Source: Clostridiaceae bacterium (GTDB lineage Bacteria > Bacillota > Clostridia > Lachnospirales > Lachnospiraceae). From it: DNA of 64,000 bases. The translations under genes and the position numbers were made by a program. Within the stretch, counting starts at the first letter, position 1. Every line of letters begins with the position of its first letter. Below are positions 1 through 64,000 of this stretch, piece after piece. The stretch is taken from contig CABJBA010000002.1 of NCBI GenBank assembly GCA_902363735.1, forward strand, positions 454,686 to 518,685. The letters run 5' to 3'. The notes under the pieces are model-generated. The model was given only the letters and a program-made list of their open reading frames with translations. It did no database searches and had not been told where the DNA came from.

Positions 1-1356
1 GGCGAAATTATACGAAGTGCCGGCTCCCATACGGATATATCCGAACTGAAAAAGTACGAGGATGAGCTGATGCGCCTGGCGTACGAAGATTATTTGACAC
101 ACCTTCCCAACAGGATCGCTTTTTATGAGAAAGTGAAGTGGGAATTATCCGGATGTCCGGAGCAGAAAAAGGCTTTGATGTTTATTGATATTGATAATTT
201 TAAATACATAAATGATACCTTAGGGCATGTATGCGGAGATAAACTGATATCCCAAATCGGCGAACGTCTGATGGAGTTGTCATGCAGCAATCAGTCTGTT
301 TACCGGATCGGCGGAGATGAGTTTATTGTATTTGTACATCATTACGGAACCATTGATGAAGTTACCTCTATTGCAGAAGCGGTAATTCAATCCTTCGGAC
401 AATCGTTCAAGCTGCCAGAATGCACGTTAAATATTACAGTATCTTTAGGAATTGCACTGTATCCGATTCATGGGAATGATGTGGACACTCTTTTAAAATG
501 TGCAGATATGGCAATGTATAAAGCAAAATCAATTGCCCATGGACGATATATTTTCTATACCCGGGACATGGATATGAAGGTTCAGGAGCGCATGACCCTG
601 GAAAACGAACTGCGCAGGGCATTGGAGCGCGACGAATTCAGCCTTAGTTATCAGCCCCAGCTGGATATTGAGTCCGGAAAAATTCATTCTATGGAAGCAC
701 TGCTGCGGTGGAATAATCAAAATCTGGGTTCTGTTTCTCCTTTAAAATTTATAAGTATAGCAGAGGAAACTAATTTAATAAACCCCATTGGAGACTGGGT
801 TTTGTTAAACGCATGCAAATTTTTAAAAAGTCTTCATGACCAGGGATACTCAGGACTGTCCGTTTCCGTAAATGTTTCTATCATCCAGTTAATGCAGCAT
901 GATTTTACGGAAAAGGTCATAAAGACACTTTCACAGACGGAGCTGGAACCTGAATATGTGGAACTGGAAATTACAGAATCAGTGCTGATTGAGTCCTATG
1001 AGGTGATTAAGGATAAGCTGATGGAATTAAGGGAAAAAGGAATCAAAATTGCTCTCGATGATTTTGGCACCGGATACTCGTCTCTCAGCTACCTGACCCA
1101 TATTCCCATTAATACACTGAAAATTGATAAAATGTTTGTGGATACCATATTAAATGACAGTGACGGAACTTCTCTTACCAGCATGATTATTATGATCGGA
1201 CGTAAGCTGGGCCTTTCCATTGTTGCCGAAGGTGTGGAAACAGAAAATCAGCTGCTGTATTTAAAAAAGCATAATTGCCATATGATTCAGGGATATTATT
1301 TCAGTAAACCTCTTCTCCAGGAAGAAATGATTGATTTACTGAATAAAGACTTATAA
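1..1356 (+). CDS. GGDEF-EAL cyclic-di-GMP enzyme, 5' end missing
   Basis: The reading frame is open from base 1, so the gene starts before the window; the first internal ATG at 70 lies inside the conserved start of the GGDEF domain (AYEDYLTHLPNR) and is not the real start. The visible part is a diguanylate cyclase (GGDEF) domain followed by a phosphodiesterase (EAL) domain. Seen: YRIGGDEF, with no RxxD inhibitory site at the usual spacing, then MEALLRW, ITESVL, DDFGTGYSSLSYL and AEGVET, so the EAL catalytic motifs look intact. By family knowledge it makes and/or breaks cyclic-di-GMP; the complete EAL motifs favour hydrolysis. The missing N-terminus probably carries PAS or membrane sensor domains. 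The next gene starts 51 bases downstream. Confidence 0.93.
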   Translation, partial: GEIIRSAGSHTDISELKKYEDELMRLAYEDYLTHLPNRIAFYEKVKWELSGCPEQKKALMFIDIDNFKYINDTLGHVCGDKLISQIGERLMELSCSNQSVYRIGGDEFIVFVHHYGTIDEVTSIAEAVIQSFGQSFKLPECTLNITVSLGIALYPIHGNDVDTLLKCADMAMYKAKSIAHGRYIFYTRDMDMKVQERMTLENELRRALERDEFSLSYQPQLDIESGKIHSMEALLRWNNQNLGSVSPLKFISIAEETNLINPIGDWVLLNACKFLKSLHDQGYSGLSVSVNVSIIQLMQHDFTEKVIKTLSQTELEPEYVELEITESVLIESYEVIKDKLMELREKGIKIALDDFGTGYSSLSYLTHIPINTLKIDKMFVDTILNDSDGTSLTSMIIMIGRKLGLSIVAEGVETENQLLYLKKHNCHMIQGYYFSKPLLQEEMIDLLNKDL

Positions 1357-1407
1357 ACCTCTGCTTCTGTGACCTGTGTAGCCACTGGAAAAGGAGATTT
1401 GAAATAG

Positions 1408-2931
1408 ATGTATATTTATATTTGGATTATGCTTATTGCCGTCATAGCTTCCGCCATCCTAATGGTATATGCAGTTGCAAATAATAATTCTGAAAAAGCT
1501 TTTTTCCTGATTTTTTCGTCTGTCTGTACATTTTTATATACAGTAGGTTATCTCCTGGAAATGATTTCCCCTACATTGGAAGCGGCTTTTATGGGTGTCA
1601 GGGTGCAGAAGATTGGCAATCCTTTTATTGTAATACTGAATTATCTTTTTTTGCGGGATGTCTATGGAGAAAAGCGGTTCAGCCGCCGTATGTACTGTCT
1701 TCTCTTTGCACTCCCTCTGTTTAACATGTTTACGATTCAAGCATTTCCTCTGGTAAAGCTGCATTATACCCATATTCAATACTTCCATAACGGTTTTATA
1801 GCGAACTGCCATGGGTATGCCGGCCCCATGAGTTATATAGCGACTGGGTATAATTTTGTGCTGCTCTCTTTGACCCTTCGCCGTATTTTAAAAAATTTAA
1901 AAAGAGGAGGCAAGCTGCAAAGACATCAAAATCTCTGCCTTTTAATATCGATTCTGATTCCGTTTGTGGTCAATGTTTATCACACCCTATCCTACAACTA
2001 TCTCAGACTTGACTTAAATCCCTTTGCAGTTTCGGTTTCTGCTGCTTTGCTCTTGTATTCTGTCCGAATTCAAAACTTGCTGAATGCAGTTCCTTTAGCC
2101 CGCGCCCAGGTAATTGAGTCCATGACAGATGCATTTATCGTCTGTGGCAGGGATTTCACCTTTCTCGATGCAAACCAGGCGGCTAAGGAGCTCTTTCCTG
2201 AACTGAACACCCTTCCTCCCGGAGAAACCATGGAACGGATGAAGGTGATTGAGCGGGAGAGTGAGCTGGCTCTTCCCATAAATGGTGAAATGCGGTTTTA
2301 TAAGATCACTCAGACTCCGATTTTTCAAAATAGTAAAAACAGCGGTATCTGCATCGTGTTCCACGATATCACAGACAAGGAAAACCAGTTGAAGCAGCTA
2401 TATGGCAAAGCCACCTTCGATCCTTTGCTGCATATTTACAATCGGGCTTCATTTTTTGACAGAGCCAATTCAAGGCTGAGTGAGGATACCGCAAAAAATA
2501 ATTCTTACGGACTTCTGATGATTGATCTCGATCATTTTAAGCAGGTAAATGATACTTATGGCCACTCCTGCGGTGATATTGTGCTGGAAACCATTGCTGT
2601 CATTGTAAAAGGCCATTTCCGTAAAAGTGATCTTGCCGGACGCTATGGAGGGGAGGAAATTGTTGTTTTACTGGAAAATATTTTATCGGAAAAAATGGTT
2701 TTTCTGGTAGAAAAACTTTGCAGGATTATTGAAGACACTACAATTTCCTGTCAGGAAAATAATTTACATGTCACTGTCAGCATCGGAATGGCATATTCCC
2801 CTGCCGGAGGCTCACACAGTCTGGATGATATGCTGATCCAGGCGGATTCTGCACTGTATAAAGCAAAGAACAATGGACGCAACCGCTCCTTGTTATATAA
2901 AGAAACGGAAGGGCTTCCGGTAACATACTGA
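1408..2931 (+). CDS. Membrane 7TM-PAS-GGDEF diguanylate cyclase
   Basis: A 507-residue protein starting at ATG 1408 after AAGGAG. Residues 1-215 are strongly hydrophobic with about seven membrane segments, resembling the N-terminal 7TM region found on some histidine kinases and cyclases. Residues about 225-330 are a PAS-like module ending in IVFHDITDKENQ. Residues about 340-500 are a GGDEF domain with MIDLDHFKQVNDTYGH and the active-site variant GGEEI. RKSD at the correct spacing upstream is an intact RxxD product-inhibition site. The family converts two GTP into cyclic-di-GMP. It is sandwiched between two GGDEF-EAL genes and probably shares their signalling context. The activating signal cannot be read from the sequence. 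Confidence 0.9.
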   Translation: MYIYIWIMLIAVIASAILMVYAVANNNSEKAFFLIFSSVCTFLYTVGYLLEMISPTLEAAFMGVRVQKIGNPFIVILNYLFLRDVYGEKRFSRRMYCLLFALPLFNMFTIQAFPLVKLHYTHIQYFHNGFIANCHGYAGPMSYIATGYNFVLLSLTLRRILKNLKRGGKLQRHQNLCLLISILIPFVVNVYHTLSYNYLRLDLNPFAVSVSAALLLYSVRIQNLLNAVPLARAQVIESMTDAFIVCGRDFTFLDANQAAKELFPELNTLPPGETMERMKVIERESELALPINGEMRFYKITQTPIFQNSKNSGICIVFHDITDKENQLKQLYGKATFDPLLHIYNRASFFDRANSRLSEDTAKNNSYGLLMIDLDHFKQVNDTYGHSCGDIVLETIAVIVKGHFRKSDLAGRYGGEEIVVLLENILSEKMVFLVEKLCRIIEDTTISCQENNLHVTVSIGMAYSPAGGSHSLDDMLIQADSALYKAKNNGRNRSLLYKETEGLPVTY

Positions 2932-2951
2932 GATAATAATGCCATAATGTG

Positions 2952-2980
2952 TTGAAATTTGTTATATTTTGTGGTAAATT
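2952..2980 (+). promoter_or_regulatory. Candidate promoter for the third c-di-GMP gene
   Basis: TTGAAA at 2952-2957 and TAAATT at 2975-2980 are separated by 17 bases. It lies 190 bases upstream of the likely start at 3172, leaving a long leader in which I see no strong structure. It is a pattern match only. Confidence 0.35.
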
Positions 2981-3171
2981 ATAGGTGATAAGCACGTATG
3001 CTAATATCTTAATAAGGAAATACGGATGAAATACAAAATGCTTATGCAGCAAGCATATACTGCATTATTGAGTATGAAAGAAAAGGTGATCTGCTGTATT
3101 TTTAATGGTGGATTGCCTTTTATGTATATCCGGATAGGTGGGGTGCTTTTTAAGTGCTAGGGGGAGTTATG

Positions 3172-5730
3172 ATGAAAAGTAAATATTTCAGATATATAAT
3201 TTTGCAGGCAGTGACTATGTTCGTGATTTTTGCGACTATCGTGTTCCTTCTTTTGCGTTATCAGCAGACAAAAAACAATTATCTTCTATTAAGTATCGGC
3301 CAATCTGTTTCTTATTCTGTCCAGCAGCATGTATCCATAACAGAAGGTATTCTGGCTTCATTATCCTATAACTATGAAATTGATCCCAATATTGACAAGC
3401 AGAAGTTTGATATTCTGGCGGCTCAATATATGAAAGAAAATTCTGATATTCTCTACATCCAGCATAAAGACAAGGATACCATTACAGATATGGTGTTTCC
3501 TGATACTTATGCTTACACATTGGGCGCTTCTTTAAAAGGACGTCCGGAGGTAGAAGAAGCGATTAACAAGGCTATTGTACAGCGGATCACAACAGTCAAT
3601 GATCCCTTTATCCTTCAGGGCACAAAGGATATCCTTGGCCTGGTTATCCGGTATCCTCTCTACAAAGAAGAGCAGTTTGACGGTTTTTTTGTGGTTGTCT
3701 TTGATTTGAAATCCTACATCAATACAATGGTAAATGAGGTGGTTCCGGATTTCTACCACATCAGCATTTATGACAAAAAAGGAGGGGTTATTTGGCAGGA
3801 CTCAGGTGCAAAGGGCAGATCAGTACATACCATCCGGGTTCCGGTCATGGATAATTACTGGCTTGTAAGCCTGTGGAAGGAAAACATACCGGAAGTTGGA
3901 GAAGCAGTCATACTGTTTGTACCGCTGATTGTTCTTCTTCTGGCAGGAACCCTCACTTTTTTACAGGCGGATCTATTTAAAAAGGATGAGGACATCCAGC
4001 ACTTTGCCAGCCTTCATAATGAACTGAAAAGGGTGAAGGAAAGTTATACCCTGGCTTTAGCCAGCGCCAATGACGCTCTTTGGGAGTGGAATCTCTTTAC
4101 AGATGAAGTCATTACCTCGGACAAATGGATTGATATTACAGGAAATAAGCTGAAAGGCCAGGGCTTTGGTGCCATCATACAGGAGGAGAATATTCATCAG
4201 GAGGATTTTCAGGAGCTGCTGGTGACATTTGAAAAATGTTTAAAGGGCCTGGCCCCGGAATTTCACAAGGAATACCGTATAAAGAACAAGGACAACGGCT
4301 ATACCTGGGTTTTAAACCGTGGAAAGGTTTATTTAGACGAATTTAATGTTCCAAATAAGATTGCCGGAGCAGTGTCCAATATAGATGAACGGAAACAAAG
4401 GGAATCAAAGATAGAATATATGGCATTTTATGATATGCTGACAGGACTGCCCAACAAGTTCCGGTTCATGGGAATACTGGAAGATACCCTGAAAAGTATG
4501 GAGGAGGAGCCGGGCAGGTATTCCATTTTAATGATTGATTTGGATAATTTCAAGAACCACAATGATCTTTTGGGGTTGGAGGTTTGTGACCAGCTTCTGA
4601 ATCTGGCAGCCAGCAGGCTGACACAAATTTCCGGTCCGGAAAATCTGGTAGCCAGATTTGGGGGCGATGAATTTTTGATATTGATTAGAAACTATAATGA
4701 TTTAAAAGAGGTGGAAGCCCTTTGTCAGAGTATTCTGCGCATTTTTAACAATCCGTTTTCCCTGATGAAAAAATCGGTTTACCTATCTGTCAGCATTGGT
4801 GTGGTTCATTGTTTTGAATTCGGACAAACTGCAAGCGATGTGCTGCGAAATGCCGATACAGCCCTTAATAAAGCAAAAGAAAGCGGAAAAAACCAATACT
4901 GCATTTACGATGACCAAATGCACCATGACATTATCAGAAAGTCCAGTGTGGAGGTATGTATCAGGGAGGCTCTTGAGAAAGACAGCCTGATTATATACTA
5001 CCAGCTTCAGCAGGATTTGCGGCAGGACCGGGTCAGAGGTGTAGAGGCCCTTGCAAGACTCTATTCTGAGGAGCTGGGCATGATTTCTCCTCTTGAGTTT
5101 ATTGCAGTGGCTGAATACACAGGACTGATTATCCCTCTGGGGAGCTGGATATTGAAAAATGCCTGTATTCAGGGAAAGTCCTGGATTGATAAGGGATATG
5201 AGTTTGGTAAGATGTCTGTCAACATTTCCGTATACCAGCTTCACAATGAAGGCTTCTATGATTTTGTAAAGGGTGTTTTAAATGAAACCGGTTTTCCAGT
5301 GGACAGGCTGGAACTTGAGATCACAGAAAGTGTGCTTTTGGAGTTTTCAAAGAACAACATTGAAACCCTAAAAAAAGTCAGAGCCCTTGGCATCAGCATT
5401 GCTCTTGATGACTTCGGCACAGGGTATTCGTCTCTTAACTATTTAACAGCTCTGCCCATTGACGTTTTGAAGATTGACAAATCTTTTTTAGGAAAGGCCA
5501 TGGAAAGAGAAACAGAGAATCAAGTGATACGAAGCATCATAGAGCTGGCTCATGGGCTGAATCTGAAGGTAGTATCTGAGGGCGTGGAGACAGAGGAGCA
5601 GAAACACCTTCTGGAAGAAATGGGATGCGACTATATTCAGGGCTATTATTTTGCCAGACCCAATGATGCGGATAAAGTTGAGGAATGGTTTACAAAAGAA
5701 AATGAAAGCGGTAACCATTTTAGAAAATAA
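3172..5730 (+). CDS. Membrane sensor PAS-GGDEF-EAL protein
   Basis: About 852 residues. I place the start at ATG 3172 because AGGGGGAG ends five bases before it; the frame is open to a GTG at 3154 and an ATG at 3169. A membrane segment near residues 8-28, about 220 extracytoplasmic residues resembling a Cache-type sensor, and a second membrane segment (VILFVPLIVLLLAG) precede a PAS domain (ASANDALWEWN), GGDEF and EAL. ARFGGDEF is intact, but the GTP-binding stretch reads NDLLGLEVCDQ where the family usually has NDxxGHxxGD, so cyclase activity may be weak. EAL motifs (VEALARL, EITESVL, DDFGTGYSSLNYL, SEGVET) look complete. The likely net role is cyclic-di-GMP hydrolysis in response to an external ligand. 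A terminator hairpin follows. Confidence 0.9.
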   Translation: MKSKYFRYIILQAVTMFVIFATIVFLLLRYQQTKNNYLLLSIGQSVSYSVQQHVSITEGILASLSYNYEIDPNIDKQKFDILAAQYMKENSDILYIQHKDKDTITDMVFPDTYAYTLGASLKGRPEVEEAINKAIVQRITTVNDPFILQGTKDILGLVIRYPLYKEEQFDGFFVVVFDLKSYINTMVNEVVPDFYHISIYDKKGGVIWQDSGAKGRSVHTIRVPVMDNYWLVSLWKENIPEVGEAVILFVPLIVLLLAGTLTFLQADLFKKDEDIQHFASLHNELKRVKESYTLALASANDALWEWNLFTDEVITSDKWIDITGNKLKGQGFGAIIQEENIHQEDFQELLVTFEKCLKGLAPEFHKEYRIKNKDNGYTWVLNRGKVYLDEFNVPNKIAGAVSNIDERKQRESKIEYMAFYDMLTGLPNKFRFMGILEDTLKSMEEEPGRYSILMIDLDNFKNHNDLLGLEVCDQLLNLAASRLTQISGPENLVARFGGDEFLILIRNYNDLKEVEALCQSILRIFNNPFSLMKKSVYLSVSIGVVHCFEFGQTASDVLRNADTALNKAKESGKNQYCIYDDQMHHDIIRKSSVEVCIREALEKDSLIIYYQLQQDLRQDRVRGVEALARLYSEELGMISPLEFIAVAEYTGLIIPLGSWILKNACIQGKSWIDKGYEFGKMSVNISVYQLHNEGFYDFVKGVLNETGFPVDRLELEITESVLLEFSKNNIETLKKVRALGISIALDDFGTGYSSLNYLTALPIDVLKIDKSFLGKAMERETENQVIRSIIELAHGLNLKVVSEGVETEEQKHLLEEMGCDYIQGYYFARPNDADKVEEWFTKENESGNHFRK

Positions 5731-5777
5731 TGAGGACTTTATAAGGTTTCCTTTAAATTTAAACAGGATTGGTAAAT

Positions 5778-5815
5778 GGCTCCTTCTCTTGGGAGGGGGA
5801 GCCGGGAAGTTTTTG
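5778..5815 (+). terminator. Intrinsic terminator after the c-di-GMP gene
   Basis: GGCTCCTTCTC (5778-5788) pairs with GAGGGGGAGCC (5793-5803) through a four-base loop, with two G-U pairs, and TTTTT follows shortly after. It separates the c-di-GMP genes from recQ. Confidence 0.6.
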
Positions 5816-5945
5816 TGCTTTATTACTTTCTATGTAATTTAAGAATCACTTCTCGCCCCTTTCTGGGAATGAGAGAAAGCATTTCTGTTTTTTCAAGCCT
5901 ATTCGGGCATATATTTATCACCAACTTAAGGAGAAAAGTAATTTT

Positions 5946-7781
5946 ATGAATAAAAATCAGATACTAAAACAATATTTTGGCTACGACAGTTTCCGAGAAG
6001 GACAGGAAACCTTGATTGACAGTATTTTGTCCGGCCGGGATGCATTTGGAATTATGCCCACCGGGTCGGGAAAATCCTTATGTTTTCAAATACCGGCATT
6101 GATGATGGAAGGGATTACATTGGTCATATCCCCCCTCATTGCCCTGATGAAAGATCAGGTGTCTTCCTTAAACCAGGCAGGGATATTTGCGGCTTTTTTA
6201 AACAGTTCTTTGACGGCGGGCCAGTATCGCAAGGCTCTGTCGTATGCAAAAGAAGGAAAATACCCCATTATTTATGTGGCTCCGGAGCGCCTGGTGACGG
6301 AAGAATTCCTGGATTTTGTCCGCAATACAAGAATTGCCATGGTGGCAGTGGATGAAGCACACTGCGTATCTCAATGGGGCCAGGATTTTCGTCCAAGCTA
6401 TTTAAAAATCGTGGAATTTATTAATCAGCTTCCAGTGCGCCCGGTGGTAAGTGCATTTACAGCTACGGCCACCAAAGATGTCCGGGAGGATATCATTGAT
6501 ATTTTAATGCTCCGGGAACCGGAGGTAGTGACCACGGGTTATGACCGGCCGAATCTTTATCTGGGAGTGCAGTCCCCAAAGGATAAGTATGCTGCGGTGA
6601 AAAATTTCATTGACACTCATCCAAACCGGTCGGGAATCATTTACTGCCAGACCAGAAAGCTGGTGGAAGAGGTCTGCAACCGGCTTGGCAGAGAGGGCAT
6701 TTCAGTAACCCGGTATCATGCAGGATTAAGTGATAAAGAGCGGCATCAGAACCAGGATGATTTTATTTTTGACCGCTATCAGGTCATGGTTGCCACCAAT
6801 GCCTTTGGCATGGGAATTGATAAGTCCAATGTAAGGTTTGTCCTTCATTATAACATGCCTAAAAGCATTGAAGAGATGTACCAGGAAATCGGGCGAACCA
6901 GCCGTGATCAGGAACCGGGAGAATGCATCCTTTTTTACAGCGGGCAGGATGTGGTGATGAATCAGTTTTTTATTGACAATAACCAGGACAATCAGGAGAT
7001 GGATGCCCTTACCAGGAAGATTGTGACGGAGCGTGACCGGGAAAGGCTGAAGAAGATGACTTATTACTGTTTTACCAATGAATGCCTGCGGGATTATATT
7101 CTGCGGTATTTTGGAGAGTATGGGTCTAATTACTGCGGGAATTGTGTAAACTGTCTGACCCAGTTTGAAACGGTTGATGTGACGGAAATTGCCAGGGCTT
7201 TGATTGGATGTGCATCTTCCAGCAGGCAAAGGTATGGGGTAAATGTGATCATTGATACCGTCCATGGAGCAAATACCGCAAAAATCCGGCAATATCAGAT
7301 GGACAGCAACCCTTACTATGCTGTGCTGGCCAAGACACCTTCTTATAAATTACGTCAGGTGGTAAATCATTTGATGCTGAAGGAATACTTAACAGTGACC
7401 AATGACGAATATGCCATTGTAAAACTGACAGCTGAATCTGAGAAATTTATGGAAAACAATGAGCCGGTTATGATGAAAATGGCAAAGGAGCAGGAGACTG
7501 TCTTAAGGGAAAAGGCTGGTAAAAAGGCGAAAAAGACAAAGGCCGCAGGCGTGGAACTGACGGAACAGGATGAAGCATTATTTGAAAAGCTGAGAAGGCT
7601 GAGGGCGGAAATTGCCAAAGAGGAAAAGGTTCCTCCTTATATTGTGTTTTCTGACAAGACCCTGGTGCATATGTGTGCCATGAAGCCGGAGACAAAGGCA
7701 GAGATGCTGTCAGTGTCTGGAGTTGGAGAGTTTAAGTATGAAAAGTATGGTGAGCGTTTTTTGCAGAGTATGAATCAGTGA
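5946..7781 (+). CDS. recQ: RecQ-type ATP-dependent DNA helicase
   Basis: A 611-residue 3'-5' DNA helicase of superfamily 2, used in recombination and fork repair. Domains in order: helicase core with MPTGSGKSLCFQ (Walker A), DEAHCVSQWGQDFRPSY (DEAH plus the RecQ aromatic loop), FTATAT, and QEIGRTSRD (motif VI, with S where many RecQ proteins have G); a zinc-binding segment with CLRDYILRYF and CGNCVNC near residues 380-405; a winged-helix RQC region; and an HRDC domain (residues about 530-605). Length is typical for bacterial RecQ. The start follows TTAAGGAGA at a slightly long spacing. It stands alone between a terminator and a TRAP lipoprotein gene. No SOS box is seen upstream. Confidence 0.96.
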   Translation: MNKNQILKQYFGYDSFREGQETLIDSILSGRDAFGIMPTGSGKSLCFQIPALMMEGITLVISPLIALMKDQVSSLNQAGIFAAFLNSSLTAGQYRKALSYAKEGKYPIIYVAPERLVTEEFLDFVRNTRIAMVAVDEAHCVSQWGQDFRPSYLKIVEFINQLPVRPVVSAFTATATKDVREDIIDILMLREPEVVTTGYDRPNLYLGVQSPKDKYAAVKNFIDTHPNRSGIIYCQTRKLVEEVCNRLGREGISVTRYHAGLSDKERHQNQDDFIFDRYQVMVATNAFGMGIDKSNVRFVLHYNMPKSIEEMYQEIGRTSRDQEPGECILFYSGQDVVMNQFFIDNNQDNQEMDALTRKIVTERDRERLKKMTYYCFTNECLRDYILRYFGEYGSNYCGNCVNCLTQFETVDVTEIARALIGCASSSRQRYGVNVIIDTVHGANTAKIRQYQMDSNPYYAVLAKTPSYKLRQVVNHLMLKEYLTVTNDEYAIVKLTAESEKFMENNEPVMMKMAKEQETVLREKAGKKAKKTKAAGVELTEQDEALFEKLRRLRAEIAKEEKVPPYIVFSDKTLVHMCAMKPETKAEMLSVSGVGEFKYEKYGERFLQSMNQ

Positions 7782-7904
7782 CTTTCAGATATAAAACCTT
7801 AACATTTACTATAAAAGATTCCATTCTGGATATAATATCAGTTGTGAGAGGCTGATTTTGACAGCATCTGACAATTAATCTGACTGGAAGGAATTGATAT
7901 TATT

Positions 7905-9008
7905 ATGAAAAAATCAATGGTTTTTTTACCTGTTGTTATTGCAGTGGCATTGAGTCTGACAGGATGTGGTCCGGATTCTGCCGGAAAGAAGAAGCCGGAA
8001 ACCACACTTGCAGAAAGCAGTGATGCAGCAGCCCAGGCAGCGGCAGAGTCTGCACAAGCGGGTTCCAGGGAGCCGGAACTGGTTTTTAAATACGGAGAGG
8101 TAAATCCGGAAGAGAATATCATTGCCAGAGTCGGGCTAAAATTTGCCGAATATGTGGATGAACTGTCTGACGGCCGCATTAAGATTGAAGTATATCCCAA
8201 TGATGCCCTGGGCGATGAAAAATATTCCCTTAATGTACTGCAAAAAGGAGGGGGAGAAGTTGATATGTACAGAGGAAATACCAGCCAGTTGACCGGATAT
8301 GGGTTTAAAAATCTCAACTTGTTCGGCCTTCCTTATGTTTTTGAAAGCCGTGAGGGGATGTGGAAGGTTCTGGAAGATGAAACGCTGGGAAGGAAGTTTT
8401 TATCAGAAGGCAGTGAGGTTGGAGCGGGGATGGTAGGACTGTTCTATACCGATGAAGGCCCCCGCAATCTATTTACTTCAAGGAAAATCAAAGGTATGAA
8501 GGATATTAGAAATAAAAAAATCCGCGTTCAGGAATCGGTCCTGGTGATGGATGTTATATCTGCTTTGGGAGCACAGCCCGTTCCCATGCCCTATAGTGAG
8601 GTTTATGGGTCCCTGGAGACCGGTGCTGTAGATGGTGCGGAAAACCCCTTGCCTGCATATATTTCCAGCAGGTTTTACGAGGTGGCACCTTACTATATGA
8701 TGAGTGAACATATTTTCAGCCCTGGAATTGTTATGATGGCGGAAGAAAAGTGGAATGCCTTAAGTGAAGAAGATCAGAATATTTTACTGGAGGCCGGTAA
8801 GCTGGCTTCCCAATGGAATAAAGAGCACATTGAAGCAGAGGAAGAAGCCCTGCACCGGCAGTTGAATGAATTAGGGGTTGTTGTTATTGAGGTATCCCCG
8901 GAGGAAAAGGAAAGAGCGGTAAAGGAGGAAGAGATCGTCAGAACCAGCTTCACTCCAGGGCTTGAAGATGTTTTGAGAAAAATTATTGATGTTCAAAATG
9001 TTCAGTAA
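7905..9008 (+). CDS. TRAP-type solute-binding lipoprotein (DctP family)
   Basis: A 367-residue substrate-binding protein. Residues 1-20 are a lipoprotein signal peptide with lipobox SLTGC (Cys21), followed by an Ala/Ser/Glu-rich linker to about residue 50. The mature part has DctP-family hallmarks: YPNDALGDE, the conserved arginine region KIRVQESVLVMD, and GAVDGAENPL. The family captures small organic acids outside the membrane for a DctQ/DctM permease. No DctQ or DctM gene is adjacent: recQ precedes it and sbcD follows. It may serve a distant permease or act as a sensor ligand-binder. A TATAAT lies at 7831-7836, but no convincing -35 pairs with it. Confidence 0.9.
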   Translation: MKKSMVFLPVVIAVALSLTGCGPDSAGKKKPETTLAESSDAAAQAAAESAQAGSREPELVFKYGEVNPEENIIARVGLKFAEYVDELSDGRIKIEVYPNDALGDEKYSLNVLQKGGGEVDMYRGNTSQLTGYGFKNLNLFGLPYVFESREGMWKVLEDETLGRKFLSEGSEVGAGMVGLFYTDEGPRNLFTSRKIKGMKDIRNKKIRVQESVLVMDVISALGAQPVPMPYSEVYGSLETGAVDGAENPLPAYISSRFYEVAPYYMMSEHIFSPGIVMMAEEKWNALSEEDQNILLEAGKLASQWNKEHIEAEEEALHRQLNELGVVVIEVSPEEKERAVKEEEIVRTSFTPGLEDVLRKIIDVQNVQ

Positions 9009-9140
9009 TAAACCTGCATTGTCTTGACGTGCCAGGTGAGTTTTGCCTGTTCACAGGGCCTGTATTATGGTATGATTGAAGTACTTTATAATATAGTCCC
9101 ATAAGGTGAATTTGCCCTGGGGGTAAGGAGTGAGCAGTGC

Positions 9141-10310
9141 ATGAAAATATTTCATTTATCCGATTTACACATTGGAAAGCAATTAAACGGTTACAGCTTA
9201 AGAGAGAATCAGGAGGCAGTTCTTTGTCAGATACTTAATTATGCATCTGAAGAACATCCGGATGCAATTTTGATCTGCGGCGATATTTATGATAAAACGG
9301 TGCCTTCCGGGGAGGCCTATACCATATTCAGCAATTTTCTCATATCCATTTCCCAAATTAAGCCCCGGATTCCGGTTCTGATTATTGCAGGAAATCACGA
9401 TTCTCCGGAACGGCTTTCCTATGCAGGTCCTTTTTTGGAGAAGCATTCCATCCATGTATCAGCATTTCTGCCGGGCAGCTCTGAGGAATATTTAAAAAAG
9501 GTGGTGCTGGAGGATGAGTACGGACCGGTAAATTTTTATTTACTTCCTTTCTTAAAGCCCGGATATATAAGGCCTCTTTTTGAAGATAACCAGCCTGCCG
9601 GGTATGAAAGCGCTGTGAAAGCTGTTTTAGAACGGGAGCAGATTGATTTTAAACAGCGTAATATCCTGTTATCCCACCAGTTTTACGGTTCAGGTGGCAA
9701 GGACCCGGAAACCTGTGAGTCGGAGCAGGCTGTTATTATGGCGGGAGGACTGGACCGGGTAGATATATCGGTTTTGCCTGACTTTGATTACGTTGCTCTG
9801 GGCCATATTCACGGAAGTCAAAAGGTAGGCGGCCGCCGGATCCGGTACTGCGGAACGCCGTATAAGTATTCGGTCAGCGAGGAATTTCATAAAAAATCTG
9901 TTACAGTGGTAAAGATTGGGGAAAAGGGAGAGGAGCCGGAACTGGAATTTCTCCCTTTAAAAGGATTTCAGGATGTGAGAAGGGAACGGGGAAGTCTGGC
10001 AGAGCTGCTGGAGCGGGCAGAGGATAAAAACCGCCACGATTTTGTCAGTATCACCCTTACGGATGAAGAGGAACCTTACCGGGTAAGGGAACGGCTGGAG
10101 GAAGTGTACAGTCATATTCTGGAAATACGGGTGGACAATCAGAGGACAAGACAAAAACTGCTGGAGCGGGCAGAAGAGGTTCCGGTCTTAAAGCCGCTGG
10201 AGGCATTCCGTCAGTTTTATAAGGCGGTAAAGGGCAAAGATATGACGGTGGAAGAGGAAGAAGCTATGGAACGGATCGTACAGGAAGCAAAGGAGGACGA
10301 AGGCATATGA
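9141..10310 (+). CDS. sbcD: SbcD exonuclease subunit (Mre11-like)
   Basis: A 389-residue metallophosphoesterase nuclease, the Mre11-like partner of SbcC, which cleaves DNA hairpins and processes blocked DNA ends. Phosphoesterase motifs appear in order: SDLHIGK near residue 7, CGDIYDK near 48, AGNHDSPERL near 80, LLSHQF and ALGHIHG. The C-terminal third is the acidic capping region. The start ATG 9141 follows GTAAGGAGTG. It overlaps sbcC by four bases (ATGA), the usual sbcDC arrangement, implying translational coupling. Length is normal. Confidence 0.96.
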   Translation: MKIFHLSDLHIGKQLNGYSLRENQEAVLCQILNYASEEHPDAILICGDIYDKTVPSGEAYTIFSNFLISISQIKPRIPVLIIAGNHDSPERLSYAGPFLEKHSIHVSAFLPGSSEEYLKKVVLEDEYGPVNFYLLPFLKPGYIRPLFEDNQPAGYESAVKAVLEREQIDFKQRNILLSHQFYGSGGKDPETCESEQAVIMAGGLDRVDISVLPDFDYVALGHIHGSQKVGGRRIRYCGTPYKYSVSEEFHKKSVTVVKIGEKGEEPELEFLPLKGFQDVRRERGSLAELLERAEDKNRHDFVSITLTDEEEPYRVRERLEEVYSHILEIRVDNQRTRQKLLERAEEVPVLKPLEAFRQFYKAVKGKDMTVEEEEAMERIVQEAKEDEGI

Positions 10311-13300
10311 AACCGCTTTATCTTACTATGTCTGCCTTTGGTTCCTATGGTGGAACAGAAACGGTGGACTTCGGGAAAATCGGCCATGGAATATTTTTGA
10401 TTACAGGAGACACAGGGGCAGGAAAGACCACAATTTTTGATGCCATATCCTTTGCGTTGTTTGGTGAGTCCAGCGGGCAAAGGAGGGAGGCGTCCATGAT
10501 GCGCAGCCAATACGGAGAAGATGAGGAGACGTTTGTTTCCTTGAAATTTTCCCAGAAGGGGCAGGTTTATGAAATTACAAGAAGTCCGTCCTATACCCGG
10601 ATCAGCAAAAGAAAGAATAAAAACGGAGAATATTCTGCGGTTCCTGTTTCTGCAAAGGTAAGTCTTCTTCTTCCTGACGGCAGCGAATATCCAGGCAATA
10701 TCCGGGATATAAACCAGAAGATACAGGAAATCCTGGGAGTGGACCAGAACCAGTTTTTCCAGATCGCTATGATTGCCCAGGGAGATTATTTAAAGCTGCT
10801 TCACGCCTCTTCCAGAGAACGGAAAGAGATATTTTCCAGAATATTCAACACAGGAATATACAGCAGGATTCAGACAAAGCTGAAGGAGAGGAACAGTCTC
10901 ATATATGGAAGGCTGGAGGAAAAAAGGCTTCTGTGTTTCCATGAACTTAAAAATATAGAGCTTTTAGAGGAAAGTTCCTATAAAGAAAGCTGGCAGGATC
11001 TTTTGGATTTTAAGGAAACAAAGACTGAGGAGATTAAGGACCTTTTAACAGAAATTATAAATGAGATAAGAGAGAGAGAAGACCGGGGCCGGGAAGAAAA
11101 AGAAACGGCCGGAACTCTTCTTTCCCAGGCAGAAAGCCAGCTGAGCCGGGCAGAAGAAATCAACCGTATTTTTGCCGGTCTGGAACAGGCAGCAGCAGGT
11201 TTAAAGGTTTTGGAGGCTCAAAAGGATCAGTGGAAGGAACTGGAAAAGCGGTTAAACATCTCCAAAGAAGCAGACAGGGCAGGAGTGCCGGAACATGCTT
11301 ATGTTGAGAAAAAGAAAGAATACCAGTCTTCCCTGGAAAAGCTGGCTAAGCTGGATACAGAGTTGGAACGGTTAAGCCAGGTTCTTTTCAATGCTAAAAA
11401 AGAGGCCAAAGAAAGCAAAGAGCGTTCAGACAGAGAGGAGCCGGAGCTTTCAGCCATTATTGTCAGACTGGAAGAATCCTTGCCTTTGTATCAACAGTGG
11501 AGGACTGGCCGGGAGGTTTATGAGAGAAAAAGGCTGGAGGAAGAAAAAACCGGACTTTATCTGAAAAAGCTGGAGGAAGAGCTGACGGAATTAAAAGGCC
11601 GGCTTTCAGCCGCGGAGGCCAGGCAGGGAATACTGGAAGAGAAGTCCCGCCGTCTGCCGGAAATCAGGCAGAAAAAGACTGAAGCGGAAGAGGGGCAGCA
11701 GGCATTGGAGGGGCTTTCTCTGGCATTGGAGCGTCTGGAAAAGGATATTGTAAAAAAGGAAGAAATCCAGAGGCGGATTGTCAGCGAACAGGAAACGTAT
11801 CAACGGGCGGAAGCCGAATATAATGAGCTGTACCGGGAATTTCTGGCCCAGCAGGCAGGAATTATGGCGGAGAATCTGGAGGAAGGGCATCCCTGTCCGG
11901 TCTGCGGTTCTGCTCATCATCCACATAAGGCAGAATTGACCAAGGCAGCCGTCACTCAGGAAAAAGTGGAGCAGGCAAAGGAAAAGAGGAATCAGTCAGA
12001 GGAACAGAGAGCTAAGGCCGCAGAGATTGGCATTATGTCAGTGGAAAGCTGCCGTCACCAGGAAGAACAAATTAAAAAAGAAGTTCTGAAATGGTTTGGA
12101 AACACGCTATCTCCAGAACAGCTAAAAGCCAAACTTGGGCCGGAACTGGATATATTGAGGAAGCTTTTAAGATTAGCGGAGCAGGAGGAACGGGAAGCCC
12201 TGGAGGCAGAATCTATATTAAAGAAGATTCTGGAATTCCGCAGTGAGGGCCGTAAAAGGCTGGAAGAACTGGAGCCTGCCAGAGAACGGGCCATGAACCT
12301 TTGGCAGGAAAAGAAGGCTGAGGCCGCCGCTCTTTTGGCAGAAGCAGACCATCTAAAAAAACGTCTGCCTGAAACCGATGAAAAAGCTGCTGTAAAAAAG
12401 CTGGAGTCCTGTAAAAAACGAAGAGAAGAATTGGTGAAAGCAGGGGAACAGTCAGAAGAGCGGTTCCGCTATGCTTTGGAAATGGAAAAGGAAATGAAGG
12501 GCCGTATGATCTCCCAAAAAGAAAACGGGGAAGCAGTCCGGATTGACCTGGAACAAGCATATAAATCCTATGGCCTGGCTTTGTCTGAACTGAATTTTTC
12601 TTCAGAGGAAGAATATTACAGAGCAAAGCAGACACCGGAAACCAGGAAAAAGTGGGAAGAAGGCATAAGCCGTTACGAAAATGACCTGTTAAAGGCCCGG
12701 ACTGTGGAAGGACAGTACCGGAAGCAGACGGCAGGCAGGGAAAAGGTGGAAACCGGTCCGTGGATTCAGCAGGCCGGCGTACTTAGAGAGAAGCAGAAAC
12801 AGCTTCAAAAAGAAGAAGCCCGGATCACAGGAGTTCTCAGCAGGGCAGTTCAGGCGGAAGAAAATCTAAAGAGGCTCTGGAAAGAACAGGAACAATTAAA
12901 TGAAGAATACCGTCTGTACCACACGTTGTTTCAGACTGCCAATGGGAAGATGACCGGTTCTGCCAGCCTGGATTTTCAGACATATGTCCAGCGCCAGTAT
13001 TTTAATCAGATGATACAGGCAGCAAACAGCAGGCTGAAGGTGATGACTGATGGCAGGTTCCTTCTGCAGTGCAGGGAGCTGGATTCCCTGGGAAAGCAGG
13101 GGGAGGTGGGGCTGGATCTGGATATTTACAGCATGGATGCCAACAAGATCCGGGATGTGAAGACCCTATCCGGCGGAGAATCTTTTCTGGCAGCATTGTC
13201 CATGGCCCTTGGAATGGCAGATATCATCCAGCGTACCGCAGGAAATGTGTCCATAGATGCTCTTTTTATCGATGAAGGTTTTGGCTCTCTTGATGAAGAA

Positions 13301-13474
13301 TCCAGGCTTAAAGCGGTTCGTATTTTACAGGAACTGGCTGGTGAGCGGAGAATTATTGGAATTATTTCTCATGTGACGGAATTAAAGGAGCAGATTGGAA
13401 AAAAACTTCTGGTAAAGAAAACGGAAAAGGGAAGTAAAATCCAGTGGGATATGGATGTGAGAGAGGAAGGTTGA
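10307..13474 (+). CDS. sbcC: SbcC ATPase subunit (Rad50-like SMC protein)
   Basis: A 1055-residue SMC-like ATPase. The N-terminal half-ATPase has GDTGAGKTTIFD (Walker A) near residue 31. Long, charged coiled coils flank a zinc hook, CPVCGSAHHPH near residue 530. The C-terminal half has LSGGESFLAALSMALG (ABC signature) and ALFIDEGFGSLD (Walker B). It bridges DNA ends and drives the SbcD nuclease. The coiled-coil arms are Glu/Lys-rich and repetitive in composition, as expected. I see no terminator between its stop and the uvrA promoter. Confidence 0.96.
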   Translation: MKPLYLTMSAFGSYGGTETVDFGKIGHGIFLITGDTGAGKTTIFDAISFALFGESSGQRREASMMRSQYGEDEETFVSLKFSQKGQVYEITRSPSYTRISKRKNKNGEYSAVPVSAKVSLLLPDGSEYPGNIRDINQKIQEILGVDQNQFFQIAMIAQGDYLKLLHASSRERKEIFSRIFNTGIYSRIQTKLKERNSLIYGRLEEKRLLCFHELKNIELLEESSYKESWQDLLDFKETKTEEIKDLLTEIINEIREREDRGREEKETAGTLLSQAESQLSRAEEINRIFAGLEQAAAGLKVLEAQKDQWKELEKRLNISKEADRAGVPEHAYVEKKKEYQSSLEKLAKLDTELERLSQVLFNAKKEAKESKERSDREEPELSAIIVRLEESLPLYQQWRTGREVYERKRLEEEKTGLYLKKLEEELTELKGRLSAAEARQGILEEKSRRLPEIRQKKTEAEEGQQALEGLSLALERLEKDIVKKEEIQRRIVSEQETYQRAEAEYNELYREFLAQQAGIMAENLEEGHPCPVCGSAHHPHKAELTKAAVTQEKVEQAKEKRNQSEEQRAKAAEIGIMSVESCRHQEEQIKKEVLKWFGNTLSPEQLKAKLGPELDILRKLLRLAEQEEREALEAESILKKILEFRSEGRKRLEELEPARERAMNLWQEKKAEAAALLAEADHLKKRLPETDEKAAVKKLESCKKRREELVKAGEQSEERFRYALEMEKEMKGRMISQKENGEAVRIDLEQAYKSYGLALSELNFSSEEEYYRAKQTPETRKKWEEGISRYENDLLKARTVEGQYRKQTAGREKVETGPWIQQAGVLREKQKQLQKEEARITGVLSRAVQAEENLKRLWKEQEQLNEEYRLYHTLFQTANGKMTGSASLDFQTYVQRQYFNQMIQAANSRLKVMTDGRFLLQCRELDSLGKQGEVGLDLDIYSMDANKIRDVKTLSGGESFLAALSMALGMADIIQRTAGNVSIDALFIDEGFGSLDEESRLKAVRILQELAGERRIIGIISHVTELKEQIGKKLLVKKTEKGSKIQWDMDVREEG

Positions 13475-13520
13475 AAGCCTGTATTACATATCTCCGACCC
13501 ATAAAATGGAAACATATTTT

Positions 13521-13560
13521 CGAACAAGTGTTTGCAATGCGAAAGCAGATGTGGTATAAT
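13521..13560 (+). promoter_or_regulatory. uvrA promoter with LexA (SOS) box
   Basis: CGAACAAGTGTTTG (13521-13534) matches the Firmicutes LexA/DinR operator pattern CGAAC-N4-GTTYG. It overlaps the first bases of the -35 element TTGCAA (13532-13537). A 17-base spacer leads to a perfect TATAAT (13555-13560), with an extended-minus-10 TG at 13552-13553. LexA bound here would block RNA polymerase, so uvrA should be induced by DNA damage. Confidence 0.8.
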
Positions 13561-13590
13561 GGGGGAAAACAATCACTGAGTGATAAAGAT

Positions 13591-13639
13591 GCGGGCCTTA
13601 TCCGGCCCGCATTAGGAGTTTGTGAGATTCCGGATCTCA
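13591..13639 (+). promoter_or_regulatory. Two hairpins in the uvrA leader
   Basis: GCGGGCC (13591-13597) pairs with GGCCCGC (13604-13610), and TGAGAT (13623-13628) pairs with ATCTCA (13634-13639). Both lie between the uvrA promoter and its ribosome binding site (AGGAG at 13649-13653). Neither is followed by a good U-tract, so they are not a typical terminator; they could stabilise the mRNA or tune translation. Confidence 0.4.
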
Positions 13640-13663
13640 GTTTATTACAGGAGTATAAACAGT

Positions 13664-16489
13664 ATGGCAAAACAATATATCAAGATAAGAGGCGCTAATG
13701 AGCACAATTTAAAGAATATTGACTTAGAGATTCCAAGGAATGAACTTGTGGTTTTAACGGGACTCAGCGGTTCCGGAAAGTCTTCCCTCGCCTTTGATAC
13801 CATTTACGCCGAAGGGCAGAGGCGTTATATGGAATCCCTTTCATCCTATGCCCGTCAATTTTTAGGTCAGATGGAAAAGCCGGAAGTAGAAAGCATTGAG
13901 GGCTTGTCTCCTGCTATCTCCATTGACCAGAAATCTACGAACCGCAATCCCCGGTCTACGGTGGGTACGGTTACGGAAATTTACGATTATATGAGGCTTC
14001 TCTATGCCAGAATCGGCATTCCCCATTGTCCTAAGTGCGGCAGGGAGATCAGGAAGCAGACCATTGACCAGATGGTGGACCAGATTATGGAGCTGACCGA
14101 GAGGACTAAGATCCAGCTTCTGGCTCCCGTGGTACGGGGACGGAAAGGAGAGCATGCCAAGGTTTTGGAGCATGCTCGGAAAAGCGGATATGTGAGAGTC
14201 CGTATTGACGGAAACCTTTATGAGCTTTCTGAGGAAATCAAGCTGGATAAGAATATCAAGCATAACATTGAAGTAGTGGTAGACCGCCTTGCCATTCGGG
14301 AAGGCATTGAAAAGCGTCTGACTGATTCCATAGAGACGGTCATGGAGCTTGCAAACGGTCTGATGACTGTAGATGTGGTAGATGGACAGCCTATTAACTT
14401 CAGCCAGAGTTTTTCCTGCCCTGACTGCGGAATCAGCGTTGATGAGGTGGAACCCAGAAGCTTTTCTTTCAATAACCCATTTGGTGCGTGTTCTGACTGC
14501 TTTGGTCTTGGCTATAAGATGGAATTTGACGAAGAACTGATGATTCCCGATAAGAGTCTGAGCATTGATCAGGGAGCCATTGTAGTGCTGGGCTGGCAGT
14601 CCTGCACGGATAAGGGCAGCTATACCCGGGCGGTTTTGGAGGCTCTTGCAAAGGAATATAAATTCCGCCTGGATACTCCCTTTGAGAATTATCCTAAGGA
14701 AGTACATGACGTGCTCATACATGGAACCAATGGAAAGGAACTGAAAGTCCATTACAAGGGCCAGAGGGGAGAAGGAGTCTATGATGTGACTTTTGAAGGG
14801 CTTGTTCAGAATGTGTCCAGGAGATACCGGGAAACTTATTCCGAGTCCTCTAAGGCAGAGTATGAGTCCTTTATGCGGATCACTCCCTGTCCTTCCTGTG
14901 GCGGTATGAGACTGAAAAAGGAATCTCTGGCCGTTACAGTAGGAGATAAAAATATTTATGATGCCACAAACATGTCCATCGTAAAATTCCGGGAATTTAT
15001 GGATGAGCTGAATCTGACCAACATGCAGCATGCCATTGGAGACCAGATTTTAAAGGAAATCCGCGCCAGAGTTTCCTTCCTTATTGATGTGGGACTTGAC
15101 TACTTATCTCTGACCCGTGCAACCGGAACCTTATCAGGAGGCGAGGCGCAGAGAATCCGTCTGGCTACCCAGATCGGATCAGGTCTGGTGGGCGTGGCTT
15201 ATATTTTGGATGAGCCAAGTATCGGCCTTCACCAGAGGGATAATGACAAGCTTTTGAAAACTCTGCTGCATCTCAGGGACTTAGGAAATAGTGTGATCGT
15301 GGTTGAGCATGATGAAGATACCATGATGGCTGCTGACTATATCGTGGATATCGGCCCCGGAGCAGGAGAGTACGGCGGAAATGTGGTGGCCGTGGGAAAT
15401 GCAAAGCAGATCATGAAAAATAAAAACTCCATTACAGGTGCCTATTTAAGCGGACGGATTAAGATTCCCGTTCCCAAGGAGAGAAGAGAGCCTACCGGCT
15501 ATCTGACGGTAAAGGGAGCCGCTGAAAACAATTTGAAAAATATTGACGTGACATTCCCTCTGGGAATTATGACCTGCGTAACTGGTGTGTCCGGTTCCGG
15601 GAAGAGCTCTCTGGTCAATGAGATTCTATACAAGTCTTTGGCAAAGAAGCTGAACCGGGCCAGGACCATTGCTGGAAAACATAAGAAGATTGAGGGAGTA
15701 GAGCAGCTTGACAAGATCATTGCCATAGACCAGTCTCCCATTGGAAGAACTCCAAGATCCAATCCGGCAACCTATACGGGCGTATTTGATTTGATCCGGG
15801 ATTTGTTTGCCTCCACCTCTGATTCCAAGGCGAAAGGATATTCCAAGGGCCGATTCAGCTTTAATGTAAAGGGCGGACGGTGTGAAGCCTGCAGCGGCGA
15901 CGGTATTATTAAGATTGAGATGCATTTTCTTCCCGACGTATATGTTCCCTGTGAGGTCTGCGGCGGAAAACGGTATAACCGGGAAACTCTGGATGTAAAA
16001 TACAAGGGAAAAAGCATTTATGATGTTTTAGATATGACGGTTGAAGAAGCCCTGAAGTTTTTTGAAAATGTTCCTACCATTGCAAGGAAAATATCCACTC
16101 TCAATGATGTGGGGCTTTCCTATATCAGGCTGGGACAGCCTTCTACAGAGCTTTCCGGAGGTGAGGCCCAGAGAATCAAGCTGGCTACGGAGCTGAGCAA
16201 GAGGGGAACCGGTAAAACCATTTATATTCTGGACGAGCCTACCACAGGACTTCATTTTGCAGATGTCCATAAGCTGATTGAGATTTTAAAGAGACTGTCT
16301 GATGGCGGAAATACGGTGGTTGTCATTGAACATAACTTAGATGTGATTAAAACGGCTGATTATATTATCGATATCGGCCCGGAAGGCGGAGACAAAGGCG
16401 GACGGGTCATTGCCCAGGGTACACCGGAAGAGGTGGCGAAGGTTTCTGCTTCCTATACAGGATATTATATAAAAAAATATCTGGAGTAA
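13664..16489 (+). CDS. uvrA: Excinuclease ABC subunit A
   Basis: A 941-residue nucleotide-excision-repair damage sensor. I place the start at ATG 13664 ([18 protein letters not shown]), ten bases after AGGAG; the frame is open to a GTG at 13622 but that extension is not family-like. Two ABC ATPase modules are seen: [13 protein letters not shown] and [13 protein letters not shown] (Walker A), two LSGGEAQRI signatures, and [10 protein letters not shown] and [10 protein letters not shown] (Walker B). Zinc-binding pairs CPDCG/CSDC and CEAC/CEVCGG are intact. It works with UvrB and UvrC, encoded elsewhere. It is under a predicted SOS promoter and ends at a strong terminator. Confidence 0.97.
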
Positions 16490-16590
16490 TTGGCTGGTAT
16501 GACTGGTTTGTAAAGGAACAGAATGAAGAGGAAATGAATACGGAAGAGATATGATTTTACAGATGAAGATACAAATAAATAATTAGAATG

Positions 16591-16634
16591 AAAAGGTATA
16601 TCAAAGCAGTCAGATACTTTGATATACCTTTTTT
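16591..16634 (+). terminator. Strong intrinsic terminator after uvrA
   Basis: A long perfect stem, AAGGTATATCAAAG (16593-16606) with CTTTGATATACCTT (16617-16630), has a ten-base loop and is followed by TTTT. It closes the uvrA unit. Confidence 0.85.
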
Positions 16635-16786
16635 GTTGACTGTTTATATACGGTTATATCCAGGTGATTTTATGATGTCAGATTTTTCAGGAGTGATAAA
16701 TCCTTTTAAAATACTGTATTCGTCAGATTTTGTCACATGAAACAGATACTGTCAATTTACATTTTGTGTAAGGAGTGTTAGGTTTG
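16635..16786 (+). promoter_or_regulatory. Leader/promoter region of the polysaccharide operon
   Basis: This gene-free stretch (part of 16490-16827) must carry the promoter of the 16-kb operon. I find no convincing paired -35/-10. There is an inverted repeat TTACA-N5-TGTAA at 16757-16771 that runs into the AAGGAG at 16770-16775 and could be an operator or could mask the ribosome binding site. The base before 16590 shows nothing beyond the uvrA terminator. An activator-dependent promoter, served by the AraC-type regulator within the operon, would explain the poor core promoter. Confidence 0.35.
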
Positions 16787-16831
16787 ATGCAGCTGGAATG
16801 GCAAGAACGAAAAAGGATAGGAAGCCAATGA
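16787..16831 (+). CDS. Possible 14-codon leader peptide
   Basis: ATG at 16787 follows AAGGAG (16770-16775) by 11 bases and encodes MQLEWQERKRIGSQ before TGA at 16829-16831. That TGA overlaps ATG codons at 16828 and 16831 of the next gene in an ATGA arrangement, so the leader could couple translation. It may be chance; no amino-acid bias suggests attenuation. Confidence 0.25.
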   Translation: MQLEWQERKRIGSQ

Positions 16832-18006
16832 TGGATAGGAAATCTCTTAGAATTCTGCTGATTGGAATTGGCGGATATGGAATCAATTATTTAAAAGAAC
16901 TGACAGAAAAGGATCTGGGCCCAGTTGTTATTGAAGGAGTCTGCGAAGTATTACCTGAAGTATATAATCAGTTTCCTGTGTTAAAAGAAAGGGGTATTCC
17001 GGTATTTAAAACACCGGAGGAATTCTATGAAAAACACAGAGCAGATCTGGCAGTGATATCTACCCCCATTCATCTTCATTATAGTCAGATCAAAACCTGT
17101 CTGATGAATGGCAGTAATGTGTTATGCGAAAAACCGGTTTGTACCGCGGCAAAAGGTGCAAAGGAACTTATGAAGCTGGAGCAGGAAAAAGAACGTTTTG
17201 TAGCAGTAGGGTATCAGCTTAATTATTCCAGAGATGTACTTCAGCTGAAACAGGATATTTTGGCAGGAGTATTTGGTAAACCAGTGCAGATGAAAGCACT
17301 TCATGCCATGAAACGGGGGAGCGCCTACTATAAAAGGAATTCCTGGGCAGGAAGAATTTTTGTAAATGATTGTGGAGTACATGATAGTCCCTTTAATAAT
17401 GCCTGCGCCCATCAGTTCCAGGTAATGACATTTCTTCTGGGAAGTAAGATGGATGAGTCAGCCAGACTTTCTACGGTAACAGGTGAGCTGTACCGTGCAA
17501 ATCCGCAGATTGAAAACTACGATACGGCATCGGTTAGGGGAGAGACATCAGATGGAATTCCGATTTACTATTATACAACCCATAACCTGGAGAGGAAGAT
17601 CCTCGGTCCTGTCAGTGAATACCAATTTGAACTGGGAACCATCTATTATGGAAAAGATTTTGGCGGGGGACAGGTCAATGAATATGTTGCGGTTATGAAT
17701 AATGGTACAAGTAATTCCTATGGCCAGATATCAAAAGGGGAGCGCATGCAGAAACTGTATGATGCCATAGAAAGTACCAGAGATAAAAACCATCCGGTCT
17801 GTACCATTCAGTGTGCTGTCCCTCATTTAGAAGCGGTGGAGCAGCTTTCCAGGTTACCTATTGTCCCGGTGTCAGAGGGAATGATAGAATGGCTTGGCAG
17901 CGAAGATGACCGGTATTGCTGCATAAAAAATGCAGAGGAAGTATTGAAAAAATGTTATTTAAACCAGCTGATGCCGGGAGAATCCGGTGCAGGCTGGAGC
18001 AAATAA
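16828..18006 (+). CDS. Gfo/Idh/MocA oxidoreductase, first of three
   Basis: About 392 residues; NAD(P)-dependent sugar or polyol dehydrogenase family. A Rossmann start (RILLIGIGGYGINYL) and the catalytic-loop signature NVLCEKPVC near residue 100 are visible. The frame is open from ATG 16798, but the family-like N-terminus begins at the double ATG 16828/16831, so I prefer that start. Unlike the other two copies, the C-terminal part is divergent and has no GEGGGVLxNQ motif; instead there is NDCGVHDSPFNNACAHQ. It probably acts on a sugar acid or modified sugar released from the lyase. It opens the operon, with the binding protein 37 bases downstream. Confidence 0.85.
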   Translation: MMDRKSLRILLIGIGGYGINYLKELTEKDLGPVVIEGVCEVLPEVYNQFPVLKERGIPVFKTPEEFYEKHRADLAVISTPIHLHYSQIKTCLMNGSNVLCEKPVCTAAKGAKELMKLEQEKERFVAVGYQLNYSRDVLQLKQDILAGVFGKPVQMKALHAMKRGSAYYKRNSWAGRIFVNDCGVHDSPFNNACAHQFQVMTFLLGSKMDESARLSTVTGELYRANPQIENYDTASVRGETSDGIPIYYYTTHNLERKILGPVSEYQFELGTIYYGKDFGGGQVNEYVAVMNNGTSNSYGQISKGERMQKLYDAIESTRDKNHPVCTIQCAVPHLEAVEQLSRLPIVPVSEGMIEWLGSEDDRYCCIKNAEEVLKKCYLNQLMPGESGAGWSK

Positions 18007-18043
18007 ATAAGAAAAGAGATAAGTAAGAAAAGGAGAAGAAGGT

Positions 18044-19699
18044 ATGAGAAAAAGAAAAACGGCATTTCTGCTGGCAATGATTATGGCAGTAACAGCACTG
18101 TCTGGCTGCAGTAAATCAGGAAAAGAGACAGCTGTACAGACGAAAAATGCTAAGGAAACAACTGCAGCAGCCAGCACGGAAGCAACAAAAGAGGGGACAG
18201 CAAAGACGGAAGGCGAGAAGCCGTATGCAGGAGTCACATTGAAGTATTGGGTCAGGTTATTTCCAAGCGTTTCATCCACAGTAACAAATCTTGGGGAAAC
18301 AAAATGGGCACAGACTGTGGAGGAAAGAACAGGAATCAAGCTGGAATTTATTCACCCCACTGCAGGTTCTGAAGATGAGGAGTTCAGCGTTCTGGTTGCA
18401 TCAGGGGAATACCCGGATATTATCGAGCATACCTGGACGAAATATTCCGGCGGGGCTTCTGCTGCAATATCTGATGGTGTTATCCTCAATCTCAATGATA
18501 TTATGACCAACAAAGCACCTAATTTAAGTACTATTTTAACTGCGCATCCTGATGTTGACAAAATGGTGAAGACCCAGGAAGGGGACTATTATTGCTTCCC
18601 ATTCTTAAGAGGACTTGAAACTCCAAACAAGAATTTATTTTCCAGCGGTATGGTTGTGAGAAAGGATCTGCTTGATAAGCTGGGGCTTTCACTGCCGGAG
18701 ACCATTGATGAGTGGGAAACTGTGCTTCGTGCATTTAAAAACGAGGGAGTTGAGGTTCCATTCACAACCAGATCCGAGTGGATGCGTGAGGTATGGTGTC
18801 CTGGCTTTGATAACTGGGGAGATTTCTATGTAGAAGACGGCGTGGTAAAGAATGGTCTGATTGAAGACAGCAGAAAAGCGTATTTAACAAAAATGAATCA
18901 GTGGTATGAGGAAGGTCTGATTGACAGAGATTATCTGGTTGCGGATAAAGCCTCCTGCCAGACGTATTTTACAACAGGAAAAAGTGCGGTGACCTATGCA
19001 CCGGGTGGACAGGGACTTGGTACTTATACTCAGATCATGCACGATGCGAATCCGGAAATTACAGATAAGTCCATTGTTTCCACTGTACCGGTTACTTCAG
19101 TAAAAGGAAAAAATGCAAAGTTTTCAAAGATGAATCAGATTTTTGATGGCTCCGGTTCCAGTGCGGCTATCAGTACCCAATGTAAGAATGTTGATGCAGC
19201 AGCCTGGCTTTTAGACTGGATGTACAGCGAAGAAGGTGCTTTGGTCAACAGCTTCGGAATAGAGGGAGAAACCTACACCTTACAGGATGGCGCTCCGGTA
19301 TTCTCAGAGATGGTTACCAATAATCCTGACGGACTGACTATGGAGCGTGCCCTTGGTATCTACACCAGAGTCGGTGCCGGCCCACGGGTACAGGACGAGT
19401 CCGCATTGGAACAGACTTATTTCCTGGAGAGCCAGAAGGAAGCACTTGAGCTTTGGATGAAAACGGATATGGGAGAGTATGTCTATCCGCCGGCTACCGT
19501 ATCCAATGAAGACAGTGATAAGCTATCTAATATCATGAGTAATATAAAGACCTACTCCGATGAGATGGAAGCAAAATTTGTTGCGGGAACAGCTTCGCTG
19601 GATGAGTGGGATAATTATGTAAAACAGCTGAAAACCTTTGGAATTGAGGATTCCATCTCAATGAAACAGGCCGCATACGACAAATATATAGCAAACTAA
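18044..19699 (+). CDS. Sugar ABC transporter substrate-binding lipoprotein
   Basis: 551 residues with a lipoprotein signal peptide (positive start, hydrophobic core, ALSGC with Cys22) and a Thr/Ala/Glu-rich linker to about residue 60. The mature part is an extracellular solute-binding protein of the large Lpl/family-1 type used with YteP/YtcP permeases, as encoded at 27059 and 28051. The size suits oligosaccharide ligands. AAAGGAG precedes ATG 18044. It lies second in the operon, directly before the lyase gene, which supports uptake of the lyase's oligosaccharide substrate. Confidence 0.9.
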   Translation: MRKRKTAFLLAMIMAVTALSGCSKSGKETAVQTKNAKETTAAASTEATKEGTAKTEGEKPYAGVTLKYWVRLFPSVSSTVTNLGETKWAQTVEERTGIKLEFIHPTAGSEDEEFSVLVASGEYPDIIEHTWTKYSGGASAAISDGVILNLNDIMTNKAPNLSTILTAHPDVDKMVKTQEGDYYCFPFLRGLETPNKNLFSSGMVVRKDLLDKLGLSLPETIDEWETVLRAFKNEGVEVPFTTRSEWMREVWCPGFDNWGDFYVEDGVVKNGLIEDSRKAYLTKMNQWYEEGLIDRDYLVADKASCQTYFTTGKSAVTYAPGGQGLGTYTQIMHDANPEITDKSIVSTVPVTSVKGKNAKFSKMNQIFDGSGSSAAISTQCKNVDAAAWLLDWMYSEEGALVNSFGIEGETYTLQDGAPVFSEMVTNNPDGLTMERALGIYTRVGAGPRVQDESALEQTYFLESQKEALELWMKTDMGEYVYPPATVSNEDSDKLSNIMSNIKTYSDEMEAKFVAGTASLDEWDNYVKQLKTFGIEDSISMKQAAYDKYIAN

Positions 19700-19714
19700 A
19701 GGATGGAAGACAGA

Positions 19715-21754
19715 ATGGCACAATTGTCAAAACTGCTGAACCGGATTAATTTTAATACACCAGGACTGGAAAAAGCAGAAGAATCATTTGTAATGAATGA
19801 TTATGATACCTGTATGGATGAGGTGATAGCCCACTTTCGGAGCAGGACTTCTCCTCAATATTTATTTTCAGCAGATCAGATGAAACAGCTGAAAGATGAG
19901 GAGATCCTTAAGGAAGCAGGAAAGGTAATGGAACATGATATTTACGGATATCATTTTCCCGGGGAGATAGACTGGTTTTTCAACCCCACAGCAGATACTT
20001 CCAGAGATAATGAGTGGAGCTGGTCCCTTTTCCGTCACATTTATTGGCAGCCCCTGGCCAGAGCGTATGCTCTGACCGGGGATGAGACCTATACAAAGGA
20101 ATTCCTCAATCAGATGAACAGCTTTGCAAAGAGCTGGCCGGTTAAACCGTTTATGGAGGATGACACCTTTGAGGCCAAATACAAATTTCCCGGACATGCA
20201 TGGAGAACCATTGAGACTGCCATGCGGATATATACTTCCTGGCTTCCCTGTATGGAAGCATTCCGGAGCTCTCCCGCATGGGAAAAGGAGGATTGGGTAA
20301 CATTTCTGATACTGATCTGTGATCACGGGGATTTTCTCATGAGTCATTACAGTAACCATGAAAAGTCCAGTAACTGGCTGACCATGGAATCCAGTGCCTT
20401 GCTTCAGTGCGGTATCCTATTTCCGGAGATCCGGTCAGACTGGCTGGTTACGGGATATCAGAGGGTCATGCATGAAATGAAATATTCCTTTGACAATGAT
20501 GGAATTCATATGGAGCGGACACCCATTTATCATATGGTTGCAGCGGGTGCTTATCTTCAGGCATGGAGGATGTGTGTAAAAAACAACATTCCCACACCTC
20601 CCTATGGGCTGCCGACAATGGAAAAGGCGGCAGAGTTTATCATGAAGCTGGTAAAACCTGATTTTACAACGCCCATGATCGGAGATGCAGACAGAAACGA
20701 ACTATTGGCAAGATACAGCGATACTTCCTTGTATGAGGGAATGAACTTAACCTTCGATCCCATTGAGCTGAATGAGATGAGAGGTTACTTCCGTACCATG
20801 TACGAAATAACGGGGAGAGAAGATTTTCTCTACTTTGCAACAGGAAGAAACCAGGGAAAAGCACCGGAGAAGCGGAATTTTGCGTTTCGGGATGCAGGAA
20901 TCTATGTTATGCGCACCGGTTGGGAGGAAGAAGACAGCTATTTCCATGTCCATGGCGTACAACTGGAGCGGGGAGAAAAAAGCACCCATTCCCATAATGA
21001 TACAGGACATGTGGAACTGCATATTAAGGGAGAGGATATTTTAACAGACAGTGGGCGCTATATCTATAACAGCTCCTGCTATAAAGACTGGAGACATTAC
21101 TTTTTGTCTGCCAAGGCTCATAACACTCTGTATGTGGATGATCATGAGATGGGAACAGTGCCTGGTGTCAGCAGGGTTAGAGGAGTGAGAACTTATTGCC
21201 ACCGGTTTGAAGAGACTTCTGAATATCAGATTATTGATGTTTCCCATAATGGATATGTTTTTACCGATGATCCCATCTATCATAGAAGAAAAGTAATTCA
21301 TCTGGCAGATGATATTTATGTGATTGATGATGAAATAACCGGATTGGGAAAACAAAACCATGATCTCCGCCTTTATTTTAACTTTGCTTTTGGAACCCTT
21401 ACAGAGGAAGGTAAAGATAAGTTTGCCTATACTTCCCAAAAAGGCAGAAGATACAGTATAACAAGTCTTTCAACTGCAAAAACCCAATGCCATATGCTTT
21501 GCGGAAGCGAAAAGCCCATAGGAGGCTGGATTTCATATGGTTATGGCTGGCGCAAGCCTATTCCCCAGTTAAGTATTTGTACAGACGGCTGTGTGCCCAT
21601 CCGTTTTCTGACCGTAATTGCGCCGGAAGGTATTGGTGTAAGCGGTGAGGTGAATATGGAGCAGGCCCATCTTGATCTTACAGGCGGCACTGTTTTAAAT
21701 CAGGTAGTTTTGGGAGAAGAAATAAGTATCAGTAAAAGGCAGGTCGAAAAATGA
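19715..21754 (+). CDS. Heparinase II/III-family polysaccharide lyase, cytoplasmic
   Basis: About 679 residues. The N-terminal half is an alpha-helical toroid domain and the C-terminal half a heparinase II/III beta-sandwich. Candidate catalytic residues in family order are Asn near 219 (SSNWLTME), Tyr near 271 (RTPIYHM) and His near 423 (STHSHNDTGH). The family cleaves uronate-containing polysaccharides by beta-elimination, leaving unsaturated uronates. There is no signal peptide, so it should act in the cytoplasm on imported oligosaccharides. The exact substrate (heparosan-like, alginate-like or other) cannot be read. An ATG at 19703 in frame sits directly on AAAGG; the ATG at 19715 has a better position. 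It overlaps the next gene by four bases. Confidence 0.87.
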   Translation: MAQLSKLLNRINFNTPGLEKAEESFVMNDYDTCMDEVIAHFRSRTSPQYLFSADQMKQLKDEEILKEAGKVMEHDIYGYHFPGEIDWFFNPTADTSRDNEWSWSLFRHIYWQPLARAYALTGDETYTKEFLNQMNSFAKSWPVKPFMEDDTFEAKYKFPGHAWRTIETAMRIYTSWLPCMEAFRSSPAWEKEDWVTFLILICDHGDFLMSHYSNHEKSSNWLTMESSALLQCGILFPEIRSDWLVTGYQRVMHEMKYSFDNDGIHMERTPIYHMVAAGAYLQAWRMCVKNNIPTPPYGLPTMEKAAEFIMKLVKPDFTTPMIGDADRNELLARYSDTSLYEGMNLTFDPIELNEMRGYFRTMYEITGREDFLYFATGRNQGKAPEKRNFAFRDAGIYVMRTGWEEEDSYFHVHGVQLERGEKSTHSHNDTGHVELHIKGEDILTDSGRYIYNSSCYKDWRHYFLSAKAHNTLYVDDHEMGTVPGVSRVRGVRTYCHRFEETSEYQIIDVSHNGYVFTDDPIYHRRKVIHLADDIYVIDDEITGLGKQNHDLRLYFNFAFGTLTEEGKDKFAYTSQKGRRYSITSLSTAKTQCHMLCGSEKPIGGWISYGYGWRKPIPQLSICTDGCVPIRFLTVIAPEGIGVSGEVNMEQAHLDLTGGTVLNQVVLGEEISISKRQVEK

Positions 21755-22521
21755 GATATGGAATATGTACCGGGCTTCACAACTTGGAAATTCTTGAAAG
21801 ACTGGGATATGATTATCTGGAAGCATCGGTGACAGCAGTAATGGGACTTGAAAAAGCAGAACGGGACGAGTATGCAGAGAAACTTAAATGTTCTGCTGTA
21901 AAGTGCGAGGCCTTTAATATTCTGTTTCCAAAGACAATGGAACTGGTGGGTCCCGGTGCAGATCAGGAAGAGATCCGTGCCTATCTCCATGATGCATGTT
22001 CAGTCATGTCAGAATTAGGCGGAAAGGTTGTAGTTTTTGGAAGCGGAAAGTGCCGGAAATGCCCGGAAAGGTATGACTACAGGAAGGCGCTGCAGGAACT
22101 GGTCAGTGTATGCAGAATGACCGGAGAGACAGCACAGAAATACGGCATTCATGTAGTAATTGAGCCGTTATGCAGAAATGAGACCAATCTGATCTGTACC
22201 ATGGCAGAGGGCGCTATGCTCCAAACAGCAGTTCATCATGAAAATGTAACACTGCTGGCGGATTACTACCATGTAATGGCCAACCATGACAGCATTTTAG
22301 ATGCAGAGACAATCGGAGGCTTTGGCCATATTCACATTGCTTCAGGAAAAGAACGAAAGTTCCCTTTAAGCCTGGAGGGAGAACAGTACCGGGAATTTCT
22401 AAAGGCAATAAAAGCATCAGGATATGACAGAAGAATCAGCATTGAAGGAAAGACCGAAGATTTGGAAAAAGACGGCGCAGCGGCACTGGCCTTTTTAAGA
22501 CAGCTGGAGGCGGAAGGATGA
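21751..22521 (+). CDS. Xylose-isomerase-like TIM-barrel sugar isomerase/epimerase
   Basis: 256 residues of the sugar phosphate isomerase/epimerase (AP endonuclease 2-like) family. The fold is marked by VVIEPLCRNETN near 137-148, ADYYHVMANHD near 170-180, HIHIASG and ISIEGKTED, which supply the metal-binding Glu/Asp/His residues. It overlaps its neighbours by four bases on both sides, so it is translated with the lyase and the next oxidoreductase. It likely isomerises or epimerises a keto sugar or uronate from lyase cleavage; the reaction is inferred only from context. Confidence 0.85.
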   Translation: MRYGICTGLHNLEILERLGYDYLEASVTAVMGLEKAERDEYAEKLKCSAVKCEAFNILFPKTMELVGPGADQEEIRAYLHDACSVMSELGGKVVVFGSGKCRKCPERYDYRKALQELVSVCRMTGETAQKYGIHVVIEPLCRNETNLICTMAEGAMLQTAVHHENVTLLADYYHVMANHDSILDAETIGGFGHIHIASGKERKFPLSLEGEQYREFLKAIKASGYDRRISIEGKTEDLEKDGAAALAFLRQLEAEG

Positions 22522-23639
22522 ATAAAGTAAAACTTGGAATTATCGGCTATGGCAAAATGGGCAGTCAGCATGCGGCAAACCTGATGAAAGGCCAGGTGCC
22601 TGAGGCAGAACTGACTGCAGTCGCAGATACAGATCCCCAACGGTTAAAGCTTGCAAAAGAACAGTTTAAAGATACCATCTGGGGCTATGAAAGTGCAGAG
22701 GAACTGATTCAGTCAGGCAGCTGTGAAGCTGTGATTATTGCAACACCTCATTATTATCACCCCTCCATGGCCATAGCGGCCATGGAAGCTGGTCTTCATG
22801 TACTGGTTGAAAAGCCTGCAGGTGTTTATACCAGTCAGGTAGAGGAAATGAACCGGGTGGCAGAACAACATAAAGAGCTGGTTTGCTGTGTGGATTTTAA
22901 TCAGAGAACCAATCCTTTATATCAGAAATTAAAAGAGCTGATTGAGGCTGGTGAGCTGGGACAGATAAAACGGACGATCTGGATTATCACAGACTGGTAC
23001 CGTTCTCAAAGCTACTACGACCAGGGGGGGTGGAGAGCTACCTGGAAAGGAGAAGGCGGAGGCGTACTGTTAAATCAGAATCCTCATAATCTGGATTTAT
23101 GGCAGTGGATGTGCGGGATGCCAAAACGGGTGAGAGCTGATGTATCCTATGGAAAGCACAGAAATATCGAAGTTGAAGATGAAGTGACTGCTCTTGTGGA
23201 ATATGAAAACGGTGCAACCGGCTGTTATATTACAACCGTTGGTGACGCTCCGGGCACAAATCGTTTGGAAGTTGACGGAGAACGGGGTAAAATAGTAATA
23301 GAAGGGGATAAGATGAAATTCTTCAGGCTGAGAACATCGGAACCGGAATTTAATGCTTCCTATCAGGGCGGTATTGGTAAACCCGAAGTATGGGAATGTG
23401 AAATTCCGGTTAAGGGCAAGTACACATCTCATCCTGGAATTCTCAGCAATTTCTGTGATGCAATCCGAAAGGGGTCTAAGAGGATTGCACCTTTAGAAGA
23501 AGGAATTTTGGGACTTCAGATCTCAAATGGAATTCATCTTTCCTCCTGGCTGGGAGGAGCCTGGGTCGATCTGCCTGTAGATGGAGCGCTGTATTTAAAT
23601 CATTTGCAGAAGCTCTGCGGCGGAGATGTACCGGTTTAA
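22518..23639 (+). CDS. Gfo/Idh/MocA oxidoreductase, second of three
   Basis: 373 residues. Rossmann motif LGIIGYGKMGSQHAAN at residues 5-20, HVLVEKPAG near 95-103, and the C-terminal substrate-domain motif GEGGGVLLNQNPHNLDLWQW near 178-197 are all present. The pattern is that of NAD(P)-dependent sugar dehydrogenases. Its ATG overlaps the TGA of the isomerase gene. Its close resemblance in motif layout to the copy at 26024 suggests the two work as a pair, perhaps in an oxidise-modify-reduce cycle as known for Gfo/Idh-dependent sugar breakdown. That cycle is an inference. Confidence 0.9.
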   Translation: MNKVKLGIIGYGKMGSQHAANLMKGQVPEAELTAVADTDPQRLKLAKEQFKDTIWGYESAEELIQSGSCEAVIIATPHYYHPSMAIAAMEAGLHVLVEKPAGVYTSQVEEMNRVAEQHKELVCCVDFNQRTNPLYQKLKELIEAGELGQIKRTIWIITDWYRSQSYYDQGGWRATWKGEGGGVLLNQNPHNLDLWQWMCGMPKRVRADVSYGKHRNIEVEDEVTALVEYENGATGCYITTVGDAPGTNRLEVDGERGKIVIEGDKMKFFRLRTSEPEFNASYQGGIGKPEVWECEIPVKGKYTSHPGILSNFCDAIRKGSKRIAPLEEGILGLQISNGIHLSSWLGGAWVDLPVDGALYLNHLQKLCGGDVPV

Positions 23640-23681
23640 TCCCAGACTAACATAAACTGATGTCTTGGAGGAGTTATTTAC

Positions 23682-26027
23682 ATGAAGAAAACGAAGAAAA
23701 CGCTGCCGGATATTTTGTGGAAGTGGAGTATTTCCTATATCCTGATATCTACGATTGCCATTGGCATCTTTGCCTTGTGTTTTGGAAAATATTCCCATGC
23801 TTTAAGGGCAGAGATGGAGTATTCCAATTCGATTTTAATTGAGAGCATGCGGGGGCAGCTGGATAAGGCAGTAGGGGAACTGCGGGTATTCAGCAGCAGG
23901 GCAACCTTAAATGCGAAGGTTAAAAAAATGCGGCAGCGGACTTCGTTTGACGATATATCCAGATACGATTTATATGAAATGGTGAAGGAGTTAGGGATTG
24001 ACCGTGTGCCGGTTGGAGATTTGAAGGACAACCCCATGTTTCTTTATTTTCCTCAGATGGATTTCATGATTTCCGACAGTTATTACAATAAGAGCTCTGA
24101 TTTTTTCCAGATTGTGTTAAGCGGTTATGGTTTTGATTATGGAGACTGGTATGAAGTAATCAGCAAGACTTACCGGACTCCCCAGATTTTTCTGCTGCCC
24201 TGCAGCGATGGAACATTTTTAACGGCAATTGTAAGACCAGTGGACAGCCGAAGTTCTTTCCATGCCTATCCGGTGAACGCTGTCATGATTATGAATACAG
24301 GTAAGGTATTTACTACCTTTGAAAAAAGCGGCCGCAAACGGGATTATATCTGCATTGTGGATTCCGTGAATTCCAAGGTGATTTCAGAAAAAGAAGTTCC
24401 TATGGAGCTGAAGGAGTTTCTCTTAGAGCAGGAAATGACAGGGGAATACGGAAGCTACTATACGGATATGGAGGGAGTACGGTCCGTTATTTCCTATATC
24501 CCATCCAGCTATGAAGACTGGAAGTATGTGGTGGTTACCTCAGAGCAAAATTATTTAAAAACAGTATCAGAGCTTCAGAGAATGGTAACAGCAGCGTGTA
24601 TGATTTATCTGGTTATAAGTATGATACTGACCTTTCGGAGTATTATGAAGCATTACCGTCCAATCCGCAATATTGCCGACAGCCTTGAGGTGTATGGGAT
24701 AGAATCAGAAAAGAATGGAGATACGTATGCCCGGTTAAGTGATTCCATTAATCGTCTGGTAAATAAAAATAAGGAAAACCGGACACAGATTAATTCTCAG
24801 TACCAGGCAATCCGCAATGAATTATTCCGAAGGCTTTTGACAGCAGAAAACCGTTTTGATGTACCAGATGCAGTTATGCTGAAACAATATGATCTTCAGA
24901 TGACAGAAAATTCTTATGTTATACTCGCATACCGTCTGGAGGGAATACCGGAAGACGGGGAAAACCGGGAAGAAATTCCAGCCGGGTTAGTAGCACTTAC
25001 CTGGTTTATTCTGCAGAATGTAACAGAAGAAAATATGAGGCTGGAGAAGCTGTCCGTATCCTCCATTCGTGAAAAGGAGCTGCTCATATTTTTAATTGAG
25101 GGCGACGGAGAACCGGATATGACAGACCGTGTTAAAAAAGCTGTTTGCGTATCAAGAGACTTTACCGTGAGCAGATACGGAATTTTATACAGAGCAGCTG
25201 TCAGCGAAGTTCATAAAGGAGCGGAAGAGGTTTCCATGGCTTGCCGTCAGGCAGAACGGGTTATGGAATTTCAAAAGAATTCTTCCGATACAGAGCTGAT
25301 CAGCTATGGTGATATTAACATTCTTCCTGTGGATACCATGCTTAAATATCCCATGGAAGTGGAAAACCGCCTTTACCATTCCATTCAGGTAGGCGATGAA
25401 AGGCTGGCATCTTTTATTCTTGATGAGCTGGTGAATGAAAACAAAAAGAACTGCCTCACATGGGAAGCTATGCAGTTTTTAACCAGCAATATCGCCAGCA
25501 CCATACTGCGGGCAGTTACCCACACCATGCGGGATAAAGATCTGACTCTTCTTCAGAAGCAGATGGTCAAAGCGTGTTCCGGAAAAAATATTGAGGTAGT
25601 ATTAAAAGAATTGAAGATATTGGTAAAGAGAGTCTGTGAGGAGGTAAAAGCGGAGGCTTGTGCAGAAAAAGTGACTAGGAAAACCACCCTGTATCAGGAA
25701 GTAAAAGAATATACAGAGGTTAACTATGTGGACAGCACTATGTGTGTCAATGATATTGCAGAGAGATTCTGCGTTCCGTCTGCCGCTCTTTCAAGAATCT
25801 TTAAAGAAATGGAAGGAGAAAATCTTTCCCAGTACATCAACCGGGTGCGACTGGCTCATGCAAGAGAACTGATCCTGCAAAATAAAAAGCTGGAGGAAGT
25901 AGCAGTGATTTGCGGTTATGGAAGTCAGAGAACGTTTTTACGTATCTTTAAGCAGTATGAGGGTGTGACACCATCCCAGTTTAAGGAGCTGGAAGAAAAA
26001 AAGAAAAGAGAGGAAAGCGAATTGTGA
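23682..26027 (+). CDS. Membrane-anchored AraC-type regulator with external sensor
   Basis: 781 residues: a membrane helix near 13-35, an extracytoplasmic region of about 260 residues resembling a Cache sensor, a second helix near 300-315 (ACMIYLVISMILTF), a cytoplasmic linker, and a C-terminal AraC double helix-turn-helix near 690-775 (FCVPSAALSRIFKEM, ICGYGSQRTFLRIFKQY). This class is typical next to Lpl-type sugar transporters in Firmicutes, sensing extracellular sugar and activating the neighbouring operon. It lies within the operon, so it probably activates its own transcription. The stop overlaps the next start. GGAGGAG precedes the ATG. Confidence 0.9.
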   Translation: MKKTKKTLPDILWKWSISYILISTIAIGIFALCFGKYSHALRAEMEYSNSILIESMRGQLDKAVGELRVFSSRATLNAKVKKMRQRTSFDDISRYDLYEMVKELGIDRVPVGDLKDNPMFLYFPQMDFMISDSYYNKSSDFFQIVLSGYGFDYGDWYEVISKTYRTPQIFLLPCSDGTFLTAIVRPVDSRSSFHAYPVNAVMIMNTGKVFTTFEKSGRKRDYICIVDSVNSKVISEKEVPMELKEFLLEQEMTGEYGSYYTDMEGVRSVISYIPSSYEDWKYVVVTSEQNYLKTVSELQRMVTAACMIYLVISMILTFRSIMKHYRPIRNIADSLEVYGIESEKNGDTYARLSDSINRLVNKNKENRTQINSQYQAIRNELFRRLLTAENRFDVPDAVMLKQYDLQMTENSYVILAYRLEGIPEDGENREEIPAGLVALTWFILQNVTEENMRLEKLSVSSIREKELLIFLIEGDGEPDMTDRVKKAVCVSRDFTVSRYGILYRAAVSEVHKGAEEVSMACRQAERVMEFQKNSSDTELISYGDINILPVDTMLKYPMEVENRLYHSIQVGDERLASFILDELVNENKKNCLTWEAMQFLTSNIASTILRAVTHTMRDKDLTLLQKQMVKACSGKNIEVVLKELKILVKRVCEEVKAEACAEKVTRKTTLYQEVKEYTEVNYVDSTMCVNDIAERFCVPSAALSRIFKEMEGENLSQYINRVRLAHARELILQNKKLEEVAVICGYGSQRTFLRIFKQYEGVTPSQFKELEEKKKREESEL

Positions 26028-27055
26028 TAGAACGGAAAAAAGCCGCAGTGATTGGCTGCGGAATGATTTCTAAAAATCATTTAAAAGCTCTTAATAATAT
26101 GGAGCAGGCTGAGATTTACACGGTCTGTGATATAGAAAAGGAAAAAGCAGTCAAAGCAGGGGAAGAATACAGCGTACATAAAATTTATGAGGACTATAAG
26201 GAAGTGATCTCAGATCCCCATGTGGATGTAATCCATATCTGTACACCCCACAACCTTCACGGCACCATGGCGGCTGAGGCGCTGGCAGCAGGAAAGCATG
26301 TGCTATGTGAAAAACCCATGGCTCTTACAGAGGCAGAAGCCAGAGCCATGGTAAAAGCCAGAGATCAGGGGGGCGTACAGCTTGGCATCTGCTTTCAAAA
26401 CCGGTACAATGAAGCTTCTGTTTACTTAAAGCAGATGATGGATTCGGGAAAGCTTGGTACTCTTCTTGGGGCAAGAGCCCAGGTCACCTGGAACAGGAAG
26501 CCGGAATATTATGAGAATTCTCCGTGGCGGGGGCGGTGGGAAGGCGAAGGCGGCGGTGTATTAATTAACCAGGCTATTCATACTCTGGATTTACTCCAGT
26601 GGCTGACCTGCGGCATTAAAAAAGTTCAGGCAGATATCTCCACCAAGAGGTTGAAATCAGTCATTGAGGTAGAAGATACGGTGGATATACTCATGTTTGG
26701 AGAACATGAAGAGCGCCTGCTGTTCTATGCGACCAACTGTTATGTGAAAAATTCTCCGGTGGAACTGGAGATCATCTGCAGCGGAGGCAGTTTAAAGCTG
26801 GAGGGAAATCAGGTAATCACGGAAGCGGATGGCAAAGTAACCAGAGCGGATTATACTTCCGGTTCTGTCCTGGGAAAGGATTACTGGGGCAGCGGACACG
26901 GGATTCTGATCCGGGATTTCTATGAATGTGTGGAAACGGGGAGGCCCTTTCCCGTAAGCGCAGAAGAAGCAATGAAGATGGTAAAGCTTCTGGAAGCGGT
27001 ATATCAGTCCGGAAAGACAAGAACTGCGGTAGAAGTAGGAACTGGGAAGGGATAA
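26024..27055 (+). CDS. Gfo/Idh/MocA oxidoreductase, third of three
   Basis: 343 residues starting at GTG 26024, which overlaps the TGA of the regulator gene; GAGAGGAAAG is the ribosome binding site. Motifs: AAVIGCGMISKNHLKAL (Rossmann) near 8-24, HVLCEKPMAL near 90-100, and WEGEGGGVLINQAIHTLDLL near 166-185. This is the same subfamily layout as the gene at 22518. The predicted role is NAD(P)-dependent oxidation or reduction of a sugar derived from the imported oligosaccharide. Confidence 0.9.
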   Translation: MIERKKAAVIGCGMISKNHLKALNNMEQAEIYTVCDIEKEKAVKAGEEYSVHKIYEDYKEVISDPHVDVIHICTPHNLHGTMAAEALAAGKHVLCEKPMALTEAEARAMVKARDQGGVQLGICFQNRYNEASVYLKQMMDSGKLGTLLGARAQVTWNRKPEYYENSPWRGRWEGEGGGVLINQAIHTLDLLQWLTCGIKKVQADISTKRLKSVIEVEDTVDILMFGEHEERLLFYATNCYVKNSPVELEIICSGGSLKLEGNQVITEADGKVTRADYTSGSVLGKDYWGSGHGILIRDFYECVETGRPFPVSAEEAMKMVKLLEAVYQSGKTRTAVEVGTGKG

Positions 27056-27058
27056 AAT

Positions 27059-28039
27059 ATGGGACATTTTAAAAAGAATACAGAAGCGCTCCCGGTACAG
27101 ACAGGAAGTTTTCAGGCGGCAGTGAGGCTCACCTTTAAGGAACGGGCAGTGAAGGATTTTAAACGCAACTGGACCCTGTATCTGATGCTGTTGCCGGTGA
27201 TTATTTACTATTTAATCTTTAAGTTCGGCCCCATGTTTGGGTTATCCATTTCATTTATGGATTATAAACCGGCGAAGGGATTTTTTGGGAGCCGGTTTGT
27301 GGGATTGAAACATTTCAAAAATTTCTTTTCGGATTATTACTTCGGCCGTCTGCTGATTAATACCATTCGTATCAGTCTGTTTGATCTGATGACATTTCCG
27401 GCGCCGGTGATCCTGGCATTACTTATTAATGAACTAAAAAACAAAAGGTATTCCAAGGTTGTTCAGACGGTCACCTACATTCCCCATTTTATATCAACGG
27501 TAGTTATTTGCGGAATGATTTTAAAGCTGACCAGCTCAGGCGGGGGAATTACCGTTATTTTAAGCCGGTTATTCGGAATCAAACAGGAAGCCATGTTAAA
27601 CAATATCAATAATTTTCTGCCAATTTACATAACGTCGGAGCTGTGGGCGACTGTAGGCTGGAATTCAATTATTTATCTTTCCGCTCTTTCCGGCATTGAC
27701 CAGGAACTCTATGATGCGGCAAGAGTAGATGGTGCAGGTCGGCTAAAGCAGGTACTTTATATTACCATCCCCTGTCTGCTTCCTACCATCACCATCATGC
27801 TGATTTTAAAAATGGGCAAGATTTTCAATGTGGGCTATGAGAAAATCATGCTTTTATATAACCCTATGATCTATGAAAAGGCAGATGTTATCAATACCTA
27901 TGTATACCGAAAAGGATTGATAGATGCCCAGTACAGCTACAGTGCGGCAGTAGGGCTCTTTAACTGTGTGGTCAGCTTTCTGTTAGTTACAATCACCAAC
28001 AGACTGAGCAAAAAAGCCAGCGGCAATGGATTATGGTAA
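27059..28039 (+). CDS. Sugar ABC transporter permease (LplB/YteP type)
   Basis: 326 residues with a charged cytoplasmic N-terminus and six predicted membrane helices starting at WTLYLMLLPVIIYYLIF near residue 38. The EAA loop that docks the ATPase is visible as YDAARVDGAGRLKQV near 220-234. It forms a heterodimer with the product of the gene at 28051 and takes substrate from the lipoprotein at 18044. No ATPase gene is in the operon; Firmicutes often supply a shared MsmX-type ATPase from elsewhere. Confidence 0.92.
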   Translation: MGHFKKNTEALPVQTGSFQAAVRLTFKERAVKDFKRNWTLYLMLLPVIIYYLIFKFGPMFGLSISFMDYKPAKGFFGSRFVGLKHFKNFFSDYYFGRLLINTIRISLFDLMTFPAPVILALLINELKNKRYSKVVQTVTYIPHFISTVVICGMILKLTSSGGGITVILSRLFGIKQEAMLNNINNFLPIYITSELWATVGWNSIIYLSALSGIDQELYDAARVDGAGRLKQVLYITIPCLLPTITIMLILKMGKIFNVGYEKIMLLYNPMIYEKADVINTYVYRKGLIDAQYSYSAAVGLFNCVVSFLLVTITNRLSKKASGNGLW

Positions 28040-28050
28040 GGAGACAGAAT

Positions 28051-28947
28051 ATGAGAAAGTATAAATCAGGCACCCGGATCCGGCTGAGCAGAAGCGAACA
28101 GCTCTTTGATCTGTTCAATGTAATTTTAATGTTTATGCTGATGGCAGCTGTGATGATTCCTCTGATCCACGTGGTAGCGGCATCCTTTAGCAACCCTTCC
28201 GCTTATGTCCGTCACCAGGGACTTCTTCTGGCTCCCATTGATTTTTGTTTGGATGCATACCGGGCTGTATTAAAAAATAAAAACATTCTCACAGGATATG
28301 CCAACACCCTGTTTGTTGTGGTAGTGGGTACAGCAATGAATGTCTTTGTGACGACCATTGCAGCTTACGTTCTTTCCAGAAAAAATGTACTCTGGAACAA
28401 TGTGATTATGATGGCACTTGTTTTCAGTATGTATTTCAGCGGAGGAATGATTCCTTTTTATCTGGTAGTAAAAGGGGTGGGATTAAATAACAGCATATGG
28501 GCATTAATTATTCCTTCCCTTGTGAGCACTTATAACTTAATTATCATGCGGACATCCATGGCTGCAGTTCCGGAGAGTATGGAAGAATCAGCAAAGCTTG
28601 ACGGAGCCAGCCACTGGACCATACTCTGGAAAATCATGTTTCCCCTGGTAAAACCTACGGTGGCAGTCATTTGTCTTTATTATGCTGTCACACACTGGAA
28701 TGCATGGTTTGACTCCATGCTGTTTATCCGGGACAGGGAACATTACCCTCTTCAGCTGATTTTGCGTGAGATACTGATTCAAAATGATACCACAGCCATG
28801 ACGGCAGGCGGAGGAGATGATTATCTGATCAGTGAAACCATTCAGTTTGCTACAATCGTAGTGGCAACGTTGCCGATTCTTACAATCTATCCCTATATTC
28901 AGAAATATTTTGTTAAGGGAGTTATGATTGGTGCAGTTAAGGGATAG
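28051..28947 (+). CDS. Sugar ABC transporter permease (LplC/YtcP type)
   Basis: 298 residues from ATG 28051, which has AAGGAG eight bases upstream; an in-frame ATG at 28033 would overlap the previous gene and has no ribosome binding site. Six membrane helices, starting LFNVILMFMLMAAVMIPLIH, and the EAA loop MEESAKLDGASHWTIL near 180-195 are seen. It is the second half of the transporter pore. Confidence 0.92.
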   Translation: MRKYKSGTRIRLSRSEQLFDLFNVILMFMLMAAVMIPLIHVVAASFSNPSAYVRHQGLLLAPIDFCLDAYRAVLKNKNILTGYANTLFVVVVGTAMNVFVTTIAAYVLSRKNVLWNNVIMMALVFSMYFSGGMIPFYLVVKGVGLNNSIWALIIPSLVSTYNLIIMRTSMAAVPESMEESAKLDGASHWTILWKIMFPLVKPTVAVICLYYAVTHWNAWFDSMLFIRDREHYPLQLILREILIQNDTTAMTAGGGDDYLISETIQFATIVVATLPILTIYPYIQKYFVKGVMIGAVKG

Positions 28948-28975
28948 GAAGCATGGGTTAGACGAAAGGAGAACT

Positions 28976-29974
28976 ATGAGAGTTTTATATGACACGATGT
29001 ATGGAGAATTTTACCGCGTTCTGTTAAAAAAAGGATTTACTGCTGACAAGGCAGATTTATCTGCCGGACTATTTGCTGATGCCAGCCGGGATGGAGTGTA
29101 TACTCACGGGTTAAACCGGTTTGTGAAATTTATTTCAAGTATGGAAAAGGGCTGCGTGGATATTCATGCAGAACCTGTTTTAAAAGAAGTGTCTGGTGTT
29201 CTGGAGCGATATGACGGAAAAGGCGGCCCGGGTAATTTAAACGCACATTTTTGCATGAAGCGTGCCGTTGAGCTGGCAAAAAAGCAGACCATTGGCTGCG
29301 TCAGCTTATCCAATACCAATCACTGGATGAGACCGGGGAATTACGGGCTGATGGCAGCGGAAGAAAATTGCATTGGCATACTCTGGACGAATACAGTCCC
29401 CAATATGCCGCCCTGGGGAGGAAAAGAAGCAAAGCTTGGCAATAACCCTGTTGTATTTGCAATTCCAAATGGGGACACACCGGTACTGGTTGATGTGGCC
29501 ATGTCCATGTTCTCTTATGGAAAGCTGGAGTCCTATGCCAGATCCGGTAAAGAGCTGCCGGTTGACGGAGGATTTGACAGCCATCAGCAGCCATCAAAGG
29601 ATGCAAAGGAGATTTTAAAAACCAGACAGTGTATGCCAATCGGTTACTGGAAGGGGTCCGGTCTTTCCCTTGCCCTTGATTTAATTGCGTCAGCGCTGGC
29701 AGGAGGAAGAACCTCCCGGCAGGTGGGAGAGCTTTCAGCAGAAAGCCAGCTGTCCCAGGTTTTTCTTGCCATCAGTCTTGATATGCTGTCGGATAAGGAA
29801 GCAATTCTGGCTGAAATAGAGAAAACCCTGAAGGATATAAAAGAAACGGTGCCAATGTCCGAAGAAAGGCCGGTTTATTATCCCGGTGAGAACATGATGA
29901 AGACCAGACGGGAAAACATAGACCAGGGAATACCGGTGGATGAGGAAATCTGGAATCAGGTGCTTGGCATGTAA
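28976..29974 (+). CDS. Ldh2-family reductase resembling 2,3-diketo-L-gulonate reductase
   Basis: 332 residues from ATG 28976 (AAGGAGAACT upstream); the open frame reaches back to 28928 but without a binding site. It belongs to the malate/L-lactate dehydrogenase 2 fold, not the Rossmann type. Motifs SRDGVYTHGLNRF, NTNHWMRPGNYG, MPPWGGKEAKLG, MFSYGKLE and GYWKGSGLSL match what I recall of Escherichia coli YiaK/DlgD, which reduces 2,3-diketo-L-gulonate with NADH. In this operon a diketo or deoxy-keto uronate from the lyase products is a reasonable substrate. Resemblance is from memory, so the substrate is uncertain. Confidence 0.87.
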   Translation: MRVLYDTMYGEFYRVLLKKGFTADKADLSAGLFADASRDGVYTHGLNRFVKFISSMEKGCVDIHAEPVLKEVSGVLERYDGKGGPGNLNAHFCMKRAVELAKKQTIGCVSLSNTNHWMRPGNYGLMAAEENCIGILWTNTVPNMPPWGGKEAKLGNNPVVFAIPNGDTPVLVDVAMSMFSYGKLESYARSGKELPVDGGFDSHQQPSKDAKEILKTRQCMPIGYWKGSGLSLALDLIASALAGGRTSRQVGELSAESQLSQVFLAISLDMLSDKEAILAEIEKTLKDIKETVPMSEERPVYYPGENMMKTRRENIDQGIPVDEEIWNQVLGM

Positions 29975-29987
29975 AGGAGGATCGGTC

Positions 29988-30767
29988 ATGATTATACCAG
30001 GTATGGTATCAGCCACGTTTCGAAATCTGCCTGCAGAGAGAATCATTGCTCTGTGCAGACAGGCGAAATTAAAAGGGGTGGAGTGGTCTGAGAATGCCCA
30101 TGTATTTCCGGGAGATACACAAAAGGCAGAGCAGCTGTTTGAGAAAACCAGGGATGCAGGACTTTTTGTTGCTGCTTATGGTTCTTATTACCGCCTGGGA
30201 GAAAATGAGGATCCGAAAGAGGTTTTTATCAAATCTGCAGAATCTGCAGCAGCGCTCAAAGCTCCGGTGATCCGCATATGGGCGGGAACCAGACCATCGG
30301 CAGCTGTGGATGAAAAAGAGTTTCGCCGTTTGGCAGAGGAAGCATGGGATGTGGCACAGATTGCTTCTGATTATGGCATAAAAGTGGCGTTTGAATGGCA
30401 TAAGGACACACTGACTGACACCAACCAGTCAGCTGCACGGCTTTTACATACAGCAGACCATAAAAATCTCTACTGCCTCTGGCAGCCTACGGTGGCTCTC
30501 ACTATGGAAGAGCGGCTCTCCGGCCTGGATCTGTTAAGAGACAGGATTTTAAACTTTCATATATATTATTGGAAGCAAGGCGAGAAAAGACCTTTAGAGG
30601 AAGGAAGATCCAAGTGGCTTCAATATCTGGCACACACAGATCATAGGATTCCCAGGTATGGTCTGCTGGAATTTGTGAAAAACGGAACAGAAGAACAGTT
30701 TTTAGAGGATGCCAGGGCACTTCATCAGATTTTGGGAGAAATACAGCAAGAGAGCGGAGAGGAATAA
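29988..30767 (+). CDS. Second xylose-isomerase-like sugar isomerase/epimerase
   Basis: 259 residues from ATG 29988, which follows AAAGGAGG; the frame is open to 29940 in the preceding gene, but that start lacks support. The TIM-barrel sugar phosphate isomerase/epimerase pattern shows KGVEWSENAHV near 24-34, IRIWAGTRPS near 91, KVAFEWHKDTLTD near 130, and LNFHIYYWKQGEK near 190. It differs clearly from the paralogue at 21751. The role in uronate isomerisation is inferred from position. Confidence 0.83.
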   Translation: MIIPGMVSATFRNLPAERIIALCRQAKLKGVEWSENAHVFPGDTQKAEQLFEKTRDAGLFVAAYGSYYRLGENEDPKEVFIKSAESAAALKAPVIRIWAGTRPSAAVDEKEFRRLAEEAWDVAQIASDYGIKVAFEWHKDTLTDTNQSAARLLHTADHKNLYCLWQPTVALTMEERLSGLDLLRDRILNFHIYYWKQGEKRPLEEGRSKWLQYLAHTDHRIPRYGLLEFVKNGTEEQFLEDARALHQILGEIQQESGEE

Positions 30768-30771
30768 GAGA

Positions 30772-32016
30772 ATGGCAGATTTATACGTAAAAGAACTAAA
30801 TATGATTAACCCATTTGTAATTGCATCCAGTCCAGCCACCCAGGGAGCTGCAAATGTATTAAAGAGTGCAGCCATGGGTCCGGGAGCCATTGTGCTGCGC
30901 AATTTTGGACATGGTGCAGGAGGGGGAAGCTATATAGGACCGGACAGCAAGGCCATGTATTCCGGTGGGATGTGCATTCACAGCCATGCAGTGGGCAGGC
31001 AGATTCCGGATAATATTTCAACTCTTGAGCAGTACTGTGAAGAGGTTGCACTCATTAAGAAAAATCTGGATCAGGATATCCGGCTATGGGTTTCCGTAGG
31101 GCATTACAGTGACATTTTAAAAGGCGGAGACTGGGAGAAAAACTGGGCCAATCAGGCAAAGGAATTAAAGCGGGCGGGGGCAGATGCCGTTGAACTGCAT
31201 TTTAATACTCCGGGAGTCGCTGTTGCAAAGGATCGGATCTTTGATTATCATCAACTTTTACGCCACTCCATTCAGGTAATAAAAAAAGCAGTGCCGGATA
31301 TGCCTATAATGGCAAAGCTTGCCATGGAATCCTGTGATGTGCTTACTTCCATACGTGTGGCGGAAGCTGCCGGGGCATTTGCCGCCGGACCGACTGCCAG
31401 ATGGAAGGGTTTTTATTTTGATCTGGACTGGAGAACGACTGAGGCAAGACCCGGTTCCGGATACGGAGGCACCCAGGCGACACCTCTTGTCTGTTATGCC
31501 ATTGCAGAGGCCAGAACCAGCGGGCTAACCATCCCTCTTTATGGAGGCGGCGGTGTATTCAGTTATGAGCAGGCAGCAAGAATTATTATGGCAGGAAGCC
31601 AGGCGGTGCAGCTGGGAGCACTTGCGTGCTCCGGAGGTGTGGAAGCAGGAAAGAAAGCAATCGATGGATTAAACCGTTTTATGGATGAGAACGGATATAA
31701 AGATATGGATAGTCTGCGGGGAGATGCCCTTAAATTATTCCAGATGCCAGGTGAGGTTGCCGCCGCACGGCAGGAACGCCTGGGAGACGCTTACCGCCTG
31801 GCGGAGGTTTCCAACCAATGCATTGGCTGCAGACGCTGCGTAAATGTCTGCTGGCACCAGGGAATCCGCATGAATGGCAAGGCGGCAGAAAAGACCAGTC
31901 AGTGTATTGGCTGCGGCTATTGCTTTCAGGTGTGCCCCACCGGTGCCCTTAAGGTGGAAAAAGAACGGATTCTGTCATCTGTATTTGAGGAGAATCATAT
32001 CAGAAGGGGAGAATAA
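30772..32016 (+). CDS. Dihydroorotate-dehydrogenase-like flavoprotein with two 4Fe-4S clusters
   Basis: 414 residues from ATG 30772. The N-terminal two thirds are a FMN-binding TIM barrel of the dihydroorotate dehydrogenase/PreA type (FVIASSPATQG start, IPLYGGGGVFSYEQA phosphate-binding end). The C-terminus has a bacterial ferredoxin domain, CIGCRRCVNVC near 350 and CIGCGYCFQVC near 380. The usual active-site loop NxSCP is replaced by HFNTPG near 145, so the catalytic cysteine is absent and normal pyrimidine reduction is unlikely. It lies inside the polysaccharide operon, one of the more surprising members. A redox step on a sugar-derived compound, or flavin-based electron transfer, is possible. 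Confidence 0.82.
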   Translation: MADLYVKELNMINPFVIASSPATQGAANVLKSAAMGPGAIVLRNFGHGAGGGSYIGPDSKAMYSGGMCIHSHAVGRQIPDNISTLEQYCEEVALIKKNLDQDIRLWVSVGHYSDILKGGDWEKNWANQAKELKRAGADAVELHFNTPGVAVAKDRIFDYHQLLRHSIQVIKKAVPDMPIMAKLAMESCDVLTSIRVAEAAGAFAAGPTARWKGFYFDLDWRTTEARPGSGYGGTQATPLVCYAIAEARTSGLTIPLYGGGGVFSYEQAARIIMAGSQAVQLGALACSGGVEAGKKAIDGLNRFMDENGYKDMDSLRGDALKLFQMPGEVAAARQERLGDAYRLAEVSNQCIGCRRCVNVCWHQGIRMNGKAAEKTSQCIGCGYCFQVCPTGALKVEKERILSSVFEENHIRRGE

Positions 32017-32018
32017 GA

Positions 32019-32183
32019 ATGTCTGTTCATGAGAAAATTCATTATCGCTCCCCAGTGGAAATAAAACAGCAAATTGATTCGCTGAAGTCTTTAAAGCAGC
32101 CGGTCAGGGTGGGGGCAAAGGTAATCAGGGACAGTCAGGTTTATGGTCCCCTTTATAAAGAAGCCAGGGAGGCAGGAAAATGA
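32019..32183 (+). CDS. 54-residue conserved-position small protein, unknown
   Basis: ATG 32019 lies two bases after the stop of the Fe-S flavoprotein, with AAGGGGAG as ribosome binding site. It encodes 54 residues (starts MSVHEKIHYRSPVE, ends YKEAREAGK) and its TGA overlaps the ATG of the next gene (ATGA). The spacing and overlaps are those of a real operon gene. It is basic, soluble and partly helical with no cysteine. I do not recognise it. It could be a small subunit or chaperone for the Fe-S enzyme, or the surviving end of a larger protein. Confidence 0.6.
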   Translation: MSVHEKIHYRSPVEIKQQIDSLKSLKQPVRVGAKVIRDSQVYGPLYKEAREAGK

Positions 32184-32947
32184 GCAAAACAGCAATTGTA
32201 ACAGGTGGAAGCAGGGGAATTGGTCTGGCAATTGCAAAAAAACTTGGAAGCATGGGATTTCAGGTGGTAATCTTTGCAACAAAACCTTTCAGTGCCTGTA
32301 AGGAAATGGCTGAAATTCTTGATGGGGAAGGGATCAGCTGGCATTATGTTCAGGGGTGTCTTGACCAGTCCGATGACAGGGTAAGGCTGATAGAGGAAAC
32401 GGTACGGATTTTTGGAAGAATAGATGTGCTGGTGAATAACGCAGGAGTCGCCCCTTTAAGCCGTTTTGATCTTCTGGATATGACGGAAGAGAGTTTTGAC
32501 CGGGTAGTGGGAATCAATACAAAGGGCACTTTATTTCTTTCCCAGCTGGCAGCAAACCAGATGTTAATCCAGACTTTGGAAGGCAGAAAAAGAGGAACAA
32601 TCATCAATATCGGCTCCTGCTCCGCGGAAGTATCTTCCGTAAACAGGGGCGAATACTGTATTTCCAAGGCAGGACTTTCTATGGTGACTTCACTATTTGC
32701 CGATCGCCTGGCCGCTGACGGGATTCTGGTTCATGAGGTGAGACCCGGGGTAATCCATACGGACATGACAGAGGGTGTACAGGAGAAATATGACAGGCTG
32801 ATACAAAACGGAAGCTTTCCCATTCCCCGCTGGGGAACTCCTGAGGATGTGGCAGAAGCGGTTGCTGCCTTCAGTCTGGACCAGTTTCTTTATGCAACCG
32901 GTAATTACATTGACATAGACGGCGGATTTCACATCAGGCGGCTTTGA
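32180..32947 (+). CDS. Short-chain dehydrogenase/reductase
   Basis: 255 residues. Classical SDR motifs: TGGSRGIGLAIA (cofactor binding) at 8-19, VNNAG near 88, catalytic Ser near 145 and YCISK (Tyr about 158, Lys about 162), and PGVIHTDMT near 190. It is annotated in relatives as 3-ketoacyl-ACP reductase-like, but in a lyase operon a keto-deoxy-uronate reductase such as the KduD or DhuD type is a better guess. It is the last intact gene of the operon, joined by ATGA to the 54-residue gene. Confidence 0.9.
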   Translation: MSKTAIVTGGSRGIGLAIAKKLGSMGFQVVIFATKPFSACKEMAEILDGEGISWHYVQGCLDQSDDRVRLIEETVRIFGRIDVLVNNAGVAPLSRFDLLDMTEESFDRVVGINTKGTLFLSQLAANQMLIQTLEGRKRGTIINIGSCSAEVSSVNRGEYCISKAGLSMVTSLFADRLAADGILVHEVRPGVIHTDMTEGVQEKYDRLIQNGSFPIPRWGTPEDVAEAVAAFSLDQFLYATGNYIDIDGGFHIRRL

Positions 32948-33183
32948 AAGAGTCTGAATTTAAAAGAGGACAGAGATGAAGAATATTACTTATGAGCTTA
33001 AGACTTCCTTGTGAGAACCCAGGCTCTGTAGTTATAATGCTGGTATTTTCCGGCGCGGCCGTTGTCATGACCACCTTGCTTTTAAATATGGCAATCCAGT
33101 TAGTGCTGATCCTCATAGCACCGCCTGCTACACTGGCAGGCGGCTGCAATACGGCCAAGTTAGGTTTACACTTTTCTACATAA
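32948..33183 (+). pseudogene. Possible gene remnant after the operon
   Basis: After the dehydrogenase there is a well-placed AGAGGA and ATG (32976) that encodes only 12 residues before TGA. In another frame from 32992, a 63-codon stretch is hydrophobic (VVIMLVFSGAAVVMTT, LVLILIAP), as in a membrane-transport protein. The combination suggests a decayed or frameshifted membrane protein gene. A perfect eight-base stem CCGCCTGC/GCAGGCGG at 33121-33143 lies inside it. I cannot name the parent gene. Confidence 0.3.
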
Positions 33184-33287
33184 TATTCCCAATTGTATCC
33201 TCAATCATAGCAGCAAATGTTAGGTATTCTATTTACGGTTAAACGGAGTCAAAACATGAATATCTTTCTAAGTATAAAATAGATATA

Positions 33288-33320
33288 AAAGTGCGGTTTC
33301 TAAAAAGGAAGCCGCACTTT
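33288..33320 (+). terminator. Hairpin, probable operon terminator
   Basis: AAAGTGCGG (33288-33296) pairs with CCGCACTTT (33312-33320), extended inward by four more pairs. The U-tract is weak on the plus strand, so efficiency is uncertain. The remainder of 33184-33432 shows nothing else; I looked for a purine riboswitch before guaA and did not find its conserved core. Confidence 0.5.
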
Positions 33321-33432
33321 CTACATTCCGGCTGTCAGCCCGGGTTCTGATATTTCAATACAGGTTTGCTTCATACATGTCAAATGGTTTTTAGGACACA
33401 ATGACATCTTACGCCAGAATTCGAGAAAATAC

Positions 33433-33461
33433 TTGTCAAGCTATGGGAAGTAGAATATAAT
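33433..33461 (+). promoter_or_regulatory. guaA promoter
   Basis: TTGTCA (33433-33438), a 17-base spacer and TATAAT (33456-33461). It lies 55 bases before the guaA start. Because the -10 covers an in-frame ATG at 33460, that ATG cannot be the start of guaA. Confidence 0.75.
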
Positions 33462-33516
33462 GAAACCCAAAGCTAAATTTCAATATTCATTGGAGATCAT
33501 ATTAGGAGGAATACTT

Positions 33517-35058
33517 GTGAAAAGAGAAATGATTATCGTTCTGGATTTCGGAGGACAATATAACCAGCTGATTGCCAGAAGAGTCAGAGAATGTAATGTT
33601 TACTGTGAGGTCCATCCCTATACCTTATCATTGGATAAGATTAAGGAAATGAATCCCAAAGGAATTATTTTTACCGGCGGACCAAACAGTGTATATAAAG
33701 ATGAGTCACCCCGTTGTTCAAAAGAAATCTTTGATCTGGGAATTCCTATTCTGGGAATCTGCTATGGTTCTCAGTTAATCGCATACATGTTGGATGGAAA
33801 GGTTTCCACAGCTCCTGTCAGAGAATACGGAAAGATGGAAGTGGATGTGGAAGCAGGCAGCAAGCTTTTTGAGAATGTCAGTTCCAAAACTGTTTGCTGG
33901 ATGAGCCATACGGATTATATCGAGCAGGCACCGGAAGGGTTTACTGTCACTGCCCATACTCCTACCTGCCCCATTGCAGGTATGGAATGTGAGGAGAAGG
34001 GTCTTTATGCAGTACAGTTCCATCCTGAGGTTATGCATACTCAGGAAGGTGTGAAGATGCTTTCCAATTTCGTTTACAATGTCTGCAAATGTTCCGGCGA
34101 CTGGAAGATGGACTCCTTCGTGGAAGCATCCATTGAGTCAATCAGGGAAAAAGTTGGAAACGGCAAAGTTCTTTGTGCATTATCCGGCGGTGTAGATTCT
34201 TCTGTAGCAGCAGTTATGCTGTCAAAAGCAGTTGGAAAACAGCTTACCTGCGTATTTGTGGATCATGGTCTTCTCCGCAAGGATGAGGGAGATGAAGTTG
34301 AAGCTGTATTCGGACCGGAGGGTCCATATGACCTGAACTTTATCCGTGTCAATGCACAGGATCGCTTCTATGATAAATTAGCCGGTGTAGAAGATCCGGA
34401 GAGAAAGCGCAAGATCATTGGCGAAGAATTTATCCGTGTGTTTGAGGAAGAGGCTAAAAAGATCGGAAAAGTGGACTACTTTGTTCAGGGAACCATTTAT
34501 CCCGATGTGATTGAATCCGGCCTGGGAACATCTGCGGTTATTAAATCCCACCACAATGTGGGCGGACTTCCGGAGCATGTTGATTTTAAAGAGATTATTG
34601 AACCGTTGAGACTTCTGTTTAAGGATGAGGTAAGAAAAGCAGGTCTGGAGCTTGGTATTCCGGAATATCTGGTTTACCGCCAGCCGTTCCCTGGTCCTGG
34701 ACTGGGTGTCCGGATTGTAGGCGCTGTTTCTCCTGAGAAGGTGAAGATTGTTCAGGAGGCGGATGCTATTTATAGGGAAGAGATTAGGAAGGCCGGAGTT
34801 GATAAGGAGCTGGGACAGTATTTTGCAGCTTTGACTAATATGCGTTCTGTGGGTTGTATGGGAGATGAGAGAACCTATGATTATGCGATTGCGTTAAGAG
34901 CAGTGCTGACCTCTGACTTTATGACGGCTGAGTCTGCGGAGCTGCCTTGGGAAGTTCTGGGAGCGGCTACGAGGAGAATTGTAAATGAAGTGAAGGGCGT
35001 GAACCGGGTGTTGTATGATTGTACTGGGAAGCCGCCGGCTACTATTGAATTCGAATAA
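33517..35058 (+). CDS. guaA: GMP synthase (glutamine-hydrolysing)
   Basis: 513 residues from GTG 33517, seven bases after AGGAGG; an upstream in-frame ATG (33460) lies in the promoter. It converts XMP, glutamine and ATP to GMP. A class-I glutamine amidotransferase domain has GICYGSQ (catalytic Cys) and HPEVMHT (His). An ATP-pyrophosphatase domain has [13 protein letters not shown] near 222, and the dimerisation domain ends in the canonical PPATIEFE. Length is complete. Its 3' end is the junction with the mobile element, and the coding sequence is intact, which fits the known use of guaA 3' ends as an integration site. Confidence 0.97.
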
Positions 35059-35138
35059 TAGTAGCAACGAGACTGGGAAACCTTATAAATAGGGCATTCC
35101 CAGACTTTTCTTTTGTCTCTGCTACTACTTTGCTACTA
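35059..35138. other. Candidate attachment-site junction with TAGTAGCA repeats
   Basis: TAGTAGCA follows the guaA stop at once (35059-35066), and its inverse TGCTACTA occurs twice, at 35120-35127 and 35131-35138. The outer pair makes an imperfect inverted repeat around the terminator. Further right, TGATATTAAA is directly repeated at 35222-35231 and 35234-35243, next to the integrase stop. These are the kinds of sites a tyrosine integrase binds. The other end of the element is outside the window, so the core cannot be fixed. Confidence 0.45.
35073..35114 (+). terminator. guaA terminator
   Basis: CTGGGAA (35073-35079) pairs with TTCCCAG (35097-35103), with a possible inner CCT/AGG pairing, followed by the T-rich ACTTTTCTTTT. 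Confidence 0.65.
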
Positions 35139-35238
35139 ACCGCAACTATCCTTTTTCTTAGTTCTTATGTGGCTTATAGTAGAATTTAGTGACAATACAG
35201 CACATGTTTTTATGGCATAGCTGATATTAAAGTTGATA

Positions 35239-36468
35239 TTAAACAATGTTTCGAATTGGCATTTGGATTACCTTTCCAGGTGCCTTTTCTTTTGGAACTG
35301 GACCAACTGGTGTTGGTGGAAAATTAGATGGTGCTGCGTCTTCCATAGTATATTCAAAAATGTCCAGTGAAAAGATATCATCTGGTGAAGGCGGTGTAGG
35401 AATTGCTTTCTCACCCAGATTTTGAAGATTATCAACCAATTCTTTCTGTTTGTGTGGAAACATATGCGAGTAAGTGTTCAGCGTTGTGGATACTTTCTCA
35501 TGACCCAGCCTGTTAGCAATCACAAGTGCATCGTATCCCTCATTGATAAGAAGAGAAGCGTGCGAGTGCCTTACGTCGTGAATTCGTATTTTCTTTACAC
35601 CTGAAACTTTGGAACCTCGTTTCATTTCATGTGCAAGAAATGATTTGGTGAAAGGAAATAATCTGCTCTTTGGATCAAGCATATACTGTCTGTCCATATA
35701 CTCCTTTACTTCCTGAAATAGAAAGTCTGGAATGGGAACGGTACGTTTACTTTTCTTGGTCTTTGGAGTAGTAATAACGTCTTTTCCTTTGCTCCGGGAG
35801 TAGGTCTTGTTGATACGAATGCTCTTTTCAAGAAGATTAATATCTTCCGCAGTAAGTGCTAATAGTTCACCTTCTCGAATACCTGTCCAGTAGAGAATTT
35901 CAAAACACATATAGGATACAGGTTTGTCTTTGATTGCGTCTCGAAAAGCAAGAAATTCATCCAGTGTCCAGAATTCCATTTCTTCGGCATTGCTCTTTCC
36001 CATGCTTCCTGCTTTGCCACAGGGATCAGTATTCAGGTCATAAAAGCGTTTGGCATAATTCATAATGCAGCTAAGCTGATTATTGATGGACTTAAGATAA
36101 GTGTCTTTGTACTCGTGAGAGTCTCTCATAATCTGTGTTTGCCATCTTCGAATGTCTGTAGCCTTAATCTCATTGATTGGCATTTTGCCAAAGTAGGGAA
36201 GAATCTTTGTCTCATAAATATTCTTCTTGTGCTGGATACTGCTTTCTTTTAGCCTGCCTGACATATCTTCTATATAAATCTCATATAGAGCTTGAAAGGT
36301 CATATCAGGATTGGCAGATTGCTTTTCTAGAAAGTCTCGTTCGAATGCAAGTGCTTCCTTTTTCGTGGCGAAGCCTCGTTTCCACTTTTGTCTGTTGACG
36401 CCTTGCCAGTCCTTGTAATAGAACTTGGCGTACCATTTACCAGTTTTGTCATCTTTGTAAGCTGGCAT
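35239..36468 (-). CDS. int: Tyrosine recombinase integrase of the mobile element
   Basis: About 409 residues. The start is set at 36468 (MPAYKDDKTGKWY) because AAAGGAG lies eight bases upstream; an in-frame ATG at 36477 abuts that site. Domains: an N-terminal arm-binding domain (residues 1-55), a SAM-like core-binding domain (about 65-165), and the catalytic domain with Arg in WTGIREGELLAL, HDVRHSHASLL, LGHEKVSTTL and the nucleophile Tyr in NTYSHM. It is of the Tn916/phage type. It faces guaA and ends 180 bases from it, so it probably catalyses integration at guaA and excision. A separate small DNA-binding gene at 37573 may be its directionality factor. Confidence 0.93.
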   Translation of the reverse strand: MPAYKDDKTGKWYAKFYYKDWQGVNRQKWKRGFATKKEALAFERDFLEKQSANPDMTFQALYEIYIEDMSGRLKESSIQHKKNIYETKILPYFGKMPINEIKATDIRRWQTQIMRDSHEYKDTYLKSINNQLSCIMNYAKRFYDLNTDPCGKAGSMGKSNAEEMEFWTLDEFLAFRDAIKDKPVSYMCFEILYWTGIREGELLALTAEDINLLEKSIRINKTYSRSKGKDVITTPKTKKSKRTVPIPDFLFQEVKEYMDRQYMLDPKSRLFPFTKSFLAHEMKRGSKVSGVKKIRIHDVRHSHASLLINEGYDALVIANRLGHEKVSTTLNTYSHMFPHKQKELVDNLQNLGEKAIPTPPSPDDIFSLDIFEYTMEDAAPSNFPPTPVGPVPKEKAPGKVIQMPIRNIV

Positions 36469-36552
36469 AAAAATCATCTCCTTTATCTAATTGTGTTAGT
36501 GATTGCTATGCTGATAGAACATCAGTTTCGCAATGCATTTATCTAAAGGCTA

Positions 36553-36561
36553 TGATATAAT
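36553..36561 (+). promoter_or_regulatory. Extended -10 on the plus strand upstream of int
   Basis: TGATATAAT (36553-36561) is an extended minus-10 match pointing away from int. No good -35 accompanies it. With the terminator at 36609-36660 it would make an RNA of about 95 bases. Confidence 0.3.
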
Positions 36562-36567
36562 CTACTT

Positions 36568-36660
36568 GTCTAGGGTGATTATAATAGCCGTTTAGGTTAG
36601 ATCACTTCAGCTCTGGTGCATTTCCTTTTTGCAGAAGGAATATGGCACTGGAGCTTTTTT
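36568..36660 (+). ncRNA. Putative small RNA opposite the int leader
   Basis: A clear plus-strand terminator ends this stretch, yet both flanking genes (int and the XRE repressor) are on the minus strand, so some plus-strand transcript should end here. An extended -10 at 36553-36561 would start it near 36568. Inside, GTGAT and ATCAC could pair before the terminator stem. Such an RNA would be antisense to the 5' region of an int transcript begun near the repressor gene. Start site and function are inference. Confidence 0.35.
36609..36660 (+). terminator. Strong plus-strand terminator between int and repressor
   Basis: AGCTCTGGTGC (36609-36619) pairs with GGCACTGGAGCT (36644-36655) with G-U pairs, plus an inner TTCC/GGAA, and runs straight into TTTTTT. 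No U-tract exists on the minus strand, so it works in the plus direction only. Confidence 0.75.
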
Positions 36661-36672
36661 ATTTCTTAAATC

Positions 36673-37344
36673 TTAATTCTCATTATCCACTTTTACTATG
36701 TGAATTTTTTTCATAGAAGTATCTTTTTTACCTTCTCGTTCTCGTTTCTCTTTCATAATCTGAGCTGACATATTTGAAAAATAACTGTCGGAATAATACG
36801 CTATCATTTCTTTTTTCCAATCGGAGAAATTTTCTTCTGTCATCCTTTGAGCTTGAACAAGCTTCAATTTATTCATCCAATTTTCCATGAATAAGCATAA
36901 ATCAGTATTGTATTTTGCATCTGCCTTGCCATCAACAGTCAGAGAAGAAGTCCAATTGGGATCTTCTGGTGGTTTCGTATTAGAAATACCAAAGGATAAG
37001 TCTTTGATTTTGGTGATTTCAAATAGTGCATTAATTACATCACCTAATGTATCGAATTTATAGTAACGATCAGGATCATTTCTATCTACAAGAGAAATAG
37101 TAGGTGTCTCAATACCTAGTAGCTCTTGCCAGGGAATATCGAGTTCATTAGCAATTTCTTTTATTGTAGAAACAGAAAAATCAATTTCTCCTGCCTCATA
37201 CTTTTGTATCGTTCGTTCCGATTTATTTAATCTGTCTGCGAGTTCTTTTTGACTGACCTTTTTATCCTTACGTGCTGCTTGTATGCATTTGCCTATATCT
37301 GTGGCAGAAAAATGTTGCATTTTGTAAGCGTCAGAAGACATTTC
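36673..37344 (-). CDS. XRE-family repressor of the mobile element
   Basis: About 223 residues from ATG at 37344, which follows AAGGTGATAG; the frame is open to 37362 without a binding site. The N-terminal helix-turn-helix (GKCIQAARKDKKVSQKELAD, then NKSERTIQKYEAGE) is of the Cro/CI type; the C-terminal 130 residues are a divergent helical region without recognisable LexA-type protease motifs. It is divergent from the small DNA-binding gene at 37573 and shares an intergenic region rich in repeats. It most likely keeps excision and transfer genes silent. Confidence 0.88.
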   Translation of the reverse strand, partial: EMSSDAYKMQHFSATDIGKCIQAARKDKKVSQKELADRLNKSERTIQKYEAGEIDFSVSTIKEIANELDIPWQELLGIETPTISLVDRNDPDRYYKFDTLGDVINALFEITKIKDLSFGISNTKPPEDPNWTSSLTVDGKADAKYNTDLCLFMENWMNKLKLVQAQRMTEENFSDWKKEMIAYYSDSYFSNMSAQIMKEKREREGKKDTSMKKIHIVKVDNEN

Positions 37345-37376
37345 TATCACCTTACCTTTCATAAAACCGTATTTAA

Positions 37377-37540
37377 AGTACAGAAAAAATGTACTATGTG
37401 TAAACTATAACATAGAAAAACACGAATTACAAGTGCATGTTTTGAAAAATATCTATTGACAGTACGTGAAAAAGATAATATTATAATGACACGAACTATA
37501 AATGCGCGATAAATTGATTTTTGAAATTGAAGTACGTATT
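37377..37540. promoter_or_regulatory. Divergent operator region with AGTACGT and 20-bp repeats
   Basis: Several repeats sit between the repressor and the small DNA-binding gene. AGTACA-N7-TGTACT at 37377-37395 is a perfect inverted repeat. Two 20-base direct repeats at 37420-37439 and 37489-37508 agree at 15 positions with every difference a transition. The heptamer AGTACGT occurs at 37461, 37531 and, inside the next gene, 37611. They surround the plus-strand promoter and are the natural binding sites for the XRE repressor and/or the small DNA-binding protein. Confidence 0.55.
37456..37484 (+). promoter_or_regulatory. Promoter of the transfer/maintenance genes
   Basis: Consensus TTGACA (37456-37461), a 17-base spacer and TATTAT (37479-37484); an alternative TATAAT lies at 37482-37487. 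An AGTACGT operator-like heptamer begins at the last base of the -35. Confidence 0.65.
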
Positions 37541-37572
37541 TTAAATTCTATTATAGAAGAAGGAGGAGTTTT

Positions 37573-37851
37573 ATGGTAGGTAGTAAAGAAGCGTTTATTG
37601 ATGTAGAAGAAGTACGTGAAGTACTAAGCATTGGGAAGACAAAGGCATATGCGATTATTAAATCTTATAACAGAGAGCTTGCGGCTAAGGGATTTCTGAC
37701 CATTCGTGGAAGATGCCCTCGTAAGTACTTTGAACAGAAGATTTATGGATATGCAGACTACTACAATCCAGCTGAGGATTTAGAAAGAAAACAGCTGGCG
37801 GTAGCCGAAGAAAGTAATTACCAGACAAAAGAAAAAGCCCTTACCGATTAG
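37573..37851 (+). CDS. Small helix-turn-helix protein, possible excisionase
   Basis: 92 residues, AGGAGGAG upstream. The first 60 residues resemble winged-helix excisionase/MerR-like DNA-binding modules (VEEVREVLSIGKTKAYAIIK followed by GFLTIRGRCPRKYFEQKIYG). The tail is charged. It is the first gene after the regulated promoter and divergent from the repressor, the place of excision or transfer regulators in related elements. It could be the recombination directionality factor for the integrase or a transcription regulator for the par/mob genes. Confidence 0.65.
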   Translation: MVGSKEAFIDVEEVREVLSIGKTKAYAIIKSYNRELAAKGFLTIRGRCPRKYFEQKIYGYADYYNPAEDLERKQLAVAEESNYQTKEKALTD

Positions 37852-38008
37852 GAAAGGACTTAATTGTAACAAGCCAAAGCCTGCTACTTGTATCTCGCAA
37901 ATATAGTATAGCTGAGTGCTCTGGCTGTTGCAATCAGAAAATATGTTTGGTTTACTTGCAACTTGAAACATTTATTTTGATGAAGCCGTAACGGCAGGAG
38001 GACGATTT

Positions 38009-38941
38009 ATGTATTTTAAAGAACAAAACATTTTGTTATGTGCCATTGACCATGGATTTTCAACAATTAAGACACCGCATTTTATATTCGACAATGGGGT
38101 TGAAGAAATTGGCACAGAAGCAACATTGGAAGCAAAGACAATGGATTACAATAATGCCATTTACAAAATTGGTGAAGGAAGACTTCCTATGAAGAATACC
38201 AAAATAGAAGATGATGATTATCTGTTACTCACATATGCAGCAATTGCAAAAGAAATGGAATATTATGGTGCATATGATGAAGATGGAGTAAAGATAGTAG
38301 TTGCCGCAGGACTTCCATTCACAAGATTTGGAGAAGAAAAAGTTAGCTTTAGCAACTATCTGAAACGAGGAGTGGAATCCTTTGTATATGAAGGAAAAAC
38401 ATATCTTATTAAGATTCAAGAGGTTCTATTATATCCTCAATGTTATGCTGCTGTGGCTAATATTTTAGGAAAGCTGGCACCAAATCAGTTGATTGTAGAC
38501 ATCGGTTCCAAAACTATAGATATTATCCATAATAAGAATTATGTTCCGGTAGAGCGAGAGTGCATCACAATCCCAGAAGCATTAATCAATTGCATGGCAA
38601 ATATCAATAAGGCAGTATTTCGAAGAAAAAACCGTTACTTGGATGAAAGTGACATTCAGGACGTGATGATGACTGGAACATCCAATCTTCCAAAAGAGAT
38701 TACAGAAATTGTGCAGAATCAGCTTTATATCTTTGCTGAAAATGTAGAAGCTCAGTTGAAAGAAAATGGGGTTGATCCAGAACTCACACCGATTGTGTAT
38801 GTGGGTGGAGGAGCTACAGTCATGAAACTCTTCGGACGAATCCGAGGAGCAAATATCTGTTATCAGGAAGATGTAAAGGCAAATGCTATTGGTTATGAAT
38901 ATCTGGCATTACAGAAAGTGGACAGGTGGTTGCATGAATAA
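38009..38941 (+). CDS. ParM/StbA-like actin-family segregation ATPase
   Basis: 310 residues, AGGAGG upstream. The actin-fold nucleotide-binding motifs are visible: CAIDHGFSTIK (phosphate 1) near 11-21, LIVDIGSKTIDII (phosphate 2) near 160-172, and YVGGGATVMKL (adenosine) near 265-275. ParM filaments push plasmid copies apart; on an integrative element this implies a replicating circular stage that needs partition. It overlaps the next gene by eight bases. The 157 bases before it contain nothing I can identify. Confidence 0.85.
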   Translation: MYFKEQNILLCAIDHGFSTIKTPHFIFDNGVEEIGTEATLEAKTMDYNNAIYKIGEGRLPMKNTKIEDDDYLLLTYAAIAKEMEYYGAYDEDGVKIVVAAGLPFTRFGEEKVSFSNYLKRGVESFVYEGKTYLIKIQEVLLYPQCYAAVANILGKLAPNQLIVDIGSKTIDIIHNKNYVPVERECITIPEALINCMANINKAVFRRKNRYLDESDIQDVMMTGTSNLPKEITEIVQNQLYIFAENVEAQLKENGVDPELTPIVYVGGGATVMKLFGRIRGANICYQEDVKANAIGYEYLALQKVDRWLHE

Positions 38942-39452
38942 TAAGGATCTGTCTCAAACTGTTACTTTTCGATTGAATCTTAATCATGAGGAAGATTCTC
39001 TGGTATGGGGGTTGTTACTATCTATGGAAGAAGAGCCAAGAAAAAGCTTGTTTGGAGATCGAAGTAAGTTCATCAAATGGGTGTTGACTAAATATGCCAG
39101 AGAAGAACTTGATTTTGATGATGAAAAGAAACGGTTGGAATTATTACGAAGAGATTTTGTTCAGTCAGCTCAGTATGAAATCAAAGAGATCGTTCAAAGA
39201 GAATCGGAATCTATTATGGAATCGCTTGAAAAAGTAGTAGAGCTTGCAGTATCAAAAGCAGTGAATGAAGTTCTTAAGGCAGTAGTAGCGGATGGGATTG
39301 CTACGGGAACTCAGGCAGCAGTAACATCGGCAGAGCAGAAAAGCGTAGTAATTCCCGAAGAAGTAGAAGTTCCGAAAATGGGAGTTTTGCCAGAAGCAGA
39401 TGGAGATAATGAACTTCCTACTTCGGCACTTAGTTTTCTGGACAGCTTTTAA
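38934..39452 (+). CDS. ParR-like partner of the ParM homologue
   Basis: 172 residues from ATG 38934 with AGGTGG upstream; an open extension to 38883 lies inside the ParM gene. The N-terminus (QTVTFRLNLNHEEDSLVWGL, then SKFIKWVLTKYAREEL) looks like a ribbon-helix-helix or ParR-type DNA-binding region, the middle is a helical, possibly coiled-coil stretch, and the C-terminus is acidic. Its position right after ParM, before a repeat-rich region, is that of a centromere-binding adaptor. The assignment rests on context more than sequence. Confidence 0.6.
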   Translation: MNNKDLSQTVTFRLNLNHEEDSLVWGLLLSMEEEPRKSLFGDRSKFIKWVLTKYAREELDFDDEKKRLELLRRDFVQSAQYEIKEIVQRESESIMESLEKVVELAVSKAVNEVLKAVVADGIATGTQAAVTSAEQKSVVIPEEVEVPKMGVLPEADGDNELPTSALSFLDSF

Positions 39453-39487
39453 GAGCTGTAGTTGCTTGGATTTATTATAAATATCTG

Positions 39488-39590
39488 GATTTGTGGATAG
39501 AAAGCAGTGATACAAACGGTATTACATCCACAAATCTATATCACAATTTGTAATAACAGTCCCAGTAGCAGTGATACAAATTGTAATAAG
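39488..39590. repeat. Repeat cluster, candidate centromere or iteron region
   Basis: The 14-mer AGCAGTGATACAAA occurs at 39503-39516 and 39567-39580. GATTTGTGGAT (39488-39498) is perfectly inverted at 39526-39536. ACAATTTGTAATAA and ACAAATTGTAATAA form a further related pair. It directly follows the ParM/ParR-like pair and precedes the mobilization genes, so it could be the partition site, a replication/processing site, or both. Confidence 0.5.
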
Positions 39591-39636
39591 TACAGATGGA
39601 TTTATCACATTCTGTACTTACCATATATAAGGGGTC

Positions 39637-39659
39637 TTAGGGGGATTTTAGCCCCCTAA
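39637..39659. repeat. Hairpin upstream of mob genes
   Basis: TTAGGGGG (39637-39644) is perfectly inverted as CCCCCTAA (39652-39659) with a seven-base loop. No U-tract follows, so it is more likely part of an oriT structure than a terminator. Confidence 0.5.
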
Positions 39660-39660
39660 C

Positions 39661-39696
39661 CAGACTTTGTTAAACGCCCTGCGTTTTACAAATCTG
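39661..39696. other. Candidate origin of transfer (oriT)
   Basis: An imperfect inverted repeat spans 39661-39677 and 39681-39696: CAGA-TTTGT-AAACGC pairs with its complement across a three-base loop, with one bulged C and one mismatch. Such stems next to the nick site are typical of oriT recognised by MobC and a MOBP relaxase, whose genes start 80 bases downstream. The nick site itself cannot be fixed from sequence alone. Confidence 0.5.
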
Positions 39697-39776
39697 ACAA
39701 AAAGCAATCATAACAGTTTCAGAAGGTGCTTAAAAAGGCCTTTGAAACATTTCTATAAGACAGATAAAAGGAGGAG

Positions 39777-40124
39777 ATGCTTATCGGAAGAAAGAAACAA
39801 ATGATAGATCCACGAAAAAACTTTACAGTTCGATTATCGGATAAGGAAAGGGAGCGGATCATGCAAGCAGCCAAAGAGAATGGACTGACACCCAGTGAAT
39901 ATCTCAGAGAATTGGTTTTGCATGGTGGCAAAGTGGACACGACACTTATGTTAGACAGGAGGGATCTGGTGAATCAGATTTCAAAGGTTGGAAATAATGT
40001 GAATCAAATCACACATGTAGCAAACGCAAGTCAAACGGTGAGTGAGTACAAAATTATGCAGATAAAAGATTATATGAGAGATATTTATAATCTATTGATG
40101 GAGGTGTTGAACAAATGGCAATAA
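39777..40124 (+). CDS. MobC-family relaxosome accessory protein
   Basis: 115 residues. The ribbon-helix-helix start (KNFTVRLSDKERERIMQAAK, GLTPSEYLRELVLHG) and the conserved QISKVGNNVNQITHVAN motif near 65-80 mark the bacterial mobilization MobC family, which melts DNA at oriT for the relaxase. AAAGGAGG lies only two bases before ATG 39777; the next in-frame ATG is 39801. It overlaps the relaxase gene by ten bases. Confidence 0.85.
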   Translation: MLIGRKKQMIDPRKNFTVRLSDKERERIMQAAKENGLTPSEYLRELVLHGGKVDTTLMLDRRDLVNQISKVGNNVNQITHVANASQTVSEYKIMQIKDYMRDIYNLLMEVLNKWQ

Positions 40125-42160
40125 CCAAAGTCATGCATATGAAGGCGAGCAAAAATCGGCAGATTGATGTTCACTTAAAACAAGCCATTACTTATATCTT
40201 AAAGCCTGAAAAGCTTGGAGATGCTAATCTGGTGGGCGGTATTAACTGCCTGCCGGAAAAGGCATATGAAATGATGAAGGGCACGAAAATGATGTTCCAA
40301 AAGACTGGTGGCAGACAAGGATATCATCTGGTGATTTCTTTAAAACCGGGGGAAGGAACACCAGAGCAGATGTATGACATTGCTATGCGGTTTGCGGAAG
40401 AGTTGCTGCATAATGAATATGAAGCAGTAGTGGCGGTTCATACAGACAGAGAACACCTTCACGCACATATTGTGTTGAACAGTGTGAATATGGTCAATGG
40501 TCATAAATTTCAATATCACAACGGAGACTGGAAAGCAACCATTCAACCGATTACCAATCGACTTTGCGAAGAATATGGACTGGATATTATGCCTGCGGAA
40601 TATAGCAAAGATCCAAAAAATATGTCCAGACCAGAATGGGAAAGGGAGAATTCCTACACAACACTGATAAAAGATGATGTGAGTTATTGTGCCATGCTTG
40701 CAGAAGATGAACGTCATTTTATATATCTGTTATCCAGACTTGGATATGAAGTCAAGGAAGGAAAGCATATCGCTGTGAAAGCTCCAGGTATGAAGCGATT
40801 TAAGCGAATTGATACGATTTCAGAAGATTTTACAAGAGAAAATATCAATGCTCTTATCCGTTATGGGGATAGAAGTAATGCTAGACCGAAAGTGTATACC
40901 TTTAATCCTATTTATGTAAAACGGGCGAAGCTGTCAAAATTTCAGAAGAAGTATTATGCGAGACTGTATCGCTTGCGACTGATAGAGAAAAAGCGTTTTC
41001 ATTTTAAGTCGGCACATTATTATGAAGCGATTAAGCAAATGCATTTGCTACAAGAAGAGTATCTTATGATTGTAAATCATGATATGCATTCTATAGCTGA
41101 TTTAATGGATTTGACAAATAAGCTTCAGAACGATTTGCAGGATGTAGAGACAGAACAAAAGCAGTTGTATTCGAAACGTGGAGTTGAAAAAAGAAAATGC
41201 AAGAATGCAGAAGATTTTCAGATGTTTCGTGATAGCGAACCTGAGTATAGATGTAAGCTAGAAGCATTGAAGGAAAGAAAGGGGAAGATTAAGGAGCAGA
41301 TCAAGATTGCAGAAAGATGTTGTGCGAAAGAAATATCTCGAGCGGCAGAAACACTAGATAGAATGTTTCCAGTTGATGAAATGGAAGAGATTACTGATAT
41401 CTATGATGTAGAAGTTCCTGAAAATCCGTATAAGGAAGTTGTTGTAGCGGTGGATGAAGTAGCTTTTTCAGATGAATTAAAATCTTTAGCAATATCGCCT
41501 GTAGAAAAAGTGACTGGACTTGCGAGGGAAGATGAACCAATAATAATAGTGCCTGAACCATCAATCGATCCAGTCTATGATTCGGTAATAGAATCATCAG
41601 ATATGGTTGAAGGTGAGACAATTGTTTCTGATGTTGCTGAAATCTTAGTAGATGTGTCACAGAGAAACGACGTGAAATGTATGGAACTTCCTAAGGATCT
41701 AGCTGAATATCAAAGATTGTCTTTACAAGAAAAAGCGGAAAGATTTCCATTTGAAAGACTTGCTGACGATAAAACATTTAATTATTTTATGGATTATTTG
41801 ACGGAGATTGGAAGCGGAATGGGATTTAGTGAAGCTTATGATGAATTTGCTGAAATATCAGAATGTTGGGATAAGATACAGGAAGAAAGACTTGTTGAGC
41901 GAGAAGTTGAGAAATCCATGGATCTATGCGACATAATGGGTATGACACCAGAATTGTTCAAGCAGGCAAGTGTGGATATAAGAGCAATGGTCTTTCATCT
42001 GGAGGAACTGGATTATAAGGTCGGGGTCAAGGTTTATCGTGGGGTTCTTGAAAAACTTGGGATACAGAAAGAGTTGATGGATATTTATGATGAATTTGAT
42101 GAGGTTTATACGGAAAGTATGACAGATAAGAAAAAGGATGATAAGGAACGGAGGAGATAA
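40115..42160 (+). CDS. MOBP-type relaxase (MobA/VirD2 family)
   Basis: 681 residues. The N-terminal 250 residues are the relaxase: an early Tyr in AITYILKPEK, GYHLVISLKPGEGTPEQ, and the metal-binding histidine triad HTDREHLHAHIVLNS near 108-122. It nicks one strand at oriT and pilots it into a recipient. The rest is a charged helical region and a C-terminal helical module without a recognised name. Together with MobC it makes the element mobilizable. No coupling protein or type IV secretion gene follows; cargo begins instead. Confidence 0.9.
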   Translation: MAITKVMHMKASKNRQIDVHLKQAITYILKPEKLGDANLVGGINCLPEKAYEMMKGTKMMFQKTGGRQGYHLVISLKPGEGTPEQMYDIAMRFAEELLHNEYEAVVAVHTDREHLHAHIVLNSVNMVNGHKFQYHNGDWKATIQPITNRLCEEYGLDIMPAEYSKDPKNMSRPEWERENSYTTLIKDDVSYCAMLAEDERHFIYLLSRLGYEVKEGKHIAVKAPGMKRFKRIDTISEDFTRENINALIRYGDRSNARPKVYTFNPIYVKRAKLSKFQKKYYARLYRLRLIEKKRFHFKSAHYYEAIKQMHLLQEEYLMIVNHDMHSIADLMDLTNKLQNDLQDVETEQKQLYSKRGVEKRKCKNAEDFQMFRDSEPEYRCKLEALKERKGKIKEQIKIAERCCAKEISRAAETLDRMFPVDEMEEITDIYDVEVPENPYKEVVVAVDEVAFSDELKSLAISPVEKVTGLAREDEPIIIVPEPSIDPVYDSVIESSDMVEGETIVSDVAEILVDVSQRNDVKCMELPKDLAEYQRLSLQEKAERFPFERLADDKTFNYFMDYLTEIGSGMGFSEAYDEFAEISECWDKIQEERLVEREVEKSMDLCDIMGMTPELFKQASVDIRAMVFHLEELDYKVGVKVYRGVLEKLGIQKELMDIYDEFDEVYTESMTDKKKDDKERRR

Positions 42161-42362
42161 AAGAGGGCTGGCTGATGCAGGTATGTGTTGGCTGGCTTTT
42201 TCTTTATCGTAAATGTATATTGCAATAGTGTATTAAATGTCATGTGCAACAGTAAATTCCAGTAACATTAAAAGTACGTTCTAAGATGTTGAAACCATCG
42301 AATTAATGGGCTTGAACAGAAAAAATGAATTAACTGACATTTCGGGAACTCAAAAATAACGT

Positions 42363-42391
42363 TTGTAAAAAAGAAATCACTTTAGTATAAT
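42363..42391 (+). promoter_or_regulatory. Promoter of the defence-island regulator
   Basis: TTGTAA (42363-42368), a 17-base spacer and TATAAT (42386-42391), 50 bases before ATG 42441. An AGTACGT heptamer, as found around the repressor, occurs 90 bases upstream at 42273-42279. Nothing else is seen in 42161-42440 apart from two direct GGCTGGC copies with a T-tract that do not form a stem. Confidence 0.6.
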
Positions 42392-42440
42392 AGATACTGT
42401 ATATAAAAAGTCGTTTATCGCAAGTGGAGGATAAGAAAAT

Positions 42441-42656
42441 ATGACAGATAAGCAAATAAAAATAACGTACAAACCATTATGGAAATTGCTTATAGACCGA
42501 GAAATATCAAAGACTGAGTTGCGCAAAAATACAAAGATTGCGCCCAGTACATTTACAAAAATGAATAACGACCAACAAGTATCATTGGATGTCCTTGCGA
42601 GGATATGTATTGAATTGAAGTGTGGATTTGATGATATTGTGAAGATTGAGCCCTGA
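42441..42656 (+). CDS. Small XRE-type regulator at the head of the cargo
   Basis: 71 residues, nearly all helix-turn-helix: ITYKPLWKLLIDREISKTEL, then IAPSTFTKMNNDQQVSLDVL and a C-terminal helix (CGFDDIVKIEP). This is the short Cro/CI-like type common as regulators at the head of restriction or defence cassettes. It has its own promoter and GTGGAGG binding site. It probably represses itself and perhaps the genes downstream. Confidence 0.85.
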   Translation: MTDKQIKITYKPLWKLLIDREISKTELRKNTKIAPSTFTKMNNDQQVSLDVLARICIELKCGFDDIVKIEP

Positions 42657-42702
42657 AAATGCGATACGTGAAAATGTATTATAAAGATTAAAGGAAAAAT
42701 TT

Positions 42703-42783
42703 ATGCAGAAACATAAGTATCCACCAGACCACAAGGAATGGAAGATGTACGTGTGTATTATATTTAAAAAGGAATATAATTAA
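42703..42783 (+). CDS. Possible 26-residue micro-ORF or remnant
   Basis: AAAGGA precedes ATG 42703, which encodes 26 residues (MQKHKYPPDHKEWKMY start) and stops at TAA 42781. It may be the start of a decayed gene or chance. The rest of 42657-42892 is very AT-rich with no other clear feature. Confidence 0.2.
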   Translation: MQKHKYPPDHKEWKMYVCIIFKKEYN

Positions 42784-42892
42784 AATTAATTAAGATATGT
42801 TTGTTGCAAATCTAAAATTTGTTGAAAAATAATTATTGGCGAGGCTAGTGACTAATAAAATAACAGCCTGAAAAGTAAATTGGGAGGCTCAT

Positions 42893-45436
42893 ATGAAGGG
42901 GACAGAATCAAAATTAGTTGAATATATGGAAGGATCAAAAAAGAGATTTGTTATCCCGGTTTATCAGCGTAATTACGATTGGAAAACTGAGAATTGCAAA
43001 CAACTATATGATGATCTTATCAAGGTAATAAAGTGTGATAGAAAAAGTCATTTCTTTGGAAGTGTTGTATCTGTTTATAATCCAGAAGGTCGTAATACAG
43101 AATTTTTAGTAATCGATGGACAACAGAGGCTTACAACGGTTTCACTGCTATTTCTAGCTATGTATAATTTGATGGAAAGAAAGGTGATTAAACCAGAGAT
43201 AACGACACTAAACCAGCAAATTTACGAAGAATATTTGGTGGATAAATGGCAACCAAAAGAAACACGAATCAAACTTAAGCCAGTTAAAAATGATCAGAAG
43301 GCATTTGGAAAATTATTTGATGAAGAGTCAGAACATGTTAATCAATCAAATTTGACTATTAATTATAACTATTTTTTTGACAGAATTCAAAAGGCAGAGA
43401 TAACAATTGATGAATTGTATGATGCTATTTGTAAATTAGAAATAATAAATATAACATTGAATCAGGACGATAATCCTCAGCTTATTTTTGAAAGTTTAAA
43501 TTCAACAGGCCTTGCATTAAGCGAAGGTGATAAAATTCGAAATTTCATTCTTATGGGATTACCAACAAAACAGCAAGATTCTTTTTATGAGAAATATTGG
43601 AATAAGATAGAGGAAAACACTCAGTATGACGTAAGTTTATTTATTAGAGATTATCTGAGTGTCAAACAACAAGCAATACCATCTTTGGATAAGGTGTATT
43701 ATACATTCAAGAACTATGTGGAAGATAATAACATAGAAGTCGAGGCTCTGTTGATAGATATGTTGGAATATGCAAAGTTATATCACATACTTACTGTAGG
43801 GAAGACTGCAGATAGAACTTTAAATGGGTGTATTTACAGATTGAAGAGATTAGAAACAACCGTTACTAGACCGTTTTTATTGGAAGTTCTAAAGTTACAG
43901 AGTAATGGAGAATTATTATTAGAAAATGTGGTGCATGCATTTCTTATTACGGAAGATTTCTTGTTTAGAAGAACAATTTGTGATTTACCAACAAACAGTT
44001 TAAACAAAATATTTTTATTACTTCATAGAGAAATCATGAAATTCGATGGAACTTCTCAGAACTATATCGAAAAAATGAAATATGCTTTGTTATCAAAAAA
44101 AGAAAAAGCACGTTTTCCTGATGATACCGAGTTTGCTGAAGGGATTATGAATAAACAGATTTATTTAATGAATAGTAAGAATAAGATGTATCTTTTGGAG
44201 TGTTTTGAAAATTATGGAACAGCAGAAGATAAGGATGTGTGGAAACATTTTGATTGCGGTGATTATTCGATTGAACATATTATGCCACAGCATTTGACTC
44301 CGAGTTGGGTGAAAAGTTTGGGAGAAGATTATGAGACGATTCATGAAAATTGGTTACATAGAATAGCGAATTTGACAATCACAGCATATAACTCAAAGTA
44401 TAGTAATAATTCTTTCCTGGAAAAACGTGACATGGAACATGGATTCAAAGATAGTGGAATACGTATGAATCAGAGAATTGCAGGGAAGTATAAATGGGGA
44501 CTTGCTGAATTAGAAGAACGAAGTGAATATATGAAAAATAGAGCTTTGGAAATATGGACAATGCCAGTTACTGCATTTAGACCTTCAGAAAAACAAATGG
44601 ATGCATATTCTTTAGACGATGATATCAATCTTAGTGGTCGTACGATTACAAGATTTGCATATAAAAATGTGGAGCAACCGGTAATAAGTTGGGTTGACAT
44701 GTACCAAAAGGTGTTAAAGATTCTTCATTCAGAAGATAAGTCTGTCTTATTAAATTTAGCTTATACAAATGATGAGGATGTGGATTTATCACAACACGTA
44801 AGCAATGATGAAAAAGCATTGTTAAAATGTGCGGAAATTGATACTAATATTTATGTCTTGACCAATACAAGCACACAATACAAGATATCGTTACTTCGCA
44901 AATTCTTTGCGTTATATAATGTTGATCCAGTGGATTTAGTATTTTATTTGAAAGAAGTTAATGCAACGGATGAAGAAGAAATAGCAGGAACACGATATGA
45001 ATTGAGAAGAAAGTATTGGGCGTATGCATTGGAATTAATACATGAAGCAAATGAAAGCAATAGCTGCTTCAGCAATGTGAACACCTCAAAAGAAAATTGG
45101 ATTTCAGGGTTTATTGGTCACAGTGGAGTTACTATCTCTTGTGTGGCAAATTTTGATTCTGCAAGAGTAGAGCTTTATATAGCAAAGTCAGATAAAGAGA
45201 AGAACAAGGAAATTTATGATTATCTTGCAAAACATCAGTCTGAGATTGAGGGTATGATAGGTGCGACCCTTGAATGGAATCGTAAGGATGATACAAAAGC
45301 ATCGCGAATACATATCCAATTGAATGATGTTAGTATATCAAGTGAAACAGACTGGTCTCAAATGGCAAAATTTCATGCGGATTGGAGCAAGAAATTTTAT
45401 GATGCGATGGTGCCATATTTGGATGAGATAGATTAG
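42893..45436 (+). CDS. DUF262-DUF1524-DUF4268 protein (GmrSD-like restriction factor)
   Basis: 847 residues, GGGAGG upstream. The N-terminal DUF262 domain has VIPVYQRNYDWK near 20-31 and VIDGQQRLTTVSLL near 74-87, the GmrS-type nucleotide-binding core. A DUF1524 HNH-type nuclease follows with SIEHIMPQHLTPSW near 461 and HRIANLTITAYNSKYSN near 485-501. The C-terminal 150 residues (KYWAYALELIHEANES, VELYIAKSDKEKNKEIYDYL) match the DUF4268 pattern. Related GmrSD and BrxU proteins cleave modified phage DNA. The third domain makes this longer than the classic fusion. The next gene starts 13 bases downstream. Confidence 0.85.
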   Translation: MKGTESKLVEYMEGSKKRFVIPVYQRNYDWKTENCKQLYDDLIKVIKCDRKSHFFGSVVSVYNPEGRNTEFLVIDGQQRLTTVSLLFLAMYNLMERKVIKPEITTLNQQIYEEYLVDKWQPKETRIKLKPVKNDQKAFGKLFDEESEHVNQSNLTINYNYFFDRIQKAEITIDELYDAICKLEIINITLNQDDNPQLIFESLNSTGLALSEGDKIRNFILMGLPTKQQDSFYEKYWNKIEENTQYDVSLFIRDYLSVKQQAIPSLDKVYYTFKNYVEDNNIEVEALLIDMLEYAKLYHILTVGKTADRTLNGCIYRLKRLETTVTRPFLLEVLKLQSNGELLLENVVHAFLITEDFLFRRTICDLPTNSLNKIFLLLHREIMKFDGTSQNYIEKMKYALLSKKEKARFPDDTEFAEGIMNKQIYLMNSKNKMYLLECFENYGTAEDKDVWKHFDCGDYSIEHIMPQHLTPSWVKSLGEDYETIHENWLHRIANLTITAYNSKYSNNSFLEKRDMEHGFKDSGIRMNQRIAGKYKWGLAELEERSEYMKNRALEIWTMPVTAFRPSEKQMDAYSLDDDINLSGRTITRFAYKNVEQPVISWVDMYQKVLKILHSEDKSVLLNLAYTNDEDVDLSQHVSNDEKALLKCAEIDTNIYVLTNTSTQYKISLLRKFFALYNVDPVDLVFYLKEVNATDEEEIAGTRYELRRKYWAYALELIHEANESNSCFSNVNTSKENWISGFIGHSGVTISCVANFDSARVELYIAKSDKEKNKEIYDYLAKHQSEIEGMIGATLEWNRKDDTKASRIHIQLNDVSISSETDWSQMAKFHADWSKKFYDAMVPYLDEID

Positions 45437-45449
45437 AAAGGTGGCAATG

Positions 45450-46934
45450 ATGGAGAAACTCTTTGATATCAAAAAGTTTGATTCATACAAAGAAGATAAT
45501 CGCCGAGAGGTAAAGAAAGCAAATGGCGGACTTCCAATTGCGCTATGGGACACATATTCATCATTTGCTAATACTTATGGTGGAGTAATTATTCTTGGGA
45601 TTAAAGAACTGGATGACAAAAGTTGGAAAACGACAGGTTTAAAGGCAGTGGATAAAGAAAAACTGTTAGATAATTTCTGGAATTTAATTCATAACAGTCA
45701 AAAGGTAAATATCAATCTCTTGTCTGAAAATGATGTGGAGGTTTATGAAGTTGGAGAAGATTTAGTTATCGTGATTTATGTTCCAATGGCAAAACGTGAA
45801 CAAAAGCCTGTATTTATTAATAATGACATGTTTGGTGGAACTTTCAGAAGAGATCATTCAGGTGATTATCATTGTACAAGACTTCAAGTAAAAGCCATGT
45901 TGCGTGACCAGACAGATAATACAATGGATATGGAAGTCTTAGATGAGGCGTTGATGGAAGATTTGAATAAAGAAACAATTCAGGGATACAGAAATCGCCA
46001 TAGAACATTAAAAGTTGGACATCCATTTGAAAGATTAGATGATACAGAGTATCTTCGCAGCATTGGTGCAGTAGCTATATCTGATGTGGATAAACAGTTG
46101 CATCCAACAGCAGCAGGTATGCTGATGTTTGGAAACGAGTATAACATTGTGCGACATTTCCCAGAATATTTTTTAGATTATAGAGAAGTACTTGACCCTA
46201 CAATTCGTTGGACAGATAGATTACATTCAAGTTCTGGTGAATGGTCGGGTAATATATGCGATTTTTACTTTAGGGTATATAACAAAATTACCAAGGATAT
46301 AAAGGTACCGTTTAAAACTAAGGGAGGAGAACGTATCGATGACACTCCAGTGCATGAAGCTTTGAGAGAAGGGCTTGCAAACTGTCTTATAAATACAGAT
46401 TTTTACGGTGTCAGAGGTGTGGTTATTCGAAAAGAGCCAGATAAGATAATTATGGAAAATCCGGGTTATAGCAGGACTGGCAAAGAGCAAATGCGAAAAG
46501 GTGGAGTATCAGATCCTCGTAATAAAACTCTTATGAAGATGTTCAATCTTATAAATATCGGTGAACGTGCAGGAAGCGGAGTGCCAAATATTTTTAATGT
46601 GTGGGAAGACGAAGGATGGATTGAACCAGCGATTGAGGAACAATTTGATCCTGATCGAATGATTTTAACGCTTGAATTTAGTAAAAAACAAGCGAAGAAA
46701 ACAAGCGATAAAAAACAAGCGAAGAAAACAAGCGGTAAAAAACAAGCGAAGAAGACCGTTGAAAACAAGGATAAAATCAGAAAGTATTTACAGAAAAACG
46801 AGGAATCAAAAGCAAGCGATATTTCTGAATATATTGGACTAAGTCCGGCAAGAACAAGAGCAATTATAGCAGAGATGGAGAATGTTGAAACATTAGGTGG
46901 AAATAGTAATAGAACGTATCGATTGAAGCAATAG
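45450..46934 (+). CDS. AlbA_2/Schlafen-type protein with ATPase-like and winged-helix ends
   Basis: About 494 residues from ATG 45450, five bases after AAAGGTGG; the frame is open to GTG 45441. Residues about 10-125 are an AlbA_2 (Schlafen-like) domain (SFANTYGGVIILGIKE). Residues 200-390 are the GHKL-like C-terminal half usual in this family (VHEALREGLANCLINTDFYG, GERAGSGVPNIFNVWEDEGW). A Lys-rich linker of tandem repeats leads to a C-terminal winged helix. Such proteins occur as transcription regulators and defence components. It lies close behind the GmrSD-like gene and may work with it. Confidence 0.82.
   Translation: MEKLFDIKKFDSYKEDNRREVKKANGGLPIALWDTYSSFANTYGGVIILGIKELDDKSWKTTGLKAVDKEKLLDNFWNLIHNSQKVNINLLSENDVEVYEVGEDLVIVIYVPMAKREQKPVFINNDMFGGTFRRDHSGDYHCTRLQVKAMLRDQTDNTMDMEVLDEALMEDLNKETIQGYRNRHRTLKVGHPFERLDDTEYLRSIGAVAISDVDKQLHPTAAGMLMFGNEYNIVRHFPEYFLDYREVLDPTIRWTDRLHSSSGEWSGNICDFYFRVYNKITKDIKVPFKTKGGERIDDTPVHEALREGLANCLINTDFYGVRGVVIRKEPDKIIMENPGYSRTGKEQMRKGGVSDPRNKTLMKMFNLINIGERAGSGVPNIFNVWEDEGWIEPAIEEQFDPDRMILTLEFSKKQAKKTSDKKQAKKTSGKKQAKKTVENKDKIRKYLQKNEESKASDISEYIGLSPARTRAIIAEMENVETLGGNSNRTYRLKQ
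46682..46757 (+). repeat. 27-bp in-frame tandem repeat in the AlbA-type gene
   Basis: About 2.8 copies of a 27-base unit begin at 46682, 46709 and 46736, nearly identical, encoding KKQAKKTSD/KKQAKKTSG/KKQAKKT. The unit is a multiple of three, so copy-number slippage would change the linker length without breaking the frame. Confidence 0.85.
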
Positions 46935-47021
46935 TCAAGTATAATTCTTATATTTTTCTGACTTTTCTTTGAATAAAGAAGTTAAAAAGACAGGTAACAT
47001 GATTGGTTAAGAGGTGAGAGT

Positions 47022-50000
47022 ATGAAAAATTCTGCAGAGAGAATTCAATATATTACAGAATATCTAATAAGTTACAAGCAGAAAATTGAGGTTTTGAATA
47101 AGAATGGGTTATTTGACGCAGCAACATTATATGAATTGTTTGCACTTGAAGCGTGTTCTTTATGGTTTGGACAGAAGTTTTCAAATCTTAATTCAGATAC
47201 AGCGAATTTTCCTTATGTTGATTTGATATCAGCAGATGGAAAATTATATGTACAAGTAAGCACAGCGCAAGATATTCCGTCAAAAGTTAAGAAAACTCTT
47301 GAAAAGATAAGAGATGCAAAATCCAGTAAGATATCTGATGTTAATCAGTTATTCTTCTTTGTATTGGGTAATGAAAGCGTCAACAGAATGAAGGATTATT
47401 CTGGTGATGATAAAATAGGTAATATCGAGTTTGTTGTATCAGAGCACCTTATAACCATCAATGATATCATAGAAAAATCCAAAAGTAATCTTGAATTTCA
47501 AATGGCTTTATATGATGTGATTTACAAGGAATCTGAGTTTTATAATCACAATGCGTTGAAGTTAAGTGAAATGATAGGCCTTGGAAAGGCACTTATTTCA
47601 AAAAATATAGATAATCTGATAAATAATGAATATGAAATTAGTAGAGAAGAAATAATTGATTCAATAAAAAAGGATAACTATCAATTTATATCAATACAAG
47701 GTGATGCTGGTTCTGGTAAATCTGCATTGTGTAAGAAATTAATGTTAAATGAAGAACTTGTATTATATGCTCGTGCTGAAAAATTCACTGAAGTAACTGA
47801 TTTAGATAATGTATGGGGAATAAGTGTTAGCAGAACAATAAAATATCTTAATGGTAAGAGAATAGTTTTTTTTATTGATGCGCTTGAGTTTATTGCAGAT
47901 GGGAAAAAGACGAAGATTGAACTATTACAGCAGTTGTATGAATTGGCAGTACATAATAATGTATTCATAATTACATCATGCAGAACTTGCGATAAAACGG
48001 CATTTATGAAGCTTGAAGCAAATTATAACATATATCCATATCATTTACCTGAATTGACTGATGAAGAAATTATACTTGTAGCAGATAAGTATCCACTAAT
48101 AAAAAAGATGTGGAACCTACATTATTATACACAATTACTCAGAACACCGTTTTATTTAAACCTTATTGTCAGTCAGATGAAGTCTGTTGACAACATAGCA
48201 GATGTGAATGAATTAAGAGATTATATCTGGCAGAATATAATATGCTTAAAAAATAAAAAGCTGCAAAGTGAACTCAATACATCAGATATTCGTGATGCAG
48301 TCAATTCGATTGTTTTTACGAGAGCAAAAGAGTTTTCAACAGGGATATCAAGCGAGAATATTAATAGTAAGATACTAATACTACTGATATCAGAAGGTGT
48401 AATCACAGAATCTGAAAACAAAGTTCGTTTGAAATATGATATTTTTGAAGATATTTGCTTCGAACATTTTTTTGATGATAAATTTGACAAATGTAAAGGA
48501 AATTATTTTACCTTTTTTTCTGAAATTGAGAGTTTAGGAAGGTGTGTTTATAGGAGATATCAGATATGGGTAGAGAATAAATTGTTTGCAAAAAATAATC
48601 GAGAAAAATTTCTGTATAACCTCATTTCAGCAAATATTATTCCAGAAACATGGAAGCAGCAAACAATAATAGGAATGGTTAAGTCTCGATTTTGCACAGA
48701 TTTTTTTGAAGAATATGGAAGATTTATCACTGAAAACAATGTAGAAGAATTCTTGAAAATCGTAAATTTGTTTTCTTTTGAAACAAAAATTGTATTACTT
48801 AAGAATGGAAATTCCTATTCCGTACTGAGCCCAGTTGGATATGGACGTTCTTGCTTGATAAAGTTGTTAAGAATAACTGATAAATATAAAAATGTGTCTA
48901 TGGAACAAGAAACTATTAAATTATGTACTGATTATGCTAAATGTACTGATCTGGAATTTGAAACGGCATCTGCTGCATGTGAAATATTAGAATATTTTGT
49001 TGAAAATGAAATGTTGAAAATGAATAAAGAAAAAATTTATTCTGATGAAAAAGTTGTTAACGAATATCTTGCTTCTATATATTTAATGGCAGAATATGCT
49101 GATGGTTGGATAAAGGAATTCTTGGAACAGATGGTTGATGAGTATAAAAACCAAAATAATAGAAAACAATATCGTCTCGCAGAAGAAATAATAGAATATG
49201 TATTGAAGCATACTACAGCAGCTCTTGCAAAAAAGTTGCCAGTAGAACTTTGCCTTCTTGCGGAGACTTATTGGATATACGCTCCTGAAGATAATAGCAA
49301 TAACCCATATAGGATGTATCATGAATCTTCACTGTCCAGAAGCGAAGAATTTGGTTTAAATAAGAATGCAGATCATTATTCGTATAAATTTAGATCTGTT
49401 AATGATAATGTTTTCTTCTGGATGTTGACGAGATTCAATTATTCTATCGCATTAGAGTGGGCTATTAAAATGACAAATTATGTTGTGACTGTATACAAAG
49501 AGAAAAATCCACAGTGTGTGCTGGATATAGAAATTGAGGTAGATGAAACTGGTCAGTTGAAAAAATATGTTGGAAGTCCAGAATTTTGGTTGGCAGGAGT
49601 ACAGGAACATCGGATTCATGACTTAATCGGAGATATAATATACATTCTGAAACAGCATGCCATGGGATTAATTGAAAATAAGTATATAGGTGAGCAGTAT
49701 ATAAATCAGTTTGCTGAATATTTGAAGAAGAGTATTTACGAAAAATCTAACAATATTATTATGCTTACAGTGATTGAGGAGATTGGTCATCAGTGCAGTC
49801 AAGTGATACCAGGATATGCAATAGAACTTGCAAGTAGCATAGAAATCATAATGTGGGATATTCAAAGGGTAGCACTGTTGCTTCCTGATTCTAATCGTAT
49901 ATTGTTGGAAAAACAAATATTGCTTGCTATGGGTATTCCGTCTTTGGAAGGACGATATTCTATTAAGAAGGAATCAGTATATTCTATGCAAGAATACATG

Positions 50001-51791
50001 ATGCGTATGCAAATGTGTGAAGACGAAAATATAAGATCTAAAGCAGTAAATGTATTAGATTATCTTTATTCAAGGATACCAGATGATGCTGATAATGCGC
50101 AGTTTCATTTACAAATTCAAAAAATGGATTTGAGAAGTGCACAGATCTATAAGGTTGATGACAATACGTTTGCGATATACCCTCATATTTCTGGAGAAGC
50201 TGAGAAGATTGTAAATAATAATCAGAATAATAATTTTAATATTGAGCAGAAGAATATTTCAGATATTGTAGATGAATGCAACGCGAAAATGAAGGAAGAA
50301 ACATTTGGCACTTCAGAATGTTTAGCCGCTATAGACAAATTGCATAATATTGCTTCTTCATCAGACATTCCTTATACAACAGAAAAAATTCTTATAATGC
50401 TTATTTCTTGTGCATTTAGCAAAGATGATTTAGAAATAAGACGAAGAAACGAGTTGTGTAGAATATGGATTGATGGTATTAATAAAATTTTTCATAATGA
50501 CAGTTTTATATATGATCATGTACTATCAACAATACTTTTTAAGCAAATTGAAGAGGAACTAGATGATTCTGTATCGATAGCCTTAAAACAATTAATGTTG
50601 GATTGCTTATTATATCATGGTCAGCAGGGAGTAATATCAGACATATCAAGATATCTTAAAGAATACTTGCCTTCTAACCAGAAGTTGGCTATCGCACTTT
50701 TCAATACAATCGTAGCGCTGTCGGAAGATGAGATGAATCATCATATATTTAATGTTAATTATGCAGTAAAAAGTAATATGAAAGAGCCCTTTGTCTATAT
50801 AGCTAATAGACAACAACCTCCATATTGGATTGATAGAATAATTGAAGAAAAAAAGAAAAAAAGATTTAAGAGCAAGAGAGACGAATTAGTATCAAAATAT
50901 CTTATGAATGAAGAAGAATTAGATCTTACAAATTTCAATATTAACCACTATGATATTGCTACGTTGTGTTATATAGCTAGTAGTGGATTAAGCCTCAATA
51001 CTGCAGTATTTTATAACGTAATGAATGAAATCGTTAAAAACATGATTGATATTTGGTACTCTTGCGATGATTCTCATGATGTTCTGGATACATATGCTCA
51101 ACATGAAGTTATACATTTCTTTAACAAAGAACTTACATGTTCAGATGATATTAAATTAGCACTAGATTTGCTGTTTTTAGGCATAGACTACGGAAAATTC
51201 ACAAGAGAAGCCTACGAATTTTATGAAAATATAATGCTTCATTTTTTACCTGTATTTTTTGATGCTTACAACAATTCATCAGTACGAAGTCGTTGCATTA
51301 TAAATATTCGAAATGTGGAAAAAAGGCTTATGTCTATAACAAACGAAAAAGTTAGGATTGAGTTGTCAAAAGTAATGTTCTTGACGTTAGGGAGATTTCA
51401 TCTAAATGATTGGAATAAACTTACGACTAGCTTTTCATATTCAGATAAATGTTTTCTAAATGACTTATGGTCAAAATACGGAAAATATCATCCGGTGGGA
51501 ATGCTAAATGTAATTTATCAGTTACACATAGGCGAGCTATTACCTGAGATTCTAGTTTCGGTGAATAATTGTCTTAATGAAGTTAACAGGAAACCAGATT
51601 CATTTGGGCGTACTATTAAAGAGGCAGAATTTATAGTAAATATACTTATTACAAAGGCATTTTTGGATTTTAATGATGAAATAAAGCAAGATGAGGAGCT
51701 GACACAAGCATACGAGAATATTCTTGAAACATTGATGACAGCTAATTTTGAAGAAGCAGCAGTTCTTTTGGATGAATTCAGAATACACTAA
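47022..51791 (+). CDS. SMEK-domain STAND NTPase, Avs-like
   Basis: 1589 residues, AGAGGTGAG upstream. Residues 1-125 (ERIQYITEYLISYKQKIEVL start, YVDLISADGKLYVQVST) fit the SMEK domain found at the N-terminus of bacterial NTPases; its D...YVQV pattern is faintly like a PD-(D/E)xK nuclease. A STAND/NACHT-like ATPase has IQGDAGSGKSALCKKL (Walker A, near 226) and RIVFFIDALEFI (Walker B, near 282). The remaining 1100 residues are helical repeats, as in sensor domains. Such proteins detect a phage protein, oligomerise and activate the N-terminal effector. The specific trigger and effector reaction are unknown. Confidence 0.78.
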   Translation: MKNSAERIQYITEYLISYKQKIEVLNKNGLFDAATLYELFALEACSLWFGQKFSNLNSDTANFPYVDLISADGKLYVQVSTAQDIPSKVKKTLEKIRDAKSSKISDVNQLFFFVLGNESVNRMKDYSGDDKIGNIEFVVSEHLITINDIIEKSKSNLEFQMALYDVIYKESEFYNHNALKLSEMIGLGKALISKNIDNLINNEYEISREEIIDSIKKDNYQFISIQGDAGSGKSALCKKLMLNEELVLYARAEKFTEVTDLDNVWGISVSRTIKYLNGKRIVFFIDALEFIADGKKTKIELLQQLYELAVHNNVFIITSCRTCDKTAFMKLEANYNIYPYHLPELTDEEIILVADKYPLIKKMWNLHYYTQLLRTPFYLNLIVSQMKSVDNIADVNELRDYIWQNIICLKNKKLQSELNTSDIRDAVNSIVFTRAKEFSTGISSENINSKILILLISEGVITESENKVRLKYDIFEDICFEHFFDDKFDKCKGNYFTFFSEIESLGRCVYRRYQIWVENKLFAKNNREKFLYNLISANIIPETWKQQTIIGMVKSRFCTDFFEEYGRFITENNVEEFLKIVNLFSFETKIVLLKNGNSYSVLSPVGYGRSCLIKLLRITDKYKNVSMEQETIKLCTDYAKCTDLEFETASAACEILEYFVENEMLKMNKEKIYSDEKVVNEYLASIYLMAEYADGWIKEFLEQMVDEYKNQNNRKQYRLAEEIIEYVLKHTTAALAKKLPVELCLLAETYWIYAPEDNSNNPYRMYHESSLSRSEEFGLNKNADHYSYKFRSVNDNVFFWMLTRFNYSIALEWAIKMTNYVVTVYKEKNPQCVLDIEIEVDETGQLKKYVGSPEFWLAGVQEHRIHDLIGDIIYILKQHAMGLIENKYIGEQYINQFAEYLKKSIYEKSNNIIMLTVIEEIGHQCSQVIPGYAIELASSIEIIMWDIQRVALLLPDSNRILLEKQILLAMGIPSLEGRYSIKKESVYSMQEYMMRMQMCEDENIRSKAVNVLDYLYSRIPDDADNAQFHLQIQKMDLRSAQIYKVDDNTFAIYPHISGEAEKIVNNNQNNNFNIEQKNISDIVDECNAKMKEETFGTSECLAAIDKLHNIASSSDIPYTTEKILIMLISCAFSKDDLEIRRRNELCRIWIDGINKIFHNDSFIYDHVLSTILFKQIEEELDDSVSIALKQLMLDCLLYHGQQGVISDISRYLKEYLPSNQKLAIALFNTIVALSEDEMNHHIFNVNYAVKSNMKEPFVYIANRQQPPYWIDRIIEEKKKKRFKSKRDELVSKYLMNEEELDLTNFNINHYDIATLCYIASSGLSLNTAVFYNVMNEIVKNMIDIWYSCDDSHDVLDTYAQHEVIHFFNKELTCSDDIKLALDLLFLGIDYGKFTREAYEFYENIMLHFLPVFFDAYNNSSVRSRCIINIRNVEKRLMSITNEKVRIELSKVMFLTLGRFHLNDWNKLTTSFSYSDKCFLNDLWSKYGKYHPVGMLNVIYQLHIGELLPEILVSVNNCLNEVNRKPDSFGRTIKEAEFIVNILITKAFLDFNDEIKQDEELTQAYENILETLMTANFEEAAVLLDEFRIH

Positions 51792-51938
51792 ATTTGAAGA
51801 AGTGATGGAATTGTAGATTAAAAGCTCGGTTTAAGTTTAAGGGAGTTGCTGCACTGTTCTAGTTTAACTAATCTAGTATCATTCCAAAAGTGAGATATAA
51901 AACAGATAACCTGACTTGAAAGAAGGGAGATATTAAGC

Positions 51939-52742
51939 ATGAGTAAACGTAATGGAAAATGTGCACTTTGTAAAAAAGAAACAGAATTAACCTTTGAACA
52001 TATTCCTCCGAGATCAGCATTTAATTGTTCACCTGCAAAACCTATTTCAGGAGATAAAATGCTACAGGATAACGACAGAATGCCATGGGATTTGGAAGGA
52101 TTACAGTACTCTAATCAACAACGCGGTATGGGAAGATTTAGTCTCTGTCAGGAGTGTAATAATAATACGGGAACGTGGTATGGAGATGCATATAGAGTAA
52201 TTGCACATATATTAAATTGCATTTTAAAACAAGGTGTAACAGCTGATACTAAAGGGATTGGAATAAAGGATGTATATCCACTTCAATTTATTAAGCAAGT
52301 TATTTCCATGTTTTGTTCAATCAATAATTATGATGATTCTAGAATGGATAATTTACGCCTCTTTGTTTCAGATAAAAACAAAACAGGAATCGATAAAACA
52401 AAGTATAAAATATGTATGTATTTCACACAAAGTAATTTGGTGAAATATGCACCATTATCAGTTGTTCTTAGAACAGCCGATAATGGATATGAGAGTATGG
52501 CTTTGAGTGAAATTACGGCATACCCATTTGGGTTCATTTTGTATTTTGATCCAGTTGAAACATGGTCTTATGAGGGGATAGATATTACAGATTTTGCAAA
52601 CTGTAAGTATATGGATAAAGCTGATATTGAAATGCCATTATGTATAAAAGAGATGAATGATATTTTTCCGACATTTTATCGATCAAAAGAAGAAATAATG
52701 GAATGTTTTGAACAAAATAAAGCTAAAAAATATAGAAGTTAG
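51939..52742 (+). CDS. HNH-type endonuclease
   Basis: 267 residues, GAAGGGAG upstream. The N-terminal third is a zinc-bound HNH fold: CALCKKETELTFEHIPPRSAF at 8-28 in two pieces (CxxC, then EHIPPR) and LCQECNNNTGTWYGDAY near 69-85. The remaining two thirds are unrecognised mixed sequence that could bind DNA or a partner. It is 119 bases before the primase-helicase gene on the same strand, so it may be that system's nuclease. No Cas or restriction methylase motif is seen. Confidence 0.8.
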   Translation: MSKRNGKCALCKKETELTFEHIPPRSAFNCSPAKPISGDKMLQDNDRMPWDLEGLQYSNQQRGMGRFSLCQECNNNTGTWYGDAYRVIAHILNCILKQGVTADTKGIGIKDVYPLQFIKQVISMFCSINNYDDSRMDNLRLFVSDKNKTGIDKTKYKICMYFTQSNLVKYAPLSVVLRTADNGYESMALSEITAYPFGFILYFDPVETWSYEGIDITDFANCKYMDKADIEMPLCIKEMNDIFPTFYRSKEEIMECFEQNKAKKYRS

Positions 52743-52861
52743 AATTGAATTTTTATAATTTAAGTCATTTATAGCTATAAATGAAAAGTGGAAATCATCA
52801 AAGAATGATCTTGACTTTCAACAACTTGCAGTCTGGTAGAACAAGTAAAGGAGGTATTCCC

Positions 52862-55800
52862 ATGGATGACAAAGATAAAATAATACAAGAATTACAACAA
52901 AAAGTATTCAGTCTGGAATCCAGAGTGGAATATCTTCAAGACATTTTGAAAGAAGCAAAGATTCCTTATGAAAATGACATTGAACAACCCGAAGAAACAG
53001 AGTTACATACTGATGCTAAAGAAGAAAACCAAGGAGCACGCATAATCCCAGAAGTGATAACTCAAAATCATGCAAAATACTTTTATTCTATCTTTAAAGG
53101 AAGAATGGATGTATATAGTAAGCGTGGTGGCAAGCCTAATCCTAAGACAGGAAAGACTGGTTATTATACGCAGTGTTGGAACTTTTGGAAAGACGGTATA
53201 TGTCCTAAGAAGACGGGTAACAAGATTAAGTGTGGCGAGTGTAAGAATCAAAATTATAAACCACTGACTGGTGAAAACATAATGAATCACCTAAAAGGTG
53301 AAAGAGAAGATTGCTCTGACGTAATCGGCTTATATCCAATGTTTCCAGATGAAACATGTAATTTCCTTGTGTTTGATTTCGATAATCATGATGAAAAAAC
53401 AAATGGAGACGATTTTGCTAATACTGACGATGAATGGATGGAAGAAGTAAATGCAATGCGCGCCATTTGTAAATATAATGATATTCAGGTACTCGTGGAA
53501 CGGTCACGCTCGGGGAAGGGCGCACATATTTGGCTGTTTTTTGAAGAATCTATTCCAGCATCTCTTGCAAGAAAATTTGGAACAGCATTACTTACGAAAG
53601 GAGCCGAGTCTGTAAATCAAAAGAATTTTAAATCCTATGATAGAATGTTGCCAGCTCAGGATCATATGCCAGAGGGCGGATTGGGAAATCTGATAGCATT
53701 GCCGCTGCAAGGACAAGCTTTGAAAAATGGCAATAGTGCTTTTATTGATGAAAAATGGAATGCATATCCGAATCAATGGAACGTTCTCAAAGAGACCAGT
53801 AAAATATCAAAAGCTTATATTGAAGAAAAAGTAAACGAGTGGACGACAGATGGTTTGCTTGGGGTTCTTGCAGAAGATATGTGTGGGAATATTGAAAAAA
53901 GTGAAAATGAAGAATCAAAGCCATGGGAAAAGAAGAAGCAAAGATTTGAAGTATCTGATATTAATGGTACTTTAAACATTACATTGGCGAATCAGATTTA
54001 TATAGATATAGAGAATGTAAAACCACGTTTGCAGAATCAAATTCGAAGATTAGCTGCATTTAGTAATCCAGAGTTTTATAAAAATCAGGCAATGGGATTT
54101 TCAACACAGGGAACTGCAAGAATAATAGCTTGTAGCCAAGATGTTGAACACTATGTTTGCATTCCTCGTGGTTGTAAGGAAAGCCTTGTCGAAAAACTTA
54201 CAGATTCAGGTGTATCATTTAAAAAAGAAGATTGTAGACAAGCTGGTAAAAGCATATCAGTTTCTTTTGTAGGAGAACTGTATCCAGAACAAAAGAAAGC
54301 CGCCGATAAAATGCTTTCTTATGATATTGGGATACTTGGAGCTGCTACAGCGTTTGGAAAGACAGCAGTTGGAGCATATCTGGTATCCGCTCGAAAAGTG
54401 AATACTCTGATATTGGTTCATAATACAGAAATTATGAAGAACTGGGTAGAAGATTTTGAAAAATTTCTACATATCAACGAAGAACTACCAGAATATAAAA
54501 CGGCTACTGGTAGGATAAAAAAGAGAAAAAGTGTAATCGGACGTATGTATGCAGGACATAATTCGGTTACTGGAATTATAGATGTTGTAATGATTTCATC
54601 CCTTGGTAAAAAAGGAGAGATCAATCAACTTGTGAAAGAATATGGTTTAGTTATCATGGATGAATGTCACCATGGGGCTTCGCAAACCGCAGAAGAAGTG
54701 TTAAATGAAGTAAATGCAAAATATGTCTATGGTCTGACTGCAACACCAAAACGTGATGATGGTCAAGAGCAGAAAGTATTTATGCAGTTTGGTCCAATTC
54801 GATATCGTTACACAGCCAAGGATAAGGCAAAAGAGCAGGGAATAGACCATTTTGTTTATCCGCGTTTTACAAGGCTGGTACATGCTGAAGGAGAAACACT
54901 GAAGATAAATGAAGCATATCAGATGGTTAGAGAAAGTGACATTAGAAATAATCAGATCATTTCTGATGTGGAAGATTGCCTTGAGAATGGAAGAACACCT
55001 TTGGTGTTAACAAAATTCAAAGATCATGCAAGGTATTTATATGACAAGTTAAGTGGAAAAGCAGATCATATTTTCTTATTGCAGGGTGGAAAAAGTGGCA
55101 AAGAGCGAGATTTAATAAGAAGGCAAATGAAAGAAGTACCAGAAAATGAAACAATTGTACTCGTGGCAATAGGACAATATATTGGGGAAGGTTTTAATTA
55201 TCCAAGGCTTGATACCATGATGTTAACTACACCAATCGCATGGCAGGGAAACGTGGAACAATATGCAGGACGATTACATAGAGATTTTGAAGGAAAACAG
55301 GATGTAATTATTTATGATTATGTGGATTCGCATATCCGAGTGATGGAGAGAATGTACCATAAGAGACTTCGTGCATATAAGAAAATTGGTTATGAAATAT
55401 GCTTGGCTTTAACAGATAAAAAGCAGATTGCAAATGCTATCTATGACAATGAATCCTATGCGGCAATCTATGAAAAAGATCTTCTTGAAGCAAATAACAA
55501 TATTATTATTTCTAGTCCAGGTATCAATGAAAAGAAAGTAAAACGAATTATTTCCTTGTTACGGAAAAGGCAAGAGTCTGGGGTGGATGTAACAGTCATG
55601 ACGTTGAAGCCAGAAAGTTATCCAGAAAACAGAGTGGAGAAGACCAGACAATTGATTAATCAGCTTATGGAGGTTGGAATAATTGTTAGGCAGGAACCAA
55701 TCATGCATGAACATTATGCAATTTTTGATGGAGAAATTGTATGGTATGGAAGCATGAATTTATTATCAGGTGAAAAAGAAGATGACAATTTAATGCGAGT

Positions 55801-55867
55801 TGTGAGTAAAGAAATTGCGCAGGAGATTATGGAGATTACATTTGGTAAAAGTGAAAAAGAATCTTAA
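52862..55867 (+). CDS. TOTE-type primase, SF2 helicase and phospholipase D fusion
   Basis: 1001 residues from ATG 52862 behind a perfect AAAGGAGG; the open extension to 52781 lacks support. Residues 1-35 are coiled coil. Residues about 60-340 match the archaeo-eukaryotic-type primase domain of TOTE conflict systems: CPKKTGNKIKCGEC zinc pairs, FLVFDFDNHDE near 164 (metal-binding acids), RSGKGAHIWLFFE near 217. A superfamily-2 helicase follows with GAATAFGKTAVGAYL near 491, IMDECHHGAS near 598, GLTATPKRDD and EQYAGRLHRDF. The C-terminus is a single phospholipase-D-like nuclease motif, HEHYAIFDGEIVWYGSMN near 948. It probably unwinds, copies and cuts invading nucleic acid. A 34-base gap separates it from the next gene. 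Confidence 0.82.
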   Translation: MDDKDKIIQELQQKVFSLESRVEYLQDILKEAKIPYENDIEQPEETELHTDAKEENQGARIIPEVITQNHAKYFYSIFKGRMDVYSKRGGKPNPKTGKTGYYTQCWNFWKDGICPKKTGNKIKCGECKNQNYKPLTGENIMNHLKGEREDCSDVIGLYPMFPDETCNFLVFDFDNHDEKTNGDDFANTDDEWMEEVNAMRAICKYNDIQVLVERSRSGKGAHIWLFFEESIPASLARKFGTALLTKGAESVNQKNFKSYDRMLPAQDHMPEGGLGNLIALPLQGQALKNGNSAFIDEKWNAYPNQWNVLKETSKISKAYIEEKVNEWTTDGLLGVLAEDMCGNIEKSENEESKPWEKKKQRFEVSDINGTLNITLANQIYIDIENVKPRLQNQIRRLAAFSNPEFYKNQAMGFSTQGTARIIACSQDVEHYVCIPRGCKESLVEKLTDSGVSFKKEDCRQAGKSISVSFVGELYPEQKKAADKMLSYDIGILGAATAFGKTAVGAYLVSARKVNTLILVHNTEIMKNWVEDFEKFLHINEELPEYKTATGRIKKRKSVIGRMYAGHNSVTGIIDVVMISSLGKKGEINQLVKEYGLVIMDECHHGASQTAEEVLNEVNAKYVYGLTATPKRDDGQEQKVFMQFGPIRYRYTAKDKAKEQGIDHFVYPRFTRLVHAEGETLKINEAYQMVRESDIRNNQIISDVEDCLENGRTPLVLTKFKDHARYLYDKLSGKADHIFLLQGGKSGKERDLIRRQMKEVPENETIVLVAIGQYIGEGFNYPRLDTMMLTTPIAWQGNVEQYAGRLHRDFEGKQDVIIYDYVDSHIRVMERMYHKRLRAYKKIGYEICLALTDKKQIANAIYDNESYAAIYEKDLLEANNNIIISSPGINEKKVKRIISLLRKRQESGVDVTVMTLKPESYPENRVEKTRQLINQLMEVGIIVRQEPIMHEHYAIFDGEIVWYGSMNLLSGEKEDDNLMRVVSKEIAQEIMEITFGKSEKES

Positions 55868-55901
55868 ATTTCATAATAAATACTAAAAAAGGGGAGAGAA
55901 A

Positions 55902-58900
55902 ATGTCAGATACTATAATTTTACATATGAGTGATTTACATTTTTCTTCTAAAGAAGAAGATAAAAATATTAAAGATAGTATTATGCAATCGTTGTTAAAT
56001 GAATTAGAGACAGTTGAAGCATCATGGAAACCTATATTAGTATGTGTATCTGGTGATATAGTTGATAAATATGATGTTGAAGCATATCCAATAGCTAAAG
56101 AATGGTTTGAGAAAGTATCAACTAGATTAAGTGTACCAATAGATCATTTTTTGTTTACACCAGGAAATCATGATTGTAGTCGAGATATAATGAAATACCC
56201 AAAACTTACAAATATAGATGATGAAGATGCAGAAAAATTGCTGGGGAATACAATTCCAGCATATCTCTCCGAACGCTTTGTAGAATATGATAAATTTTGT
56301 AAGAGTCTTCAAGTGGTTCCATATAAATGGAATGGTACTTCGAATTATTTGGTAGGCCATAGGGTGGTGGATAATATTGTTTTTTGGGGATGTAATACGG
56401 AGTGGTTTAGTTATGATGATAATTCAGAACTGAGAGTTGGAGAAAATATTATTGGTGGATTACAACAAGATTGTGAAGAATATATAGACTTAAAAAAAAT
56501 AGCGCTTATGCATCACGGAACAGAAACGGGTTTTTGTGAAAGAGAAATACAATATCACAATAATAGCATTTGCCCAGCACTTCATCATTTGTGGAAAATT
56601 TGTGACATGACATTGTATGGACATAGTCATGAACAAACGGGTGGAGATCCTAATAAGATGGAAGATCATTGTTTTACGATTAAAGCTGGGTCTACTAGTT
56701 TGAATAAAAACTACTCGAATAATGTAAATTTGATACGTTTAAAGGAGAATTCTTTTGAAATAAAATATGTAAATTATTGCCCTCAGGATGTTGAGCATCA
56801 TTGGGTTGTTTCACTAGAAAAAAAGGAACATTTTTGGAACGCAGATTTGAAAAGTAATAAAACGTGTAGGAATATTTCTGATACAAATATAAATGATTTA
56901 CGTGAAAAAGTAGAAATATATTCGAGGAATCTTTTAGAAAACAAATTACGTCAAATAAAAATTGAAGGTGTCTTACCAAATACAATATTACGCAATGTAG
57001 AATACTTAAAAAGAGATGAAAAGGGAAAAATAACGGAAAAGACGGAAACTATTAGCTTGGAAGAGATAATCTCTGTTGAAAAAAGAGTTATAGTTCAAGG
57101 TGATTTAGGGGCAGGAAAAAGTACAATATTAGCACAATCAGCATTATTACTATCGGATGAAAATGCTGATTGTGTTCCAATACTTGTACCCGCAAAAGAA
57201 TTGGCCGTGTATAATGATGGAACAGTCGCATCTGTGCTAGAAGGTATTATTCAATTTTTAATAAAACAATTATTAATTGAAATTCCATCAATTGATACAA
57301 TTGTAGAATGTGCAGAAAGAGTTTATCTTTTAGTAGATGGATTAGATGAGGTAAATAAAAATGAGCAGGAATCTTTAATGCGCATTTTAGAACAAGTTCC
57401 TTCTTTTAAACATCACATTGTTGTAGTTTTATCAACTAGAACTACAGAAGCAGTTGAATATCATAAAGATAATTGGTTTAGGTGTATGTTAGGGAGGCTA
57501 CAACAACAGGAAATATTTCAAATTATAAGAAATGAGGCCATTGCTGATCAAAAAGAAGAAAGTGAACTTTATGCGAAAAAATATTTGGAAAAAATCGATC
57601 AAAATCCCATGATTCGATTAGTTTCAAATACTCCTTTAGCAGTCAGAATGCTATATCATTTAATTAAGAAAAACGAAAATGTAGATAATTATACAATCGG
57701 GGATTTATTAGACATACTCTTAGAAGAGAGAATTAAGTACTGGGATGAAAAAAACGGTAGGAACATACAGGAAGATTTGTTTGAACAAAACTTTAGAACA
57801 TTGGATGAAAAGAAAAATTTTATTGGTTATCTGGCATATCAAATCAATCAGGGAAAAGTTACAAGGAAAAAACTTGAATTCCTTTTAAAGGACTATCTGA
57901 AATCATCCATAAATACAGGCTTATTGGTAGAGCAAGCACTATTTATATTAACTAAAAATGGTATGGTTATTGAGCAAAATGGGGATATTTCATTTACATA
58001 CCGTCCACTAGAACAGATAGCGTTGGGAAATTATATAGCGGAACAAATTGTGAATAAGAATATCATGGCACAAGAATTATCCATTGAACTGTGGAGAGAG
58101 GTATCATTTGCAGCAGGAAAGTTACGTCAATGGAGAATATTAGATAATTATAGAAAATGGTTTATTGAGTATATGAATCAGTTAAAAATGCAAGTTGCGG
58201 GGCTAACTAAAGGGTGCTACATATGTTATGAATCTAAGGATAATGACCTGGCAATAAACATGATAGATAATTTTGAAGGAAAAAGTATAAGACCATTATG
58301 GTATTATGAAGAGGAGAAGACAGTATCATTAAATGTAGTTGCTCAAACAATTTCATTGGCTGGTGCTAGGGGTGTTGACTGGTTTTTAGAGTCATATTTG
58401 AATTTATGTTATCCAGTAATTAATACTGGTAGTAGATTTTTTTCTGAGTTATATTGCACATTAGCTCCATTAATTAAGAATATTCTTACAAAGGAACAAA
58501 AACAGAAACTGGAACGATGTATTGAACCATTAGAATATATTTGTCCAATTGCTTATATTGATTTACCTAAAATCCTATGTTTCTTAATGCCAGATAAATA
58601 TCCGATTGATAGAAGATTACAGCTTATAAACGATTTAGCTACAAAGGAAGAATATAAGACATGGGCATTGGCAGAATATAAAAAAATGTATGAAGATTAT
58701 TCTGACTTGTGCGATATGACATTAAAGTCAAGTGGAACATATAGTGCAGCATATATATGGATGAATTTATATCAAGAAGCACCAAATATTAAAATGTTAG
58801 GAAATATAATCAAATATGGAGATCAAGAGTTTGTTTGTGAGTGCCGTAGGCGTTTGGGACAATTAAAATACAAACGATTTCTTAAATGTTTGCTTGCTAG

Positions 58901-61100
58901 CTCACAAAACGATATTGCAGCAGCAGCTGCATTTGAGCTGTGTAATGAAAATATGGATAATTTATGGGAAGTAAGAGGTGCATTAGTCGGTGGAATGATT
59001 AATTCCACTAAACATAACAGATATGAAAACATAATTATCGAACTAATAGAAAAAGATGGTGAGCTGAACGAACAATGGATTAAAGTCTTATTTGCAAGAG
59101 AATATCATATTTATGGCGCTAGCGAAGGTAGTTGGCGGATTTTTTTGAAGTTCCTTGTAAAGTCCAATAATGACATGTCAAGCTTTTTTATCACGAAGTT
59201 AGCATTTATGGGTCCGTTTTTGCTTTCAAGATGTGAAGAGACACGTTTGTTGTTCCGAAAACTACTGAAGAAAGAGGAGTATAAGAAAGCATTATTAAAT
59301 GCAATATCTTCTGTGAATCCAGAAATTAGTCATGCCGCTGCAAAAGTTGGGGTAGTTGCTTACCCAGAACTAGAAAAACAATGCATTTTTCTTGCGTTGA
59401 GTGAAATGTCGTTTGATTCAAATGATTTTGAATGGCAAGAGTTCTTGATTGAAAAAAAATACCAAGATGAAACTATTATTTTTTTAAAAACACAATTACC
59501 GTCTATGAACGGAAAAGTTAGTGAATTTGTAGAAAAGTTATTATTAGCAAAAGAGAATATGCCAAATAATGAATTGGAAGTTGTAACAGATGAGGAATTT
59601 GCAGTTTTAGAGATAGAAAATTCATCCAAATATGGAATTTCATATTTACGACATTTTATCAATTTATTAAAGAATTATGTAAATGAAGAAACATATCAAC
59701 GAGTACAAAAAAAATGTGAATTTAATTCTAATGTGGAGGTACTATTCTGTTTTAAATATTGTAGTGATAGGGACATAGGACCAAGCTTTATAATCGATTG
59801 GTCTAGACTACTATGGTATAAATTTGTGGGCAAGAATATTGGATTTCATGAGATAGATACCTTTGCACTAGAGATAATAGCGTATGGAAAAGAAAATCCT
59901 GAGGCGGTTGAACCAATTTTAAATGCAGTAAAAGAAATTTGTGAAGATGAACGTTTGGAAAAAGACAGATGGATTTCAAATTATCATTGGCTATTAGTTA
60001 TAGAATATTCTTTTGGAGAAATAAGTGATACCCTCATAAAAAATGCTTTTGTGCAAAAGGAAGAATATTTAGGAGAATCGAGTTTGGCTTTGGCTGCAAT
60101 ATATTCAGGGAATCTAAATGACCTGAATATAAAAAGAAAAGATAAAAAGGTTATCGCCGAAAAAGAGAATATCAGCAACCAGGAAAAACTTCTGCAATGC
60201 GCGAAAGAGTCTGAGGTGATTTCTAAAGATATATGGAGAATAATCCAAATATATGTTAGTAGAACTGATAGTTGCGAACAAGATTACATTGAGAATTTAA
60301 TTTCCAAAGGGAAAAATGGAACTTTAATCGCAGGTGTTTTATCATACTGTTATGGAATGCCTATTCCAATGCAGAGTGGTATGATTGTACATCAGATTTA
60401 CTTTCCTTGGAAAAAAATAGAATCTGAGGAATTTGTAAAGATGCTTCAATTTGTGAGAAGAGCATTTGCAACACAGATTGATAATTCAGCTGGTTTAGAT
60501 AACTATAAAAAGTATCTAATATCTTTAGAAGAACATATAGAAGAATTTTCTTATGAAAAAAGTTATATTATGTCAGAGTGCTTCACCTATTTAAAGGATT
60601 CAATAACAACTAAAAAAATAGCATATTATATAGATATGATTATGGATAATGCTTTTTTTAGTGAATATACAAATGCTATATGGAGACAAATTACTTTGTA
60701 TATAAAAGAAAAGAACGATGAGAATTATGAAGAAATAATCACTTCATTACAAAAAGCACTATATAAAATTATTGGGTCATGTGAGAAACATAATTCATAT
60801 AAATATGAAGATTCATATAGTCAAATTTCAATAGCTGTCTTGTATTGGTATTTGAAAAAAAGATACGAATCATTAGCCCAGCCTATTTTTGAAAGAGGAA
60901 TCATTAGTTTGTTTCAAGGTGAGAAAAAAAGTAATCGTTTGGAGAAAATACCATATGAAAATTTTTCTGAATTACATATGGTATTGGAATTGCTCCCAAG
61001 GGATATTTTTAAAATTGCACTTGAGCAGATGAAATATAGTTGGATAAAAGAAGCTAGGATATTGGCAAAAATGTTGGAATCATTAAATAGTAGGTTATGA
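55902..61100 (+). CDS. Giant metallophosphoesterase-NACHT protein
   Basis: 1732 residues, AAGGGGAGAG upstream. Residues 1-300 are a calcineurin-like phosphoesterase with all usual motifs: MSDLHFS (Asp10, His12), SGDIVDK near 50, PGNHDCS near 86, MHHGTE near 204 and YGHSHEQ near 240. A NACHT ATPase follows: IVQGDLGAGKSTIL (Walker A, near 398-411) and VYLLVDGLDEVNK (Walker B, near 473). About 1000 residues of helical repeats make the likely sensor. There is no signal peptide or membrane helix. By analogy with bacterial NLR-like proteins, ligand binding would trigger assembly and activate the phosphoesterase on nucleic acid or nucleotides. The domain order is clear; the function is inferred. Confidence 0.82.
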   Translation: MSDTIILHMSDLHFSSKEEDKNIKDSIMQSLLNELETVEASWKPILVCVSGDIVDKYDVEAYPIAKEWFEKVSTRLSVPIDHFLFTPGNHDCSRDIMKYPKLTNIDDEDAEKLLGNTIPAYLSERFVEYDKFCKSLQVVPYKWNGTSNYLVGHRVVDNIVFWGCNTEWFSYDDNSELRVGENIIGGLQQDCEEYIDLKKIALMHHGTETGFCEREIQYHNNSICPALHHLWKICDMTLYGHSHEQTGGDPNKMEDHCFTIKAGSTSLNKNYSNNVNLIRLKENSFEIKYVNYCPQDVEHHWVVSLEKKEHFWNADLKSNKTCRNISDTNINDLREKVEIYSRNLLENKLRQIKIEGVLPNTILRNVEYLKRDEKGKITEKTETISLEEIISVEKRVIVQGDLGAGKSTILAQSALLLSDENADCVPILVPAKELAVYNDGTVASVLEGIIQFLIKQLLIEIPSIDTIVECAERVYLLVDGLDEVNKNEQESLMRILEQVPSFKHHIVVVLSTRTTEAVEYHKDNWFRCMLGRLQQQEIFQIIRNEAIADQKEESELYAKKYLEKIDQNPMIRLVSNTPLAVRMLYHLIKKNENVDNYTIGDLLDILLEERIKYWDEKNGRNIQEDLFEQNFRTLDEKKNFIGYLAYQINQGKVTRKKLEFLLKDYLKSSINTGLLVEQALFILTKNGMVIEQNGDISFTYRPLEQIALGNYIAEQIVNKNIMAQELSIELWREVSFAAGKLRQWRILDNYRKWFIEYMNQLKMQVAGLTKGCYICYESKDNDLAINMIDNFEGKSIRPLWYYEEEKTVSLNVVAQTISLAGARGVDWFLESYLNLCYPVINTGSRFFSELYCTLAPLIKNILTKEQKQKLERCIEPLEYICPIAYIDLPKILCFLMPDKYPIDRRLQLINDLATKEEYKTWALAEYKKMYEDYSDLCDMTLKSSGTYSAAYIWMNLYQEAPNIKMLGNIIKYGDQEFVCECRRRLGQLKYKRFLKCLLASSQNDIAAAAAFELCNENMDNLWEVRGALVGGMINSTKHNRYENIIIELIEKDGELNEQWIKVLFAREYHIYGASEGSWRIFLKFLVKSNNDMSSFFITKLAFMGPFLLSRCEETRLLFRKLLKKEEYKKALLNAISSVNPEISHAAAKVGVVAYPELEKQCIFLALSEMSFDSNDFEWQEFLIEKKYQDETIIFLKTQLPSMNGKVSEFVEKLLLAKENMPNNELEVVTDEEFAVLEIENSSKYGISYLRHFINLLKNYVNEETYQRVQKKCEFNSNVEVLFCFKYCSDRDIGPSFIIDWSRLLWYKFVGKNIGFHEIDTFALEIIAYGKENPEAVEPILNAVKEICEDERLEKDRWISNYHWLLVIEYSFGEISDTLIKNAFVQKEEYLGESSLALAAIYSGNLNDLNIKRKDKKVIAEKENISNQEKLLQCAKESEVISKDIWRIIQIYVSRTDSCEQDYIENLISKGKNGTLIAGVLSYCYGMPIPMQSGMIVHQIYFPWKKIESEEFVKMLQFVRRAFATQIDNSAGLDNYKKYLISLEEHIEEFSYEKSYIMSECFTYLKDSITTKKIAYYIDMIMDNAFFSEYTNAIWRQITLYIKEKNDENYEEIITSLQKALYKIIGSCEKHNSYKYEDSYSQISIAVLYWYLKKRYESLAQPIFERGIISLFQGEKKSNRLEKIPYENFSELHMVLELLPRDIFKIALEQMKYSWIKEARILAKMLESLNSRL

Positions 61101-61220
61101 GTCATAAGGCCAATATTTCCGATATGAATACTATAGTGAAGGAATATGATTTTACTTAATTCCCAAATCAAAGGTATTATTTTGGGTGAATTATAATCAG
61201 AAGGAGGAATTTATTCGACA

Positions 61221-63230
61221 ATGGATTATATATATAATAATCACTTACAGATCGACAAAGTGACATATTTGACAATTGTAATTGGACAACTAACAATATA
61301 TGGCATTTTATTAACATTTTATCAGTTTGTAGCATCGTTCCAAGGTAGTCAAAATTCAATGACAAGATACTTGGGAGTCAATTTGACTGAATATTTTATT
61401 AAAAAGAAAGTGTCTATTTACAATAGAATTATATCAAAGCCTATATTTTTTATCCTTTTGGTGATTGAAGTATTATATAAACCGATGTTAACTATATGTG
61501 GGAGTTATTTTTCGGAAAAATCCATAAATGTCATGAATTTCATATGGTATACTTTTGTGATTTTCTATTTTATTATGTTTATCATTCTATTTGGGCAGTG
61601 TACAAAGAGTATTTTAACGCTAAAGAGAATATCTGATGCTAAGCGAAATGGTGGAATAATTCGTGATATAAATAAATCATTTATGAAAAAGTCTTTAAGA
61701 GATCGTTTAATAAATAAATCTGTAGATTTGCTAAATTATGATATAGAGTATTTACGGGATGTGATTCTGGAAGATAATGATCCAGAATTACAGAGTAAAT
61801 ACAATCATTTAATAGATCAAATTTTTAGTTCTTATATTAGCAACAAGGAAAAGGAAATATTACTAATAAGCCAAAAGAACAAAATTGTTAAGAATCAAAT
61901 ACCATGGGTATATAATGCAAACTGCGAATGTACACTGATAAATGGGATTCTGGATGGGAAATATTTTCCGGTTGATGAAGAATTAATAACCATTATATAT
62001 AAAGTGCACATCCGATTAGTGGAACTCTTGATGAAAAGAGCTAAGATGGAAACATTTGAGCATATTAGTCATGATTATTATCGAAGTGATTTTTTTATAA
62101 ATCAAAATAATTTGTTGGATTGTGGTGATTGGAAACAACTGACAGTTAAAATATATAAAAATTCAAATATTGAAGTTAAGAAAAGACTAATAAAGATTTT
62201 GCAAATGGGATATCTTGAGAATGAAGGAATGTATCAAGAATATTGCAGTGATTGTATTACATATATAATTCGTAGTGATATAGATGAAATATTTAATGGA
62301 AAAAAATTGCAGAATGAATTTGTAAAGATATTTGGTGAATTAATTCAAAATGAAAAAATTAATGATTATTGTGCAGACATTATACGTGATAATTTGATAT
62401 CATACGATGATGTTGACGTTGTAGAGTTACTGAAATTACTAAATAAAGAAAATTGTACATGCGTATTTTCTTATATAATAATATATTATTCGATATATAA
62501 GTTTAGATTTGATTGGAAGTATATTAATATAACTGTAATAGAAGAATTGTGGAAAAATCATGGAAATTTAAAAACCGATTCAAAAAAAGTTCTAAATACA
62601 TTTAAAGAATCAAATATTGAACACCGCTTTTCTGATAACATGTATTATAAACTTGTAGAGTATCTTCATAAAACGTTGACGGGTTCTTTATTAGAATCAA
62701 TGTATACGGATAAGTTAGTAGATATGTTTTACATTACTATTATTAAACTATGCGTAATGGACCACAGTTATCTTGGATATGTTGATAAGGCTGGAGCCGA
62801 TACACAGATTAATTTTATAAATGAACTTTCAAAGCATAGTGAGTTAATGAAGTTTGACGAGGTTAAAAAAATGGTTGGTGATATGCAGTATAATTATTTT
62901 ATGGAGTTAAAACATATTCCACAAAATTTAAAAATAACTTTAGGAAGTTTATTGCTTACTAATTTGAATCTTTCATCAGAAGTTTTATCTGATGAAAAAG
63001 CTCGATATTCATATTACAGTAGCATTGGCAAATATGCTTTAATTAAATTATCAGAAACCACTAAAGAAAATTCTATTCAAAAAGAGTTAATTAGAAAAGC
63101 ATACGTAGCAAGTAATATGCCAATTGATGAATATATAGAATTTTTAAATCAAGAATGTGGCATTTGGGGGAACGGTTTGAATTATGTTCAAAAAGAAAAA
63201 ATGAAAGAATATTTGATAAGTATTATATAG
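61221..63230 (+). CDS. Multi-pass membrane protein of unknown function
   Basis: 669 residues; AAGGAGG lies 13 bases before ATG 61221, an unusually long gap. The first 135 residues hold three clear membrane helices (LTIVIGQLTIYGILLTFYQF, FFILLVIEVLYKPMLTI, FVIFYFIMFIILFGQ). The other 530 residues are cytoplasmic, Lys/Asn/Ile-rich and helical. I recognise no family. It follows the metallophosphoesterase-NACHT gene by 120 bases on the same strand and shares its strong AT bias. It could be a membrane effector or an anchor for the neighbouring system, or an independent toxin-like defence protein. Confidence 0.6.
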   Translation: MDYIYNNHLQIDKVTYLTIVIGQLTIYGILLTFYQFVASFQGSQNSMTRYLGVNLTEYFIKKKVSIYNRIISKPIFFILLVIEVLYKPMLTICGSYFSEKSINVMNFIWYTFVIFYFIMFIILFGQCTKSILTLKRISDAKRNGGIIRDINKSFMKKSLRDRLINKSVDLLNYDIEYLRDVILEDNDPELQSKYNHLIDQIFSSYISNKEKEILLISQKNKIVKNQIPWVYNANCECTLINGILDGKYFPVDEELITIIYKVHIRLVELLMKRAKMETFEHISHDYYRSDFFINQNNLLDCGDWKQLTVKIYKNSNIEVKKRLIKILQMGYLENEGMYQEYCSDCITYIIRSDIDEIFNGKKLQNEFVKIFGELIQNEKINDYCADIIRDNLISYDDVDVVELLKLLNKENCTCVFSYIIIYYSIYKFRFDWKYINITVIEELWKNHGNLKTDSKKVLNTFKESNIEHRFSDNMYYKLVEYLHKTLTGSLLESMYTDKLVDMFYITIIKLCVMDHSYLGYVDKAGADTQINFINELSKHSELMKFDEVKKMVGDMQYNYFMELKHIPQNLKITLGSLLLTNLNLSSEVLSDEKARYSYYSSIGKYALIKLSETTKENSIQKELIRKAYVASNMPIDEYIEFLNQECGIWGNGLNYVQKEKMKEYLISII

Positions 63231-63277
63231 AAATGAAAGTCTCCATAACAAATGAAGACCTTCATTACTTGATGATA

Positions 63278-63529
63278 TTAATTAAATTCATTCATAGCAT
63301 CTACATAATCCTGTAAACCACTACCAGACAATGCAAATTTAGCATAAGTCAATGGTTGTTCTTCCGCTAGATGATACAGATAAACAACATCATTTGGATC
63401 ATCAAACATGACAGTGGAATTGAAATCTTTGCAACGTATAAAGAGAGCAGTACCAGTGCCAGTATTAGCTTCCACAGTATCAGTTACTGGATTGTACATA
63501 GCAAATTGAAAATTAATGTCATTCATGAT
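63278..63529 (-). CDS. Small element protein, DUF6061-like
   Basis: 83 residues from ATG at 63529, eight bases after AAGGAG; the frame is open to 63571. The pattern (YNPVTDTVEANTG ... AEEQPLTYAKFALSG ... QDYVDAMNEF) reminds me of the DUF6061 family common on conjugative elements of Clostridia, but this is from memory and weak. Its start overlaps the end of the upstream gene. Function unknown. Confidence 0.55.
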   Translation of the reverse strand: MMNDINFQFAMYNPVTDTVEANTGTGTALFIRCKDFNSTVMFDDPNDVVYLYHLAEEQPLTYAKFALSGSGLQDYVDAMNEFN

Positions 63530-63884
63530 GTTCTCCTTCCCAAAGATACTTGGCACCATCAAGCATATCAATAATTGCTTTTAGTACAAGTTCATATTCG
63601 GTTTGAAGTACCGAGATTTCCTCGGAGGTTGGAAGGGCAGACATGGTATCGCTGGTAAATGAAGTATGCATATTGCTAAGTTGAAGATATAATTTTCTTA
63701 GGACTTCAACCAAAGGATATATCGTTTCTTTCTTGCCTACAACACAGATTCGATTATAGATGCAGGAACGAACAAAGTAATCTTTCTTCATCATACCGCT
63801 GGCAAGAATTCGTACTTCAATAGCTTTTCTTTCATATTCAGATACACGAAAACTTATAGTTGGATTTTTATGTTTATTGCTCAT
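63519..63884 (-). CDS. MobC-like ribbon-helix-helix accessory protein
   Basis: 121 residues with AAAGGAG before the ATG at 63884. The N-terminus TISFRVSEYERKAIEVRILA followed by MMKKDYFVRSCIYNRICVVG is the ribbon-helix-helix pattern of mobilization accessory proteins and resembles the MobC homologue at 39777 in layout, though without its VGNNVNQI motif. It runs opposite to the cargo genes and is translated with the 83-residue gene. Its presence shows the mobile element continues to here. Confidence 0.7.
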   Translation of the reverse strand: MSNKHKNPTISFRVSEYERKAIEVRILASGMMKKDYFVRSCIYNRICVVGKKETIYPLVEVLRKLYLQLSNMHTSFTSDTMSALPTSEEISVLQTEYELVLKAIIDMLDGAKYLWEGEHHE

Positions 63885-63909
63885 AGCAAACTCCTTTCAA
63901 AAGTATACG

Positions 63910-64000
63910 GTAAATAGCTAGTACCGTGCAAATTAGTTGCAGCCATGAGATAATACCTCCAAAGATCAAAGGAGATTTATCAAATGGACAAGATCACACA
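63910..64000 (+). mobile_element. Probable left end of an IS66-type insertion sequence
   Basis: GTAA at 63910 begins a short leader before a small ORF that starts MDKIT, both resembling IS66-family left ends and the TnpA accessory protein of clostridial IS66 elements. The repeat cannot be confirmed because the right end is outside the window. Confidence 0.4.
63984..64000 (+). CDS. Start of a gene cut by the window edge, possible IS66 TnpA
   Basis: AAAGGAG (63968-63974) and ATG 63984 give a well-formed start encoding MDKIT before the sequence ends. IS66 accessory proteins of Clostridia often begin this way; five residues are too few to be sure. Confidence 0.4.

Follow-up and report, generated by a model that had tools for sequence, protein, structure and literature searches.

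What occupies the roughly 29 kb downstream of guaA in the 64,000-nucleotide stretch of DNA analyzed here (the window), and are the large AT-rich genes in it the defense cargo of a mobile element? Our favored reading, held with good confidence, is a single integrative mobilizable element (IME) of about 29 kb at the guaA 3' end, with exchangeable defense-type cargo between its relaxase gene and a right-end gene, mobC2. For this copy, both mobility and the right end are inferred, as are all the defense functions.

The chromosomal GMP synthase gene guaA (33460..35058, plus strand; Pfam GATase and GMP_synt_C), which carries the integration site at its 3' end, formed an intact frame of 532 aa in the window. 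Its true start probably lies slightly inside this frame, as relatives align from about residue 19-20. Among 200 genomes of the Anaerocolumna family (which we take to be Lachnospiraceae), the two closest encoded a GuaA 89% identical to that of the window, and Anaerocolumna AGMB13025 stood at 77%. The host is probably a member of that family outside Anaerocolumna. The attL core (35047..35057, plus strand) consisted of the sequence at the guaA end, which recurred as a copy at the right end of relatives. It was followed by three repeats (GCTACTA, GCTACTA and GCAACTA; 35121..35148, plus strand), presumptive integrase arm sites, and identical words precede attR in relatives. The tyrosine integrase gene (35239..36477, minus strand; Arm_4 and SAM_3 domains in Pfam, integrase in PHROG) was convergent with guaA, with 180 bp between them. 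A terminator-like hairpin was seen by eye 3' of guaA.

Compared with three relatives, DNA identity was 71.6-74.5% over the last 600 bp of guaA and 89.5-92.2% over the first 150 bp past its stop. This step, found at the guaA stop in all three, marks a sharp left junction, and an element that is more similar to its relatives than the host guaA is to the same gene in other genomes fits the expectation for transfer. The backbone had a GC content of 37.3% and the cargo one of 31.7%, against 44.4% over positions 1-35058. The three relatives, two Anaerocolumna records and a Bacillota MAG, had integrases 92-95% identical to that of the window, with the match confined to the C-terminal half in two cases. 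Of 18 fetched guaA loci, on stretches of differing length, 11 had a related integrase, complete or in part (9 of 16 without G001 and G005, which were known through their integrase), and genome G706 displayed four guaA-end copies in series within 32 kb, guaA included. The guaA gene is thus a busy integration site.

Behind the integrase came a Cro/C1-type repressor (36673..37362, minus strand; HTH_3 2.8e-13) and, all on the plus strand, genes for an Xis-like excisionase (37573..37851; NCBIfam ICEBs1 Xis 9.8e-12, below the curated cut-off), a ParM-like actin partition protein (38009..38941; PHROG partition protein 7.9e-26, ALP_N over cut-off) and a small protein in the ParR position (38883..39452). 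The latter was assigned by position only; it had a 37% match in genome G128 and no family match in Pfam, PHROG or NCBIfam. A MobC/NikA relaxosome accessory protein (39777..40124; NikA-like 1e-15 and MobC 5.6e-9, both over cut-off) and a MobA/VirD2-type relaxase (40115..42160; Relaxase 1.5e-37; TraI/MobA(P) 6.3e-16, below cut-off) completed this part. Upstream of mobC, a block of 72 bp (39630-39701, plus strand) containing two inverted repeats, one of them perfect and the other imperfect, aligned well by eye with G128, while its flanks did not, and is a predicted oriT; its 18-base core, derived from the window and G128, was found in one of 132 fetched loci, which was G128 itself.

The integrase at the intact guaA end and the repressor, par and mob genes after it were all found where the initial annotation had placed them. 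Its statement that secretion genes are missing also held, with zero mating-pore or secretion matches when the 15 frames of 35059-64000 were scanned with Pfam, a search that reached to within about 140 bp of the predicted attR beyond the window. Three features that define an IME were found: a site-specific recombinase of its own at a fixed target (the integrase beside guaA, with the same junction in three relatives), its own relaxase and accessory protein, besides the oriT-like block, and absence of mating-pore genes between the ends among the frames scanned. Together with the Xis-like protein and the right ends of relatives, they uphold the mobilizable element at guaA that had been proposed.

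The right end was approached through mobC2 (63519..63884, minus strand), a MobC/MbpA-like gene with a NikA-like match of 38.7 bits, over cut-off. A search of 397 Anaerocolumna-family genomes returned it in eight at E <= 1e-40. The set used for the right end likewise comprised eight genomes: G001 (Anaerocolumna AGMB13025), G128, G137, G183, G515, G612, G706 and G182, the last added although its match covered residues 1-65 of mobC2 only; G674 (mobC2 61%), in which mobC2 directly follows the integrase gene, was left out. In six of the eight, a guaA-end copy lay 249-261 bp past the mobC2 start, with zero mismatches to a 16-base motif in G128 and G612, one in G706, two in G137 and three in G001 and G182; no att-like sequence was found past mobC2 in G183 and G515. 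The right ends of relatives aligned up to the guaA-end copy and not beyond. From these distances, attR of the window is expected near 64134-64161, about 140 bp past the end of the window, so that of the direct repeat attL is present here and attR was seen only in relatives. The last 100 bases of the window had no clear likeness to the relatives, whose spacer also varies.

Between relaxase and mobC2, seven genes followed one another on the plus strand (847, 497, 1589, 267, 1028, 1732 and 669 aa, with 4-147 bp between successive genes). The initial annotation had described seven large AT-rich genes on one strand; the number, the strand and the base composition stood, but the HNH protein, at only 267 aa, is not large. 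A GmrSD-type protein with a DUF4268 tail came first (42893..45436), and both domains that characterize this type IV restriction family were over their curated cut-offs (GmrSD_N 122.4 and GmrSD_C 89 bits), as was DUF4268 (117.7 bits). Next were a Schlafen/AlbA_2 protein with a GHKL-like C-terminal domain (45441..46934; SLFN_AlbA_2 37.1 bits vs a cut-off of 25.3 bits; HATPase_c_4 41.3 bits, over cut-off) and a SMEK-STAND protein (47022..51791; SMEK_N 96.2 bits), whose first 160 residues matched the Mrr domain of a pAgo in PDB (4.6e-7). An HNH-type nuclease candidate (51939..52742; HNH_5 4.3e-4, below the Pfam cut-off; 290 relatives at E <= 1e-3) preceded a TOTE-type protein (52781..55867), which combined AEP-TOTE (282.7 bits) and an SF2 helicase (ResIII), both over cut-off in one protein, with a PLD (PLDc_2, also over cut-off). 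The largest protein (MPE-NACHT; 55902..61100, 1732 aa, 64 relatives) joined a calcineurin-type phosphoesterase to a NACHT STAND ATPase, with Metallophos (36.5 bits) followed by NACHT (36.1 bits), both over cut-off as in a PDC-S60-like protein (PADLOC PDC-S60 4.9e-22). The last (61221..63230; 119 relatives) was a helical-repeat protein with hydrophobic N-terminal helices, by eye a candidate membrane anchor. Its model was nearly all-helical (pLDDT 85); it had no match in Pfam, PADLOC, NCBIfam or PHROG, and fold comparison of the model gave no significant match. A 97% relative of this protein was located on a contig of 23.9 kb, and a 92% relative of MPE-NACHT on contigs of up to 176 kb.

Six of the seven proteins thus carried domains linked to anti-phage systems or nucleases, the HNH protein only weakly, in agreement with the anti-phage architectures that had been noted for nearly all of them. 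Judged by eye, Walker A and B motifs in SMEK-STAND and NACHT, the phosphoesterase motifs of MPE-NACHT, the DGQQR motif of GmrSD, the HNH motifs and the primase DxD are presumably intact, and the HxK motif of the PLD in the TOTE protein appears to read HEH. A small HTH regulator gene (42441..42656, plus strand; VanU-type HTH 2.1e-17, below cut-off) heads the cargo before the seven genes; like mobC2, it was absent from the initial annotation.

One relative displayed the same backbone around other cargo. This complete element of 19.1 kb, in genome G128, was bounded by attL at guaA and, 250 bp past mobC2, by a matching attR. Identities to the window were 65% for the integrase, 50% for the repressor, 61% for Xis, 70% for ParM, 37% for the protein in the ParR position, 51% for MobC, 45% for the relaxase and 72% for mobC2. 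Its slot contained a type II methylase (3.6e-72) and two type II restriction proteins (2.2e-130 and 7.3e-124) that may be LlaJI/McrBC-like, as well as GajA (5.2e-153), GajB (4.9e-173), an SLFN protein and one further protein with no PADLOC or Pfam match. In Anaerocolumna AGMB13025, the TOTE protein was 93% and mobC2 85% identical, and an att-like sequence stood 261 bp past mobC2. The integrase was truncated there, and no relaxase or partition gene was matched in 39.5 kb. At the DNA level the window and AGMB13025 resembled each other in only three places, the left end, 52791-55850 (TOTE) and 63508-63904 (mobC2), which suggests that TOTE was transferred on its own. The initial annotation had named relatives with the same island at guaA but no integrase as evidence against the element. 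AGMB13025 goes part of the way, with some of the island and a truncated integrase; both ends and the right-end gene are kept, however, which in our view makes it a decayed copy and leaves the element standing.

G128 and AGMB13025 were the only genomes in which one stretch contained guaA, both ends, and backbone or cargo; mobC2 was on another contig than guaA in G137, G182, G183 and G612, and 109 kb from guaA in G515. Near mobC2, G612 encoded a full-length SIR2-pAgo (1215 bits) and SLFN, G137 a TIR protein (PDC-M14B 7.6e-36) and SLFN, G515 an MkoC-like helicase (7.5e-64), G183 an LmuB-like ATPase (1.2e-20; 72.3 bits) and G182 only SLFN, split over two frames. In G706, mobC2 lay inside the guaA array with insertion sequences, and no defense gene was recognized. 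SLFN was found within 1.4-5.0 kb of mobC2 in five of the eight genomes, with 0.10 expected for 20-kb stretches, a count to be read with SLFN having been picked after the data were seen and with 19 SLFN matches in the eight genomes (1-4 each). The different cargo of relatives argues for exchange of cargo in the slot between relaxase and mobC2.

Whether this cargo serves defense was weighed against ten upstream chromosomal genes of the window, scanned with PADLOC as a control at a limit of E <= 1e-10. Matches were obtained for four of the seven cargo proteins (GmrSD, SMEK-STAND, TOTE and MPE-NACHT) and for three of the ten control genes, namely RecQ as DpdF (4e-191), UvrA as mad3 (1.5e-107) and an AAA_23 protein, possibly SbcC, as LmuB (4.8e-19). 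PADLOC matches alone therefore do not set the cargo above the chromosome in defense genes, and the weight falls on the domains identified with Pfam, on full-length matches and on paired genes. By this measure the cases of G183 and G515 are weak; the LmuB-like match of G183 (72.3 bits) was close to that of the chromosomal AAA_23 gene (67.0 bits). Since PADLOC profiles also match chromosomal RecQ, UvrA and the AAA_23 protein, the main role of the cargo could be to maintain the element, to regulate it or to compete with other elements rather than to act against phages. We consider this improbable, as the Gabija pair, the SIR2-pAgo and the restriction proteins occurred in the slot or by mobC2 in relatives, and the GmrSD and TOTE domains exceeded Pfam cut-offs. 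The defense island that had been proposed is supported, at the level of sequence, by domain content and by the other defense-type cargo in the slot of relatives.

Less probable again is an integrative conjugative element whose secretion genes have been lost and their space filled with cargo, and which now moves with help or never. ParM-type partition and such relaxases occur in conjugative plasmids too, and relatives of the relaxase were found on 225 conjugative plasmids, besides 909 mobilizable and 97 non-mobilizable ones, all at less than 60% identity and none covering 80% of the relaxase. G128 has the same short backbone, however, with no secretion gene recognized in a partial scan of its genes, so the backbone looks old rather than the product of recent loss. 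A tandem of two or more elements, with MPE-NACHT, the membrane-type protein and mobC2 belonging to a second one, is very improbable: guaA arrays such as that of G706 exist and mobC2 directly followed the integrase gene in 12 other elements (L057, L105-L113, G674 and G706, most of them fetched through a mobC2 match), but in 35040-64000 the guaA-end core and the arm-type repeats each occurred once, side by side at the left end (when up to four mismatches were allowed, the 16-base motif was matched at two scattered positions, 35553 and 46493), and the int-to-mobC2 layout of G128 forms one unit between two att copies.

As a single mobilizable element, it would work as follows. The element would bring its own version of the last guaA codons, which the integrase would recombine with those of the chromosome, so that guaA stays intact, and the Xis-like protein would help excision of a circle, which ParM may help to retain. 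MobC and the relaxase would nick oriT, and one strand would leave by way of a mating pore supplied by a conjugative element resident in the cell. The slot cargo would represent several separate, mostly single-gene systems, probably limiting phages or rival elements: GmrSD may cut modified DNA, SMEK-STAND and MPE-NACHT may sense an invader protein and trigger a nuclease-type or phosphoesterase domain, and TOTE and the HNH protein may act on invader DNA.

Both IMEs at guaA and IMEs with defense cargo are already known. ATE-1, GIsul2 and an IncP island are IMEs or putative IMEs at the guaA 3' end, and IMEs with restriction systems are also recorded (PMC5704250). The three share a tyrosine integrase and the same target gene end with the present element, but their hosts are Trueperella, Pseudomonas and Brucella and their cargo, in the parts of that source consulted, is tet(W), arsenic resistance and toxin-antitoxin genes, with no multi-gene defense block (PMC5704250). 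In E. coli, IMEs and other elements have diverse defense cargo at hotspots (PMC10121019). These are alike in sitting at fixed sites and in their diverse cargo, often with several systems adjacent, but belong to another host group (PMC10121019). Among the paper titles listed on guaA, IME, defense-island or Lachnospiraceae topics, none concerned this group, a result for titles only, from which absence from print does not follow.

Single cargo proteins also differed from known systems. Residues 87-1071 of the SMEK-STAND protein aligned to positions 69-1071 of the Avs4 model (NCBIfam NF041815), and lengths were similar (1589 vs 1579), but the score was 146.8 bits vs an equivalog cut-off of 1500 bits, and the SMEK domain is N-terminal in SMEK-STAND; by its sequence, the protein is a distant relative of Avs4 and not a member. 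The TOTE protein shared AEP primase and SF2 helicase with plasmid relatives (36.7-39.5% identical among the ten matches listed, with 198 further), but among these ten the alignment stopped by residue 876, before the PLD of the window protein (901-1018). PDC-S60, itself a PADLOC candidate, matched residues 6-558 of MPE-NACHT, that is, phosphoesterase and NACHT; its profile has 1027 positions vs 1732 aa, leaving a long extra tail.

The locus ties guaA elements of Lachnospiraceae-type bacteria to the spread of defense-type genes, and its defined slot is a place to seek unknown neighbors of known systems. The membrane-type and HNH proteins, with their 119 and 290 relatives, are direct candidates for functional study, and the clade-level pattern deserves a survey. 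Tentatively, and with more doubt than belief, the clade might be a dedicated courier of defense genes, with a fixed backbone and one slot with a recurring Schlafen-like gene, in which the att site of the circle separates int from mobC2, so that mobC2 is transcribed from the int side only after excision (int and mobC2 being adjacent in other guaA elements), and in which the membrane-type protein is a new effector or sensor family. In the window the two genes lie at opposite ends of the element; excision would make them neighbors on the circle without changing their order. Control of mobC2 by the circle junction is a guess. The hairpin after guaA counts against simple read-through into mobC2.

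The guaA site of genome G706 was occupied by elements arrayed in tandem. Four copies of the attachment-type sequence matching the guaA 3' end were found in series in this genome (at 7292, 20711, 30630 and 39067 of the joined stretch L122+L121), the first of which (7292) belonged to guaA itself. The tyrosine integrase gene (int) and the MobC/MbpA-like gene (mobC2) lay in a one-strand row in 12 elements (L057, L105-L113, L125, L122), unlike the arrangement of the window, and an excisionase-like gene immediately preceded int in nine of these (L106-L113, L122). At the mobC2 end of G515 (L124/L123), mobC2 and guaA were separated by 109 kb. A long series of small repeated genes, which by eye resemble polymorphic-toxin and immunity genes, was located ahead of this end.

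PADLOC model matches taken alone were misleading, as chromosomal genes of the window coding for RecQ (5946-7781), an SbcC-like AAA_23 protein (10307-13474) and a UvrA-type protein (13622-16489) also matched models. The left edge of the window encoded two GGDEF-EAL proteins (70-1356 and 3154-5730).

A TOTE-like gene, identified by eye and broken across two frames, was present at L115:852-3645, about 9 kb from the sole distant relative of the membrane-type cargo protein.
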